A stretch of DNA of 64,000 nucleotides. It comes from Fomitopsis serialis. Lineage: Eukaryota > Basidiomycota > Agaricomycetes > Polyporales > Fomitopsidaceae. Location: NCBI RefSeq assembly GCF_022376445.1, contig NW_025954970.1, positions 62,001 to 126,000 on the forward strand. Direction: 5' to 3'. Both the position numbers and the translations under genes were made by a program. This document shows, piece after piece, positions 1-64,000 of this stretch (positions are counted from its first letter, which is position 1; every line of letters starts with the position of its first letter). The notes under the pieces are model-generated. The model searched no databases, was not told where the DNA came from, and saw nothing but the letters and a program-made list of their open reading frames with translations.

Positions 1-928
1 ACGCTGCAGAGAAATTGAAAGCTTTTGGGACCCGTAACGGTCGACGCCGCCCGACCAAGCATGGGATGTAGTTCACAACCCACGACGGGGCCCACAGTCG
101 CCCGAGCGCAAGGACCCCCCATCTTCGGCTTCATCGTCCACCTGCCGAGGCGCAGAATGGAGCCTCGAACCTCAGCAGCCGGAATCGCGTTGGCTCACAT
201 CCGACACAGGCCAGGTCCTCTGCGTTTGACACATCGTGACCCTTCTGGTGAAAACAACAATAAAAGACCTGGCGCAAAGTGCGACGGCACTCCAATTAGT
301 ACTGCATTCATAGTCGCAGTCGTACACTGTCACCCCGCTGAGCAGCACTAGCGTGAAAACCTACTAATTCAACCACAGGACGTGCTTGGGTCCCTGTTTG
401 CACTGCTACATTGCGTAGCAAGTCACAGAAGAACGAACAGCCGCCGGACAACATGCCTAGCTAGCCAAGCGTGGAAGTGACCGCACGGGGCGATCCGCAC
501 GCATATCCGATCATACATTCGACATGAATGCGCAGTGCGCAGCAACAAGGAGGGCGGTGGGGCAGGCAACGGGCACCACCAGCCCAGGCATACTCGAGTC
601 CAGGATACAGAGTTGTGCTAGAATCGCACGCCGATAGAGTTGGTGTTCGCGCTTGGATGCGCAGTTCCTGCCTGCCTTTGCTCCGGGCCATGGCTCGAGC
701 ATGATGCCCTTTGCATTGCAGGACGTGTGCACCCATGGAATGAACGAGCATCCGGAAAGGTGCAATGAAGGTGGGGCGAACTCCCGGCCCATGCCCTAGA
801 ACAGAGCACACGAGCTGTACATCCAATGTGCATGACGATCCTATTTCACAGCGTCCCTCGACATGACACGGAAAATCATGGGCGCCCTGCCTGACGACCG
901 ACAGGCGAGGTAGGGGAACAATGCTCAC
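1..928. other. Non-coding stretch beyond a broken protease gene
   Basis: I see no supportable gene here. It lies where exons 2 onward of the adjacent aspartic protease (minus strand) should be, but no frame shows a pepsin-type active-site DTGS motif. Several overlapping open frames on both strands share no composition or motif with a known family and look like chance frames in GC-rich DNA. Confidence 0.5.
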
Positions 929-1150
929 CTGGTTGGTGAGCTGCGTGCCCACGGTCTCGCCTCTCTTCCTGAGCTTGCTCGCCATGGTCTCGAAGCCGTA
1001 CTTGCTCCTGACAAAGTCGCCGGCCGCGGGGTACCGGCTGACGTCCTTCACGCGCCGGCCAGTGGCTCTCTTGGAAAGCGGGACATGGATGGGGTCCGCG
1101 AGCGCGAGCGCGGCGAGAGAAAGCGGTATCCAGGCGGTCGCATGGACCAT
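929..1150 (-). pseudogene. First exon of a secreted aspartic protease (pepsin family A1), rest missing
   Basis: The 74 codons from the ATG at 1150 read as a secretion signal (MVHATAWIPLSLAALALA) followed by a basic propeptide with the DPIHVPLSKR start typical of polyporopepsin-like proteases of wood-decay fungi. The exon closes with a good donor (GTGAGC at 928-923) after TQLTNQ, where homologs go on to the mature enzyme with its two catalytic Asp motifs. Nothing like that follows down to base 1, although introns in this genome are normally about 55 bases. I infer a gene fragment left by a rearrangement rather than a working protease. An unusually long intron reaching outside the window cannot be excluded. 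Confidence 0.6.
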
Positions 1151-1565
1151 GGTGGGAGAAGGGTAAGTAGTAGATGGGGGAGAAAGAGAAAGAGCGGGTG
1201 AGGGAAAGAGGGGCAGCGGGAGGACGTCGGGATATAGACCGTGGAGTCGTCTGCACCTCCGCAGCCGCTCTGCCCAGCCAACAGCCGCCCGTCCCTCGAT
1301 CGCCGGGCGCTTCGGCGCCACGGCGCACTCCCCTTTTAGCTTTCTCCTCCTCGACGCCACCACCTCTCCCACTCTCCCCGCCGGCCGCCGCCTTCCCCTC
1401 GCTGCGCGCAATATCCTGCGCATTTTCTTCCCAATTTCCTGGGGGTATCTCTCTGGCGGTTGCTGCCCACGTTCGTCGCCGGTGCCTGGCCCGACGATGC
1501 ATGCATAGCCTTCGTTGTTGTTCTTGTCCTGCCAAGTAGTCCCCCTGCCCAGGTCTCCAACCGTC
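1151..1565. promoter_or_regulatory. Shared upstream region of protease fragment and zf-HIT gene
   Basis: These 415 bases separate two divergent start codons. The sequence is rich in C and T on the plus strand (CTCCTCCTCG-type runs around 1340-1400), as is common just before fungal start codons. No clear TATA box is visible. Long open frames here, including a 387-codon minus-strand frame at 461-1624, are chance products of GC richness. Confidence 0.4.
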
Positions 1566-2919
1566 ATGCCTCCGAACAAACGCCCCCCCTGCCAAATCTG
1601 CAACGCAACAGAGTCAAAGTACACCTGCGCACAGTGCAGGATCCTCTAGTACGCCGCGTGTCCTCTCCGACGCACCCAAGCTGAAGCCGGCGGGGCTCCA
1701 GCTGCTCGATTGCGTGTTACAAGACCCATAGAGGTACGCGCCCGTGCCGCCTTGGCCTTGGCCCAAGTACAAGCTGTCTCATCCTTATTCTTCGCCTATT
1801 CCGACAGCATCCTCGTGTCAGCCTCAGCCCGCGCCTCCGTCGAATCATACGACTCTCGACAGCGGTAACGAACAACACGTTCAAGTCGCGGGCCCGTCCA
1901 CGATCGACCTTGGCCAGCAACTGAGTCAGACAGGCATCCTCGGCGCGGGTCACTCTGGCTTGGATGACGCGCCGAGAAGCAGGGACGTGCACGTTGAGAC
2001 ACCGTCAGTACCGCTCCGACCACTCACGTCACTAAAATGGCCCTACGTCCCTGAAGAGTCTGCGTACCCCGACCCGCTCAAACGGGATGACCCAAAACCG
2101 CTACAGCTTCACCAATATGAAGGCATAGGTAAGGCTCGTTGTATTGCGTGTTCGCTCGTCCGCTCTGTGATTGTCTTCCTCCTTCAACGATCTGTCAAAA
2201 GTGCGACGGCAATCATCTCGCACGTTCAACACAAATGGCGGTCAGATCCGTCTGCACTGTGGATCATCTCTGTCACTGCCAATCCAAGCCCTGTTTTAGG
2301 GACGATCACGTACTCTCCAGTTCGCCTGGCCGCATCGCACTGCGCCCGCCACACACACCCCACCCTACCGGTGTCGACACATCCAGAACGACCATCACAT
2401 CGCATGGGCAGCTGCACAGACAGGCAGAACTCTACCTTCGCAGCCGAGACCGACGTGTCAGTGTCTCAGCGGTGCTCCCCCGCGAGTCAGCAGCGTGCCC
2501 CCAGTCCGCTCGCTCGCGCGGTGACCCAGAAACACCACTCCGCCACAGCACCTTGGACAGATACATATTATCGTCTTCACCGCACCCCCCTCTCCCCTCC
2601 TCCGTAGCCTCATCTTGCTACCCTCGCTAACCCACTCGTTCATGCAGCGACCTCACCCTCCATCCGCCGCACCCTCGCCGCGCACCCCCGCCTCCCCACG
2701 CTCCTCCGCCAGATCGACGCCCTCCGCGGGCCCGCGCGCGAGGCGGCGCTCGAGCGCGCTCTCGGTGTTGCCGACCCGAGTCCGAACGACACAAGAGGAG
2801 GCGTAGGGCGGGGCGAGGACGGGGAGGACAAGAAGGCGCTGAGGGAGCTCGCGGAGGCGGTGGAGGCGGCGGTGAGGGGTGGCCGGGAGGGGATGTTGGG
2901 CTTGGATTGGGGAGATTGA
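1566..2919 (+). CDS. HIT-type zinc finger protein (Hit1/ZNHIT3-like)
   Basis: Exons 1566-1648, 1702-1733, 1808-2128 and 2648-2919 join to 235 aa. Residues 9-42 form a classic zf-HIT: Cys9, Cys12, Cys21, Cys24, Cys29, Cys33, His37 and Cys42, rebuilt across two introns (the core reads YCSIACYKTHR). The middle has a conserved LTSLKWPYVPEESAYPDPLK block. The C-terminus (HPRLPTLLRQIDALRG...) resembles the Hit1 C-terminal helical region. Proteins of this type help assemble box C/D snoRNPs in the nucleus; that role is taken from the family. The last intron (519 bases) is roughly nine times the local norm, but the IAT junction fits the family on both sides. The start is the only ATG close before the finger. 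Confidence 0.85.
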
Positions 2920-3939
2920 GTGTTCGAGTGTCGAGTGTGGTGTGGTCCTGAAGTTGGGCAGAGTAGTGGTACTTTGTAGGTGGGATAATGGGATGGGGCG
3001 TACGAATGGAGTGGATTCGAGTGATGCTCGCACCGCGGTTGTTTCGATGAGTGCGGCTTGCGTGGCTGAGCCTCTGCAAGGAGCCGGCGTATGATGCATG
3101 ATGTATGCTATATGATAGCTGAATGTGCATAATTAGGTCGGCCCGGCTCCCAGTCCTCCTGATCCTCTTCGGTCAGCGGTGGCTGACCGCGGCGCGCAAC
3201 GCGTTATGTACGCGTTGTTTGGTTCGCCTTCCGTTCCTGGCAAGCGTAGACGTTCAACTGCAGTCTTTGTGAGATGGCCTGGAGACGGATGCCCGCCCCA
3301 TGCGCCCATGGTACCGAAACCCTCTACGATGGTAGAGGTTCAACCGAATCCACGGTGATCAATTGACGGTCCCTCACTCTGATGACAAGAGGCCTGGCTA
3401 TCCGCGTACTAGCGGGTACTGCGAAACGCCGCCGTGCGGACAGTTGCACACCGTAGTCTCGTAGAACGCAACAAGGACGACTGATGCTGGTAGCAAGGGT
3501 CCGGGTATACATGCAGACTGTTGAGAACACTGTGTCGCACTTTCGAGGGATGGTGGCACCGGGGGTGGTCTTCTGCGCCTCAGGCTGTAATTCTACTAAC
3601 TGCAACGGCCCTTCTTGCATTCAGACACGAGTGATCATCCATGGATCATGGAGGCAGATGTAGAGTACAACTAATTCAGACTCTCCTGCGCACGGTATTC
3701 CAGCGACTGTCCCACCGACAAGACTGCGCAACTTCTAGGCTACACTACCGTGCAGAACGCCACAGCGACTTGCGCCATTACAATGCCACGAACCTCGAGC
3801 GACATGGCGAGCATCATAAATTGCGTTTGATGTCGTACCTTATCTCTTCAGACTCTTCGAAATCCCACAACATCTCGAACGCCAATACCGTGACTTGAGT
3901 CGACTTGTATCAATGGGATGCCGTGAATACAATCACCCG
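2920..3939. other. Intergenic stretch between zf-HIT gene and cluster A
   Basis: Apart from a short dispersed repeat (listed separately) I see no gene. The few open frames of 60-100 codons lack family signatures. The last few hundred bases probably held the 5' part of the degenerate Family 1b copy, but the similarity becomes readable only from about 3940. Confidence 0.4.
3171..3246 (+). repeat. Dispersed hairpin repeat, copy 1
   Basis: A block of about 76 bases starts with a perfect inverted repeat (GGTCAGC-GGTG-GCTGACC) followed by an ACGCGTTATGTACGCGTT-like partial palindrome and a TTCGCCTTCCGTTCC-like tail. A second copy with roughly 85 percent identity by eye lies at 38968-39046 in the same plus-strand orientation. 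It sits about 0.7 kb before the Family 1b relic of cluster A. It may be a remnant of a small non-autonomous mobile element; no target duplication is evident. Confidence 0.55.
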
Positions 3940-4600
3940 TTTTCAAATATATTGCCTCACCTGCTCCCCGGAGCACTTCTCAGCCTGCCTATCGCGGCCC
4001 CTCTTCGATGTTGCCTCCAAATTTGCTAACACCCTATAACACATTGCGGTAGACGGTAGCGACAATCATCCAGCGGTTGATCATCTAAAATCATACTGAT
4101 CGCGTGCTCACCGGCCTTTCATTACAGGTACCGCTTGAGATCATTGTGGAGGACCTAGGAGCCGCGCTTCCGTTGCCCAAATACGCATATACCAGTCTCG
4201 ATAACGCTGGTCGGACAATTCCCTGTCTATATATGACTTCCTTGACATCTAGGGAAGAAGACCTAAGGGAGCTCACAGCGGCGGGATCTCTTGCGAGAGC
4301 GGGAGCCTGTTGTCGAGCTGTCCACAGTGGTCAGCACGCTGGCCGAGGGCCCTTGCCCCGAGGGTGTTCCACTCTTCGCATCATTGAACAGCTATATGTT
4401 CATTAGCGGAGAGGCAAGTCTAGATTTGCATCTGTATGATTGTGCTCTTGAAGCGTGACGTGATCGTTGCAGGTCTTCGCGGCTTTAATGGAGAGCGAAC
4501 GGTTGCATGAGGTAGAATCGACGACGGTGTTCTTTGACGAGAACCCGCATCCCATGGATCCAAACGAAGGGGCGTATACAACCAGCATAATGAGGTATTC
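3940..4600 (+). pseudogene. Degenerate Family 1b copy (cluster A)
   Basis: This aligns by eye with the intact Family 1b gene at 37524-38292. The first part (from 3949) matches the N-terminal exon around PRSxxQPAxxGxSSM, but a base is missing in the C run near 3965 and an in-frame TAG lies near 4050. The second exon follows an acceptor near 4127: LEIIVEDLGAALPLPKYAY parallels LDISAEDLNDMLPSPAYAY. After a deletion of roughly 35 codons, DLLREREPVVELSTVVSTLAEG parallels DLFRQRDNAIEVSASAGTL, in another frame. A GC-AG type intron (donor GCAAGT near 4412) may precede the VFAALMES segment. The broken frames mark it as a pseudogene. Confidence 0.6.
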
Positions 4601-4902
4601 TCGTGATGTATTCCGATCATGTTCAAGGCAGACTCGGAAGCATCGAGCGAAGTCCCATGCACGACACTGAGCTCCGTCCTCTTCGACGGACCTCATATTT
4701 ACACAGATGTGCGTACTATGCGAATTTGTGGTGGAAATTTTCTGTCGACTATGGGCTCAATAATCGACCAGCCATGTACCAAAAATACCACGTACCTCGC
4801 CAATGTCTTGTGTATAGACACACCTGCATATCAGTCTATCAGACACTAAGGGCCCCAAGCACACCGAGTGAAGACTGATACAATTAAGGTATGGTACAGG
4901 TT

Positions 4903-4959
4903 GCCCGGCATCTCGCGAGTGGGTTGGCGCCCAAGTACAAAGGACCAGCCACAGTCGCG
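4903..4959 (+). promoter_or_regulatory. Family 1 core promoter block, copy A
   Basis: This block contains CCCGGCATCTCGCGAG, then GGTTGGCGCCC, then GTACAAAGGACCAGCCAC and GTCGCG, 97-153 bases before the ATG at 5056. The same order of elements lies before the Family 1 genes at 36950 and 48929 and, more diverged, before 38292. Conservation outside coding sequence suggests a real regulatory element with a TATA-like AAAGGAC core. Confidence 0.7.
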
Positions 4960-5055
4960 TTCCCCCAGTTTCACTTCCCTCTTCGCACCTGCATTATCCC
5001 GCCCTCAGCGTTGCGCACAATCATCCATATCCTGGCTTCATATCGTCATTATACA

Positions 5056-6126
5056 ATGCCGACAACGATCCATCCCGATCGCGAATTCATCCACCTGCCG
5101 GATATGATACCCACCGACAACGCCACTGCGAAGACGCGCACCCTACCCTCTTCCGACGCGATGTCGCAGCAGCGCGTCGATGAGACGCAAAGTGCTTCCT
5201 ATTGCGTTGGTGTGCCTTACAAACACAACGTGAAGGCTCGACACCAGCGCAGTTCATCTTCCGGGACCTCATCCGACATGAGCTCCTGGAGTTCACAAGC
5301 ATATACGACGACCGACAGCCATGCCAAAGCGGTAAGTGAAATGACCACCTGGAGTCGTAAATGCATGTGTACTCACGGATGTTGTGCGATAGCCGGTCCC
5401 CCTTCAGGACCGGAACGGCAATACCCTGGCGAACCATCGTCGCCCCGAAGCGCCACCGACCTTCCTTGGAGGGGCCTTCCTCAACCCGGTCTGGGTCAAC
5501 ACCTCCCGTGTCGGCTTCGGCCATGTCGACCGCGCACACACCCACATGCTCGAGCCCTTCCGGGTTCCAAGGGGTGCGATCCTCAATCCCGTATGGATCG
5601 ACACCCCCGGTGTCGGACGAGGGAACGTGTCCGGTGCCCGCGCAGACCTCGAGCCTTTCAGGCCCAGCCTTGCCGAGGGTGCGCCTTGGCCGAATTGCCT
5701 CAGCCGCCAGAGGCAGGCGACCGCAGCCCCGCTGGAGCGTCCCCCAAAGTCTCCTGTGTACGATTATGGGGGGCCTCCGACGACCTCGACTGGGCTGTCG
5801 CGCTCAGCACCTACGACGGCCTCAATATCGAGGAGACGAAGCATGCCGTTGACTTCCTGTCCCTGTGGAAGAGGAAGTCGGAGAGCTTAGCCAGACGGTA
5901 CGAGGTGCAGTATCGGAAGGCGACGAACGTGGTCGAAAGAGCTGGGGAGGTGTTGCTGGAGGAGATACGGATGGAGGATGCCCCGAGCTTGCTGCTCGCA
6001 TCGTTGGAGGAAGACACGTCAGCCGAAGTTGTCGACAACACCTGGCCTGATGACTTCCAGACGCCGTCGAAGTTGGACAGCATCATGCCTGGCCTCGCCG
6101 GATTAGGCGAACACTTCGAGGATTGA
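5056..6126 (+). CDS. Family 1 protein, copy A (frameshifted; unknown function)
   Basis: Exon 1 is 5056-5331 and exon 2 is 5393-6126, with a 61-base intron placed as in the other copies. The ATG at 5056 fits the starts of the copies at 36950 and 48929. Exon 1 is Ser/Thr-rich. Exon 2 holds two repeats of about 34 residues, each of the form GA[FI]LNPVW[VI]xTxxVGxG...LEPFR. The C-terminal part (DLDWAVALSTYDGL, later DAPSLLLASLEED and PGLAGLGE) is conserved with the paralogs. Between these parts the frame shifts by one base at a run of six G (5768-5773); seven G would restore it. Either the copy is decaying or the base is a sequencing error. Without the shift it would be about 336 aa. No signal peptide, membrane segment or known domain is visible. 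Confidence 0.65.
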   Translation: MPTTIHPDREFIHLPDMIPTDNATAKTRTLPSSDAMSQQRVDETQSASYCVGVPYKHNVKARHQRSSSSGTSSDMSSWSSQAYTTTDSHAKAVSEMTTWSRKCMCTHGCCAIAGPPSGPERQYPGEPSSPRSATDLPWRGLPQPGLGQHLPCRLRPCRPRTHPHARALPGSKGCDPQSRMDRHPRCRTRERVRCPRRPRAFQAQPCRGCALAELPQPPEAGDRSPAGASPKVSCVRLWGASDDLDWAVALSTYDGLNIEETKHAVDFLSLWKRKSESLARRYEVQYRKATNVVERAGEVLLEEIRMEDAPSLLLASLEEDTSAEVVDNTWPDDFQTPSKLDSIMPGLAGLGEHFED

Positions 6127-7180
6127 AGGGACGTTTTGGGGGGTTGAACATACGGCGCATCGAAGAGAGACGCAACGCAAGGTCGTGGCTATGTTGGCCG
6201 CCGAGAGGTGTATGAAGAATTGGGGAGAAGGGTTTCAGCGAAGTGTATGTATCGGACAGCATTGTATTTGTTTCGTGATAGCAGCTACCTGTGACACAAA
6301 CCAACGCGTTCTCGACAGCACTGTTCGCGTGTCCGTGAATATCTGACTAGCCACGTAAGCGCCTACGTTTGAAAGGTCGGCAACAGCGCGACGCACCTGT
6401 GAGCTTCTGCCCTCATCATCAACGAGACACAACCAAGGCATCACTTCCTGCAGCACTTGAGTCAATGCGTTCAACACAGGAACAGGCGAGTGAGCTCACC
6501 GATCGTCTACTTCATCTGAGTAGCGCAGTCGAACGCTCACCACTTTCATCCTAACTCCGAGTATCGGTGGTGACCCTTGGAGTCGACAAAGTACGAAGGC
6601 CGCCTGTTATAAGGCTGCGCAAGGACAACGGACACCGCAGAAGCGGACAGCCATTCGGTAAGATTGGTGGTCATTAACCTCAGGAACAGAAACTATGCTT
6701 ACCAGGAGTTCATACACGCGGCGGTATACAGCGCAACGTCGATAGGCTGATTACTAGCGGAGTACGCAATGATGGATCGCGCGAACATGCTGGGTTCCTC
6801 GTTGTAGTCCATCCGTGGCAAGTCCAGCACGGGAAGCTACCTTCAGGTTGACGATAGCACGCGTCTATGGTCTTTGAAGAGTGGATCTGGTGCAGAGGAG
6901 CTGCTCCGCCTTATTCCTGGGATGCAACATATCTCCAGTGTGAAGACGAAGGTACTACGACTGTGCGAGCGGGAAAATATACGCTGACAGGCGCAAACTG
7001 TCATTCACAAGTACTGGCTGACGGTGTTGACGAACACCCACCTAAACTTGTAGAGCATTCTTGGATAGTCTTTCGTGTTTTTCCGATGAGGGAATGACCT
7101 GAAGTACGGATTTGGTTCCTATACGGCTGTACCAACGCTCGAGCACAGTCGCGCTGTAATACGCTAAGCTCGCCACAGGC
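6127..7180. other. Spacer between Family 1 and Family 2 genes of cluster A
   Basis: I see no gene. It should hold the 3' end of Family 1 copy A and the upstream region of Family 2 copy A. The equivalent spacers in clusters B and C are about 0.6-0.8 kb. Confidence 0.4.
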
Positions 7181-7235
7181 CGGTGTGGCTTGGGCCACCA
7201 TCGCGTAAGCGCCCAGCATAAAGACCGCCACCGAC
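7181..7235 (+). promoter_or_regulatory. Family 2 core promoter block, copy A
   Basis: CGGTGTGGCTTGGGCCACC is followed directly by ATCGCGTAAGCGCCC and CAGCATAAAGACCGCCACC, 103-157 bases before the ATG at 7338. Near-identical blocks precede the Family 2 genes at 35226 and 47373. The CATAAAG is a likely TATA-type element. The CGCG...GCGCCC...TAAAG-ACC order also resembles the Family 1 promoter block. Confidence 0.75.
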
Positions 7236-7337
7236 CTGAACTCGACTTGCACATTCTTGTCTTTGTCCTCCACGACAACAACGGAGCAAAGCCCCTTAGA
7301 CCCTACAAAAACTTCTCCAATAACTGATCAGCCTACA

Positions 7338-8727
7338 ATGCGCGCGACATACTTGCTCTCACTTACCAGACGCGACGCGAAGGCAAAGGCGAAGGCAAAC
7401 CTGAATCCCGCGAATGTGGCGTACGCTCAACCGGCCACCGTCTCGCGTGCAAATGGTGGACCACCCTACGCCGACGCATATACCAGCAGCACGGAGAGCC
7501 TCGCACGGGCCGACGAAGCCAGACGTATCGCGATTGAAGACAACGCCACTCCTCCCAATGTGGCCGCAGCGTCCTCGCACCAGTACTCGCGTACGCGACG
7601 CGTCCCAGACTACGGCATGATGCCTTTTCATGACTCCGCAAGAGATGGTCATGGAGCTGTGGAAGCCCAGCATCGCCGTCGTCGAGCCGATCGTCTTCGC
7701 GGCGCCTCGACCGACGCGGCCTCCGAAGGTTGACAGGGCGAACATATCCGCCATTGTTGACCACGATTGGGAGGTCTGGAGAGGTGGTGTGCGCCTACAA
7801 AGCACAAAACAAAGTACGGTCAACGACGACCGCCTGGTAAGTGACCATGTGTAACCGTACTCGGCTTTGTGCTTACCTTGGGTATGCGTCGTGCAGGTGG
7901 ATAGCGAGTTTGCTTCCTGGCCACCATTCCTACCGCATCATTGCGAGACGACGCGACCGACACAGCCGATGGCTGCGGGGCCTACGGCCACCAGAGCCCC
8001 GTCCACTCAAACGCTCCAGATCGTTGCTGTCGATATGAACTCGGCCCGGCTGGTCGACGTCAATGAACAGTCGAATGTACGCTCCCTGTCGGAGGAATCG
8101 GACTCATCCTCCGATACGGCGAGTAGTATTGGCCGCGAAGATGGATTCTGTGTCCAAGGAAAAGAGGATTGGGCGTACGGGCGAGCCGCTGTCGAGCCGC
8201 TTGTGATGAAGACTGTAGACGGCCCGTTGCGCGAATGCGACTGGATCGACTGTCCATTCTGCCCTTCTTCAGTCGGTGAGGCAGCCTTCTCGGGAGGGGA
8301 CGCCATCAACCTTGTAAGCCGCGCGAATCAAGACAAGTCGAAGGCGCCGCCGAAGGAGAGCGCGTCGCGAGCACGGGCGTCCGGACGCTCTCGACTTCGG
8401 GCTGGCCTACCGTCTTCAGGCAACAAGAGGACCTCAGCAAAGACTCGTCACGTCGAGACAGGCTGCACCCCAGCGAGAGAGAAAGGGTCCCGAGCGTCGC
8501 CCTCTACGAAAGACGTCTCCAGTTGCCCGCGACCTTGCGACTGGATCGATTGTCCGATCTGCGAGCAGGCCGAGTTCACGTCGACCGCAGCAAAATGCGA
8601 GGCTGCTGGACAAATTTGGCCTGGAGAGACTGCAAGTCGCAAATCATCAGACCGCAAGAACAGCAAAAAGGAGAGCAGGGAGTTCTATAGGGTTGCTGTA
8701 ATGTTGGGCCTAGTACCCGAGCTATGA
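7338..8727 (+). CDS. Family 2 protein, copy A (frameshifted; twin CDWIDCPxC motifs)
   Basis: Exon 1 is 7338-7836 and exon 2 is 7897-8727. The ATG start (MRATYLLSLTRRDAK) is shared with the copies at 35226 and 47373. A run of four T at 7625-7628, where copy B has three, shifts the frame by one base just before MTPQEMVMELWKP; otherwise the protein would be about 443 aa. Conserved parts are a DRANISAIVDHDWEVW block, a Ser/Asp-rich acidic stretch, two copies of CDWIDCPxC (DNA at 8236 and 8536, exactly 300 bases apart), a basic Ser/Arg-rich linker between them, and the C-terminus YRVAVMLGLVPEL. The Cys pattern could bind metal, but I recognise no family. No signal peptide or membrane segment is visible. 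Confidence 0.65.
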
Positions 8728-9655
8728 CTGCGATACGTGCGCTCAGGGTGATCAATTTCCCCATCTAGTTGACTGTCTCACCTATATTTGTAGAGTAGGC
8801 TGCCGTTGAAGAGAACAGCCCAGTCCTTGGATCATCGTCTGAGGTCGGTCATGAATTGATACAGTCGCGAGTGCCAGCAGTGGCCAAACGACCACCATCG
8901 TCATGAGACGATAAACTGGGTCACAAGCGATACTGGAGCTGCTGGCGAGGTCGACCTGCCCGACTAGGGCGAATATATACATGTCAGGGGCAATTTTTGC
9001 GAGGAGAAAGGAGAAAGACACAAGGAAGACTTAGGAAGACAAGTGAAGTCGGTGAAGGACGACGTATCTTCCGATTACAGTCACTACTTAGGGGAGGCAC
9101 GGACCGATGTATTGATGCTTGATTGATGCTTCAAAAAGTGTATTGCGTTGTTTCTTATCAACTCTTATTGTGGCATACAAAGCTACTTATGGTGTGGCTT
9201 GGTGTCAATAGTAAGTTGAACGTCCTCAATCTTCCTCTCCTCATCTCATGGACCACGCCGTTTATAACGGCCACGAACGCACGGTTGTCGGAACATTCAA
9301 TGTCGCATACGTTACACAGCCGCTATGCGCTGAAGAGCGTACTACGGTACGAGCTTCAAGTTGACCGGAATTCGGGCGCGCCACTGCATTCCCCTCAACC
9401 TGGTTCCAACGGAAGCTTCGTGCCTGTCCCAGGTCTGGAAGCAGATTGGACTAGCAGCTATGTACCACGGGTGTGCCTTGGGATGTGCCAATAAAGCACT
9501 CGCATTTGTGAAGAACGGTCTTCATCGCTCTCCCAGTCGCCATTAGGCGTCTTGTTCCGAGAACGAAAGCCTGCGCTGCCCGCCTGCCTTGTGCAGACTC
9601 CATGGTGTGCCTTGTGTAGCATCGATATGGCCTTCAAAGAGCTCGAGGACCCTAA

Positions 9656-10137
9656 GGAACCGCACGGATCGTTATAAACGATGACATGTATATGTCCCAA
9701 AATGTGCAGAAACGTTGACGGTTAGACGTTCCATCGTTACTTACAGATAGATTTGGAGAGGAGAGTCAAAGAAGATGAAGGGCCAATCGTACCGACGTCC
9801 GGGTCCGTAGTCACATTCCCCGTCCGCCTGTTCGTCTGCTACATTGGTTTGAATCCCCGCCAGCGTTTGCATTGTCTGTCTTGCACAAACGATGACTCCA
9901 GCCTGAGCCGTGCCACGCGAGTCTTCTGCTTTAGGCGAACAATATCGTCTGTGTGAGCAGAATTGGTTAGCTGAGTGGCTCGCGGCAACCTCCGTGGACC
10001 TGCGAAACAGCCACAGCTGGCCACTCATAGTGAGACCGTCTGCTATAAAAGCGAGCCATGGAGAAGGCAGCGTACAGCAAACTGGCCCGCAGTCGTCGCT
10101 CCACATCTTCTACCACTCCTGCCCGCCATGTCGAGGT
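9656..10137 (+). promoter_or_regulatory. Upstream region of Family 3 copy A with TATA box
   Basis: A good TATAAAA lies at 10044-10050, about 90 bases before the ATG at 10138, a normal spacing for a fungal promoter. An ATG at 10058 opens another frame and is probably in the 5' leader. Nothing else is supportable in this stretch. Confidence 0.5.
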
Positions 10138-10735
10138 TCGGCAAGGTCAACCCTTGCGTGGACTACACGTTCACTCTCCAGGACTATGTCCTGGGCGGCA
10201 AGAAGTTCGACGCGCTTCCGTCCGAAATGAAACCATAGTCTCCAGGTTCACGACAATGGATCCGAAACTCACCAACGACCCGAAACGTATCGTCACCCAT
10301 AGGGTTGCATTGAGGCGAGGGCTGCTCAGAGACCTATTGGCTCTAGACGACCGCATCCGAACACGCCGCGACGCGGTTCGAATCCAAACCTACGAAGCCG
10401 GGCGGACTTCATTTCTGCGATGGTGGCAGGGTGCGCTGCGGCAAGAGCCGATTAACCAAATCATGCAGAACGACCTGAAGAGGAGGAACAAGTTAGTGGC
10501 CGCGTTTGTGATGCATATCGACGCGCTAGTGTGGCTGGAGACGTTCGATCGCAGCGGCTCGCCGCACAGGAACCCAGCCGAGATACGCGAGTATCGAGAC
10601 GAGTTCCTCACGCCCGTCGCGGAGGTAGTCAACCATTCGCTCATGTTCCTGGGCGAGTACATTCTGTCCCCTTCAGAGGACGCGGCGTTGGATGGAGATA
10701 GCGCACTCTGCGAGGCGCTCGACCGAGACGAGTAG
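10138..10735 (+). CDS. Family 3 protein, copy A (frameshifted; unknown function)
   Basis: The frame from ATG 10138 (MSRFGKVNPCVDYTFTLQDY) stops at 10238. The homologous continuation, from TIVSRFTTMDPKL to LDRDE, is in another frame from about 10230 to 10735. The paralog at 60746-61402 is uninterrupted and aligns across both parts: VxYRDELLxPL versus IREYRDEFLTPV, and FDGLVCLENWE versus IDALVWLETFD. A one-base indel near 10225 is the simplest explanation; a 26-base GT...AG segment there is too short for an intron. The protein would be about 199 aa, helical and rich in Arg and Leu. No domain is recognised. It is either a decaying copy or a sequencing error. Confidence 0.6.
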
Positions 10736-11277
10736 AGCCCTCTGCATGGATTGCGCTCATCCGTGGCACGCATTGTAAGCGATGAAATCTGCGTGCCCTC
10801 TGACACTGACAGAGCTGACGAACCGAAGTTCACAGGTGGTTGAGGATCTATGATTTCAAAAGCAATATTCAGCAGTAGCCGTACGATCGATTGCATTGTA
10901 CTCACTACGTATCGTACGTACAATGAAGACTGGGATCCATGGGATATGATTCAGTGCTAGTTGTGATGAGCGCAGCGCTCTTTCCCGAATCCTGGGCTAT
11001 CACCAAACCTGGTGTAGTGTTCAAACCTGTCAAACATAGCCAGAGTCCCGTCTCTGGGACAGCACTCGTCTCTGTAATACCATCAATACCAACGCCGGGT
11101 CTCTGAGAAGCGAACGAGCAGTCTGCAAGCTGGGTGTGTAAGTACTGTACGTGCTGGCAGCGTCGGATCCGGCTGGGGTGGTTGGCGCCTGTTTGCGTGT
11201 ATTTGGAGCCTCAGAGACACTCAGTGTGGCGGCAACAGACCAAGTCGTAGTCGACTCTCGCATCAACCTACTCAACC
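10736..11277. other. Intergenic region before the API5-like gene
   Basis: No gene is visible. It must contain the 3' end of the Family 3 copy and the promoter of the downstream API5-like gene. No clear TATA box is seen. Confidence 0.4.
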
Positions 11278-13678
11278 ATGGAGGGCAGAAGCCTCGACGA
11301 GCAGGAGAAGGAGATCAACGAGGTCCTGCGCAAGGCCTTCAAAACACCAGCAAAGTCCTCTCATGTAAGCTACGAGCAGTACATGATCTGCGTTGTCTCA
11401 TACGATGCGGGCAGAGAAAAGAGGCCATGAAGCGGCTCATTGAGCTAGCGCGTTCCTCCCACTCAAAGCTCAAGATTGTGGTGGCCCAGAACCTCAAGGT
11501 TTTCATCAAGGACTTCCCCGAACTTGAAGACGACGCTATCAATGCGGTGTATGACCTCTGTGAGGACCAGGTGATGAAGGTATGCAGCCTCAGATCTCGT
11601 ATCGGAGTACAAGGGACAATGTCTTTCTTGCAGGTCCGAATGTGCGGGTATAGAGCGATCGCAGACGTGTCAAAGGAGCAGCCAAAGTGGGTGAAGAGAA
11701 ACGCGGACGTGCTGGTGCAACTACTTCAGAGTGGTGAGTCTTGCTTCCTGATCTCTGTTACCGGCTTGCAGCGTCGCCCGCAAGTGTCGCTGTCTACTAC
11801 ACCATTCGCCACTAACGTGCTCCCCATGTACCAGATGAACAAGACGAAGTCTCAGTCGTCAAGCGTATGCTGTCTGAACACCTCGACATGGATCCCGCCG
11901 TCACGCTGGGCGTCCTCTGCGATCAGATCGTACCACCTGACGAACCTATGGACGAAGAGGAGCAAGCCATCCGGACTCGGCTCCGTTCACTGGTGCTATC
12001 ATTCATGACAGGTGAAGCCAAGCGCGCTGTGGAACGACATACAAGTACACCCGGGAGCGCCGCGGAGGAGACGCTTGTCACAGGACTGTTAAGGGTGCGT
12101 GTGGTTGTCAGTCCGGGCCTCGATGCCGGCTAACACAAACGCCACAGGCAGTTGATAAACTGACCCCGGCAGATATAGACATCATTTCGAAGGATATCCT
12201 GTTGTCATTGCCGTCATTCAAACCAAGCTCGCCTCGCGGCAAACAACTACTTGATGCTGTCCTGGAGAAAGCCAAAGGGTCTCTCAAGGCCGACCTCCTG
12301 GCCGCTGAAGCACACACGCCACTGACTCGTTCTCAATACTACTTGGAGCTTGCTTCAAATATCGCCGTACGGAAGCGTGTGGCACACCCCTCACATCTGC
12401 TGCGGTTCTATTTTACATCACAACTGGCCGCAAAACCCACTTTGCTTAGGCTCACTGAGGACGCTCAAGCGTTCATACAATCCAATGTCGCCGATACTCT
12501 TGCCGCCTGCCAAGCCAGCCCCCTCGAAGGTGCAAGCATGACGCCGCAAGAAGATGCGACGTTGCGTAGGCAAACACCCCATGTGTGCCACAACTACCTA
12601 CAGGTATGGATAATGTCACGGCGATGCATCCACAAGCTGATCTTCGCCCGCAGGTATTCTCCGAGACGAAGTTCACCGCTGAGCAACGACCATGGAAAGC
12701 CTGCCACGTCTTCCTGAAGACATGCCTACGAGTGAGTACCTTGTCCGCAGGCCACCGTCTTACCAACGACTTGACGTCGCAGCATCATGATGAGTACAAA
12801 TGGGCCTTGCCCTCACGTCTGGGGACCGACCTCCAGAACATCCAGAACCTGCTCGCCGCGCAAGGCCAAGACGCGAAGGTTGACGACGAGCAGGACATCC
12901 AGAGTGTCATTAGGGTTCGCAATGGGCCGTCTTTCATTTTAGCTGCTTGTCTCCGACACGTTTCTCTCTTCTCTTTGAGCAGTCTCTCCAGTCTATTGGC
13001 AGGCCCCCCGTGCCTACACCGGCGGCACCCGCACCTACTAATGCCTCACAAGGTACAAGTAACAGCACCAGCCCCGGCAGCGCCTCCCCGACTAAGGCGG
13101 AGCGGCGCATCATGAACGTCAAGCGCAAGCATGAAGACAAGCCTGCGAATTTGCCGCCTCGCCCAACGGCGAGCACGACGACAGGCCCGACGAACGGGGT
13201 GACCGCAACACCGTCGACGTCGCGGACGGCCCAGCAGCGTGCATCAACGTCACAACCACGCCCACAAATGGGACTGTCCATCGCAGGCGCTGCTGCACGC
13301 AATGGACAACCTTCGACACCACAGGAAGACGAGCTACGGGCGGCGAAACGGGCGAAGAAGGGAGGCGGCATCGACGAGTCGCCATCGCTGCTGAGCCGCC
13401 TGGCAACACTACCTTCGAATGGTAGCATAACCGGAGACCGTGGAGCGGACAGTGGGAAGCGTCGCTTGGACTCTGCACCAGTTACAATGACGCAGTCACG
13501 CCGTCAAGAACCAGACAAGAACCCCGTGGTGGGCTTCAGCATCAAGGGCGCAGCGAAAGCCGCGACTACGGATAGTGGGCAAAGTAACCCAACGCCCAAG
13601 TCGTCGTTGCTGGCTAGGATGCAGGGGGATGAGCAGTCGGGAGGACAGAAGAGAAAGAAAAGGACTAAGACATCCTAA
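11278..13678 (+). CDS. API5-like (apoptosis inhibitory protein 5) HEAT/ARM-repeat protein
   Basis: Eight exons (11278-11364, 11415-11579, 11634-11733, 11835-12094, 12148-12603, 12654-12731, 12783-12914, 12983-13678) join in frame to 657 aa. The N-terminal two thirds are an all-helical repeat array with API5 hallmarks such as FPELEDDAINAVYDLCEDQ, RMCGYRAIADV and YLELASNIAVRKRVAHPSHL. The last exon is a Ser/Pro-rich tail with basic clusters (KRKHEDK, KRAKK, KRKKRTK) that look like nuclear localisation signals. Family members are nuclear anti-apoptotic or chromatin-associated proteins in animals; the fungal role is not established. The gene is intact, with short introns of 50-110 bases. Confidence 0.85.
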
Positions 13679-13872
13679 TATCTGTTGTACTCGTACCTTG
13701 CGAGGTTCGTCGATAGCATTGCGGCGACCCGTCCTATCGAGCCGTGCCATTGGATCCGATCCGAAGTCTATATCCGTGTGTTATAAGTTACATGAGTGAG
13801 AATACACAGTGGACCAAGAAGGCGACGTAAGTAGCGATCAGTAGGAATCAGTACGACGCAGCAGCAAGCATG
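13679..13872. other. Short convergent intergenic spacer
   Basis: These 194 bases separate the stop codons of the API5-like gene and the membrane transporter-like gene, which converge. No terminator-like signal can be assigned with confidence. Confidence 0.3.
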
Positions 13873-16800
13873 TTAGACGTCGCTGGGCGTATCGATGACG
13901 TTGAATAACGCTTCGAATTCTTCCCTTGACTGTCCAATTACACCGAAGACATCTTGCAGGGTATGCCCGAGGAAGTTGAGCTCTTGTATGACGCCTTTCA
14001 TGGTGAGCGCGTAGGCAAAGAAGAGGAGCTGCCTCGATCCCCGTACGTCTCGACTACGGACAACGTCGAGCTTCCTAATCGCGTCAACCTGGCCATTGTT
14101 TGGACATCAGTTCGCCTCTTCTCACAGTACAACGATGCTAACTGACCAGACGTAGTCGCGCCTCCTCGGCGGGAGGCAGATACGGAGGAAGGGGCGACTT
14201 CAAGGCAAACGCAGCGGATAGGGTCGAGAAATAGAGGATAATATTCCCAACCATCTCGCGTCGTTCCCTGTTCACGGGCAAGATGAAGTCGCGACGGACG
14301 GTCTGTGAACACACGTAAGAAGCAATATGACCAACATCGCGATGTGGTATTCACCGTATGCCTGGATTAAACGTCAGTTGTCGAGCTGACTGAGAATCTG
14401 TCAAGGCACACTTACCATTCCTCCCGCGCCGTCACACACCGCATGCTGTGCAATTGATCCAATATCTTCTGCAGACTTGTCAAGATTGACCGATACAAGG
14501 CGACCGGGAATGGGCCCTTCCAACGAGGCTCATGTTGCGTCTGAGCCAGCAAACCTTGGATTTCAATCAGCTTGATCTGCAGATGCAACTCCCTATGTAT
14601 CGACAGTCAGTCAGAATCGTGTGGTATGAATATGCAATACTGTGCCACCCACATGGCCATGAAGTGATGTATGGAGTTGGTAAGATGTGCGTTTCGCGGC
14701 TGCGGCATGAAAGGCGATGATTCTTCAGATTCATCGTCGGCATCATCCTGCATAGCTCGCAAGTCGGCATCGGCAAACGAGTTGAAGGCAACCAAGCGGG
14801 TATATAGCCATCCCATATTGAGGCAGAATCTGGTTGAAGAGTCAGCATGGTAATAGGAGGAAAGGCGGTTGTCGCGCTACTCACTCTCCAAGAGCTTTAC
14901 TCAGAGCGCGTCGTGCCTCCGTCGGCCACCAGTAACGCGATACAATGGCTGCCCAGATGACCCCGATTGTGACGGCGACTGCGCGATGGTAAGCAATCTC
15001 GAGAACATCAACATCCTTACGCCGCAAATTGTAGCTGGAGGGCGACAGAGTCAAATGCCACAGTAGCGATCAGGTATGAGAAAACCATACCAATACAGAC
15101 ACGTCAGGTTGTACGTCAGCAGCACAAACCTGGACGATGTCGCATATTGTGGCTTGGCTACGATGTAGTAGAAGCAAGGGATGGAGAAGAAGAACCCAAA
15201 GATCGAGAGGGCATAGGGATTCTCCGGGAAAAGCGTCCAGATGCCAGCTGCAGTTGCTGCGCCGAAGCTGGATCGCAGGTCGTGTCAACTCTATCAATTG
15301 GTAGAAGTTGCCGTAGACTTACAGCGTGCCTAGCACTCGGTGCACTCCCATGAAATTTGTCTTGTGATTTTAGCATATATTAAGTAGCGCGCATCGATCG
15401 AGAGGTAGACTTACTGCTCCAATAGTTGGGGATATAACGACGAAGAACTAGTGGTGGATTATGAGGACGAGAGCTAACCTGGTTGAGGGGCAAGACCTAC
15501 CGAGATTAGGGCCCACTCTCCGCGATAATGCAAGAACAGCGGCCGTGTAGAGTCGAAAAAAGCAGGCGCAGCAAGCATCGCAGTAGCCATTCCGGCCTTG
15601 AAAGCATACTTGATGTCAGGCTCCCTTAACCGCGCGCCGATCGCCCACAGCGATTGCTTCAACCGACCGATCAGTGATAAGTTTGATCGTGCAGGGGTCT
15701 GCATAGTATTCGGGGCGTGGGGCCGGATCTTCGGGAACGCTACAGGATCGCGTCGTGGACCTGGGTTAAAATATACAGCTGTGCAAAAATGAGGCCAACA
15801 GCACTGAGGGTCAAGTTAACCACGCACAGAATCGCTTGCTGAAACTCCTTTCATTACGTTTGTTCTGTGAGGCACGCCGCGGGCCAGATATACTAATGGC
15901 GTCTCGCAGCCACTTCCACTTCATACGCGGACTGGCACGTTCGTGTTCCGCCGCATATAGTCGTTCCAATGCATCAACGAGAGCGATGAGCTCCTTCGAG
16001 AACTCTTGCAGGGTGAAGATGAAGCTATCGTGCGTCGGTGTCAGAACCCGGAGACGGACCGTCCCAATTGCAGCGAAGTACTCACAAATATACCAGGAAG
16101 ACACTCTCGCCATCATTGTCCATTAGCACATGATTTTCGTAAAGCGCCGAGCCGTATGAGTCTCGAGACTGTGTACCAGACATGTTCTGCTGGCGTCTGT
16201 ACATCCGAACCACGGCGTGGTTGGACGTGCTCTCGAATGTAAAGAGAGCCCTCCGAACAACATCCGCAAGCTGCTGGAACTCCGCAGAGGTCATACGGTT
16301 TACGGGATCTTTACGCGCGGTAAATCCGTCTTTCAGCCTCTTGAGCGTCGTTATGCAAGCTGTCTGGTAGAGTTGCAAGTCAAGACGATACGCAAAAGTG
16401 GACGTGATCAGAGACGTACAGAGAGCGCCTTCAACGGGGGACCGAGGTCGTCAATGAGGTCTCCGAACATGGAAGCAGCAGCCTGCAACATAGCCGCATC
16501 CTCGTCCTCTCGGATGGTCGCTGACGAGTCCGAGGCAGCCCCCGTAGGCATTGTCCCGCCAGACGTATTGGGATACCGGTTCCTCAACACGAGCTTACCG
16601 TCTTTCTCCGCTTTGATCAACTCGTACTGGAGGGTCGTACCACTCCGCAGGCCGTTCAGATGCTGGCCGAGTCGGTTGAGACATCCGATCGCGTCCTGGT
16701 ATGCTTGGCCGGAGCTCTCGCGCAGGTTGTCTGTCTTGTCTCCGCGAGGTTTCTTGGGGCCGCCGATGAGCCACTCCGACTGCGCCTCGTCAAAATGTTT

Positions 16801-18311
16801 CTTCAGACTCGTGAAACTGGCCTGGTGGCTTTCCGCAGCCTTTCGCAGCTTGTCGCCAGTGAGATTCTGTAGCGAATCCTCAAGGAGGAACGTGTCGGTG
16901 AGCATCTCCAACAGGGTGGAGAATGACTGAAGCGTCTGGGTCATTGCTTTCTGCAAATTCTTGGTGGCCCGTTGAGGCCAGAGAAGCATGCAGACGAGAT
17001 TCGAGACGGTCGCTCCACACAAGATGATGAAGGAGACCTGGAGAAGGGTCTGAAGGCCACCTTCCTTGATCACTCTTGGTACATCGTTAGAAATCGTGGA
17101 TGGACGATGCACCGGGCACTTACACCACGAAAAGAATGATGGCGGTCATACTGCACGCTGTAAGCAGAATTGGTGAGTGAACGCGTAAAGCATCAAGGCG
17201 AACGAACCTGTGTTGAAAGTTGGCTTCGCCATCCATAGTTTCGTCCAGGCAACGAGAGACATTCCAGTCCCGATCCACAAGATCACCAGGGCATCTGCCA
17301 GCCACTCCCAGCCAGCTCTGACCTCGAAGAACCAAAACATGGTCATGCTGCTCAGAGATACGAACGCTGCGAACAAAAGCCCCATCATGCAGTACATATC
17401 TGCTTCGATCATGCCGCCCAATGTCTTCGCGGGATTATAGTAAACGGCACTGCTCAATCCAGTGTCAGGGGATACACCGAATGCATGGCTGATACGACTC
17501 ACACTGTAGCGACCATATGGCCGGAGGGTGCGGGAAAGGATTCGGCAGGGCCATAATTTGTGAGGTCGGCAATGAAACCCGAAAGATATGGCGAAAACGT
17601 AAAAAGAGACGCCACGAAGTAAGCTACAGAACACTTGAGGATGTTGCGTTGGAGAGGCGAGAGAGGTGGCAACGCAGAAAGGGATGGCCAACGCCACCGC
17701 GAGCGTGTCGATGAGAAGTGAGAAGTATTCACTGTCACGGAGGGAGCGTTGGGTCGTGAGTTACTGCCATGAAACAGTGATCCCTCTTCCGAACTTTCTG
17801 CTAAAGGTTCTGTGAGGCTAGGTTCTTCTACTGGTGATTGCACCGTGTCGGAAGGGTATCCTTGATCTTGCAACGGAGGATAAGGAGCAGCCGGATTCGT
17901 GGTATGGCGCCTCTTATGATTCCTCAAGCGAACTTCTGTGCGGTGCGGGGCAGACGTCCTCAGCCGATCCTCCGCGTCGAACAATTCGCCAAAGACGCTC
18001 CATTCGCGTGATTTGAAGTGATTTAGGGTAGAACCAGAACCAGCACCAGAGTGAAGGTCGTGAATACGAGAGTGCGTACCCGACCCTCGTGTAGGTGGTA
18101 GGGTTGCAGTTGAGATGTTGCGTGAAATGCTAGGTCTTGGAGGAATATCAAGCGACGGAGGACTGCGCATTTGCCGGGAACGTAGGTTGCCGTCATCGAC
18201 CTGCTCGGGAGATCCTACGATGATGTGCAGCTGGTCGGCCAATTCCTGTGCGTGACGTGCGCCCGGGATGTCCATCGCAGCAGGCCTCAGATCGTCTACG
18301 CTGCGAGACAT
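13873..18311 (-). CDS. Multipass membrane protein of the fungal ArAE/FUSC-like type (DUF2421)
   Basis: The ATG is at 18311 and the TAA at 13873, with many introns of about 55 bases. Exon 1 (to about 17507) encodes roughly 200 polar Ser/Pro/Arg residues, then the first hydrophobic segment (NILKCSVAYFVASLFTFSPYL). Exon 2 onward gives more membrane segments (LFAAFVSLSSMTMFWFF, LADALVILWIGTGMSLVAW, VSFIILCGATVSNLVCMLLW), a long soluble helical region, a second membrane block (GMATAMLAAPAFF, YRGEWALISFFVVISPTIG, ALSIFGFFFSIPCFYYIVA) and a cytoplasmic tail ending FNVIDTPSDV. This two-block plan matches fungal aromatic-acid-exporter/FUSC-like proteins with the DUF2421 tail, related to fission yeast proteins tied to brefeldin A sensitivity. 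The substrate is unknown. I did not fix every internal exon boundary. Confidence 0.8.
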
Positions 18312-19065
18312 GGCGAATGTCCAGAGTTGGGCCAGACCCTGAAGTTCAAATACAGCTCAGTCATAGCGGGTTCTGAGCGTCCAGTGTTACTCACCGTTAA
18401 AGCCTTACTATACGTATGCCACTGCCAGTGTGACCACGATCGAATACAACTGTTCGACGCGTCTACGACGACAGTTGAATAGAGAATCCCAATGACCCGT
18501 CGCAGTCTAAGATGAACTATCAGTCGAGGGAGACGGACGACGAAGTCAGCACACTGGTCATGAGCGGCTCGGAGCAACGATACGGTGTACTGTATTGGCC
18601 TGTGGGCGGCTGAGGAGCATCCGAGACGCGCTCGCGATCGAACCAGTACATCACACGTGACAATGAACGTACTCACGCAAGCGCCTATTTACATGCCTCA
18701 CTGAGGCTCACTCATGTCTCCGAAGACTGTGCTCTCGCCGCAGCACATGTACTTGTTGATTATTCGAGGCCTTGAAGAGTCACAGGCCTAGGGAGACTGT
18801 GGTGACAATCTGAACCTGACTTGAATGCAAGTATTTTCAGATTTTCTTGTCTCCCAGTGTTACAAGGCCTCTGTTGACTCTGTCTGTGCGTCACTTGTTC
18901 ATGAATGACTTATACACGTCCTGTTAGTATTCGCACGTCCTTCAGCTTGGGGTCAGAGCTGCGGTGCCGATGATTTCCTTTGTCATGTTTTTGCGATGGA
19001 AGCGCATGTGCTAATCACAACAATATCACTCCAGTCAACCCGGCCCGGGCCCCCTCTTCATCTCA
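18312..19065. promoter_or_regulatory. Divergent upstream region
   Basis: These 754 bases separate the starts of the membrane protein (minus) and the OB-fold-like gene (plus). No gene, obvious TATA box or repeat is seen. Confidence 0.4.
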
Positions 19066-20216
19066 ATGAAGTCGCATAGAGTATTCCTGGGGGCACCTCT
19101 GGCCAGGGAGATCAACGAAGACAAAGAGGCGTATCACTGGCAGACTGTATCGTCGATCGGCCCACGGAACATAACCCTACTTCCCGATACCATTGAGGCC
19201 GCAAGCAGGAGAATATCGGCGTTGTATGAAAACATCATATTCCAAGATGACGACGACGAGAGCCACTACCTGAGTGTAATGGACGTCGCACAGAACCTGC
19301 AAATGAGTCCTGTAGCTCATCCAGGTACTGCCTACTATACCCCATGGTCATGTCATCAATCTCACCGCAGCGACGCCCGGCAGATGACGCAGCTGCCAAA
19401 ACTTGGCCCCTTACCGTCCTCGAGACGACGGAGACGCAAAATCTGTCAAAAGCAGCCTTGACATTTCTGCGACCGACCGCCAGCATATCGCGAGTTCGCT
19501 CTATGCTCGAGACGCAAGACACTCGTGCCTCTGGCTCGTTTGAGTACTCGGACGCATCCTCCGTCGGGCGGTTTCCGGAGTTCCACTTCAGCATCCACAC
19601 TTTGACGACTCTGTCACAGTTGGCGGCACATGCGCAAGCGAACATTGGACGAGCCGGGACCACAGGACGAAAAGGATCGCAAAAAGTCACTATTTTGGCA
19701 GCAGTGCTTGAAGTCGAGGGTCCGGACACTATCCGCATAAAGAAGGGGGCGGAGGCTGGCAAGGAGGTGTCCCTGCTCAAGCTCATCCTGGGCGACGAAG
19801 AAGGATGCGTTTGTAAGCTCACTGCGTGGAGAGAGACAGCTGAAACCTGGGGCGGTGCAGACGCTGCTGCTGGCGTCAAACGCGGAGACATCGTCCTGCT
19901 CGAAAGTGAGTTTCATGCGTGCGCTCAATGTACCCATGTATTGAAGCCTCCATGTGCACCAGATGTCCTCGCGTCCTGGGGGGTCAGCGAGCCCACCACC
20001 GACAAGGTTTCTGGCAATGCGGCCCCGGTGACACTCACCGCCTCCGCCAACGTCAAGTCTCGGTTGGAAATATGTTACCGCACCATGCCCCTCATGCAAG
20101 GCGACAAACATTTCCGGCCGGACCTCAGGCTAGGATTCAGCGACGCCTCCGTGCGCAAAGTCGCCGCCGTGGTGGAGTGGTTTGAAGACATGGCCGGTCT
20201 CACGAGCCAGCCATAG
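19066..20216 (+). CDS. OB-fold-like nucleic-acid-binding candidate protein
   Basis: Exons 19066-19311, 19371-19905 and 19963-20216 join to 344 aa. The donor at 19312 (59-base intron) is the one that keeps frame into RRPADDAAAKTW. The central part (KVTILAAVLEVEGPDTIRIK, then SLLKLILGDEEGCVCKLTAW, then VKRGDIVLLE) has the alternating hydrophobic and turn pattern of an OB-fold beta-barrel with a closing RGDIVLLE strand, as in replication and repair single-strand-binding proteins. The C-terminus (LRLGFSDASVRKVAAVVEWF) is helical. A further exon is possible: a 97-base weak GT...AG intron would join to a frame ending at 20515. The exact family is uncertain; shieldin-type or telomere-type OB proteins are options. 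Confidence 0.65.
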
Positions 20217-21266
20217 CATCCCTGTGCTCCTCGCTTCAAGGCCACCGAGGCAAAGCACTGCTAATGTACCGCACCCCCACCTTTCTCGCAGCTCGGAACT
20301 ACTGCCCGCTGGGTTCGCGCATACCGATCGACACTGCACATGCCTTCTTCATGTCTCGTCTGATCCACGTCGTCACATCAGTGATCGCCGATTGCCTTTC
20401 GTGCCACCGCGAAGCTGGCGTGGACGCTTGTCGAGGTTGGGCTTCAAGTTTTGATCCGGAAGGGTCGCTAGTCTGGGATATTGTCAGTAGACCGACAGCT
20501 TCGGGAGACGATTAATACGAGACATGTACAGCTGTGACTTCCAGAGACTAGTAGTACAATATATCAGAAACACACACTGCAACTATCTGCACTTAACGAC
20601 CGTTGATCGTCTTCTGTCATGTTTGAGCCCGAGCCGGTCTAATGTTTATCCTCTATTACTTGATACCGCACTGGAGGAGTTCCCTGTCAAAGCATAGAAC
20701 CTTGAGCTTGAAATACCGAGGATGAGGGAACCGCGAGACAAAGCCTAAAATCACAGGAGAAGGGGTTTTAGTACGATTTGCTTCGCTTTCGATGTACTAC
20801 ATTAGACCGGAACACAACCTCGGGTCCAAGTAATAGTATCGTCTAGTTCTACAGTAGTCCTTGTCAATATTCTGCACTACTTAGGATATACGACGATGAA
20901 TAAAAGTACAGTGCGTGTCCGTGTCCGTGTCCGTTATTATATAGTCCGTGGCAACAAGTCCGTAGCTTAGTCCGATATCAAGAAGTCCGTTGGTATAGTC
21001 CGTGACAACAGCCCAAGCGAGTCCGTGTCCGTGTCCGTGAAGTGTCCAAGTGGCGTGAAGGCAAGTTCGACAATTCGTAGCGAGTGTCAGTGAGCTCCCC
21101 GAGCTCGAGCGTGAAGAAACGCATAAAGCAAATAGCTGTCCGAGGGAGCGTGAAAGTTCGTCAAGAACGTAAAAATAACGTAGCTGAATCGGCGACCACA
21201 GACGGCCGCGCGGGTTCAGAGACCAGTTAACAATTGGTCGTAGAGGGTCCGGTCAGGCGGAAACAC
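20217..21266. other. Convergent intergenic region with GTCCGT array
   Basis: This lies between the 3' ends of the OB-fold-like gene and the Zn2Cys6 regulator. An open frame at 20264-20515 may be an extra last exon of the former. The rest has no gene; the repeat array is listed separately. Confidence 0.45.
20916..21040 (+). repeat. Interspersed GTCCGT hexamer array
   Basis: The hexamer GTCCGT occurs about ten times in roughly 125 bases. Three tandem copies stand at each end (near 20916 and 21021), with single copies, often as TAGTCCGT or AAGTCCGT, spaced between them. It lies in the intergenic space about 230 bases beyond the stop codon of the regulator gene. Function is unknown; repeat expansion or a protein-binding array are both possible. 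Confidence 0.7.
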
Positions 21267-23553
21267 CTATTTTGACTCGAGGAAGTTCTGGATTTTCGCG
21301 GCCTGGTAGCCTACAATTCCACCGCTGGTGATGAGTCACACAACCAGCGCCACGACGATAGGAGGAAAACCCACTTAGGAGCGGGAACCGCGCGCTGAGC
21401 TTTGTCATCACGAAGAGGACAGCGCCCAGCTCGCCCTGGATCTCCAGCGAGTTCATCGGCGGCCACGAAGACTGAAGGCGGAGCAGCTCTGACTCGAGCA
21501 CCTTCGCTGCCGAAGACCAACAGGGCTGACAGATACGAGCGCGCTAATCAGCGAGAACCCGGGACGGTTACGAGAGCAATGATGTGACGTACACCGATCA
21601 GGGGGTCCAGGAACTCGAAGTCCATGTCGACGATGTGCTTGGAGACGAGGATCATGCCCCGCGCGGAGCGAAGACACTTCTCGCGCGAGATGGCGTCGTT
21701 TTCCATGAACGGGAAGTGCAGACGGACCATCGCTGCGTGCGCCAGGCTGTGGACCATGATAAGGGTGTACTTGTCCTCAGGCAGCGCCGCGCCGAGCTGG
21801 TGCAGGGGCAGCAGCGTCGACGCGAAGCGCGTGATGGTGTGCTCGAGCACGCGGAAGTTGTCCATGAACGCATTGGAGGAGGGCACTTCTGACAAACGAC
21901 GGATGAGCTACGACTCACCGGCGAGAAAAGCAGGACGTACGTGAGCTCCAGCTTGACGACAGCCGGTTGGCAGCCTCAAAGAGTGCGGACGCTTTCGCGC
22001 GGAGAGCTGCAGTCGAGAAGCCACTGACCATGTTCGACGTCTGAGCTTGGTGCATGAAAAAGCCTTGCACGGTCGGGCTCGCGTTGCCAACGTCAATGTC
22101 TCCCTACCCAATTAAACAGATTAATACACTATTCCTACAGAGAATAAGTTACGCGTCATGACATACACATGCATACTCGTCCATACTCTGCGGCCACGGT
22201 GTGCTGATACACGTCCAGGGGTGATCGCTGTCCGGGATGGTCGACGGCCGTTGGAGCGCCACGGACCAGCACCGGTCAAGATTGTACACTTGCCAGAACG
22301 TCAGTATCCGCTCTCCGCGCTCAATCGTGTCCTTCGCAGGCTCAAGTCTGAACGTCGAGTCCCAGTCCTCTGCGCTCGACAGCGGCGTCCGCTCGTCCAC
22401 ATCAATCTGGTGCAGACCGAACTGCACTGCCAGCGAAGACGCGACGGTCGAGTGGTAGCTGCCCTCGAACAGGCGGCCGTTCGAGAGGTAGTACACTGAC
22501 AGGATGCAGGACGCCTGGATCACGTCGATCACTTTGGATGGGTACTGGATCGCGTCGGTCATAGCCGACAGCGCACGCGACAAGTAATGGGGCTCATGCT
22601 CGCAAAGAGATCCTGGCCGCGACAGGTAACACGCCCACAGGTAGATCGCGTTCATCAGGACTGGATGCCGGCGCTCTGATGAGGGGAGAGTCAGAGATTC
22701 TCGCAGACGATCAGGATGCAGTTCAAGACCACACTGATGCCTGTGGGGAAGGAAAATCTCCAACCTACGTGCCATGGGGAGTAAGCTCTCTAGATCGCAT
22801 CGCATGAGATCGCACTTACAGCATCTGCGCAAGCTCGAGTGGTGGCTCCTCTGACGGATTGTATGGTTCGCTGACAGGTCCCGCGAAGTCCTAAGGGGGA
22901 CATTACACAACGCGAGCAGTGAGACAGGATCACACACGCACTGCCATGTTCTCCCATTGTGTCTCCCAACTTGACTCTACGTCTAGCGCGGACCCGGGTG
23001 TCAGCGAGGGGGGCAGCAGCGCGACGCGAGTGGCGGCTCACCTGGTTGAAACGGCGTCGGCGATGCCGAAGTAGGAAGACTATAGGTGCCCGGGGAACCG
23101 TGGCTAGAGGAGGAGGACGACCCAGAGTAATACGGGGTCTGTGAGTGAGGATCGAACAGCGTCACGGACGGAGACGAGTGTTCGAGGCCCTCAAGCTCCT
23201 TGACCCTAAGCTCGAGGCGAGCGATGTGCTCTCGCATGAGCTGGGTGCGCGTCTTCCCCTTCCCGTCGTCGTATTCGCAGGCATCGCCTTTCTTTGCGCG
23301 GACGCATTGTTGGCATGCGGGCTTTGCGCCGTCGCAGCGCTACCCTGGGGCGTCAGCGGCACGTGTGGAGGGAAGGGCGGGGCGACTGACCATCTTGCGT
23401 TTCCGGCAGCGGAGACATGCTTTACCTGTGGCAGGTCGGTGGCATGAGAGTAAGTGGATCGGAAATAGCCCACGGATGCGGGGGAGACGGACCTCTCTGG
23501 AGGGTGTTGCTCGGACCCGGTGTGGATGATAGGGACGCCCGCTTCTCGGCCAT
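21267..23553 (-). CDS. Zn2Cys6 fungal-specific transcription factor
   Basis: The ATG is at 23553 and the TAG at 21267. After two introns the N-terminus gives a full binuclear zinc cluster: Cys24, Cys27, Cys34, Cys41, Cys44 and Cys53 (C-x2-C-x6-C-x6-C-x2-C-x8-C), starting GKACLRCRKRKMRCDG. A short coiled-coil stretch (QLMREHIARLELRVKELEGL) and a Ser-rich linker follow. The middle (LPSSERRHPVLMNAIYLWA, ASCILSVYYLSNGRLFEG, GERILTFWQVYNLDRCWSVA) is the fungal-specific transcription factor domain. The C-terminus is YQAAKIQNFLESK. It should bind DNA as a dimer in the nucleus; target genes are unknown. Multiple short introns are present and not all boundaries were fixed. Confidence 0.88.
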
Positions 23554-26500
23554 TACAAAAATAGTGTAGTAGAATATGCGAAAGGGCAAAGGTGGGCACG
23601 GAGAAGGTGAGAAAGTGGCAAGGGTCGGGGCCCAAAAGAAGGTACACGGTGGAAGGAGCCCTATCCAGGGGAGACTCGAGGCGGCGAGCAAAGCCGGGTG
23701 CGTCACACGAGACAGAGACGGCCGCCTGAGGAGGAGGACGAGGAGAGCCAAAGGCGAAGAACAAGGCGAACGACCCCGGCGGGGGACGATCCAGCCGTAC
23801 TTGTATCAAATCACTTCTGGCGAGAGCGCGGAAGCCATAATTCCGGCTTGTCGCGACAAGAGCGTGTAGGCGCCCGCTGCACTGCTTGCCCAGAGTCGGA
23901 CGCGTGCCATCATGGTCATATGCGCCTCCCACGTCCCTCTCACAGCGGGCAATCATACCCGTCCCACTCGACACTTGGCGGTCCTCGTCTCGACGCCAGT
24001 CGCAGGTCGCTGGTGGGACGAGCACAGACCTCGCCGCTCTCATCCGGCCCACCCCAGCCACCGCCCCGCCACCCGCCACCCCCGCCGCGCTCCGTGTTCG
24101 TCGCGCTCGGGCAGCGCCAGCGAGCGATGGCCCGCGATCATCCAATCACCCGCGTAGCCATGCGTTGCGCGCGCAATTTACCTTTGCCTGTTCTGGCCGC
24201 GAGGCATTTGCCGCGGGCTTGGATCGGAGATCGTTCCTTGCGGTCCCGGGCCTGCTGGTCCCCCGCTACGCGACCCGGAAGGGGATAGCAGAGGCGGTTG
24301 CCCAAATGCAGACAGGGGGGCGCGGACGTGATGCGACCCTCGGCGTACATCGATACAGCCCAAAGACCTGCCGGCCGACCTCCTCTGCTCATGCCGCCGG
24401 TACCATCCCTGAGGGGCGTGCCTTGCTCTTTCCTGCCTTCGACGACGCCAGCAATTCCGATAGCGCGGTGCTGACCCATCCCCGTGGTCCTATCTCCTTA
24501 CACAGTTCGCAGTACAATGATGGCCCGTCTGCAGTACAATTGTCATAACCAATGCATGGGCGTCCATTGTCCATCATCCGCCGTCGGAGAACGCGTGAAG
24601 TTTAATACCCAATAGTCACCTGGATGGCTGCTGGGAAGATAACGTCTCCGAACTGGACGGCGCGAAAGAACATCTTACACTTGTCTTTGACAGTTCCATA
24701 CTAGTCCCGTTCCTTCAATGTGACCATGTCGTAATGCTCACTCTGAGCTGATCTTCGCGCAGAGAAGGCGCACGGGCACCACGCCTCATCGACCGCGCCC
24801 GACTTCCCTTACTGACAGACCAAAGAAACATCGCGCTGACATGCAGCACGGACCAGGTCAGCGTCCGAGGACACTGACCCGGGCCCACGCGACAGAGTTC
24901 CGAATCGATCTTACGGCCGCTGGCGATCGGCCCAGCCGCCATTCCGCGAACATGCTTCTCGACCACCGATCCCCTTCGCCGCATCAGCGCCCGTGCAGCC
25001 GTCGCTTCGCGCCGCGCCACCTCCCGCACGCTCCGCTACGCCTGCGAAGCACGAAGCACTGGAGTTGTTGCCTATTTGGGAGACGTGTGTGCCGAACAAC
25101 GCTCCATCCGCCCGATTTGGGGCTGCTCGTCCTCGGGCGCATCACTCGCGTACACGGCGGTGGAGCGTTAATACGCCGTCCGTCTCGAAACTGAGCTAAC
25201 GGACTGGCTTCTTGGGGTTACTATCATGTTGGTAAGTATTGGAGGGGGCGAACGAGCGGGCGACGATCACTGGAATTTTGAAGCTAGTCCGCGGTGGAAC
25301 TAAATACTTCGCACAGGTGTGTGCGCCCATTTGATGCTTTGTCTCCGAGACCATCCCTGTGCTACTGACGAAGTGGGTTACCTTACATTGAGTCGGTCCG
25401 ACGCAAATGAGGAAAGCCTTCGTTAGTCGTATGTCTTCGCCTTCGTTTCACAAACATGGACTATGATCTTACCAACCTGGTGGCGCGTAACCGTCGGTAC
25501 AACTTGGTTCGGCATTCTCTTGCATCGGCGGACTCGTTTCCATTAGCCCGCCCTGCATAACGCAGTGTTGAGCAGCAGATGAGGTGCGCACAGGTTTATA
25601 CTCGTCGTGTTCTCCGCGGACGAAGCAGCCTCGTATGAGTGCTCCGTCGCGAGCCCGTTCAAAGTTGACGGTGACAGACGAAAGAGCCGGTGTTTGAGCA
25701 AAAGCCCGGGGCTCCTGCCGGCCGTAGCAAAAACACACAAGTGACAACCGTGCTGCGGCCCTCCGTCGTGTCGGCGCGTTCAACGTGAACAGGCGCGGTA
25801 CTCATGCACTGGCACGAGGCGACCCATGGCAGATTGTGTACCTGGTGCCAGTGTATGAACTTTGACTTGCATCGCTCAGTGGATCCCTGGTACGCGTCAC
25901 CCGCACTGGCAGAGGAGTCGAGATGCCCATCTCAGATTTCCCGCTCGATCCACCTAAGACACAACCGAAGGCGCTGTAGTACCGTCTGCTGAGATCCACT
26001 GGGACGTCCCGCGGAAACTCGCGCGCATGCAAATGCCTTCCAACCGTGACATCGCGCGACAGATTGGCAGCCCTCCCAAAACATGTACGGCAATCCGCAA
26101 GGACGGCGCTGCTAATCGTTCTGCACATCGTCCCCAACGACACGCTCGCGCGGCGGCCGACTCGCGATCATTCTAGCGTCGCACTGGCACTCACCGCATC
26201 CCATCGACCATCACCGTCACCGTCGCGCGCATCACCCTCCCGGTCCCAGACGGCGATCCCGCCTCGTCCGTGCGCGCCAGCCACCTCCGAGCCCCGGTTC
26301 GAGTTGACAGCCTCAGCCACCAGCGAGCGGATCAGGGCGACGGAGCGCCCGTGTGCGCGCTGCGGATCTGCGATCTCCCTCCGGGGCCGCGCCCTGTACT
26401 TAGTTTGTGCGCAGCGGATTCGCTGCTGGGGAATATTGCGGTCGTTCGATCGAAGAAGGTTCGCCGGGATCGAGTCTGCCCCCGCAGTCGCGATCGAGGA

Positions 26501-29500
26501 CCCAGGAACCGAGCGGGTGACGATGTCGAGGAGTGCAATATGAGAGTCCTCCGGCCGGCCGGTGCCAGTGCGCAGCAGGAACGGCGACGAGATGAAGAAT
26601 GGTCGTGACACGGTGCGCCGTGGAGCAACAGCGTGCGTGGCACGATCGGTCCCGTGGTGCTAGAACGCAGGTTTGCACTGGTACCGATACCAGCTGGTCG
26701 GTAACTCGCGGTTGTTACTTAGAGCAGCGGGAGGACTTACGGGCGTCGCGTGATCATAATGTGTAAAACGACTTCAATCGTGATTCCTTTGATGCAGGTG
26801 AATCCAATTCTGCCGCGAACCTGATGCCATCTATCTACACGCAAGGCGTGTGGGGAGACCGGTCGTACCCAAGTGGAAAGGCCCTTTACCTCGTCGACGT
26901 GATCGGGGAAGTTGACGCCTGCGTCACTGCATTGGGTTGCGTGAGCCGATTCTATCGTGGGTTGATGGCAGGCGTACCGGCTGATATATGGCACTGCGAA
27001 ACGTCAGAATGATAGGGTCGATACCAATGGGCTGGCTAGGACTGTTCCTGCTCTCTGCAGTGTCATCGCTTGTCGTGAATCTCGTCACTTGTTTGTTGCG
27101 ACTACGTACTAGTATGACTTTCTGGATCAGCGATCCCTGGCTACAGAAGTTCCTGGACCCTTGTCAGTTGAACACTTGGCGATGTAGCTCGAGCAACAAA
27201 GATCCCTGGGAGGAACGCTGAGATGAGCATTGCCTGTGTGCGAGGCTGGACGACAAGAACCTGGATTTGAGCGTAGTGTATCGCCTAGGGACTGTGCTGA
27301 TTGTTCCATTCGGCCATTTGAAAGTCGTTCCCTGGTTGCCTAGCCAGTTCGGAATGATATGCTGGCTTCAAATCTGCTCCTGGGATACGGGGGGTATAGC
27401 CTGAGCGACGGACAAGACCAATTACCCACTCACCGTTCATGCACCGAGTCTTCCGATTGCGTTCTCTAAACGAGGCCGGGCAGTGAAATGCGGCATTTTC
27501 CGTCGTTTCAGCGAGTTGCTGGATCCGGGCTATAGTCGCGGCGGGCGTAGTAAAACGAGACGTCCTGATGCTCTGGCCCCAGAGTCCAGCGGAGTGGCTG
27601 TGCATCGTCAACAGGTGGCGGCCAGTAGTTGAAGGGCCAAGAGGTATAACCCAGTGTTCGGGCAGAATCTTCACAGGAGACAGCCGTATTCAACTTGGTG
27701 CAAGTGGAACAAGAGTAAGTGCTTACGTGTCTCGAACATCTGTTCGGGCTGATGCGGTCAGCGGTCAGCTTGTGTTCGCTGACATACTGTTGAATCATGG
27801 AGGGCGTAGTGTCGCGGTCAATCCACTCGTTACCCCGACTCCGGGAACGAGAAGACGGTATGAAACCAAATCTCAACGAGAGGATCCGCGTTGTGTGCGA
27901 TATCTTCACTTGGATTTACCCTCGAACAGCGGTAGTCTTCCATTGTCCGAGCGCCTGCCGTGGGTTGAGTGACTCGCCTTTCGAAAAGCTGTCTTCACCG
28001 TGGTTTTGAAACATCAGCCGGGATTAAGCGTGCAGGCGTGGCGACGAGAAAGTCACGTAGTTGCTCCGCGGTATTCTGCGCATATTTTATTCACAGCAAC
28101 TGTGCTGCCACTTCAGGACCGGAGTCGCCACATGCCCAAGCTCGTAATAAGCCCCCGCTCCCTGCCCCCAACGTGCCGACAGGTAGCCGACATGACGGCC
28201 CAGAAATATTCCGCCACCTCGAGTAGCGCATCGGCACATTTGAATTGGCATGCGGCTAGCGTAGGTTCTTGACGCGTGACAGTGGATTATAGAACTTCTA
28301 CCGTCAGCACAGGCCGGGTGCTCGACAAAGGATCGACGTAAATGCCAGGGGGTTCGGGAAGGACATCAGCACAGCCCATCGGTGCTGTTTACGGGAAGAA
28401 ACAAGGCGGAGACCATTCTGGAGAGACGGTGAAGCCTTGGGCGAAGGGTAGGGAGGGGCTGATAGGGTGGCCATCATGTGCACCTGAGTGGACGGTCAGT
28501 AATCGCCGTCTACGTGAAGATCTCACTACAAGAAAACGTGCCGGGGTCCTTACGACGTCGCCACGTATGGGTCTTCCCTTCGACCAACCTTCGACTCCTC
28601 CAGCATGCAGAGCGTGCGATATTCGATATCAGTGAAATCAAGTCTGAGAAAACGAAGCGCGCGCCCATGTTGACGTCCCTGACTTCGAAGAGAGAAGGCG
28701 ACCGGTTTCTTCGGTGCGACATTGGTTCTGTGTCTGTTCCCCGTGCGCACATGCTGTCATTTCGATAGAGAGATCACCGCTGACAGCAGGTATCTGTCAG
28801 CTTGAGATTCGTGCCGTTCTATCCATCAGAACCCTGGACAAGTGCGTGTAGGCTCTGGTGCGCCCTCCACCGCACGAGCTCAGGCTCGATCGTCGACAGT
28901 CTGCGAACGTGGTGGAGACCGGGGGAGCCTGAAAAATGCTACTTCGTCTAGGCAGCGCGGGCCATCGATGGACTCCGTCGAATACGAGATCATGGTAGGA
29001 ACAACAATACGCACCTAACTTTGTTTTTTGGCACATCAATACTTCAGGTCGGGAATAATTCGGCGGACCAGACAGATGCTTCTATGAAGCCCGAACGAAT
29101 CCTGTATGAGCCTCGTGGCAGGTTTCTGTGTAAAAGGTATTCATTAGGACCGAAGACGCCAGTGATATGATCGTGCGCGGCCTCGTTATTCAAATGGTAC
29201 TTGAATTGACCACGTTCCTGCACAGAGAACAACCCGAGACGGTGCTTGCGAGGACGCACAATGAGGCTGTCGCATGTCAAGTAGCGGGCACATACGCATG
29301 GTACGCACGGATAGTCAACGTCGGCCATCATACCCGCAGCAGACTTACCTCCTACCTGGCGTTTCGCCGACCCATGACCTACCAGTACGCAGCGCTCAGC
29401 ATTCAAGGTATCGGCCGCTGTACAAAGTACAAGACAGCCTGTACAAGGATCTCGAATCTCGATTCAGGAACTTCCCCGCGCTCAGTGACTTCGTGATCGG

Positions 29501-30894
29501 ACTCTACATGGACTTTGTCTCGGCGCCGTCTATGCGCGCGTTGAACGTTGAACGTTCGTAGATCGAGTGTCATACGTACAGCTTCGACATCTTGGTCAAT
29601 GGGCGCATCCCCCGGTCCCATAGCGGCATCCTCAGACTTGTGGCAAGCGCCTCGAAGTAGTGGGGGCAAAAGTTGGGCGAGGGTCAGTGTGGATCAAACC
29701 AGACAACACAGCCTCACGCACCTTAGCGCTCTCTAACGATACCAGACTTCATCGTCGCGCTCCATGTCCGACAGCGGGCGCACAGCAGCGCTTCGACAAT
29801 CGACCGCGCAATGCAATTCGGAACCCGTTGCAGTTAGGAACCTGTATGTAGGAACCTACATATCAATAGCAAGGCAGCTTCAGACGGGTTGTGTCCGAAG
29901 GAAGGCATTTGCCGCGACATGGCACCGGCCCGGGTCTGCCTCAGAGGCACCGAGGAGGACTCGCCGTGGGTCGACCACATGGGAGCAGTCCACTGCCTCC
30001 GACCGGTACCGGCGGTCGTGGGCAAGTGAAGCAGGTCGATCTGCTGGGCGGTGCCGGGAACGTAAACCCTGTCAAGTGTACATCTACTTTCGCAAGATGC
30101 GCAGTTGGACCATATGGACACCGTCCGTTGCGATACCCCCGCTGGCAGAACGTTGGCGGTGAAATCGGAAGTTCGCGCTGTACCGGATATCGGTGATAAG
30201 TTCGCAGTTCCTCCGAACGTTGACGTATGCGCGGGCTGCACAGGATATGTGGGCAAGCCGCAAGCCGCGGGTCGGCGGGTATCTACTCGGAAGGTAGGAT
30301 GCACGTACCTGGATGTGGTACGTATGGCACGAAGCAAACACCGCCATATAGGACATGAGACAGACTTTGCCAGAACCCAGCCGGGGTGAATGTCGCTGTT
30401 GAATGGAGAACGTCACATCATGTAAGTACGGTGGGCAGATGTGGGCGCGTTACTATAGACGCCCACTGCTGCTTTATGTACATACGGCATGCAAAAACAC
30501 CGCACATCTGTCGGACGTTACGGAAGCAGGACAAACCCGACTAATCACACTGACAATCGGCACCGGCTCTTGCCCAGTACTAACTAAGCCTAACAGTACA
30601 GGGCATAGCCTGTACAGTGTCACCAAGATGCAGACTTATGGATGCGAGATCATTATTAATACGGTGACGATGGGATAAGTAGCGACGGGCAGTATGCAGC
30701 AGACGGATCGATGACGATGACGAGCGTGATGATGCACAGCGGGAGCTAAGTCCAAGACCAGCAAGCGGACGGTTCAACCGTCCCGCAGAGCTAGACAGAT
30801 GCCAACAATAACAGATAAGGTGCGAGAGGAGAAGAACGTCCGAGCGGCACAGCAGCCCATTCGACATGCAAGAGTCACTAATCAACAGCAACGC
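23554..30894. other. Gene-poor 7.3 kb region
   Basis: I cannot support any gene. The first 0.8 kb is the GC-rich upstream region of the regulator, with many chance frames (a 220-codon plus frame at 23886-24548 is Pro/Arg/Ser-rich). Around 26168-26678 all frames are open on both strands because of GC content. Frames at 27285-27909, 29044-29406 and 29834-30389 have no recognisable motif. No transposase, reverse transcriptase or long terminal repeat was recognised. It may be decayed sequence or hold lineage-specific or non-coding genes. Confidence 0.45.
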
Positions 30895-32767
30895 TCAGCA
30901 GTCGTCGTCGTCGTCGTCGTCGGGGAAGCCGGCGGCGGCGCGGATCGAGTCGAGAAGGATGTCGTTGTAGTCGCTGCCCGCCTCCCACATCGCGAAGCCG
31001 CGCAGGTTGCTGTTCGCGATGAAGCTGCCCTTGGCTCCGAACGAGTCCGCGTCGTCGAACGAGACCATTGTTTGGGAGCACTCGTCGTACACATACGGCT
31101 ACACGTCGACCCATCAGTCAATTGCTCTCTTCAACCCCAGCGAGGGATGTACGCACCGTCTGGCTGCACCCGTCGAAGATGTAGTTGATGCCGTCAGCAA
31201 CGGAGCCGTTCGGATTGAGGTAGCCCCCTTCGATGAGGCCCCAGAAGTCCATCACGCCCGAGGGCCCGGAGACGACGCCGCAGACATCAGTGTTCGTCGC
31301 GTTGTCCCACGCGTCGCCGAGCGGCTGCTCGGACGCGTTGAACGCGGGGTACATGTTGAGCGTACCGTTCTGCGCGACGGCGGCGGAGGGCTCGACAGCG
31401 TATGAGTGGCCATAGCCTGCGACGCCGAGCACGATCTGGTGCGCCGGCATGCCCGCGGCGCTCCACGCGGCGAGCGCACTCACCGCGCTGCCCACCGCGG
31501 TCGTGCTGTTCGCGCAGGTGTCGTTCAACGGTGCGTTCGGGCCCACGGTGGAGTCCCAGCTGCCGTGCACGTCGTAGTTCATCACGTTCACCCAGTCGAG
31601 GACGGTGGCGAAGTCCGAGACATTGCTGACGGAGCTCCCGTTCGAGCCGGTCAAAGGCACGACAGGGACGGAAGCGGTCATGATAAACTCCGAGCCCATC
31701 TCCTGACGGAACGCCTGCAGGAAGGAAAGGAAGTTGTCTGTGTCGTTCTCAGAGACGACGTTGCAGCCGATACCCTGCTTGCCGGGGTATTCCCAGCTAG
31801 TAGATCATTAGTCAGGCACTTAGCCAACGAGACAAGTGAGGTACACACTCGAAGTCGATACCATCCAGCTCGTATTGATGCGCGAAGCCGGCAATAGCTT
31901 GGACGAAGTTAGTTATGTTGTCTGGCGTTGCCATGTTGTCCGAGAAGTGTGTGGAACCACCCCAGCCGCCGACAGACACCATGGCCTTTACGTGCTGTGC
32001 ATCGATGGTGTTCAACGACGCGTCTCAAAGACGGATTCACGTGTACGTACGTTATCCTGGGCCATGGACACAAACTGGGGGAGAAGCTCGGGGTCGGAGC
32101 CGTCAAGACTGACGTTCGCTGAGGGTTCTGTTGCACTGATAGAGTGAAAAATTAGCCGTCAGTTGAAATGATCGAGTAAGAAATCCCAGATTGCCAAAGA
32201 GGAGGAAAGGCAAGGCACGCCACACTGAGCCAACATACACTTCTGGTTCTGTCGTAGCATGCGAAGGTCATGTTTCGACCGAGTGAGATTCAAAGCGAAG
32301 TCGTCACGCTACTACACGGCCGCGCGAACCTTGTCGACTTGGAACTGGACGAAGGAATTGTTATGGGAGTGTGGCGGAATGCGTGTGGTTGAGACAACAC
32401 CAAATAGGTAACAGAACACGGCTGAGCGTCGTGTCACCATTCGTCTAGTTCTACGAAATGTGTCCGCGCCGCGGTACCAATAGTAATGATGCGGTTGTCG
32501 CTATTCTCCTTGACGCACATCATCCAGAAGGTAAAGTACTCACGCGAAGGAATAAATAAGGTGGGTATACTTGTCCCAGCTGACGTTGCCCAACGTGAGG
32601 GTGTCAGAGTGCCACCCGGTGTACCACGCCGCCGCCACCATGTCGACGGTCGAGTTTGTTGAGTTTGCAGAATCGGTTGAGGCATCCCGAGCGTAGAAAG
32701 GGGAACCTGTTGCATGGACTGCAGGAAGCGCAAGCAAGCCCAGAGAGAGGAAAGACAGCATGGTCAT
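30895..32767 (-). CDS. Secreted GH18 chitinase
   Basis: Exons 32767-32544, 32135-32051, 31994-31849, 31796-31157 and 31098-30895 join to 432 aa. The N-terminus is a signal peptide (MLSFLSLGLLALPAVHATG after a second Met). Conserved GH18 blocks are AAWYTGWHS, YTHLIYSFA, VKAMVSVGGWGGSTHFS and the catalytic DGIDFDWEYPG near residue 150, rebuilt across an intron, with Glu154 as the acid. Others are WVNVMNYDVHGSWD, LGVAGYGHSY and LRGFAMWEAGSDY. It should cleave beta-1,4 linkages in chitin at the cell wall or outside the cell. No chitin-binding module is present. Oddities are a 408-base first intron against 52-58 bases for the others, and a tail of seven Asp ending in Cys. Confidence 0.92.
30901..30921 (+). 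repeat. GTC trinucleotide run in chitinase 3' end
   Basis: Seven GTC units on the plus strand encode seven Asp residues at the end of the minus-strand chitinase gene. It is a coding microsatellite. Confidence 0.9.
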
Positions 32768-32870
32768 CGTCGTAAACGAGTGGACGGGATCACAACAGGG
32801 AGGCTCGAGGAGCCGAACACGACGTGAGTGTGGTCGTAGGCGAAGACCGTCACCGTCGTCTGCGACAGTC

Positions 32871-32876
32871 TATATA
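32871..32876 (-). promoter_or_regulatory. TATA box of the chitinase gene
   Basis: TATATA (part of GTATATAGAC on the minus strand) lies about 105 bases before the chitinase ATG, a typical spacing. Confidence 0.55.
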
Positions 32877-33274
32877 CGCGGAGGCACGTGCGACTAGCCG
32901 CACTGCCGGTTCACAGCCAGGCTGAACCAGCACAATTAGGACCACCGGGTCGCTCTGTTCTATGTTCTAGGATAGCCGTTTCCTCGTAATATGGCCTGCA
33001 TTGCTCTGACGTCGTCAGGTCGCGTAGCTGAGGGAGGATACTTCGACGTCCTGAGTTTGTGCCACGGCTGAACGAAATGAGCCCAGACGAGTTCTTGCCA
33101 GAATTTTCGACATTTTGGCACTGTATAGCAGTGGACTGATTCTGAAACGGTGCGTCAGTGATTTTGGCGTGGCAGAATCTGAGACTACGAGTGTCGATCA
33201 TCCCCGCCACGTGGAGGTGGAACTCGCCGTTTCCGCCACGCGTACGCGCAAGCTGCAACGACCCGTGTGATTCC

Positions 33275-33849
33275 TTGAATAGAGTCCTCCTGAAGGCCAT
33301 ATCGATGCTAACACATGGAGTCTGCACAAGGCAAGCAGTTAGGCGGCATTGAACCATGCATCGTGGCCGTTGAACGGCGTGGTCTGAGATGAGGAGAGGA
33401 AGATCAATGAGAACACCGCACTCAAATTGAACTTACTAAGCCACACCATAAGTAGCTCTGTATGCCACGATAAGAGACACGCAATACATTTTTTGAAGCT
33501 TCAATCAAGCATCAATACATCGGCCCGTGCAGTCCTTAATAATCGGAAGAAGATACGTCGTCCTTCACTGACTCAGTGACTGCACCTGTCTTCGTCGTGT
33601 CTTTCTCCTTGCAAAAAATGCCCTGACATCTTTGCCCTCGCCGAGCTGGTCGACACCACACCACAGCGCTTGCGATCCAGCTTACTATTTCATGATGAAG
33701 GTGGCCGCTGCTGGCACTTGCGACTGTATCATGACCGACTGCTCAGACGGTGATCCAAAGACGGAGCTGTTTTCTTGAACAGTCACAAGTACAGGTGAGA
33801 ACATCAACTAGATGGAAAAACTCGATCCCCCTGAGCGGACGTATCGCAG
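33275..33849 (-). repeat. 3' flank of Family 2 copy B, duplicated with cluster A
   Basis: Read on the minus strand, this matches the 3' flank of Family 2 copy A (8728-9655) except for about 270 bases present only in A. No gene is visible. The stretch 32877-33274 also holds nothing recognisable beyond the chitinase promoter. Confidence 0.6.
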
Positions 33850-35226
33850 TCACAGCTCGGGCACTAGGCCCAACATGACGGCAACCCGATGGAACTCCCC
33901 GCCTCCGTTTCTCCTGGTCCTGCGGTCCGACGGCTTGCGATCTGTAGTCTCTCCGGCCGAGCACTGTCCAGCATTCTTGCGCCGCGCCGTGGTCGCCGCG
34001 GACTCAGTCTGCTCGCAGATCAGACAATCGAACCAGTCGCAAGGTCGCGGGCAACTGGAGATGTCTTCCTTGGAGGGTAACGCCCGAGTCCCTTTCTCTC
34101 TCGCTGGGATGCAGCCTGTCTCGACGTGACGAGTCTTTGCCGAGGCCCTCTTCTTGCCTGAAGATGATGAGCCAGCCCGACGTCGAGAGCGTCCGGACGC
34201 CCGTGCTCGCGACCCGCTCTCCTTGGGCGACCCCTTCGAGTTGCCTTGATGCGCGCGGCCTGTGAGGCTGTTGGCATCCCCTTTCGAGAAGATTGCCTCA
34301 CCGACCGAAGAAGGACAGAACGGGCAGTCGATCCAGTCGCATTCGCGCAACGGCCCGTCTGCTGTCTTCATCACAATTGGCTCGACAATGGCGGGCCCGT
34401 ATGCCCAATCCTCTCTTCCTTGGACACAGAATCCATCGTCGCGGCCAAAGCTGCTTGCCGTATCGGAGGATGAGTCTGATCCCTCCGACAGGACGCATAC
34501 ATTGGACTCTTCATTGGCATCGACGGGCTCTGAACCCAGGTCGTCAGTGACGAGGTTCTGGAGCGTCAGAGTGCCCGTACCTGGAAACGCAAGCCCCGAA
34601 GACATCTGATGTGTCGGTGGTACGGTCTCGCAACGATGTGGTAGGAATGGTGGCCACGAAGCAAACTCGCTATCCTCCTGCACCACGACGCGCACCCAAG
34701 GTAAGCACAAAGCCGAGTACGGTTGCACATGGTCACTCACCGGGTGGTCGTCGTTTACCGTACCCTGCTTTGTGATTCGCAGACGCACACCACCTCTCCA
34801 GACCTCCCAATCGTGGTCAACGATGGCGGATATATTCGCCCTGTCGACCTTCGGAGGCCGCGTCGGTCGTGGCGCCGCGAAGACGATCGGCTCTACGATG
34901 GCGATGCTGGGCTTCCATAACTCCATGACCATCTCTTGCGGAGTCATGAAAGGCATCATGCCGTAGTCTGGGACGCGTCGCGTACGCGAGGACGCTGCGG
35001 CCACATCGGGAGGAGTGGCGTTGTCCTCAACAGCGACACGTCTAGCTTCGTCGGCCCATGCGGGGGTCTTCAGATTGCCCGTATATGCGTCGGCATAGCA
35101 TGGTCCGCCATTTGAACGCGGGGCGGTGACCGGTTGAACGTACGCCACATTCGTGAGGTTGAGGTTCGCAACTGCGTTCGCCTTCGCGTCGTGCCTGGTA
35201 AGTGAGACCAGATATGTCGCACGCAT
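33850..35226 (-). CDS. Family 2 protein, copy B (intact; twin CDWIDCPxC motifs)
   Basis: Exons 35226-34741 and 34677-33850 give 437 aa. This is the intact closest relative of copy A. It has the start MRATYLVSLTRHDAK, the DRANISAIVDHDWEVW block, a Ser/Asp-rich acidic stretch, the first motif CDWIDCPFC, a basic linker, the second motif (CDWFDCLICEQ here, with Trp-Ile to Trp-Phe and Pro to Leu changes) and the end HRVAVMLGLVPEL. The 63-base intron between the exons has lost the in-frame stop seen in copies A and C, so it could also be read through (458 aa). It lies downstream of Family 1 copy B on the same strand. Function is unknown; the paired Cys motifs suggest metal binding or a structural role. 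Confidence 0.75.
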   Translation of the reverse strand: MRATYLVSLTRHDAKANAVANLNLTNVAYVQPVTAPRSNGGPCYADAYTGNLKTPAWADEARRVAVEDNATPPDVAAASSRTRRVPDYGMMPFMTPQEMVMELWKPSIAIVEPIVFAAPRPTRPPKVDRANISAIVDHDWEVWRGGVRLRITKQGTVNDDHPVSDHVQPYSALCLPWVRVVVQEDSEFASWPPFLPHRCETVPPTHQMSSGLAFPGTGTLTLQNLVTDDLGSEPVDANEESNVCVLSEGSDSSSDTASSFGRDDGFCVQGREDWAYGPAIVEPIVMKTADGPLRECDWIDCPFCPSSVGEAIFSKGDANSLTGRAHQGNSKGSPKESGSRARASGRSRRRAGSSSSGKKRASAKTRHVETGCIPAREKGTRALPSKEDISSCPRPCDWFDCLICEQTESAATTARRKNAGQCSAGETTDRKPSDRRTRRNGGGEFHRVAVMLGLVPEL

Positions 35227-35322
35227 CGTAGACTGATGGTTTCGGTCAAGGTGATTGTAGTGTGCGAGTGTGCTTTGTGTCGCTAGATATGCGTCGTCGT
35301 GGGCGGACAAAAACAAGGATGT

Positions 35323-35380
35323 GCGGGTGGCGGTCTTATACGTTGGGCGCTTACGCGATCATGGCCGAAGTCGTACACAG
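35323..35380 (-). promoter_or_regulatory. Family 2 core promoter block, copy B
   Basis: The minus strand reads GGCCATGATCGCGTAAGCGCCC, split by CAACG, then TATAAGACCGCCACC, 97-154 bases before the ATG at 35226. It matches the copy A and C blocks in order and spacing. Confidence 0.7.
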
Positions 35381-36011
35381 CTCCTTGGCGTAGATGGACC
35401 TCTCTTATGGGCGAGGCTGTGGCCATGTTTAGAAGTCCGGGCTATGCGCTGGTATATATACGAGCTGCAGATCTACCAACTTGCCATGGCCTTTGATCAT
35501 TGCTACCCTCAGCCCATCCGCCTGCAAGTCTACGAAGTCGCGTCCTCATCCGGCCCGTTCACGTTCTACTCTTCGCCGGAAGCCTTTGCAATTCAGGGTT
35601 GATATCTCAGATATTCGGCGTCATCCAATCGCGGTGTCGTCACTCTCAAGTTGTGTTCAATCGGTGAACAGGGGCCGTAACAAAGGCGCGGCCATGCCTG
35701 TCTGATCGTCGGACGTCTCTTCGTGCGGGGAGCGGCTTCCAGCGCGCCGACAGTAGAGGGGTCTAGTGACACGGAAAACAGCATTGCAGAGGTATACACC
35801 ACAGGTAACAAACAATAAACCATAGAATTATGTCCGACACGAACAAACTGCTGATGCAGCGTCTTGTCAGATTTTCGACACTTGCCACGTCCCCCCGAGG
35901 GGCCGAGAAGCCTTCCTTCCTCTCGACCACTTCGTGCGCCACACGTTCTTTCGGAAGGCATTACGGGACCACCCATTCCGAAACATCTTCGACCCAGCCG
36001 TCCAGCTCTCC
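35381..36011. other. Spacer between Family 1 and Family 2 genes of cluster B
   Basis: No gene is visible. A TATATATA at about 35453-35460 could be an alternative promoter element for Family 2 copy B, but it is farther from the start than the conserved block. Confidence 0.35.
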
Positions 36012-36950
36012 TTATTCGTCTACATTGTCCTGAGACAATGCAGCGAAACCCCGCAGGTGTCGAGAGGAGGGCGCGCCCTCGTTGTCGGAATTGCTATTCT
36101 CCTCAAGCGAGAGCAGTAGCCACGGAGTAGCATCCGGGCACCTGTTTTGAAGTATTATGGGGTCTTCGAGGAACGGGTCCTCGACTTCCTCTGCCGCCTG
36201 ACGCCGCTGGCTCCATGCTATAGTCAACTCCGATTCCTTCGACCACTGTGTCTGAAGATCGACGGAATGCGTTGCCTCCTCGGGACGAAGGTAGTCATAG
36301 GTCTTCAGGGCGACTGCCCAGTCGTAGTCGATAGATGATCCGTGATTATGAATCGGAGACATCGACTCGAGAAGGTAGGCGTGGGCGCCGGTTGCATATC
36401 CCTGACCGACCTGCGGCGCGTTGATCCGCACGGGATCGAGGATGTCACCTCCATTTCCCCTGAAGGGCTCCAAGAAATGGGTGTGGTTGCGGTCCACATC
36501 ACGCCACTCGATCTGTGGTATATCGTTCCAGACTGGATACGAGGTTGTCCCTGGTTGCACATGGAGAGCCCAGTCGGCGTTGGTTACATCGGACAGATAT
36601 GTTGGGTCGAACGGGAGTGGGATATGCTATATGATGACAACGTGAGTACATACCCAGATATGACTGAGATCGCTAGTCTGACTTACTGTTCTGGCATGGC
36701 GATCATCGGTTGTATCTGTGTGTGTCCTCTCAAGGCTCATGGCTCCGGTCCCGGGAAGAGCATTCTGATGTTCAGCATCCGCATTCTGGGTGTGAAGCAT
36801 GCCGATATCGGTAGAAGTAGGGTGTGTACCCTCCCGCAATGTCCCACCGGAGGAGGTCAGGGTATCCATGGTCTGAGTGGCGCTGCCACTGTTGGCCACC
36901 GTAACTAGGAGGTGGGTGGATTCATGATCGAAATCGATAGTCCTGGGCAT
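36012..36950 (-). CDS. Family 1 protein, copy B (intact)
   Basis: Exons 36950-36687 and 36626-36012 give 292 aa, with a 60-base intron placed as in copies A and C. Exon 1 is Thr/Ser/His-rich and starts MPRTIDFDHESTH. Exon 2 keeps a diverged form of the internal repeat (HTHFLEPFRGNGGDILDPVRI...AYLLESMSP), the IDYDWAVALKTYDYL block and a C-terminal DATPWLLLSLEEN that corresponds to DAPSLLLASLEED. It is the most diverged Family 1 copy. It lies between Family 1b (upstream) and Family 2 copy B (downstream) on the same strand. No known domain, signal peptide or membrane segment is visible. Confidence 0.72.
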
Positions 36951-37049
36951 TGTAGGATGACGATGTGGAATCAGAGTTTGATTTTTCAGGGTGCGATGCG
37001 ACAACAAGTGCAGGAGAGCGGGGTAGGACGTCGAGGTGCGACGCGAGAC

Positions 37050-37106
37050 GTGAATGTGGCTCGTCCTTTGACTTCCGGCGCCTAACCGCTCGCAAAATGC
37101 CGGGGC
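37050..37106 (-). promoter_or_regulatory. Family 1 core promoter block, copy B
   Basis: The minus strand reads GCCCCGGCATTTTGCGAG, then GGTTAGGCGCC, then GTCAAAGGACGAGCCAC, 100-156 bases before the ATG at 36950. It matches the block before copies A and C. Confidence 0.7.
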
Positions 37107-37523
37107 ACTTGTGCTCCCCCCCATTCGTCCTCCATTAGCTAAGGCTATGGACACTGGACAGACTCGGAAAATCTGTGCCGAGCGGGTGATATACTTGATT
37201 CCATGAACGCTGCGCGCGAGAACATTATATCGGGGTGGAACGAAAACTTTGTGAACCACGACTCAGCGTTGCAAGGTCAGCGGCTGCATTTTCTTTACGA
37301 CTATGACTGCTGTCGCGGACCCATCGTACCGACGGAAGGCAGTGGTCCTCGTACGCGTACGTCCGCGACATCGCTCCTGGATGCTTCATGCAAACACTAA
37401 TGACACATCTAGGATACAATATACGTGCAGTTGTCCATACCACATCCTTCGGTGCCCTCTCAAAAACAGCTTCCATTGTCCGCGACACCGCCTGCTCGCT
37501 CCCTCGACGCATCCCCGACACGC

Positions 37524-38292
37524 TCAGTCCATCCGGGTAAGCCAGGGTGCGACCTCTCCACCCAAACCGCGAAGGCCGGCGATCTCGTCCAATGTGCCCA
37601 GAGTCGATGGGACGTCGCACGAGACACAATTCTCCACATCGGCTCCTTTGCTGCCCGCGAGCAGCAGGCCTGGAGCATCACCGAGGTGCGACTCCTCCAT
37701 TAACGTGCCGGCAGACGCAGACACTTCGATGGCATTGTCACGCTGCCGGAAGAGGTCCCACCACAAGGTGAACGCCTCCGTCTCCTTCTTCCATTGCGCG
37801 AAGTGATCCATGGGATGGATTGTTGCGTGCGCGGCCGCTTGCTTTGCTGGACCAATGCCCAGGAACTCGTCCATGGAGATGGAGATGGCCCATCCGGTGT
37901 TACCGCGGTTGCCATATGCGTAAGCGGGGGACGGGAGCATATCGTTCAGGTCCTCCGCGCTGATGTCAAGCGACATCTTCAGGAACATAGCTATGTAAGC
38001 ACGCAATTCATTCCGGCTTGAGATGACGATGGCTTACCAGATGACCGTCGTTGCCTTTGGCCGTATTGATTTGGGTGTTTTCAGAGCTCAGAGACGACAT
38101 CGAAGAGAGGCCGTCTTGAGCAGGTTGGACCTCTGACCGGGGAAATAGGTGCGGCAACAAATTGAGCGCGACAATGTTTGCCTCGTCAATGTATTCAAGT
38201 ATTGTGGCATCGTAGTCGCTGGAAGCCGCAGTGGCGTTCGCTATGATTGTGTGGCCAGAAGTAGTCACATCGATGGGATACATGTCCATCAT
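37524..38292 (-). CDS. Family 1b protein (short Family 1 relative)
   Basis: Exons 38292-38038 and 37976-37524 give 235 aa, with a 61-base intron whose acceptor (CTGAAG before ATGTCG) keeps frame. Exon 1 starts MMDMYPIDVTTSGHT and is Ser/Thr/Asn-rich. Exon 2 has EDLNDMLPSPAYAYGNRGNTGWAIS, a helical stretch, then GDAPGLLLAGSKGADVENC and a GLRGLGGE end. The DAPxLLLA motif and the final PGLxGL-like end align with Family 1, so it looks like a shorter branch of the same superfamily without the LNPVW repeats. A degenerate relative lies in cluster A (about 3940-4600). Function is unknown. Confidence 0.65.
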
Positions 38293-38410
38293 TGGCCGCG
38301 ATATGTTCTATGTCGAAGTGACGAGCAGACGTTGGTGGTACAAGGTTGTGCGGTGCCTGGCGCGTGAGGTTCATCGACTTGGACTGGGTGTGCAAAGTCA
38401 GATGAGAGAG

Positions 38411-38475
38411 CCGACCGTAGCCACAGCGGTCCTTCGTGTTTGAGCGCCTACGCTGCCACTCGCAGAATGCCGAGC
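38411..38475 (-). promoter_or_regulatory. Family 1-type promoter block before Family 1b
   Basis: The minus strand reads GCTCGGCATTCTGCGAGTGG, then GTAGGCGCTC, then ACACGAAGGACC and CTGTGGCTACGGTCGG, 119-183 bases before the ATG at 38292. It is diverged but collinear with the Family 1 blocks. Confidence 0.55.
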
Positions 38476-38967
38476 GACTTGTGCTTTGCCTCCATAACTC
38501 TCAAGCCTGTGCGGCCGCCTCATGTGTGCACTCGCGTACATAACATATGTATGCAGCGCCGTATATTTATACGCCGGACACAATGGCCCTTACTCCGATG
38601 CGTTGGTGAGGTCTAGGTTCACCGAGAGCCCATCGAACCTTACAGTGAAACTGAAGCTCAGTGGCATCTGTCCTGAATCACGAATCACGACGTTTCATAT
38701 GCATGAGCCTCGTCTCATCCTTACAGCTCGCGCCGGATTATGAACGGTGTTCAAACGCCAGGAGGGGCGCTCTAGTGGCAACTACCGTCGCCTCGGCTGT
38801 GGAGTACGAGTACGAGCTCCGAGGTTTGCTGGCACACAGTAGATACATGTGGGGACCTATTTCATCCTCCCATCCCAGAAGAGCATCTCCAGGTCATGTC
38901 TAACATCCAACCTGGAACCTGCCACGCCAGACCGGATGCCCTCCGCCGCCTCCGACTAAGGCGCGTC

Positions 38968-39046
38968 GATCAGCGGTGGCTGACCGCGGGGCAGAGACGC
39001 GTTGTGTACGCGTTATTTGGTCCGCCTTCCGTTCCAGGCAGGTGCG
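38968..39046 (+). repeat. Dispersed hairpin repeat, copy 2
   Basis: This is the partner of 3171-3246. GATCAGCGGTGGCTGACC forms the hairpin, followed by ACGCGTTGTGTACGCGTT and TCCGCCTTCCGTTCC. It lies about 0.7 kb before Family 1b of cluster B, as copy 1 does for cluster A, although relative orientation to the genes differs. Confidence 0.55.
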
Positions 39047-39376
39047 CTTGAAGTTCGTGTCCGCGTTCGCCCATTCTGACCTCACTTGCAACTCTTGCGG
39101 GCTGCAGTGTCAGACAGTCTATTCGATCTTTGCCGCGCGTATTCTGGAACATTTGCTGGGGTTCCGTGAGGCTGAAGTAACGCCCCCAATCTGATCTGCC
39201 AGTAGGCTGAACCTGAGTACTTGAGTATTCATACGTCACAGTGCATACATGCTCACAATATCGTTCACAACCTGTACCACCAACGGCTCACACGTGCCAA
39301 CTGGAACGTGTTCGACCCGTTGATGGTACAGACTGCACAGGCATCACAGGTTTTCTAGCTACGAAGACAGGTGCGG

Positions 39377-39740
39377 GAGTGGATGGACAGGCAGGAGGGT
39401 CGACACATGCGCGATGAAGAGATACATGCAGGAGACGGTGACCCGAAACACAAACCACGAACCCATATAGCCACTCGCAGCACGAGGGCGACGCCACCCG
39501 CAGCCTTTCGGCACGGGGGCGGGCGGACAGCTCCTCTCGGTGCTGCCGCCAGTAGGCCACCCGCGGCATGTGCTCCGCACGCGGGGGCAAGCGGACAGCG
39601 CCCTTCGGCACTGCCGCATCGAACCCACGAACACTACATGAGCGGAAGTTGAGTGGACAGGTAGGGAAGGCATGACAGGCGCGATGGGTGGATGGTACAT
39701 GAGGGGAAGCGGACCGCGGACGACGAACCACGAACCACAA
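39377..39740 (+). repeat. Nested imperfect direct repeats
   Basis: A block of about 90 bases at 39377-39466 (GAGTGGATGGACAGG start, CCACGAACCCA end) recurs at 39650-39740. Between them a second pair (CCACCCGC start, GGACAGC end) stands at 39494-39550 and 39556-39617. Open frames across the region on either strand are repeat-driven and have no recognisable domain. Confidence 0.55.
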
Positions 39741-39912
39741 GACCACACGGAAACTACTGACCTTCGCCTGCATGGAGCGGTGAGTCGCGACCTTGATTAA
39801 TGGTTGATGAGACGACGCACCAAGTGCTTGAAGTTCACAGATGACAAGACCAGTGGAAGGAGGTGAGGGAGGAAAGGAAAGGAGTGTTGGCGACTCGGTA
39901 CGTTTGCGAGGT

Positions 39913-39921
39913 CTTTATATA
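39913..39921 (-). promoter_or_regulatory. TATA box with CT-rich leader, no recognisable gene downstream
   Basis: The minus strand reads TATATAAAG, followed by a pyrimidine-rich leader (TCCTTTCCTTTCCTCCCTC) and an ATG at 39773. It looks like a strong fungal promoter, but the downstream frame (39773-39288) runs into the direct repeats and resembles no known protein. It may be an orphaned promoter. Confidence 0.35.
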
Positions 39922-41033
39922 CCCGACTGGGCTGTCAGCCTGGCGGATGCGGCTGGCTCAGGTCTCTGACCGCCGTCAGCAACCCACCAATGTTCTGCGC
40001 GCCAGGCTCTCACTCGATCTGTTGGCCTGGGTCGCAACGCGGTCACGTGATACGTCTTTAAACCACCTACGGCAGAAGTTGCACAGCCGTGGACCGTGGG
40101 TACCTGCGACTCATGCACATGGCCCCCACATACTCACGGAGACGAGGATTCTCCAGGATGCGCTTCAGGTGATGTGTTGAGTTCCCTGTCGGTGGGCTCT
40201 GCGGATCCCTAATAGGGCTTACTCTGACACAAGCACACCGCCGACACTCGCAAGTGTGAGTACTGGTCGCATCGATGATGTATACGATACTGACCTCCTC
40301 AACGTCAATCGAAACTTATTACCACCTGGATGTCCAGCGCCCCCGGTAAGGAAGAGAATCGCTCTTTGCGCATGTCAAACGATGTTGCACGGAAGACGCA
40401 CTTCCCGCACCGCCCAATGATCGTCTTGATGCGCTTGTCATCCTATAGTAGGGTTGGACGGCCTGCGGCTCCCTTACTACCATACTCGACGCCTCAAACG
40501 TCATTGATGCCTCGAACCTCGAGATTACAAATATTTCATGTTCAACGTTTGTCATTTAACAATCAATCGCGCCCATATCCCCTCCGAGTCGCGCCTACTC
40601 CTCACAGTCCGCGAGCTCCGGATCCAAGAACGCCATCCTGTCCCCGTTCTCGCACTGCTCTGCCCCTTCCCTCTTCAATTTGAACTCGGTCAAGCGATGC
40701 CGAGGGTGCGCTCGAGCGCGGAGTCGCACCCAGGTCCGCGGATGGCGTCGAGCCTGAGTGTACGGCCGATCGTAAAGGAGGTCGCTGGACGGTAGTTCCC
40801 TCAGGCTTCTGCACCAGAGCCGTGGATGCTCGATGAGGATGTCCGAGGCCCATTCATTTACTAGACAGACCAACTTCGCTTCGAATACATTGTACAAGCT
40901 CGACTACGATCTTCTCCAGTTTCGTCTCACTGTACGAAGAATATCAGCTGAAGTCCGGGGGGGTGCCAATGCGCTACCAGACCTTCTAGTATACATGAAC
41001 TATCTGCCTCGTTGCTAGGCTGCGTCCATAGTA
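39922..41033. other. Intergenic stretch with possible coding debris
   Basis: No gene can be supported. A minus-strand frame at about 40960-40595 (NVFEAKLVCLVNEWASDILI and DLLYDRPYTQARRH) looks like protein sequence but lacks a proper start or known motif and may be a gene fragment. Confidence 0.35.
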
Positions 41034-42283
41034 TCAGTTGCCAGTCGAGGTGTTATGCATGATAGGGTCAGAAAGCATCCTAAGCAACCATTCATCCAGC
41101 TGCCGTTCATTGTCCCGGAACTCTTGGAACTTCTCGTCAATCCGCTCCGTTGTACAATAGACAATGTCCTGTATGTTCGGGTTGCTTCTGAGCCTTTCGA
41201 GGAACATCGTGGAGCCTGCGTCGTTACCGATTTGATTCACGCAGAATCGGACTGCGGTCGGCTCATATCCAGCGCGAACGAGGCGTTGACGACATTCTGC
41301 GATAGCGTCCTCGAATTGGATCTCGTAGTCGCCTGGACAGCCGTCTGTGACAACACAGATCAACAATGGCCGCTCGAGGAGGCGTGCACGGTGGTCCGGC
41401 CGATCTAGGACATCATATACCAGCGGCTGGAGAACGTGGTTCCGTAGGTTTGTGCCCAGGGGTGTCCCACCATCGGGTGACACTCTATCGACTGCGTTGA
41501 GCACATGGGATGCGGGAATGTTGTCCTGCGCTGCCCATACAGCATTGATGAATCGTAAACTTACGCCGTATGGATGGGGTAAGACCCGCGTTGTGATGTT
41601 GGCAATGCGGGCTACGACGTTACGCTGAAGGACCCAGCGCGTTGGGCTATCCAGCGTCATCGACCCGCTGTCATCACAATACAGCACCGGGTGGTACAGA
41701 CTCAGGCGGATGAGTCGCGTGACGTTTTGCCTCGTCACAGGGAAGGATCGCCCATCGTCTTTCAACTGCGCAGCGTTCGCCTCGACTGTCTTGACAAATG
41801 TGTCGTTGGCTTTGAAGAATTTCTGTAGCCCAGACGCAGCGACGTGCTCCGTGATCACTTCGTGGGCTTCCTGGACGTCCAGAGCCTACCGACGAGTCAT
41901 TCAGCGTCTTGATCAAGATATCACAAAGAAATTGAGTAATACAACGGTGCTTACCGGTGCAGAATACTCCTGAAGTTCGGATCCTGGCATCCTTTGCAGT
42001 AACATCACACGACGGGATGGGGCGGCCTCAGGACATGCAAGCAATCCAGAGCCTGCGTCTGAAATTTGAGCTTCCGTAGCCTGAGGGATAGCACGGCGAA
42101 TGGCAGATTGAGCCGATGTGTGGGCAACTACTCCAGTGGAACCCGACCGGACAGCGTGATGGACCCCCTGCCGTGCAGATGTCTATAGAAAATTGAAGAC
42201 GTTTTGAACATAACGCCAAAGTAGGCGCGGGATGAACGACATACCCCATCATCGGATGATGGCACGCTAAAATCACCAGGCAT
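41034..42283 (-). CDS. von Willebrand factor A-domain protein
   Basis: Exons 42283-42245, 42182-41955 and 41885-41034 join to 372 aa from the ATG at 42283. A conserved lead-in (SELQEYSAPALDVQEAHEVI) precedes the vWA domain. The MIDAS metal site DDSGSM lies near residue 158 (VLYCDDSGSMTLD), with PDGGTPLGTNL supplying the Thr and LICVVTDGCPGD the distal Asp. Later strands include YEPTAVRFCVNQIGND and DIVYCTTERIDEKF. The last residues form a helical tail (NERQLDEWLLRMLSDPIM). Such soluble vWA proteins are common in agaricomycetes and presumably bind partners; their role is unknown. The start is uncertain because open frame continues upstream into the transporter gene (see findings). Confidence 0.8.
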
Positions 42284-42381
42284 TCCTCGCAGGCCACTTG
42301 AGCCATGAGCACACGGGACAAAGTCATCATTTGTGTCCAAGCCGTCATCCTTCCATTGCCATGTTAGCTACCACGAACAGT

Positions 42382-44861
42382 TCAAAGGCTACAAGACGAA
42401 CTGCATACCTTGTCGACGGAAGGGCTTTGCTTCGGATGTACCATCGGAGAACCATTGTGCCTGGTATGGGATGCAGCCGGCGTTGCTACGTGGTCATCTT
42501 CTGCTGTAGCCTCCTTCTCCGACAGGCTCGCTGACGTCACATCTGGGGCTGCAGGCAGGAAGTAGGCGATAACGATGCCTAATGCACCACATAGTGCTGC
42601 GATGATGAATCCCCACCTGTACCAACATATCAGCTACATTCGACATGATGCGCGAGCAGCCCCGAGTCCTACACCACACTCACTGCTTACGGAGATTCTC
42701 ATCGATAGTGTTGAAGGCATGGATTCCCGCCAAGGCGCCTGCAGTCCCGAAGGCGGCAGTAACACCGTAAAATGACCCCCTTATATCGTTCTGTCAGAGC
42801 GATTGGCGAGGATGCCTATGGCTGAGGTTTACCTGAAGTTCCGGGGGTACGATCTTGAAGTTGACCATCAGTCCGGGGATACGCGAGATGAATGTGATAG
42901 GGTCGACTCACTCTAAGGCGATAAGACTCAACATATTTCCAGGACCCTAATTTGTCGTCAGCGAATGCGTCCAGACTGTCAACTATCGCGACTCGCCAGG
43001 TTTCCCATGAAGAGCATCAAAGCGTAGCTGTTCAGAGTTGAGTCATTCGATAGGGTAAAGGATGAATGGTCACGTACAGAACCACCAGAAGAGGGACGAT
43101 CTTGACGAGACGGTCGTATGCACAACCAATGATCAGGGCTGTGTCCGTACACAGTGACTTACAAGATTAGAAAGGTGGAGTGTGGGAGGCAAGCGACTGA
43201 CCAAAGACAACATAACCCGCGAGTGAAACAAGCATCTTGTTCAAGTCCCAAGCGTCAGCAGCCGCAGAGCATCTGGCACTTATATAGATGCTCACGATGT
43301 TACGTCTTCCCATAGCATCACACCACATAGCGCCTACCCAGCTTCCGCAGAGAGCAAAAACGCCCAGCAGCAACTCGAATCCTGCGGTTCTCCACAGGTC
43401 CCCATCGACGATGGTGTAGAGAATGACTCCCGAGAGTACAATCTTGGGGTATGCCACCTACATGCCTGATATCAAGACTCAAGAAGCATAGATACGTGAA
43501 GGTCATGCTTACGAAATTATACACAAACCTGAAGAAATCAATCGGGTAGAATTTTGTGAGAAAATGCACAACAACAACAACTAAGGCGGCGTACCATAGG
43601 CAGCATGTACGAGCCATCCCAGCCCAGTTTCGTCTGAGCTCCAATGAATACACGGATAGATCTGCTAAGATTAGCTATGTTTAGGCGTCGACATGCGTGA
43701 TTTAACAGCTCGTCCAGACGTACGCCCCATGATACGCCTTCCGTACCTGTATATACCGGGGTCACCTATCAACTCATGTGGCAATCATGGTTACACTCAC
43801 CGTTCAGAAATGTCCCGTAGGCTGCTATAACAAATCGCTGCTAGTGGAATGACGATCCCTATCCCAGTGCACACTGGCCACACAGTAGCGAGATGTTCTG
43901 GACGCGCCGCTGACAGCACGACGAGGAAGACAATTGTTGCTAGCGGAGCTCCAGCCTTCAGTGATGATGTTAGAGACACGCTTCTACTTACGACAACAGC
44001 ATACGCACGCTGAACATGACGTTGGTCATCAGAACAAATACTGGAGAAACACCGTAGTCAATGTACGCGGATCATCAAGTCAACAAGATGTCACTACCTC
44101 GTCCCTTCTTGGTGGTCATATCATCGACGGCTTCAAATGCAATCGTACATGCTGAAGTATAAATGCCGCCAATTCCCTGAGAGATGTAAATGCATCGAAT
44201 CATACATAACATGAAATTGGTATGTCTCCTACCACGCCTATGATACCTCTCGCGACCGTCACGAACCACAGCAGGCCCGACAAGCCTCCGTGAAGACCGC
44301 GGGCAGCTGTGCAAAGTACAGCGCCCACGAGAATCATGGCGGCTGACGCAGACAACGAAGCCTTCTGTCCGAATCTATCGCAAGATAGTCCGAAGGCTAT
44401 CTGACCAAGAAATTGCCCTTGGCGAGCATACATCAAGCGTCAAACTCCGTTCGGCAGGTCGAAGGTAGGGCTTGCACCCACACAGACTGACCGACGAGTA
44501 GTGCGTCCCACGATCGTAGCAGGTCCTCCCTGCGGTAGCTTTGATCGTACAACATCGCGAACACAACCTGTATCGCCATTGGGTCATGAATCGATGTGTA
44601 TGTTCCATACACTGCACGCACGTCAATCATGATAAGTATGTTGAAGTAATCTGAGCGGGGAGACGCCAATCGGTTCCGTCAGGTCTTCATGACATGTAAG
44701 GTCAATATAGACTTACAGGACGCAGAAAGAATAGCGAGAGCTAGGACAATGGAAGTCGGAGGCATCCGCGAGCTCGCCGTGACGCCCTCGCTCGTCATGC
44801 GAGGGTTCGCGGCGGGCGCGCCGTCTCCTAGGTCCGCAGTAGGCTTGGGTGAATGAAGCAT
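42382..44861 (-). CDS. MFS transporter, PHO84/Git1-like phosphate or glycerophosphodiester type
   Basis: The ATG is at 44861 and a TGA at 42382, with a dozen or so short exons. Readable pieces in order: a polar N-terminus (MLHSPKPTADLG), TSIVLALAILSAS, YYFNILIMID, LLVGQFLGQIAFGLSCDRFGQK (the MFS loop 2-3 signature), FVTVARGIIGVGIGGIYTSA with GIGG as in PHO84 and Git1 transporters, VFVLMTNVMFS, LATIVFLVVLSAARPEH, a second half with LCGSWVGAMWCDAMGRRN, LIIGCAYDRLVKIVPLLVVL, and the last helix ALCGALGIVIAYFLPAAPD followed by a Ser/Glu/His-rich cytoplasmic tail. It should be a plasma-membrane proton symporter; the substrate is not shown. Exon boundaries were only partly fixed. Confidence 0.8.
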
Positions 44862-45954
44862 TGAGGAGGAAAGAGATAGCTGGTCACGCCAGCGCGCAGC
44901 ACCATTAAGTATGACTTATCCCCGGGAACTCGCCAAGGATCATGGCCGGTCAAGAGTTCGCGTCAGAGATCGGCGAGTAGCGGTCATGACACGAGGATGT
45001 GAGGCAAACTGAAGCAGTAAAAGAGGGTCAATATGCATCCAGTCAACATCGACTCTGCCGGAAGTAACATCACTTCGCTCGACCACGTTGCAGGCCACGT
45101 TTCGGCTAAGTACGAGTATGGTACCTTCGTTACCATACGACTGTCAGAGCTGAAGCAGGCAATGTGGATAACGACGAACCCGGTGAGGCAACTCCCCAGG
45201 GTGATTTATCTTCATTGACCTCGGGGACAGGTGCCGTAGTGACGGTAGAAGCCGCTGCATGGCAAGCCATACAGAAGGGCCTTGGTCGCCATGATTAGTC
45301 GTTCTTGGTCTCAATATCCGACTGAGAGGAATCCTCGTAAAATCGCGAGAGAGTTGCCCATTCAAGTTAACCGTTGGTATTGAACAGCCGAAGGACTCGG
45401 AACAACCTGAGATACTATAATCCCTCAGTGTCTGCTGCTTCTGTGTCTAATCATAGAGTCTACGGTTCGCCGTACACGTACGCAGCAGGGGTTTTGGTCC
45501 TTACACAAGATCGGGGATTGGGATGGACGGGAGGCGTCTCGGATTGGCGTTCGTCGGTGGTTTAGGTCACGGTTCAATTAATCCTAGGCGCCTGTAGTAT
45601 CATACATAAGTACGCTATTGTAATACGATTTTGAAGTGTCAATACAATGGTGCTATTCGGGAGAAGTCCGCGACGTCGCTCTACTCCGAGTCTTGTCCAC
45701 ATCGGTCGTGCAGCCTTGAGCCATAGCTTTGCACTAGCTACTCGATGCCAGCGGATGGCACATCGCTTCAGCCTTGGCTTACTGTCTCACGGGCAGTAAC
45801 TACTTAATCAATCGCGACTAAGTACGTCGACGTGGTACCCACTGATCAGACGAGGAATGTGCTACTCTCTTTCAAAGCCCTCTAGGTGAGAAGATAAAAC
45901 ACATTGCACGGAACGAAACAGCCCTGAACATATACATCGCCGCCAGTCATGCAT
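44862..45954. other. Intergenic region between transporter and cluster C
   Basis: No gene is seen. It holds the transporter promoter and the 3' flank of Family 2 copy C, which does not resemble the duplicated 3' flanks of copies A and B. Confidence 0.4.
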
Positions 45955-47373
45955 TCATGGCCCGCGCACTAGGCCCAGCATGACCGCGACCTTGTAGAAT
46001 TCCCCTCCTTCCTTCCTCCCGTGCTTGCGCTCCGGTCCCAACTTCCGACGTATGGCATCCTCAGGCAAGCGTTGTGCATCGGTCTTGCATTCTACCTTGG
46101 TCGGTGCGGATATGGCCTGCTCGCAGATCGGACAATCGATCCAGTCGCAAGGCCGCGGGCAGCTGGGGACGTCTTTTCTCTGCCCCCATCGCTGGGACGG
46201 TGCATCTACGATGTCACACCGTGTTTCAGGCTGGCGAGGGGCGTGGGTGTCTAGAAATCTTCCACTCAAAGCATTCGAGCTGGAATCTCGTTGAGGGCGA
46301 GCGGACGTCTTCGCATGGTGAAGACCTTTCCTGCGCCTCGTTTTAGGGTGCGCCTTGTCCCGTCTGGCAGCGGTTTGGGCGGCGATATCCATCGTCGAGT
46401 AGGATGCGTCGCTTCCCTTCTGGTCTGCCACAGGTGTGCAGAACGGGCAGTCGATCCAATCACATTCGCGCAAGGGGCCATCCCCCGCCTGTCTTGCGGT
46501 CGCGTCCACCACGCTAGGCTCGTGCTCTTCGCCATCAGTCGGCGTGCCATAAGGAGCACTTAGTATGTCCAGCCGGCCAGCGTCGCGACCAAGACTCCAA
46601 GACGTCTCGGAGGATGTCTCCGAAGCATCTGACGCGGGTGGGGAGTTCGTGACTGGGTAGAACTGGGCGTCCTGTAAGCACCCCGCCATACTCCCTACAT
46701 TCGGTGCACTCACCATGTCATCCAGGTTGATCTGAGAGCAAATGGATTTCACTTGTGTCGTATCGCTTCGCCGCGGCGAAAGAAGCGGCCATGTAGCAAA
46801 GCTGTCGTTATCCGTCTGTAGGCGTGGCACACTAGGTGAGCACGAAGCAATATACGGTTATACGCGGTCACTCACATGGCGATTGTCATTGACCGTATTT
46901 GTTTCGGTGCTCTGTAGACACACCCGACCTCCGCAAATTTCCCATTCGTGATCCACGATGGCGGATATGTTCGCCCTATCGACCTTCGCCGGACGCATCG
47001 GTCGCGGTGTCGCGAAGATGGTCGGCTCAACGACGGTGACATTGGGAATCCACAGCTCCGTGACCGTCTCTTGTGGGGTTATGTAGCACATCCCGTCATA
47101 ATCCGGGACGCGTCGCGAACGGGAATGTTGGCGAGAATACGCGGCGGCCACGCTCGGGGGAGTGGCGTTGCCTTCAAGAGCGTCGCACTGGGCCTCCTCG
47201 GGCTCCACGAAGGACTCCGGGCTGTTCGAGAACACATTGGTGTACTGCGGTCCACCAATTGAACGTGGAATAGCAGCAGGTTCGGCAAACGCCACATTTG
47301 CGAGGCACAGGTTCGCGTCCGCGTTGACGTTTGTGCCGCGTCTGGCAAGTGAGAGCAAGTATACCGCGCGCAT
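45955..47373 (-). CDS. Family 2 protein, copy C (intact)
   Basis: Exons 47373-46876 and 46815-45955 give 452 aa. The start MRAVYLLSLARRGTN, the DRANISAIVDHEWEI block and the intron position match copies A and B. The acidic Ser/Glu stretch is followed by GPLRECDWIDCPFC, a long basic linker with Arg/Lys runs, CPRPCDWIDCPICEQ, and the C-terminus YKVAVMLGLVRGP. Outside these motifs it has diverged strongly from A and B, so the preserved blocks are probably the functional core. It lies downstream of Family 1 copy C on the same strand. No known domain is recognised. Confidence 0.75.
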
Positions 47374-47481
47374 TGTAGGCTGATGAGATTGATAGGGTTG
47401 TTTTGGCGTCCTGGGAAGGTTTGTGCCGCGAGATAGTTGTCGTCGTCGGGGACAAAGACGAGGATATGCAACTCAAGTTCG

Positions 47482-47543
47482 GGTTGGTGGCGGCCTTTAT
47501 GCTGGGCGCTTACGCGATGGTGGCCCAAGCCACACTGGCCGGC
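47482..47543 (-). promoter_or_regulatory. Family 2 core promoter block, copy C
   Basis: The minus strand reads GGCTTGGGCCACC, ATCGCGTAAGCGCCC, then CAGCATAAAGGCCGCCACC, 109-170 bases before the ATG at 47373. It is almost identical to copy A although the proteins have diverged. Confidence 0.75.
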
Positions 47544-47953
47544 GGCAAGCTATGTCGATATCGCCTCGGCGCAGATTGGGTCTCCCGCAAGTGTTGTGCG
47601 GTGGTCGGCGACAGACGTTGGATCACGAAGATGGGGATACGCTCAGACAGTGGTGCGGCCGAGTTACATGACCAAGTTCTTAGCTATGCATAGCGGCTAT
47701 GTTCGTCATCGAGCACATCCAGGCGTTTGTGAACAAGAAATGGTGGTCTTCAAAACATATAAATCACTTGAACCGATGGCTTAGACTGGCTATCCCAAAA
47801 CAAATACAAATGCTGCCCGACAAGCCGCTGATAGGATCCCTCCTCGCTTCACTGGCGACAAACACTCCCGTCTCTTATGCCATGCCCACTACCTTCCGTA
47901 TTCACCGTACTCTCCCAAAGCCTCGCCACCACTTCGACCAGCCGGTACCCGAG

Positions 47954-48929
47954 TTACTCGCGTAATCCGACCAGTCCTGGGTCTACATCCGATGGCGTCT
48001 TGATGCCAGTGGGCAAGGTGCTCTCGGCTCTCTCGTCTGACGCATCTTCGTGCGCCGGTGCGAGCAACACACTCGGGGCGTCATCCGTACGGGGTTTCTT
48101 CAGCAACGGATCCTCGCCAGCACTGCCGACCATCTTCTCAGCCTCCCGCCACAGCGCCTTCGCCTCCTCCGATGGGCCCATATCCTGTGCCAACTTCTCG
48201 ACATTCAGCGTCGGCTTCTCGATGTGGAGGTAGTCGTAACTACGGAGCGCGGCAGTGCAGACGAAATCTTCGGACACTTCGCGATCGGGCACCGGAGGAG
48301 ACTGCCACAGGACTCTGGTAACCTGCTTCTGTTCGCCGACGTACTCGAGCCATGACGGATTAGCGAGGCTCGGCCTAAATGGCTCGAGGTCTGCGCGGCC
48401 CCCGGAGATGTTTCCCAATCCAACTTCGGGCATAGCGATCCAGACAGGGTTCAGGATCGCACCCCTGGGGAGCCTGAAGGCCTCAAGGTTGTTTCCGCTG
48501 GCGAAGGTGGAGCGGTACCCAGAGCGAGCGGTGTTGCTACGGATTGGGTTGAAGACGGCCCCTCCAGAGAAGGGCAGCGGTGCTTCAATATGACCAGTCG
48601 CACGGTCGTCAGATCCTGGGCGTCCAAGGGGAAACTCCTATCGCGTCATTCCGGTGAGCACACATGCATTTACGTCTGCAGATTGTCATTCGACTGACCG
48701 CTTTGCCATGACTGTCTGCTGTCGTATATGCTTCTGTGCTCCAAGAGCTCGTCGACGTGGTCTCCGAAGATGTGCTGCGCTGATGTCGGAGTCCTGTAGT
48801 AACGACGCGCGACTGGGATATGGCGGGCATATCATTGAGGTGTTCCTTTGACGTTGCTTTGGTGGAATGTAGGGGGGTGATACAGGGAGTGGCGTCTCCA
48901 ATGGGTATTATAGGAGTGGTCGACAACAT
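47954..48929 (-). CDS. Family 1 protein, copy C (intact)
   Basis: Exons 48929-48699 and 48637-47954 give 304 aa. Exon 1 is Ser/Thr-rich and close to copy A near its end (RHQRSTSSETTSTSSWSTEA; YTTADSHGKA). Exon 2 has two repeats: a diverged GGAVFNPIRSNTARSGY...NNLEAFR and a well-kept RGAILNPVWIAMPEVG...RADLEPFRPSLA. The C-terminal DDAPSVLLAPAHEDASD and PGLVGLRE match copy A. This is the cleanest intact representative of the copy A type. It is followed 581 bases downstream by Family 2 copy C. No signal peptide or membrane segment is visible; function is unknown. Confidence 0.75.
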
Positions 48930-49036
48930 TGTGTATTGATGCTGTGAAGCTAGAACGTATACGCTTGTGTGATGCAATGCAGAGCGCGGAGCAATGGGGA
49001 CACACAGTCGAGGTAAGTGCGAGGACAGTATCGGTA

Positions 49037-49097
49037 CGCGACTGTGGCTGCTGGTCCTTTATGTTCGGGCGCCAAACGCCACGCGAAATGCCGGGGC
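49037..49097 (-). promoter_or_regulatory. Family 1 core promoter block, copy C
   Basis: The minus strand reads GCCCCGGCATTTCGCGTGG, then GTTTGGCGCCCG, then AACATAAAGGACCAGC and GCCACAGTCGCG, 108-168 bases before the ATG at 48929. It matches copy A almost base for base. Confidence 0.75.
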
Positions 49098-50063
49098 TCT
49101 TGGACTATACCTTAATTGTCGTCAAGGCCGAAGAAGCTCAAGTTGCACGAGTGCTCAATAGTGTATGTAGGCATACCTCTCTCTGTCTTAATTATCATCT
49201 AGTGGGGCTCGGGACATCGACGAGGTGAGTCCATTGAACATCTGTACTTATGTCCGCTCATGCTTGAGTTTTTCCTCAGTCCGGAACTGGCACAGTCACT
49301 GACAGCAGTCCCGCAACGGACATACCACCGTTACAACCCAAGCCAGTCTCAGCCGCCTTGAACGTCGATCAGATCAGAGCCCATCCCACTCGACGCACTG
49401 CACCGAGAGGTCGAGGAAGCCGGTGGGGTTCCGTGATGGGTATATGTTACCATTGGAACACCTAGCTGATCTGTCTGATATGTCGAGGGACTCTCCCAAC
49501 CGCAGCGAGGCGAGATCGTGCAGCAGGATCGACCATGGACGAACGCTCAGGCGGAAGCCGAAGCCAGCAGCCAGGGATATGAATGCGAGCGTCAGGCCCA
49601 CAGTGGACGTCCTTAGAGTCGAAGCTCATGGCGAAGTGTAGGTAACAAATCAGGTACTCGGTGATTGTTCGCCGTGCATCATAGGTAGTTGTGCTTTTTT
49701 TTCTGTCTTGCTCGATGGGGATGGTATCATCTGGGTATCATACCGTGACCGTACTCCTGCCATCTGTTCCTCAACCTGCGACTGAGCGCGAATTCCACTG
49801 CGAGATAAGCCAGCCACTATGCGTATTAGCCTGAATACGCTTGTAGACTCGCAAGAGACACAATATATCACATTTCTCGGAAAGTCCGAGTTGTCTGCGC
49901 ACTGAACTGGCCGCCGCCGAACTTGTTGAAAGACCGCGATCGGCGATAGGCGATGGTGATCGACGGTGGCGGGAGGACTGAGGAGAGCCGCCCCTCCGAG
50001 CGGTCAGCCCAGCACCAGTCAGCGGACCGCGTTTACTCAGGCACTGCCCTCCAATCTCAGCCC
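49098..50063. other. Intergenic region between cluster C and Dap1-like gene
   Basis: No gene is visible, and I find no Family 1b copy here, unlike clusters A and B. The final part must contain the promoter of the Dap1-like gene. Confidence 0.4.
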
Positions 50064-50697
50064 ATGATTCCACAACTCCTCGCCTTAGCACTCGCTCTCA
50101 TCCTCCCCCTCGTCCACATCTACCGCCAGCGCCGCTCAGCTGCCGCCGTCGCTACCATGTCGTCCTCCGCCAGCGAGAAGAGCGAACCCAAGTCCGTCAT
50201 GCAGCCGCCCCGCGAGGACATTGCGCCCCCGAAGGACGACCCGATCACACTCGAGCAGCTCAGGAGTTACGACGGCTCCGACCCGTCGAGACCCATCTAC
50301 GTCGCGATCAAGGGTGCGTCCGCCTCGCACGACCTACGCGATCGCTGTTCATCGCGCGTTGCACAGGCACAGTCTTTGACGTGACGCGCAAGGCGGACAC
50401 GTATGGGCCGGGCAAGAGCTACAACCTGTTCGCGGGGAAGGACGCGTCGAAGGCGCTCGGGATGTCGAGTCTGAAGGAGGAGGACGCGGTGTCGGACTAC
50501 AGCGGCCTGTCGGAGACCGATCTGAAGACGTTGAATGACTGGCACGACTTCTTCTCGTACGTGGCCCGCTCCCCTCTGTCGTTTTCGGATTCCTGGTATG
50601 ACCTGTGTTATCGCTGCAACATAGGAAGCGGTACAACGTCGTCGGCAGGGTATCCGATCTCCCTCCACTGGCGAACGGAGGTCAATCAAGCCTCTGA
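50064..50697 (+). CDS. Dap1/MAPR-type cytochrome b5-like heme-binding protein
   Basis: Exons 50064-50313, 50367-50556 and 50625-50697 join to 170 aa. An N-terminal membrane anchor (MIPQLLALALALILPLVHIY) is followed by a polar linker and a cytochrome b5-like domain: TLEQLRSYDGSDPSRPIYVAI, then GTVFDVTRKADTYGPGKSY, NLFAGKDASKALGMSS, and the end KRYNVVGRVSDLPPL. The YGPGKSY and FAGKDASKALG motifs are those of membrane-associated progesterone receptor and Dap1 proteins, which lack the two b5 His ligands and bind heme through Tyr. Family members support sterol-synthesis cytochromes P450 at the endoplasmic reticulum. The gene is intact. Confidence 0.9.
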
Positions 50698-52402
50698 CAC
50701 CTGTGACCTACGCTCTCCGTCCACACATATCGCGATATCCCCTGTTCGACAAATTGTACAACAGCAATTCTTCATCGGTATCCCACCATCGTAGCCGGTT
50801 CGTCGTGCTTGGCTAGGTGCTCTTGCAGCCTCTTAAGGCTCTCTGTCACGCTCGGATATGATCAAGACGATCCTCTGACCATCGTCTTGAAGCACATTGG
50901 TCGTAAGCTCTACCGTATCTCCTGCTCCTTGAGTCGAAGTCTGGCGCTCTCTTCCCCTCTCTCATCGCGTAACTATGTACCTCGTGCTAAATTGGCGACT
51001 GTGGCTTGCCTCGTCAGCACGCCATTCCATTCGTTTGGCACTAGTCCGCTCACGTCATCGCGCCTCCTCCGTCGGTGCACATGCGATACAGCCTCAGTCC
51101 GACGTCTTCGAGACTTGCGGTTAACTTGCGGAGGCCAACTTTGCATCCCCGTTGGTAAGGTTCTGCTATATGGAGGTTTGCGGTCTGCTCGGCGGTATCA
51201 GCCACAGTTCATTCCCGAATGCATCGGTTCGAAGGTCGGGAGCCGCTGGAGCCTCCGCTGTTGCCCAGACAGCTACTTTCAAAATCAGAGCGTGTCGTCG
51301 GGTTCGCCTTTCTAGTGAATGAATGAGGCCTGCTATCCGGAAGGTTGTCCGGTTAGCAGCGAGTGGTGCGTCTCCCCCTGTACCGCGAAAACGTCCTCTT
51401 ACCGCGCTGCATACGTAATAGATGGCCTTGATATATGTCAGTGGCTTGCATTCCCAGATTTAGCTCACGAATTTGGAAGAAGTCAGTCATACGCCAATCA
51501 GAAGCTGGCCTTGTATGCCCTGCTGGCTGACCGCGGACAGCACACGAGACTCTGCTCCGTTGTCTTCGCTATTATGCCGAACTGGGTGGATCAAGTCAAG
51601 CGCGTGACGATGGCCCTCTGAAGAGGAGACTCGATCGTCAGTCAAGCTCTACGGGCCCTTGCAACTCGCCAGCGTAGATGCGCACATACCCACCCGTTTG
51701 TACTAACTGGACACCCATCTCCACCCCGGAAGGAGTGCGTCTTGATCCAATTCAGCCTTCGGACGGCGACGGCCGTGGACAACACCGGGCGTGACGTCGA
51801 CGTGTGGCCTTGAGCCTATCAGGTAAGCTCGATTAATTGACTGCTCCCGTGTCCGTAAGGTCCTATATTGACTCGACCATTGTCGCTCCCAGCTTCCTGC
51901 AATCACCTCTGGAATTTTCCAATAGCGGCCCACGCTGTCAGCCAGCTCAGCTGACCGCGCGCTCAGCCTGAGAAGGTCAATGCGACGCCACGAAGGGCGT
52001 GGCGTGGAGATGGTTGCACGCGAGGATTGCGATATGGGTATCCGAGTGGGGCACGCCGCGTTGCAATGGACACTGAAGCACAAATTTGACAGTGAGTAGC
52101 CAAGGACACGCCTGTGAATACCTGAATGGTCGCTCGCCTGTCAGCACGTCATGAACGACTCCCCGCGACTCGTCTGTACGGTGTGCGGAGGACCGGATCA
52201 CTCCCGGGGTCGTCGCCGGTTCCTCAGCGCGAAGATGGGTCTAATAGGAAGCACGGAGTGCTGTTGTGGTCTGGGGAAGCCAGCCGCTTCGTGCGGTCGC
52301 GGGAGAAGGGTCGGAGTAGCAAGGATTGTGGTTTGCAAGGTGCTTTTATACGCTGGCGCGGGCGGGCTGACATGGGCTAGTACCGAAGTACGTGGTCTGA
52401 AC

Positions 52403-52672
52403 GGCAGCTGCACTTCGATCGCGGCTCACGCTTGGATCTCGGTCAGGGCTGACTGGGTGAATACTGAACGGGCTGTGTCAGAGCCAGAGCGTCAGCTCGG
52501 AAACAACGAATAAATGGCAGCCATACTTCGATCGCAGTTCACAGGGAGATCTGGGTAGAGCTGACTAGTTGAACGTGGAACATCGAATGAGCTGTTGACA
52601 TGCACGTATGCTCAGGTCACCCTAGAAGCAACGATTGAATGGCAGCCACATCTCGATCGCGGCTGGCAAGAC
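52403..52672 (+). repeat. Degenerate tandem repeat, period about 113-125
   Basis: Three units begin GGCAGC(C/T)...TCGATCGC at 52403, 52516 and 52641 (the third partial). Inside the first two units GCTGACT and a GAACGNG-like stretch recur in order, and the units end AACAACGAATAAAT or AGCAACGATTGAAT. Confidence 0.55.
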
Positions 52673-53232
52673 TAGGAGAGCATATAGTTGTATGCAATAT
52701 GAATGACTCGCCGTGTTGAACCCAGTCTGATCCAGGACCTTCGTGGCCACTAGAAAAACCACTGAGCCATCGGAGGCGATCTGCGACCCACAGACCCGGA
52801 CATTCGGGACCTGTTCGGTGCGTAGCTCGACTGACTCGATGATGCTCTATCTGTAACTGACCCGCGCCTCGGGGCCGTATCGGCGTCACCAACAGGAACT
52901 CTAGTACAGCTGGGCACAGGGCCACATCAGATGCAAGTCACCCGTAGTCACAGCCCGGGCCTGCGGACAGATATCCGGACGGACGAACTCTACACCGAAT
53001 CGCTCTCATCCTTAGGTCTGCTCGCTTTCCGTTATCGCATGGGCGATGTATAGGTAGACGACTGAACCTCGCAGAATTTGCATCTCGATAGGTGGCGTCG
53101 TCGTGGCTATAGGATGCGTAGCGGATCAAAAGTAGGATACATTATACATATCGCCCCTCCGACGAAGCCGAATCTGCAATCCGCGAGCGCCGTGGCCAGT
53201 GACAGATCAGTTAGGATGCTGAGCAAGACGGC

Positions 53233-53276
53233 GGCTGCCAGTGCATCGGCTGCCAGTGCATCGGCTGCCAGTGCAT
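53233..53276 (+). repeat. 15-base tandem repeat, about 2.9 copies
   Basis: The unit GGCTGCCAGTGCATC is repeated perfectly three times (last unit one base short). It encodes Ala/Ser in one plus frame, but no gene is supported here. Confidence 0.85.
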
Positions 53277-54143
53277 GCAAGCCGCACTTCACCTGGTGCT
53301 GTGTGTCCCAGGCGCCGTCGAAGTCACTGAATGGCACCGCATTCTTGCGATCGGAGGCCGGGGAGCCCTTTCACTTGTGTGCGCGCGCATGATGCAGGTA
53401 TTCGAGAACCTCCCTGTGGGCACAATTGTGGACAAAGCGCGTGAAGGTCGCAACTTCTCGTGTGGTCAACGCTTGGACAGCTGCGTCTTGACGAATGTGA
53501 TGGAACTGCGCGGTTCCGCACGGAGGGGGACAATGCGATGAGTCTCGGACACTGGGCGAGGCCGCACTCTCCCGTGAGGCCCTTCGTTACTCAATTGCAA
53601 GCGTATTTGTACCATGTATTCAAAGTATGAGGTCACTGCGCAGGCGTGTGCAGAGCCGCTCGCTGTACGCATGTCCTTTGTGTCATTCGTCGTGTGCGTG
53701 TACCTACTCTCCAAGCACAACACGCAGCCCGCCGTTGCTTTGACCAAGCGGGTGCTTGGGCGAGACCGCTTTGACTGGGTGCGGTGCAGGCTGGAAGGAC
53801 GGGTGCGGACACGGGGCACGCGGCGCGCGAACGGCGCCACCCCGAGTCGGCTAGCGCTGGAGAAGCGCCAGGGATATTAGGCGGACCACGTTCCCATCCA
53901 CGTTCCCTCCAGCGGGCTCTCTCCACGACCCAAAGCTGACGCGTACCCGCCAGCCTCAAAACCCCCGCCGTCGTCCCCGACCGCACGCTCCTGCTCCTGC
54001 ACCCGCACCAGCACTCCCACCGCCGCCATCCTGCCCCAGGGCATCGCTCCCCGCGTCTCTGCCTCCCTGACTCCGCACCACGATTCCCCCGCTAGCAACC
54101 GCAACATTGGATCTGCTGCCAGCGCGAATATACATCCCCCGTC

Positions 54144-57019
54144 ATGGACGCACTCAAATCCCTCGTGCAGCCCCTCGTCGGCGGCGGCGGAGGCTCCGTC
54201 ATCGACGGCATGAAGCTCGTCGTCCTCGGTGGCACCGTCGAGACCGCGCGACGCATGGCAAGCTCCGGCTGGTGCGTCCTCCCGCCCCCCTACTTATACG
54301 CCACGTATCGCTGACGGCTCGTGTCTTCCGTGCGTCTGCAGGTCACATTTCATAAACTGTGAGTATCGCCGTGGCCCGTCTTCTGCGGCGCAGGCAGTCG
54401 TTCATACCCGGGTTCATGTCCGGGTGTTCGCGTGGCGTTCAGTGTGTGGTGTCGAAAGCGTATCTGCCGAAGGATGTGCATGAGCCTTGTCCAGAGTTCA
54501 GTGAGGTGTCGTCACCATCAGCCTTTGTAGTTTGACGGACATACTGGCCTTCTAGGCCATTTGTAGCTACGGTATCCTTCATGGAGTGGGGTTGCTCGCG
54601 GTGCTGCCCCGCCTGCGAAAGAGGCCACACATCAGCCTGTATGCACTCGAGCGTCGTCACGTTCCCTCGCCTGTCCTTTGACCCGAAGTAGAGCGTCTCG
54701 CTGACACCCCCGCAGCATTCTTCCTGACAGCCCACTTCTCCGAAGAGGACTACCCCTACGATTGGCTGATGCTCTGGCTCTCCCGCCAGCCAGAGTGGCA
54801 GCGCTCGCGCGAGTTCGAGACGACAACGCGGACAGCGAGCCACGCCTGGGGCTCGGGCGCCGCGGACAACTCGTTCGGCGACGAGGACGACGAGAGCGAG
54901 GATGCGCCCGGCCGCGTCAAGACCCGCGTCGTCTTCCAGCCGACGACGAACACGACGCACACGATCTACTACAGAGGCCACTGGCTCCGCGTCAAGCGCG
55001 GGCGTAAGCACGACTCGGGCTGCGACATGCTCTCCGTCTCCGTCGTCGCGCGCAACAACTCGATCCTGAAGCAGCTCGTGCTCCAGGCGAAGAAGGAGTA
55101 CGAGGCGGAGGCGGTCCACCGCATACAGATCTACTTCGCCGACTCGCACGGGTGCTGGCGCTGGACGGACTCGCGGCATAAGCGGCCGATGTCGTCCATC
55201 GTGCTGAACCAGGGTGTGAAGGAGATGCTCCTCGCGGACACGAAGGACTTCCTCAAGTCTGAGAAGGTGCGTCCAAGTGCTGTGCGTCGTGTCAAGGGAC
55301 CGAGTCCTGACGTGCTTGACGCAGTGGTACGCTGACCGGGGTATCCCGTTCCGACGCGGGTACCTGTTATACGGTGTGCCCGGCTCTGGGAAGAGCTCAC
55401 TCATCCATGCGATCGCAGGAGAGCTGATGCTGGACATCTACGTCGTGTCCTTGTCTTCTTCGTGGATCAATGACAGCACACTCACGACGCTGATGGGCCG
55501 TGTCCCGGCACGGTGCATAGTATTGCTCGAAGACCTCGATGCGGCCTTCACGCGAAGCACATCACGGGATGACGCGTCTACAGGTAACCCTGAGGGAGAG
55601 AAGAGTACGACGACAGAGCCAGAGACACACACCCGTCACAGCAGCCGGCGGCATAAGGAGCAGTTGTCGGACGTCAACACGCTGTCGCTGAGTGGCCTGC
55701 TGAATGCGCTCGACGGCGTCGCCGCCTCGGAGGGGCGTATATTGTTCGCGTGAGTAAATACACACGCTCACCTCTACCCGTGTCTAACGACGCTCCGCAG
55801 TACCACTAACCACCTGGAACGCCTCGACCCTGCGCTGTCGCGGCCGGGTCGCATGGACGTCTGGGTTGAGTTCAAGAATGCGTCCAAGTGGCAAGCTGAG
55901 CTGCTCTTCCGCAACTTCTTCCCATCGACTGACGAGGACGACGTTGTGATCGAGGGCGAGCTTGAGGGTATTGAGTTGCCAACACCACCTTCCCCTTCAG
56001 CGCAGTCGTCTGGCTTCTCGTCGCTGTTCTCGTCAGGCTCTATGCCGTCCACGCCAGTGACTTCTTCGATGTCCACGCTGCCGACGCCGGAGGGCAAGGC
56101 GAAGGCGTCGTTCATTGACAACAGTCTGAGGAATCAGGCGTACCTGCCGCCACCCGTCGACGATGAGATTGCCCAGCACTCTGCGAAGCCCCTGGACGGC
56201 CAGACGCTGGCGCGGCTGGCCAAGATGTTCGCGGATGCGATCCCGGAAGAGGAATTCAGCGTGGCCGCGCTGCAGGGCTGTGAGTACCCATTTGGCGTTG
56301 ACTGATTGCCAGTTTGTGTGCGTCCGCGCGGGAGGTGCTGCGTGGTCCCCGTACGTGGGGGCGCGTGTGCTCGCGGCTCCCACGCGCTGGTGCGTTGCGG
56401 TCGAATGAGGAAAGAGAGCTGACTGGCTTGCTTTGGCGGCGCCTGTGCGTGTCCTGCAGATCTGCTGAAGAACAAGTCGCGCCCGGAGGCGGCGGCGGAG
56501 GAGGCAGCGGGGTGGGTGGTGAGCGAGCGGGAGATGAGGGAGCGGTTGAGAAAGGAGCGCGAGGCGAGGGAGCTCAAGGAAAAGCTCGAGGTGCGTTTTG
56601 CTCCCCACATATCGATTATCTGATCCTCTTGCCTTATCGGGACCCTGGCTGACATTCTCTTTTCCCTCCTCTGCCGCGTGCCCTATCAGCGCGAGAAACG
56701 GCGCAAGGACCTGCTGCTCAAGGAGAAGAAGGAGGCCGAGCTGAAGAAGAAGGAAGAGGAGGAGGTCCAGCGCCGCCTCATCGAGGAGAAGATCCGCGCA
56801 GAACAGCGCGCGCGCCTAGAAGCGGAGAAGCTCCTCGCAGAGGCTGTTGAGGCCGACAAGGAGAACGACTCACCCGCTGAGGACGGCGACGTGGACGACA
56901 ACGACGAGCAAACCCTCGAAGAGTCCTCGTCCCCCGTGGAGGAGCCCGTCTCGATGGAGGGCACGCAGTTATGGGTGAACGTCGACTCGAACGGGACGCA
57001 CGCACATGGCTCGGATTGA
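54144..57019 (+). CDS. Bcs1-like mitochondrial AAA ATPase with long C-terminal extension
   Basis: Seven exons (54144-54271, 54342-54358, 54716-55266, 55325-55749, 55801-56279, 56460-56590, 56690-57019) join in frame to 686 aa. The N-terminus has a weakly hydrophobic segment (MKLVVLGGTVETARRMA) and the Bcs1 domain (EEDYPYDWLMLWLSRQPEW, TIYYRGHWLRVKR). The AAA core has RGYLLYGVPGSGKSSLIHAI (Walker A), RCIVLLEDLDAAF (Walker B) and TTNHLERLDPALSRPGRMD. A 30-residue polar insert follows Walker B. The extra C-terminal part is a charged coiled coil (REKRRKDLLLKEKKEAELKK) ending in an acidic tail, not part of yeast Bcs1. Bcs1 moves folded Rieske protein across the inner mitochondrial membrane; this longer fungal paralog may have another substrate. 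Exon 2 is only 17 bases. Confidence 0.88.
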
Positions 57020-58047
57020 CTGCGTGCGGCTGTTCCTCAGGAGACCAGGACCGTTTCTGTCGAGGCCATGGACACTCATGATATGGACAGTCATGATCTC
57101 ACCGTATCCGCATCCGCGCAGGTTTCCTCTCTAGAGCCGCCCGCGCCGTCACGGTCCGCGACCGAGACGGTGCACGTCCGCGCCTCCGCCGCGGCCCTCG
57201 CGCGGAGGCATGCGGGCGGGTACGCACTGCTGCATCCTCTGTTCCAGTATTGCTTGCTTCATCTGTACCTATTCCTGCACGTCGCTCTGCTCGGGGAGGG
57301 CCGTACGCCTGGTGGCGCAGTGGGCAGTGAGCCTGTCGCCCGCGACGGATCTCTCGTGCACGTTTCGCGCCCCTCCCCCATCTGTCTCGCATCAGTTGTC
57401 CCCAGCAGCCGCTGGACTCGTCTCGCCTGTCATGCTGCTACCTAGTACATACAGTAGATTTGCATTGTACCTACTTGCTCGTCGTCGCATCGTAGTCAAT
57501 TAAGTAACGCCGATACACGCCCGACTTTGACTTGTCCGACGCCCGGGTGCTACTCGGCCCCTGTCAGAGTAGGTTGTTCCCACCGCCAGGGTCTTGTCGG
57601 CGTGTCGCGCGCTGCACACGTACGCTCTGAATGTACACAGCGTTGAAGAGTCAACGATCCAGGTGGGCCGAGGTGTGCGTGCCAGACACCAGCGTACGCC
57701 TGAGACGTGACCGAGCACGGAATACGGTGCAGTGGCGATGGCTGCCGCGCCTGGCGAGACGCCTAATAATTAGTAATTGGGACTCCGCACCCTTCCACAG
57801 CGCCGCGGGTGGTAGGCGCCCGGCGCCTAGCGCGCGTCGCGAGCATCCAGATTAGGCGAAACTATTTTGGCATGTTTGGACGTGGGCAGTTCCGGTCGCA
57901 TCAGGCGCGACGCCTTTTCGCACTCATCACGCTCGTTTGTCGCGGTCCTCGACCCCTCCCCGGACGCCTCCTCCTTCCTCCTCCGCCTTTCGTCTCTTTT
58001 CCGCTCTTTTCTTCCCCCACCACCCCCTCTGATTCCCCGCAGTCGCC
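57020..58047. other. Intergenic region before the G-alpha gene
   Basis: No gene is supportable. From about 57900 the plus strand is strongly pyrimidine-rich (CTCCTTCCTCCTCCGCC and TTTTCCGCTCTTTTCTTCC), typical of a transcription start and leader region of an expressed fungal gene. Confidence 0.45.
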
Positions 58048-59469
58048 ATGGGTTGTGTTCAGTCGTCTGGCATCGACGATGAGGCCAAGGCCCGTCAGTG
58101 TCCCATCATGCTTATTCACCTGCGCGCCTGTCCACTCAGCCCCGCTCCCCACAGGCAATGACGAGATTGAGAGCCAGCTCAAGCGGGACAGGATGATGGC
58201 GAAGAACGAGATTAAAATGCTGCTGTTGGGAGCTGGAGAGTCCGGCAAGGTGCGTCGCCAGGTCTGCCCCTGACTTGCCCGCAGTGGTAGCTCAACTGCC
58301 GCTCCAGTCCACGGTGCTCAAGCAGATGAAACTCATTCACCACGGCGGGTACAATGAGCAAGAGCGGGACTCTTACAAGGAGATTATATTTTCCAACACC
58401 ATTCAGTCCATGCGGTTAGTCGCTGTTACGAGACCTCGTCTGATTGCGCCTGACGCCTGTGGCTCCATAGCGCTATTCTTGAGGCCCTCCCCGTGCTCAA
58501 CATTCAGCTGTCGCCTCAGAGCGATGCGCGGAGAGCGGTTATCTTGTCCCTTCCTGTGCAGATCGAGGGCGACATGCTCCCGCCAGACGTCGCAGACGCC
58601 GTCCGCGGGCTTTGGAGGGATCCCGGTGTCAAGGATGCCGTCCGTCGGTCACGGGAGTTCCAGCTGAACGACTCCGCCATCTACTACTTCAACTCCATCG
58701 ACCGGATGTCGGCACAGGGCTACCTCCCGACAGACCAGGACATCTTGCGCTCTCGTGTCAAGACCACTGGTATTACGGAGACGACCTTCAAGGTCGGCGA
58801 GCTCACGTACAAGCTCTTCGACGTCGGAGGCCAGCGGTCAGAACGGAAAAAGTGGATTCACTGCTTCGAGAACGTGACCGCCCTGGTATTCCTGGTCTCG
58901 CTCAGCGAGTATGACCAGATGCTGTACGAAGATGAGAGCGTCGTATGTGTCACCTTCTGTTCTCCGTGATCGGATAAGTATTGACCAGTGCCACAGAACC
59001 GTATGCAAGAAGCTCTCACACTCTTCGACTCGATTTGCAATTCCAGGTGGTTTGTCAAGACATCCATCGTGAGCAGTGCAATCACCCGCGCGCACGCCCA
59101 GCAGCTGATCATCTCTCGTGGTCCTAGATCCTGTTCCTGAACAAGATCGACCTGTTTGCGGAGAAGCTCCCTCGGTCACCACTAGGCGACTACTTCCCCG
59201 ACTTCGCCGGCGGCGACAATTATGACGCTGCCTGCGACTACCTGCTGCACCGCTTCGTCTCGCTGAATCAGAGTGCGGCGACGAAACAGATCTATGCGCA
59301 CTACACATGTGCGACTGACACACAACAGATCAAATGTAAGTAATTTCGAGGCTGTATCGGCGATGATGGGGTCCGCTGACCAGTGCACCCTTCTCCACTC
59401 ATAGTCGTCCTGAGCGCCATCCAGGACATCCTCCTGCAGATCCACCTGCGGGAGTGTGGTCTCTTGTAG
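58048..59469 (+). CDS. Heterotrimeric G-protein alpha subunit (group I / GPA1-like)
   Basis: Seven exons (58048-58093, 58155-58249, 58308-58414, 58471-58942, 58997-59068, 59128-59335, 59405-59469) join to 354 aa, the usual G-alpha length. The N-terminus MGCVQSSG carries myristoylation (Gly2) and palmitoylation (Cys3) sites. GTP-binding motifs are [29 protein letters not shown] (switch I), [16 protein letters not shown] (switch II), FLNKIDLF and [12 protein letters not shown]. The end ECGLL has the Cys at position -4, as in group I (Gi-like) subunits. It acts at the plasma membrane downstream of seven-helix receptors; in basidiomycetes such subunits serve pheromone, nutrient and development signalling. 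Which pathway applies here cannot be told from sequence. Confidence 0.95.
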
Positions 59470-60745
59470 AGGCGCTCGCACAGGGTCTGCATCGTCGGGG
59501 TTTCTGGAAGCTGAATTAACCTGCATTATCTACTGTCTTATTGTCTCCTCTCCTCTTGTCTCTGGCGCCATCCGCTGTCATCCGCCACGCTCGGCTCTCT
59601 TCCCTCCTGTCCCCTCTCACTACAACTGGAGTTTTCTCTGTCCGTCCGTCACTGTCTCTCATACATTTGATGTCCTCACGTCCATGTCGCTCCTTCGTGG
59701 CTGTATACGCGCGCTGGCCACCCCTGGATCCGCATCCATATCCATGCTATATTCGTCCGGGTGTTCGTATTATTTTTTTGTTAGTTGTAGTTATGTTCGG
59801 CGCGCGCGTGGGCACCTCGCTGCTATGCGCTCGTCCTACTTTTCTTTTCCTCTTCGTTTACGAACACCTTAGTCTATATACCTTCTCGATAATACCGAGT
59901 ACCCTTGTCTCGCGATACGGACCCTTGCTGCGAAGCCCCCTGCGCCGTTGTCAAGGTGAGTGGGAACGGGGGATCTGGTAGTGGTACGGGCCGGTGTCGG
60001 TGGGGTGGGATGGTCTGGAATCTCGGCGTCTCCAGCTCTTCGCTCGGGAGTTCCACCGATGATGGAGAGGCGGGGTGACTGCTGTTCTGTCAGTAGGTGG
60101 TCTTGTCATGGGGCAGAATGGTGAGTTCACGTTGATCCACTCGGCATTTGTTAGCAACTGATTTGAATCTGCCTGTTGAGGATCTTGTGATGGTGGCTCG
60201 GGTCGCGCTCGCGGTAGCTCAACGGGGGTGAGGGGGCACCGACGCTAAGAAGGCTGAGGGCGAGCCGCTGTAACACCGCACGCGCGTACGTGGTTTCTGC
60301 TTGTGTGCGTATTGGCACTGTGGTGGTCTTCCACAGTGATCAGTGGGCGAGGGTCTTCAACGCTGTGCGTATACATATTTCACTTTCAAGTGTACGTACT
60401 GACCCTCGGGAGCAGCTGTGGACATGATTCGCACGCCGCGGTCATCATACATAACCATCACATCTTTCCACCGCAGGCTTGGGTGAGGATGGGACTGATC
60501 TGATGCCTCAGGTGTGCCACATGTGGCTCCAAAGACAACCTGCACGCATGCCAGCTGATACATATTCCGAGTAAAAGGGCGGACCTGAACACTCAGCACC
60601 ACCTACTTGACCCGCCTTGGCCACCGATGTCCCACGAGCCTTGAACGCTAAACAGGTCACGTACTTACTTGCCACCAATGTCGCCCACCGTACCTATTAA
60701 TGTCTGTTATCAAGACGCTCAGAACGCCTGTTAGAGACAGACACT
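59470..60745. other. Intergenic region after the G-alpha gene
   Basis: The first part is the likely 3' UTR of the G-alpha gene. No other gene is visible up to the Family 3 copy. Open frames at 59456-59981 are pyrimidine-rich leader-like or UTR sequence without motifs. Confidence 0.4.
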
Positions 60746-61402
60746 ATGTACCGTCAACACAGCACGTCTCGCTCGTCTCCACGTCCAGCAGCGCCTCCGC
60801 ATCCGCTGGATCGCGACTGGAGATATGTGCTCCCGCAGTACGAGTACGACATACGGCGGCTTCCTGATCATGGTTGTCGCGCCATCCAGGTCAGCGTCGT
60901 GGCGTACAGAGGATCGACCTCTGAACGCTCACGTCGGAACCGTCGCGACCTACTTCACAAGCTTTTCAACGATCTTCATCAGGTCGACCGGCGCATCGTC
61001 ATGTGCTGGAACTCTGCCCGGGATCGCTCCTTGCGTGAAACGACGCTACGATTCCACCGCGAAAGCGTCGTTCAGCGACACCACGAGCGATTGCGGATGA
61101 TACAGTGTTTCGTGGAAAGCTTCGATGGGCTCGTCTGCTTGGAGAACTGGGAGGCGATATCGATGGATGGGGTACGGAGGCCCGAGGCTGACGTGCAGAA
61201 CTATCGGGACGAGCTGCTCCATCCGCTCGTCTCCAGAATCAACTACCTGCTGGACTTAGTCCATGGCACCGACCACCTTCCGAATTTCTCAACCTCGCGA
61301 GCCGTCTATAGGAGGCTGAGGAAGGAAGTGCGGCAGTGGTGGACCATCAGGGAGGGCTTGCCGTGGGTGTACCGAAGCCCGCGAATAACAGACGGCGCAT
61401 GA
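60746..61402 (+). CDS. Family 3 protein, copy B (intact; unknown function)
   Basis: A single exon of 218 aa starts at the ATG at 60746 (MYRQHSTSRSSPRPAAPPHP). After a Ser/Pro-rich lead it has DWRYVLPQYEYDIRRLPDHG, RNRRDLLHKLFNDLHQVDRRI, MIQCFVESFDGLVCLENWEA, DVQNYRDELLHPLVSRINYL and a basic, Trp-containing C-terminus (RQWWTIREGLPWVYRSPR). It is collinear with the frameshifted copy at 10138-10735, 50 kb away. It is predicted soluble and mostly helical. I recognise no domain. It is likely a small lineage-specific family. Confidence 0.65.
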   Translation: MYRQHSTSRSSPRPAAPPHPLDRDWRYVLPQYEYDIRRLPDHGCRAIQVSVVAYRGSTSERSRRNRRDLLHKLFNDLHQVDRRIVMCWNSARDRSLRETTLRFHRESVVQRHHERLRMIQCFVESFDGLVCLENWEAISMDGVRRPEADVQNYRDELLHPLVSRINYLLDLVHGTDHLPNFSTSRAVYRRLRKEVRQWWTIREGLPWVYRSPRITDGA

Positions 61403-62641
61403 GCGCATGCTTCAAGATATATCTATAGGTCGAGCGTTAGTGATCCTCCGGCTGCGCTGGCTACTGGTGTGACTCTCTACGTGCAGCCTATGCAGACTCG
61501 GAGGTGGTTGTAACGAGCGTGCCCGCCACATGCTTAGTACATCAGCACGTAGATACATCGCGCCAGCTTGGTTGTAGTTATTCGCCTTTCCTAGCAACAC
61601 GGCCACCAGTATACGAGTCTAATTCGTGCCCGTTCTCAGCCGTTCCGCGCGACCGCAGCTGTATGACTGCCTGAGCTGACCCTGTCCACAGTGATTTCGT
61701 ACTGCCTCACTTGACTTACCAACATCGAGATTATGCTCAGTAGTATTTCAACCTATGGTTACATGATCGTCGACTAGGAGGAAAGTACTTACCGGGTAGC
61801 ATCTAGCTCACCTTAGACACCTGGTATGCCACGAGTCACCGTCGCTCAATAGGCCCACCGTGACAGACCGTGACCCAAGTACTCAACATCGAGGAGGACA
61901 AGCTCCCGGCATAGCACCGCGCGTTCGTGATATCTGCTTGTGGGCGTGTTGATCCACTGGTAATTTCTTGAAGGCGAGGGCGCCCACTTGAACCACTCTA
62001 GTGCGTGTGTTCCACCTCGAAGATAATGGATGCGAATGCTCTCAGCGAGAATTCTCCTTCGATGTAGTGTCTGGCATCCACTCGCCGTGACCAGGAAGCT
62101 ACTCGCTGAACCTGGCCTCCGACGTGTTCTGTGCTCAGGGTCTACCACAAGTCACAGCTACACAGGCTGCGTACAACTGAGGAAGCTCAACAGCAGTGTA
62201 ATCTTGACGAAGACACAATGTGGAAGCAGGTAAGACGGGAAACGCGCACAAGTATATAGCGTGTGATCTCAGTAGTAATTTTCTACGACTTCACAATATG
62301 CGACAGCCCGCAGGCGTGGTGTCTTTCAAAAGCCACCTTCGCCACACCCACTGCTCAATCAGCTATTGCCGGTGAACTAAAGAACGAAGCCCACATGCCA
62401 CCAATGTCGTCCACACACAAAGAGACAATCGAATGGCCTGTATATCAGGAGCAAACATTCATTATCTTAGGCCATGTATCGTCGCCACAGCTCTCCCCAC
62501 CGCTGGATGGCCCATCTAGCCACGCCTCCTATTTACATCCCGGATTGAGGGTGGAAGCGCGCCTTCCAGCAGTATTCCCTGCACGAGCAAGATAGAGTTA
62601 ACCTTCCCTACCATGCTCGTGCGGCCTCTGCTTGGGGCGAC
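61403..62641. other. Intergenic region
   Basis: No gene is recognisable. A GTATATAG at about 62251 looks like a TATA element on the plus strand but no coding start with support follows it. Confidence 0.4.
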
Positions 62642-63774
62642 TCATCGAGCGCTTGCTTGGGTAAACCCAGGGACGACTTTGCCCTTCTGGACGACCTTCT
62701 GTGTCTCCTCCGACTCGAAGCGCGACATGGCGAGGTTCATGGCCCCGGTCAGAATACGCTCCACGACGAGCTCCACTGGGTTGTGCTCGACATTCAAGTC
62801 GTACTTGTTGGTGTCGACGGTGAAGGGGCGAACATATTCTTCCTTGTGCAGCTCGGCAAACAGTGCGGACATGCGCATCGCCTTGAGGATAAGCCTAGCG
62901 CAGTGTTTGTATCGTTCCATGAACTCGGTGTACACCTGGTGATCGCGGGCCGATTCGTATGAAGTTTTCATGACCTAGGAAACAGGTCAGTAAGGATCAC
63001 AGAAGACTGTTTGAACTTACAGTGCAAAGCCCTTGTTTAGCCCAGTCTGCCGGATCATCAACGATCACACATCCATCGAGAGGCACCCTCTTATCCAGCT
63101 CATCGGAGACCGCTTGGGCGTCGCCACCGCCTTGCAACAGGTACCAGTATGCCCGTAGCGCGCCGACGTATACCCTCGGGCCATAAGCGATGGGCCCGCA
63201 AAGGATGCCATCGGCATGGGGGGCGTCGGCATCGATCGGCAGGTGGTAGATGCCCTCCTGGCGTAAATGCTCAGGGACGAGGTAATCGTGGGGACCCTCA
63301 CAAACCGAAACCACAGAGAAGACGTTCGGAAGAACTTCTACGGAGTTTGGCGGCCTCCGCTGTGGGACAGGGCCGGGCTCCTCATCCGACTCACTGTCGG
63401 CGTCGGTGTGACGAATCATAGCCCTGAAAGTCTGCGGTCTTATCAACTACACAGGACACACACAATCAAGCGATCTCATTCACCTTGTGCATCATGTTGA
63501 TGTTCGTCTGCGCCGTAGCGGTCTCGTGGATCACCGCGTCCACTACACTCATTCTCTTCTCGATAAAAGGATCACGTACAATCTTCTTGGGCAGCTTGAT
63601 CCGCACCTGGACGATGCCATCCGGCACCTTCTTTGTGTTAGGCTGATCGACATTGCGTGCTGCCTGAATTATACATTCTTGAAAAACGCTCTGCACATGG
63701 TCGTCAAGTAGGCATTTCCAGCCGTCTGTGACGCCTCCGGTGATTTCCTCGTGCAAATCTTTGGGGCCGCTCAT
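62642..63774 (-). CDS. Unrecognised protein, possibly incomplete at its N-terminus
   Basis: Exons 63774-63484, 63431-63021 and 62974-62642 join to 344 aa from the ATG at 63774. Sequence blocks are MSGPKDLHEEITGGVTDGWK, QVRIKLPKKIVRDPF, an acidic linker (DADSESDEEPGPVPQRRPP), LPNVFSVVSVCEGPHDYLVP, YGPRVYVGALRAYWYLLQGG and the helical tail FMERYKHCARLILKAMRMSA. The exon joins are in frame and the composition is clearly coding, but I know no family for it. Open frame continues upstream of the ATG (SDLSKLALIYIK, 63790-63960) and a GTACGT donor sits at the window edge, so a larger gene extending beyond 64000 is possible. Confidence 0.6.
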
Positions 63775-64000
63775 CGTAACTAGGATACCGGCCTGCGGAT
63801 AGAATTGAAACCTTTATGTAGATGAGCGCGAGCTTTGACAGATCAGATTCCGAACGCAGCACACCAGAAATGGCGCAGAAGGTCTGGATTGCGGTCCAGG
63901 ACGGCGCAGAGCTCGACCCGCTCTCTGACCGACAAACGCGTTCACTGCAAAATTGAAGTGAGCAGGACACCATATGAGCCAGTCAACAAACGTACTGTAC

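Follow-up and report, generated by a model that had tools for sequence, protein, structure and literature searches.

A multi-copy cassette of three orphan gene families with a common promoter element in Fomitopsis serialis

Introduction

Among fungal genes that distort their own transmission, the multi-copy killer drivers known as wtf belong to fission yeast, and their products contain several transmembrane helices. In mushrooms, the homeodomain mating-type genes form two-gene units with several copies and divergent alleles, and they are linked to the gene for mitochondrial intermediate peptidase. The heterokaryon-incompatibility and NLR genes of fungi show haplotype divergence, variable repeats and rapid turnover.

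Here we describe a block of up to three adjoining genes, F1b, F1 and F2, that is present in many copies in the genome of Fomitopsis (Neoantrodia) serialis and occupies three places (cassettes A, B and C) within the 64,000-nt stretch analyzed here, which we refer to as the window. The block resembles wtf and tdk1 in being lineage-restricted and multi-copy, with dead copies and haplotype differences. Unlike wtf, however, it comprises up to three genes, and hydropathy indicates that its proteins are without a membrane stretch. It shares haplotype divergence, variable repeats and rapid turnover with the incompatibility genes, but Pfam did not report HET, NACHT or WD-repeat domains in the scanned proteins of the three families. 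Its organization in multi-gene units with divergent copies also recalls the homeodomain pairs, from which it differs in its same-strand order and in the absence of any homeodomain reported by Pfam in the scanned cassette proteins.

Results

Gene models and coordinates

A preliminary description of the window had placed F1 directly ahead of F2 on the same strand at three places, and re-derived gene models bore out this arrangement together with the start and stop positions of all seven models. On the + strand, cassette A contains F1A (5056-5331 and 5393-6126; intron 5332-5392) and F2A (7338-7836 and 7897-8727; intron 7837-7896). Cassette B lies on the - strand and consists of F1b (38292-38038 and 37976-37524; intron 38037-37977; open frame of 235 aa), F1B (36950-36687 and 36626-36012; intron 36686-36627; 292 aa) and F2B (35226-34741 and 34677-33850; intron 34740-34678; 437 aa). 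Cassette C, also on the - strand, contains F1C (48929-48699 and 48637-47954; intron 48698-48638; 304 aa) and F2C (47373-46876 and 46815-45955; intron 46875-46816; 452 aa). The splice of F1C matches public model P0006, which starts later, and that of F2C matches P0001, which has one extra intron. The position of F1b ahead of F1 was likewise recovered, intact in B and degenerate in A, where tblastn pieces in three frames span approximately 3820-4520 on the + strand (lowest E 2.8e-4 in a search of five short stretches). A search for an F1b remnant before F1C gave a best match of only E 0.45.

Each model contains one intron at an equivalent place, as first described, with GT-AG borders and a length of 60-63 bases in every case. 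Six introns are in phase 0, and the F2A frameshift alone puts the seventh, that of F2A, out of phase. The earlier count of seven complete genes did not survive: F1A is frameshifted at a G6 run (5768-5773) and F2A at a T4 run (7625-7628), so that five of the seven models are open. The frame change in F1A is also present in the other haplotype, and downstream of it the haplotypes differ by 10 nonsynonymous and 1 synonymous changes, which are small numbers. Intact copies show constraint, with dN/dS of 0.40 for F2B vs F2C and 0.28 for F1b of cassette B vs F1b of contig C462 (both ratios are rough, as dS is >1), and 0.16 between F2C alleles (6 differences).

Profile comparison with hhalign indicates that F1b and F1 are related (E 1.1e-9). 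A shared ancestry of F2 with F1 or F1b was rejected on profile comparisons of E 0.43 and 0.1; only the similar intron and the common promoter element described below would still be in keeping with one.

Duplication of the cassette and its copies across the genome

When the window was compared with itself by blastn, F2A and F2B were 78.9% identical over 2129 bases, F2A and F2C 73.9% over 725 bases, and F1A and F1C 71.1% over 440 bases. F1A and F1B gave no DNA-level match at E 1e-5 in this comparison, and their proteins are 36-39% identical. These identities, the dN/dS values and the recurrence of the genes outside the window establish that the repeats are not due to chance. The proposal that the pair was duplicated as a unit fits A vs C by blastn and C vs an additional copy, D. 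It fails for A vs B: with 79% DNA identity in F2 and no DNA match in F1, the sequences indicate that these cassettes are not simply one duplicated unit, and either F2 may have been duplicated or converted separately or F1B may have evolved much faster.

The F1b-F1-F2 order recurs genome-wide. All nine of the stronger F2 loci lie behind F1 or F1b, and among the 14 F1b loci at which the first exon is matched, 12 precede F1. Order and strand are fixed, although these loci are linked by duplication and allelism and are not independent. The idea that the genes are kept together thus stood. Several observations count against a module. At four loci, excluded from the 14, the match covers just the C-terminal portion of F1b (C15 23.1k, C15 28.8-29.1k, C178 37.0k and C679 177.7k; E 1.7e-4 to 0.0074), and none of them is followed by an F1 match. 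Another family of genes contains the N-terminal portion of F2, and F2-like genes in other clusters have no detectable F1 partner beside them. Copy pairs elsewhere likewise show considerable sequence differences (C68/C482, 93.6%, perhaps alleles). Decayed remnants of F2 are found at C15 6.7k and 15.8k (the latter weak, E 0.02-0.03), C679 192k and C178 51k.

The two haplotypes differ by a 25.5-kb inversion between F2A and F2B that is flanked by inverted copies. The arms of this inverted repeat, 79% identical by blastn, lie at 7189..9286 (+) and 33352..35370 (-), and the segment 9766..35263 is inverted on C15, the contig of the other haplotype (78374-52269), with its three main pieces 91.2-94.0% identical. 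The other haplotype also carries the extra pair, copy D, and broken copies, such that the haplotypes differ in their intact copies; repeat-like insertions are present in the C15 copies. Copy D was duplicated as one longer block together with the neighboring 41-45 kb gene region, which fits segmental duplication.

We also considered linkage to mating-type genes, which was rejected: matches to STE3 fall on other contigs, as do those to M3 peptidase (C596, C112, C223 and C409, with none on C2 or C15), a result that is limited by contig ends. These positions give no help to a role in recognition.

A common promoter element

A promoter element common to all three families begins 125-156 bases before the ATG of the seven window genes. 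The element of F1A (4926..4945, +) reads GGCGCCC-N3-TACAAAGGAC, begins 130 bases before the ATG and was detected by both pattern and matrix searches. Upstream of F1C (49054..49073, -), the element is a pattern match and a matrix training site, whereas those of F1B (37063..37082, -) and F1b of cassette B (38429..38448, -) are training sites missed by the stricter pattern. Among the F2 genes, the element of F2C (47492..47510, -) matches the pattern and takes matrix rank 19 without being a training site; that of F2A (7208..7226, +) was found by the pattern search, and its matrix rank of 30 is within noise. F2B has a variant, AGCGCCCAACGTATAAGACC (35332..35351, -), that was identified by eye, has no pattern match and falls outside the matrix top 45.

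A pattern built from sites of all three families had 15 matches in 66 Mb, 12 of them upstream of cassette genes representing all three families, and the reversed control had 3. With a matrix derived from six F1/F1b sites alone, four of eight F2 sites took ranks 19-22 among 538,988 positions, and F2B, its allele and the C462 copy were outside the top 45. The site at rank 12 (C15 14438) has no assigned cassette gene. Upstream regions were also compared in 11 pairs with 500 shuffles each. In two F1b/F2 pairs and both F1b/F1 pairs, no shuffle out of 500 equaled the observed score. The scores of four F1/F2 pairs were equaled in 28-51/500 shuffles and that of one further F1b/F2 pair, for which the alignment lay away from the element, in 24/500; F1B/F2B and the F1b/F2 pair of C462 were no better than chance. 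The element appears nearly cassette-specific and is compatible with co-expression of F1b, F1 and F2. To our knowledge, secondary-metabolism clusters aside, it is uncommon for a single promoter element to recur across three gene families that keep a fixed order.

Relatives and protein properties

In protein searches, all relatives came from F. serialis, Rhodofomes roseus or one metagenome contig. R. roseus holds all three families, which extends them to two genera. Its C8Q71 genes place F1 and F2 on contigs of equal size (1,782,642), presumably one contig, and its EVJ58 genes distribute F2, F1 and F1b over three (94,611, 21,991 and 17,249 bases). Evidence on adjacency beyond F. serialis is thus mixed, with the separate contigs counting against a module. 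Two R. roseus proteins differ in the number of copies of a 21-residue F1 repeat (4 vs 3).

The preliminary description recognized no known domain, and database searches agreed: a Pfam scan of F1, F1b and F2 proteins gave nothing at the cut-off (bpX5, E 0.08, is at chance level), and profiles of the three families had no PDB match at E 1 or better. One single-protein search of the PDB gave two chance-level matches (E 2). Titles and the starts of abstracts revealed no literature on these families, which does not prove that none has been published, and a literature search with the cysteine motif string gave no match. Two AlphaFold models had mean pLDDT of 33 and 32, which counts against a module. 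By hydropathy alone, nine proteins are without a strongly hydrophobic stretch (top 19-residue Kyte-Doolittle mean 0.53-1.36). F1 and F1b are acidic. F2 has a short N-terminal domain and a basic C-terminal part, with its C-terminal quarter positively charged, and intact copies contain two CxxxxCxxC motifs that probably bind zinc.

Discussion

We tentatively propose, with confidence on the low side, that the cassette forms an intracellular module, lineage-restricted and co-regulated, that evolves by birth and death, perhaps with a role in genetic conflict or recognition. The single promoter element would switch on F1b, F1 and F2 together, and the products would be intracellular and largely disordered. 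Most likely they would join in one complex, with F2 as a metal-binding and perhaps nucleic-acid-binding anchor and F1 and F1b as its acidic partners. Copies would multiply by segmental duplication, rearrange through recombination between inverted copies, and be lost through frameshift, stop or insertion. The role in conflict or recognition, between nuclei or individuals, is proposed because such turnover is usual for such genes. A bolder form of the idea, which we regard as distinctly improbable, would make the cassettes a self-contained system of the dikaryon for recognition or for distorting transmission, in which several co-expressed cassettes would carry different specificities in each nucleus and be reshuffled by inversion, all without HET, NLR, wtf or homeodomain parts.

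The common promoter element and fixed order would also be expected of an ordinary stage-specific cluster, in which the element answers one developmental regulator (of fruiting, spores or stress) and copies serve dosage without conflict or recognition. Constraint on intact copies agrees with this explanation, which we rate as almost as probable as the proposed module but which alone leaves unexplained the many broken copies, the haplotype differences and the narrow species range found. Such decay is instead what one would expect of orphan genes of recent origin undergoing near-neutral birth and death, in which tandem and segmental duplication would carry the promoter and gene order with it and many copies would be heading for loss; the F2 remnants, the frameshifts in A, the degenerate F1b and the few, mostly nonsynonymous differences past the F1A frameshift are consistent with it. 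However, copies that are open yet divergent still show dN/dS of 0.28-0.40, which argues against neutrality, as does the presence of all three families in two genera, and we consider this account unlikely.

The many copies on several contigs and the repeat-like insertions in C15 could suggest that the cassette is the cargo, or the genes, of a mobile element, but the scanned cassette proteins have no transposase or integrase domain and copy D lies in a longer duplicated block, as segmental duplication would leave it, which makes this very unlikely. Least credible of all, in our estimation, are secreted or wall proteins such as effectors: fast divergence, the repeat-rich F1 and the paired cysteines of F2 would suit them, whereas hydropathy shows no strongly hydrophobic leader, and the acidic F1 and F1b and the positively charged C-terminal quarter of F2 do not.

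If the proposed module does act in recognition or conflict, it would provide a molecular handle on a process that is described as poorly understood in basidiomycetes (PMC8229728). If it does not, the cassette would still be a clear example of a probably co-regulated cluster of orphan genes, with inverted copies flanking a 25.5-kb inversion difference.

Cassette genes in the window

Seven gene models of the F1b-F1-F2 cassette were rebuilt via splicing from the window, positions 62001-126000 of contig C2 in the 66-Mb, 806-contig assembly that also supplied our genome-wide counts, and protein search matched the products to records of Fomitopsis serialis. A single GT-AG intron of 60-63 bases is present in 7/7 models, which agrees with the one intron of about 60 bases proposed from the sequence, and its phase is 0 in six; F2A, the F2 gene of cassette A, is out of phase solely through its own frameshift. 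The preliminary description counted seven complete genes: five have open frames, and F1A and F2A are frameshifted, at a G6 run (present in the other haplotype too) and a T4 run, respectively. The public models P0001 (F2C) and P0006 (F1C) contain the same intron as ours, P0001 differing by one further intron and P0006 by a later start. Pieces recovered by tblastn bear out a degenerate F1b upstream of F1A; upstream of F1C, F1b had no match better than E 0.45.

Order of the families across the genome

The genome was searched with F2, F1 and F1b proteins and by local tblastn, with the best candidates scored, such that the counts are lower bounds. F2 loci with E below 1e-9 number at least nine, on C2 (the window's contig), C15 and C462, and in all nine the gene directly upstream, on the same strand, is F1 or F1b, which upholds genome-wide the described placement of F2. 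First exons matching F1b occur at at least 14 loci (C2, C15, C178, C679 and C462). At 12 of these 14, F1 comes next on that strand; the two matches start 1.5-1.8 kb apart at 11 loci and 4.6 kb apart at C15 87 kb. The remaining two, C2 1.1 kb and its near-copy on C462, have F2 directly next. Four loci match the C-terminal part of F1b only (C15 23.1k, C15 28.8-29.1k, C178 37.0k and C679 177.7k; E 1.7e-4 to 0.0074), with no F1 match close downstream by local tblastn or genome search with F1, and counting them lowers the F1b-then-F1 order to 12/18. Remnants of F2 follow F1 at C15 6.7k, C15 15.8k (weak, E 0.02-0.03), C679 192k and C178 51k. Because duplication and allelism connect all these loci, the counts do not equal independent events. 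Long PGLP-type proline repeats were observed in exon 1 of F1 copies at C15 9-10 kb, C15 33-35 kb and C178 42 kb.

A promoter element common to the families

The pattern GCGCCCRN{1,4}AYAAAGRNC, drawn from sites of all three families, matched the genome 15 times and its reversed control three times. Twelve of the 15 matches precede genes of the three families on C2 and C15, with one ahead of an F1b gene and four ahead of F2, and three lie elsewhere; the window sites of F1B, F1bB and F2B were missed. Because the pattern had drawn on all three families, a matrix was trained on six F1/F1b sites only and used to scan 538,988 positions of cassette-rich sequence. The top 22 rows comprise 21 distinct sites, of which one (rank 12) had no cassette gene assigned and 20 are upstream of cassette genes: the six training sites, five that are allelic or identical to these, five at further F1 copies and four at F2 genes. 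For ranks 1, 8, 16, 17 and 18, and for the pattern match at C2:27291, the gene was assigned by position relative to protein matches rather than by ATG distance. Four of the eight F2 loci scanned ranked 19-22 and F2A ranked 30, and neither F2B, its allele nor the C462 F2 copy appeared within the top 45, which indicates that the element is common to the families yet degenerate in several F2 copies. Pairwise tests of upstream regions gave a mixed outcome. A strong copy of the element at C15 14438 (-) lies ~450 bases ahead of an open frame for which no match to the three families was found.

Relationships and constraint

F1b and F1 have their C-terminal half in common (hhalign E 1.1e-9), and profile comparison found no relation of F2 to either. 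F2A and F2B share 79% DNA identity (protein: 76% in the exon 1 part before the F2A frameshift, 69% in exon 2), whereas F1A and F1B share 36-39% protein identity. Therefore, the proposal that the pair was duplicated as a unit does not simply hold for cassettes A and B. The F2 N-terminal part (about residues 95-163) recurs in another gene set on C482, C313 and C68 (E values between 3e-10 and 5e-6 in 6172 frames), in which the F1 profile found nothing at E 0.1; a reciprocal genome search upheld this link and added C168. The genes with this domain form a tandem family (C482 3.9-16 kb, C313 1-14 kb, C68 190-229 kb, C168 17-19 kb), for which no F1 partner was detectable in C482, C313 and 6 kb of C68.

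Estimates of dN/dS were 0.40 for F2B/F2C, 0.28 for F1bB and its C462 counterpart, and 0.16 between F2C alleles (from only 6 differences). F1A exon 2 gave 0.27 ahead of its frameshift but, past it, 10 nonsynonymous versus 1 synonymous difference, in small counts. The other eleven comparisons gave 0.31 to 0.85; values for the two most divergent pairs are rough because dS exceeds 1.

F1b and F1 are acidic (pI 4.3-5.3, six proteins). F2 proteins have pI values between 5.8 and 8.0, and their C-terminal quarter is positive in 3/3 examined. All five aligned F2 proteins carry two CDW[IF]DCxxC motifs, both of which are lost in the C462 copy. Hydropathy revealed no conspicuous leader or membrane stretch, and the structure models have low confidence, with mean pLDDT of 33 and 32.

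Two haplotypes

C15, at 136,193 bases, appears to be the other haplotype. Compared with the window in 1-kb pieces, it mostly shows 83-95% identity between window positions 2 and 37 kb, where 3 kb is lower (73%) and 22-25 kb higher (97-99%). Between 37 and 64 kb, identity mostly reaches 97-100%, with lower values at 41 and 48 kb (92.3-92.5%) and at 53 kb (96.5%); C2 125,996-130,000 has no alignment to C15. Window positions 9766-35263 are inverted on C15 in the assembly, with ends within the F2A/F2B inverted repeat. Because copy pairs elsewhere, which may or may not be alleles, diverge too (C68/C482, 93.6%; C2 start/C462, 96.9%), we do not take the inversion to prove balancing selection. On C15, F2 at the A position carries a stop, the F2B intron an insertion of ~640 bases, and F1B exon 1 an insertion of ~285 bases with terminal inverted repeats; the latter (82256-82556, repeats of ~24 bases) has one further partial genomic match to its middle part, at C2:130384. 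C15 also contains an extra F1/F2 pair, D, at 115-118 kb. Its F1 model loses frame near the end, and its F2 is shorter in the public model (371 aa); past 111 kb on C2, neither F2 nor F1 as query found a counterpart. The gene region adjoining cassette C (window 41000-45000) recurs beside D at 118.9-122.8 kb and partially at C15 129.4-130.2 kb, these repeats having 65-74% identity. Two open frames of the window without Pfam match, at 10049-10735 (+) and 60701-61402 (+), are weakly related to each other (a single comparison gave 36% over 55 residues at E 1e-6).

Relatives in other species and possible role

A set of 5.8 billion proteins was searched by shared five-residue words, which may miss distant relatives, and one search scored the best 7996 candidates. 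The 14 proteins found comprise seven from F. serialis records, P0003 encoded by the window itself, five Rhodofomes roseus proteins and one metagenome F1 match on a contig of 1359 bases. All three families are present in R. roseus: under prefix C8Q71, F1 and F2 are on contigs both listed at 1,782,642 bases, and under prefix EVJ58, F2, F1 and F1b are on contigs of 94,611, 21,991 and 17,249 bases, respectively. R. roseus F1 contains a 21-residue repeat, in four copies in P0009 and three in P0010.

Taken together, we conclude that the cassette is real, with fast turnover, that it is apparently undescribed so far and that it is probably co-regulated. A cluster expressed at a particular stage, with no part in conflict, is nearly as likely an explanation as one based on conflict or recognition. 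We tentatively favor the latter, in which the products might act together and could have a role in conflict or recognition.
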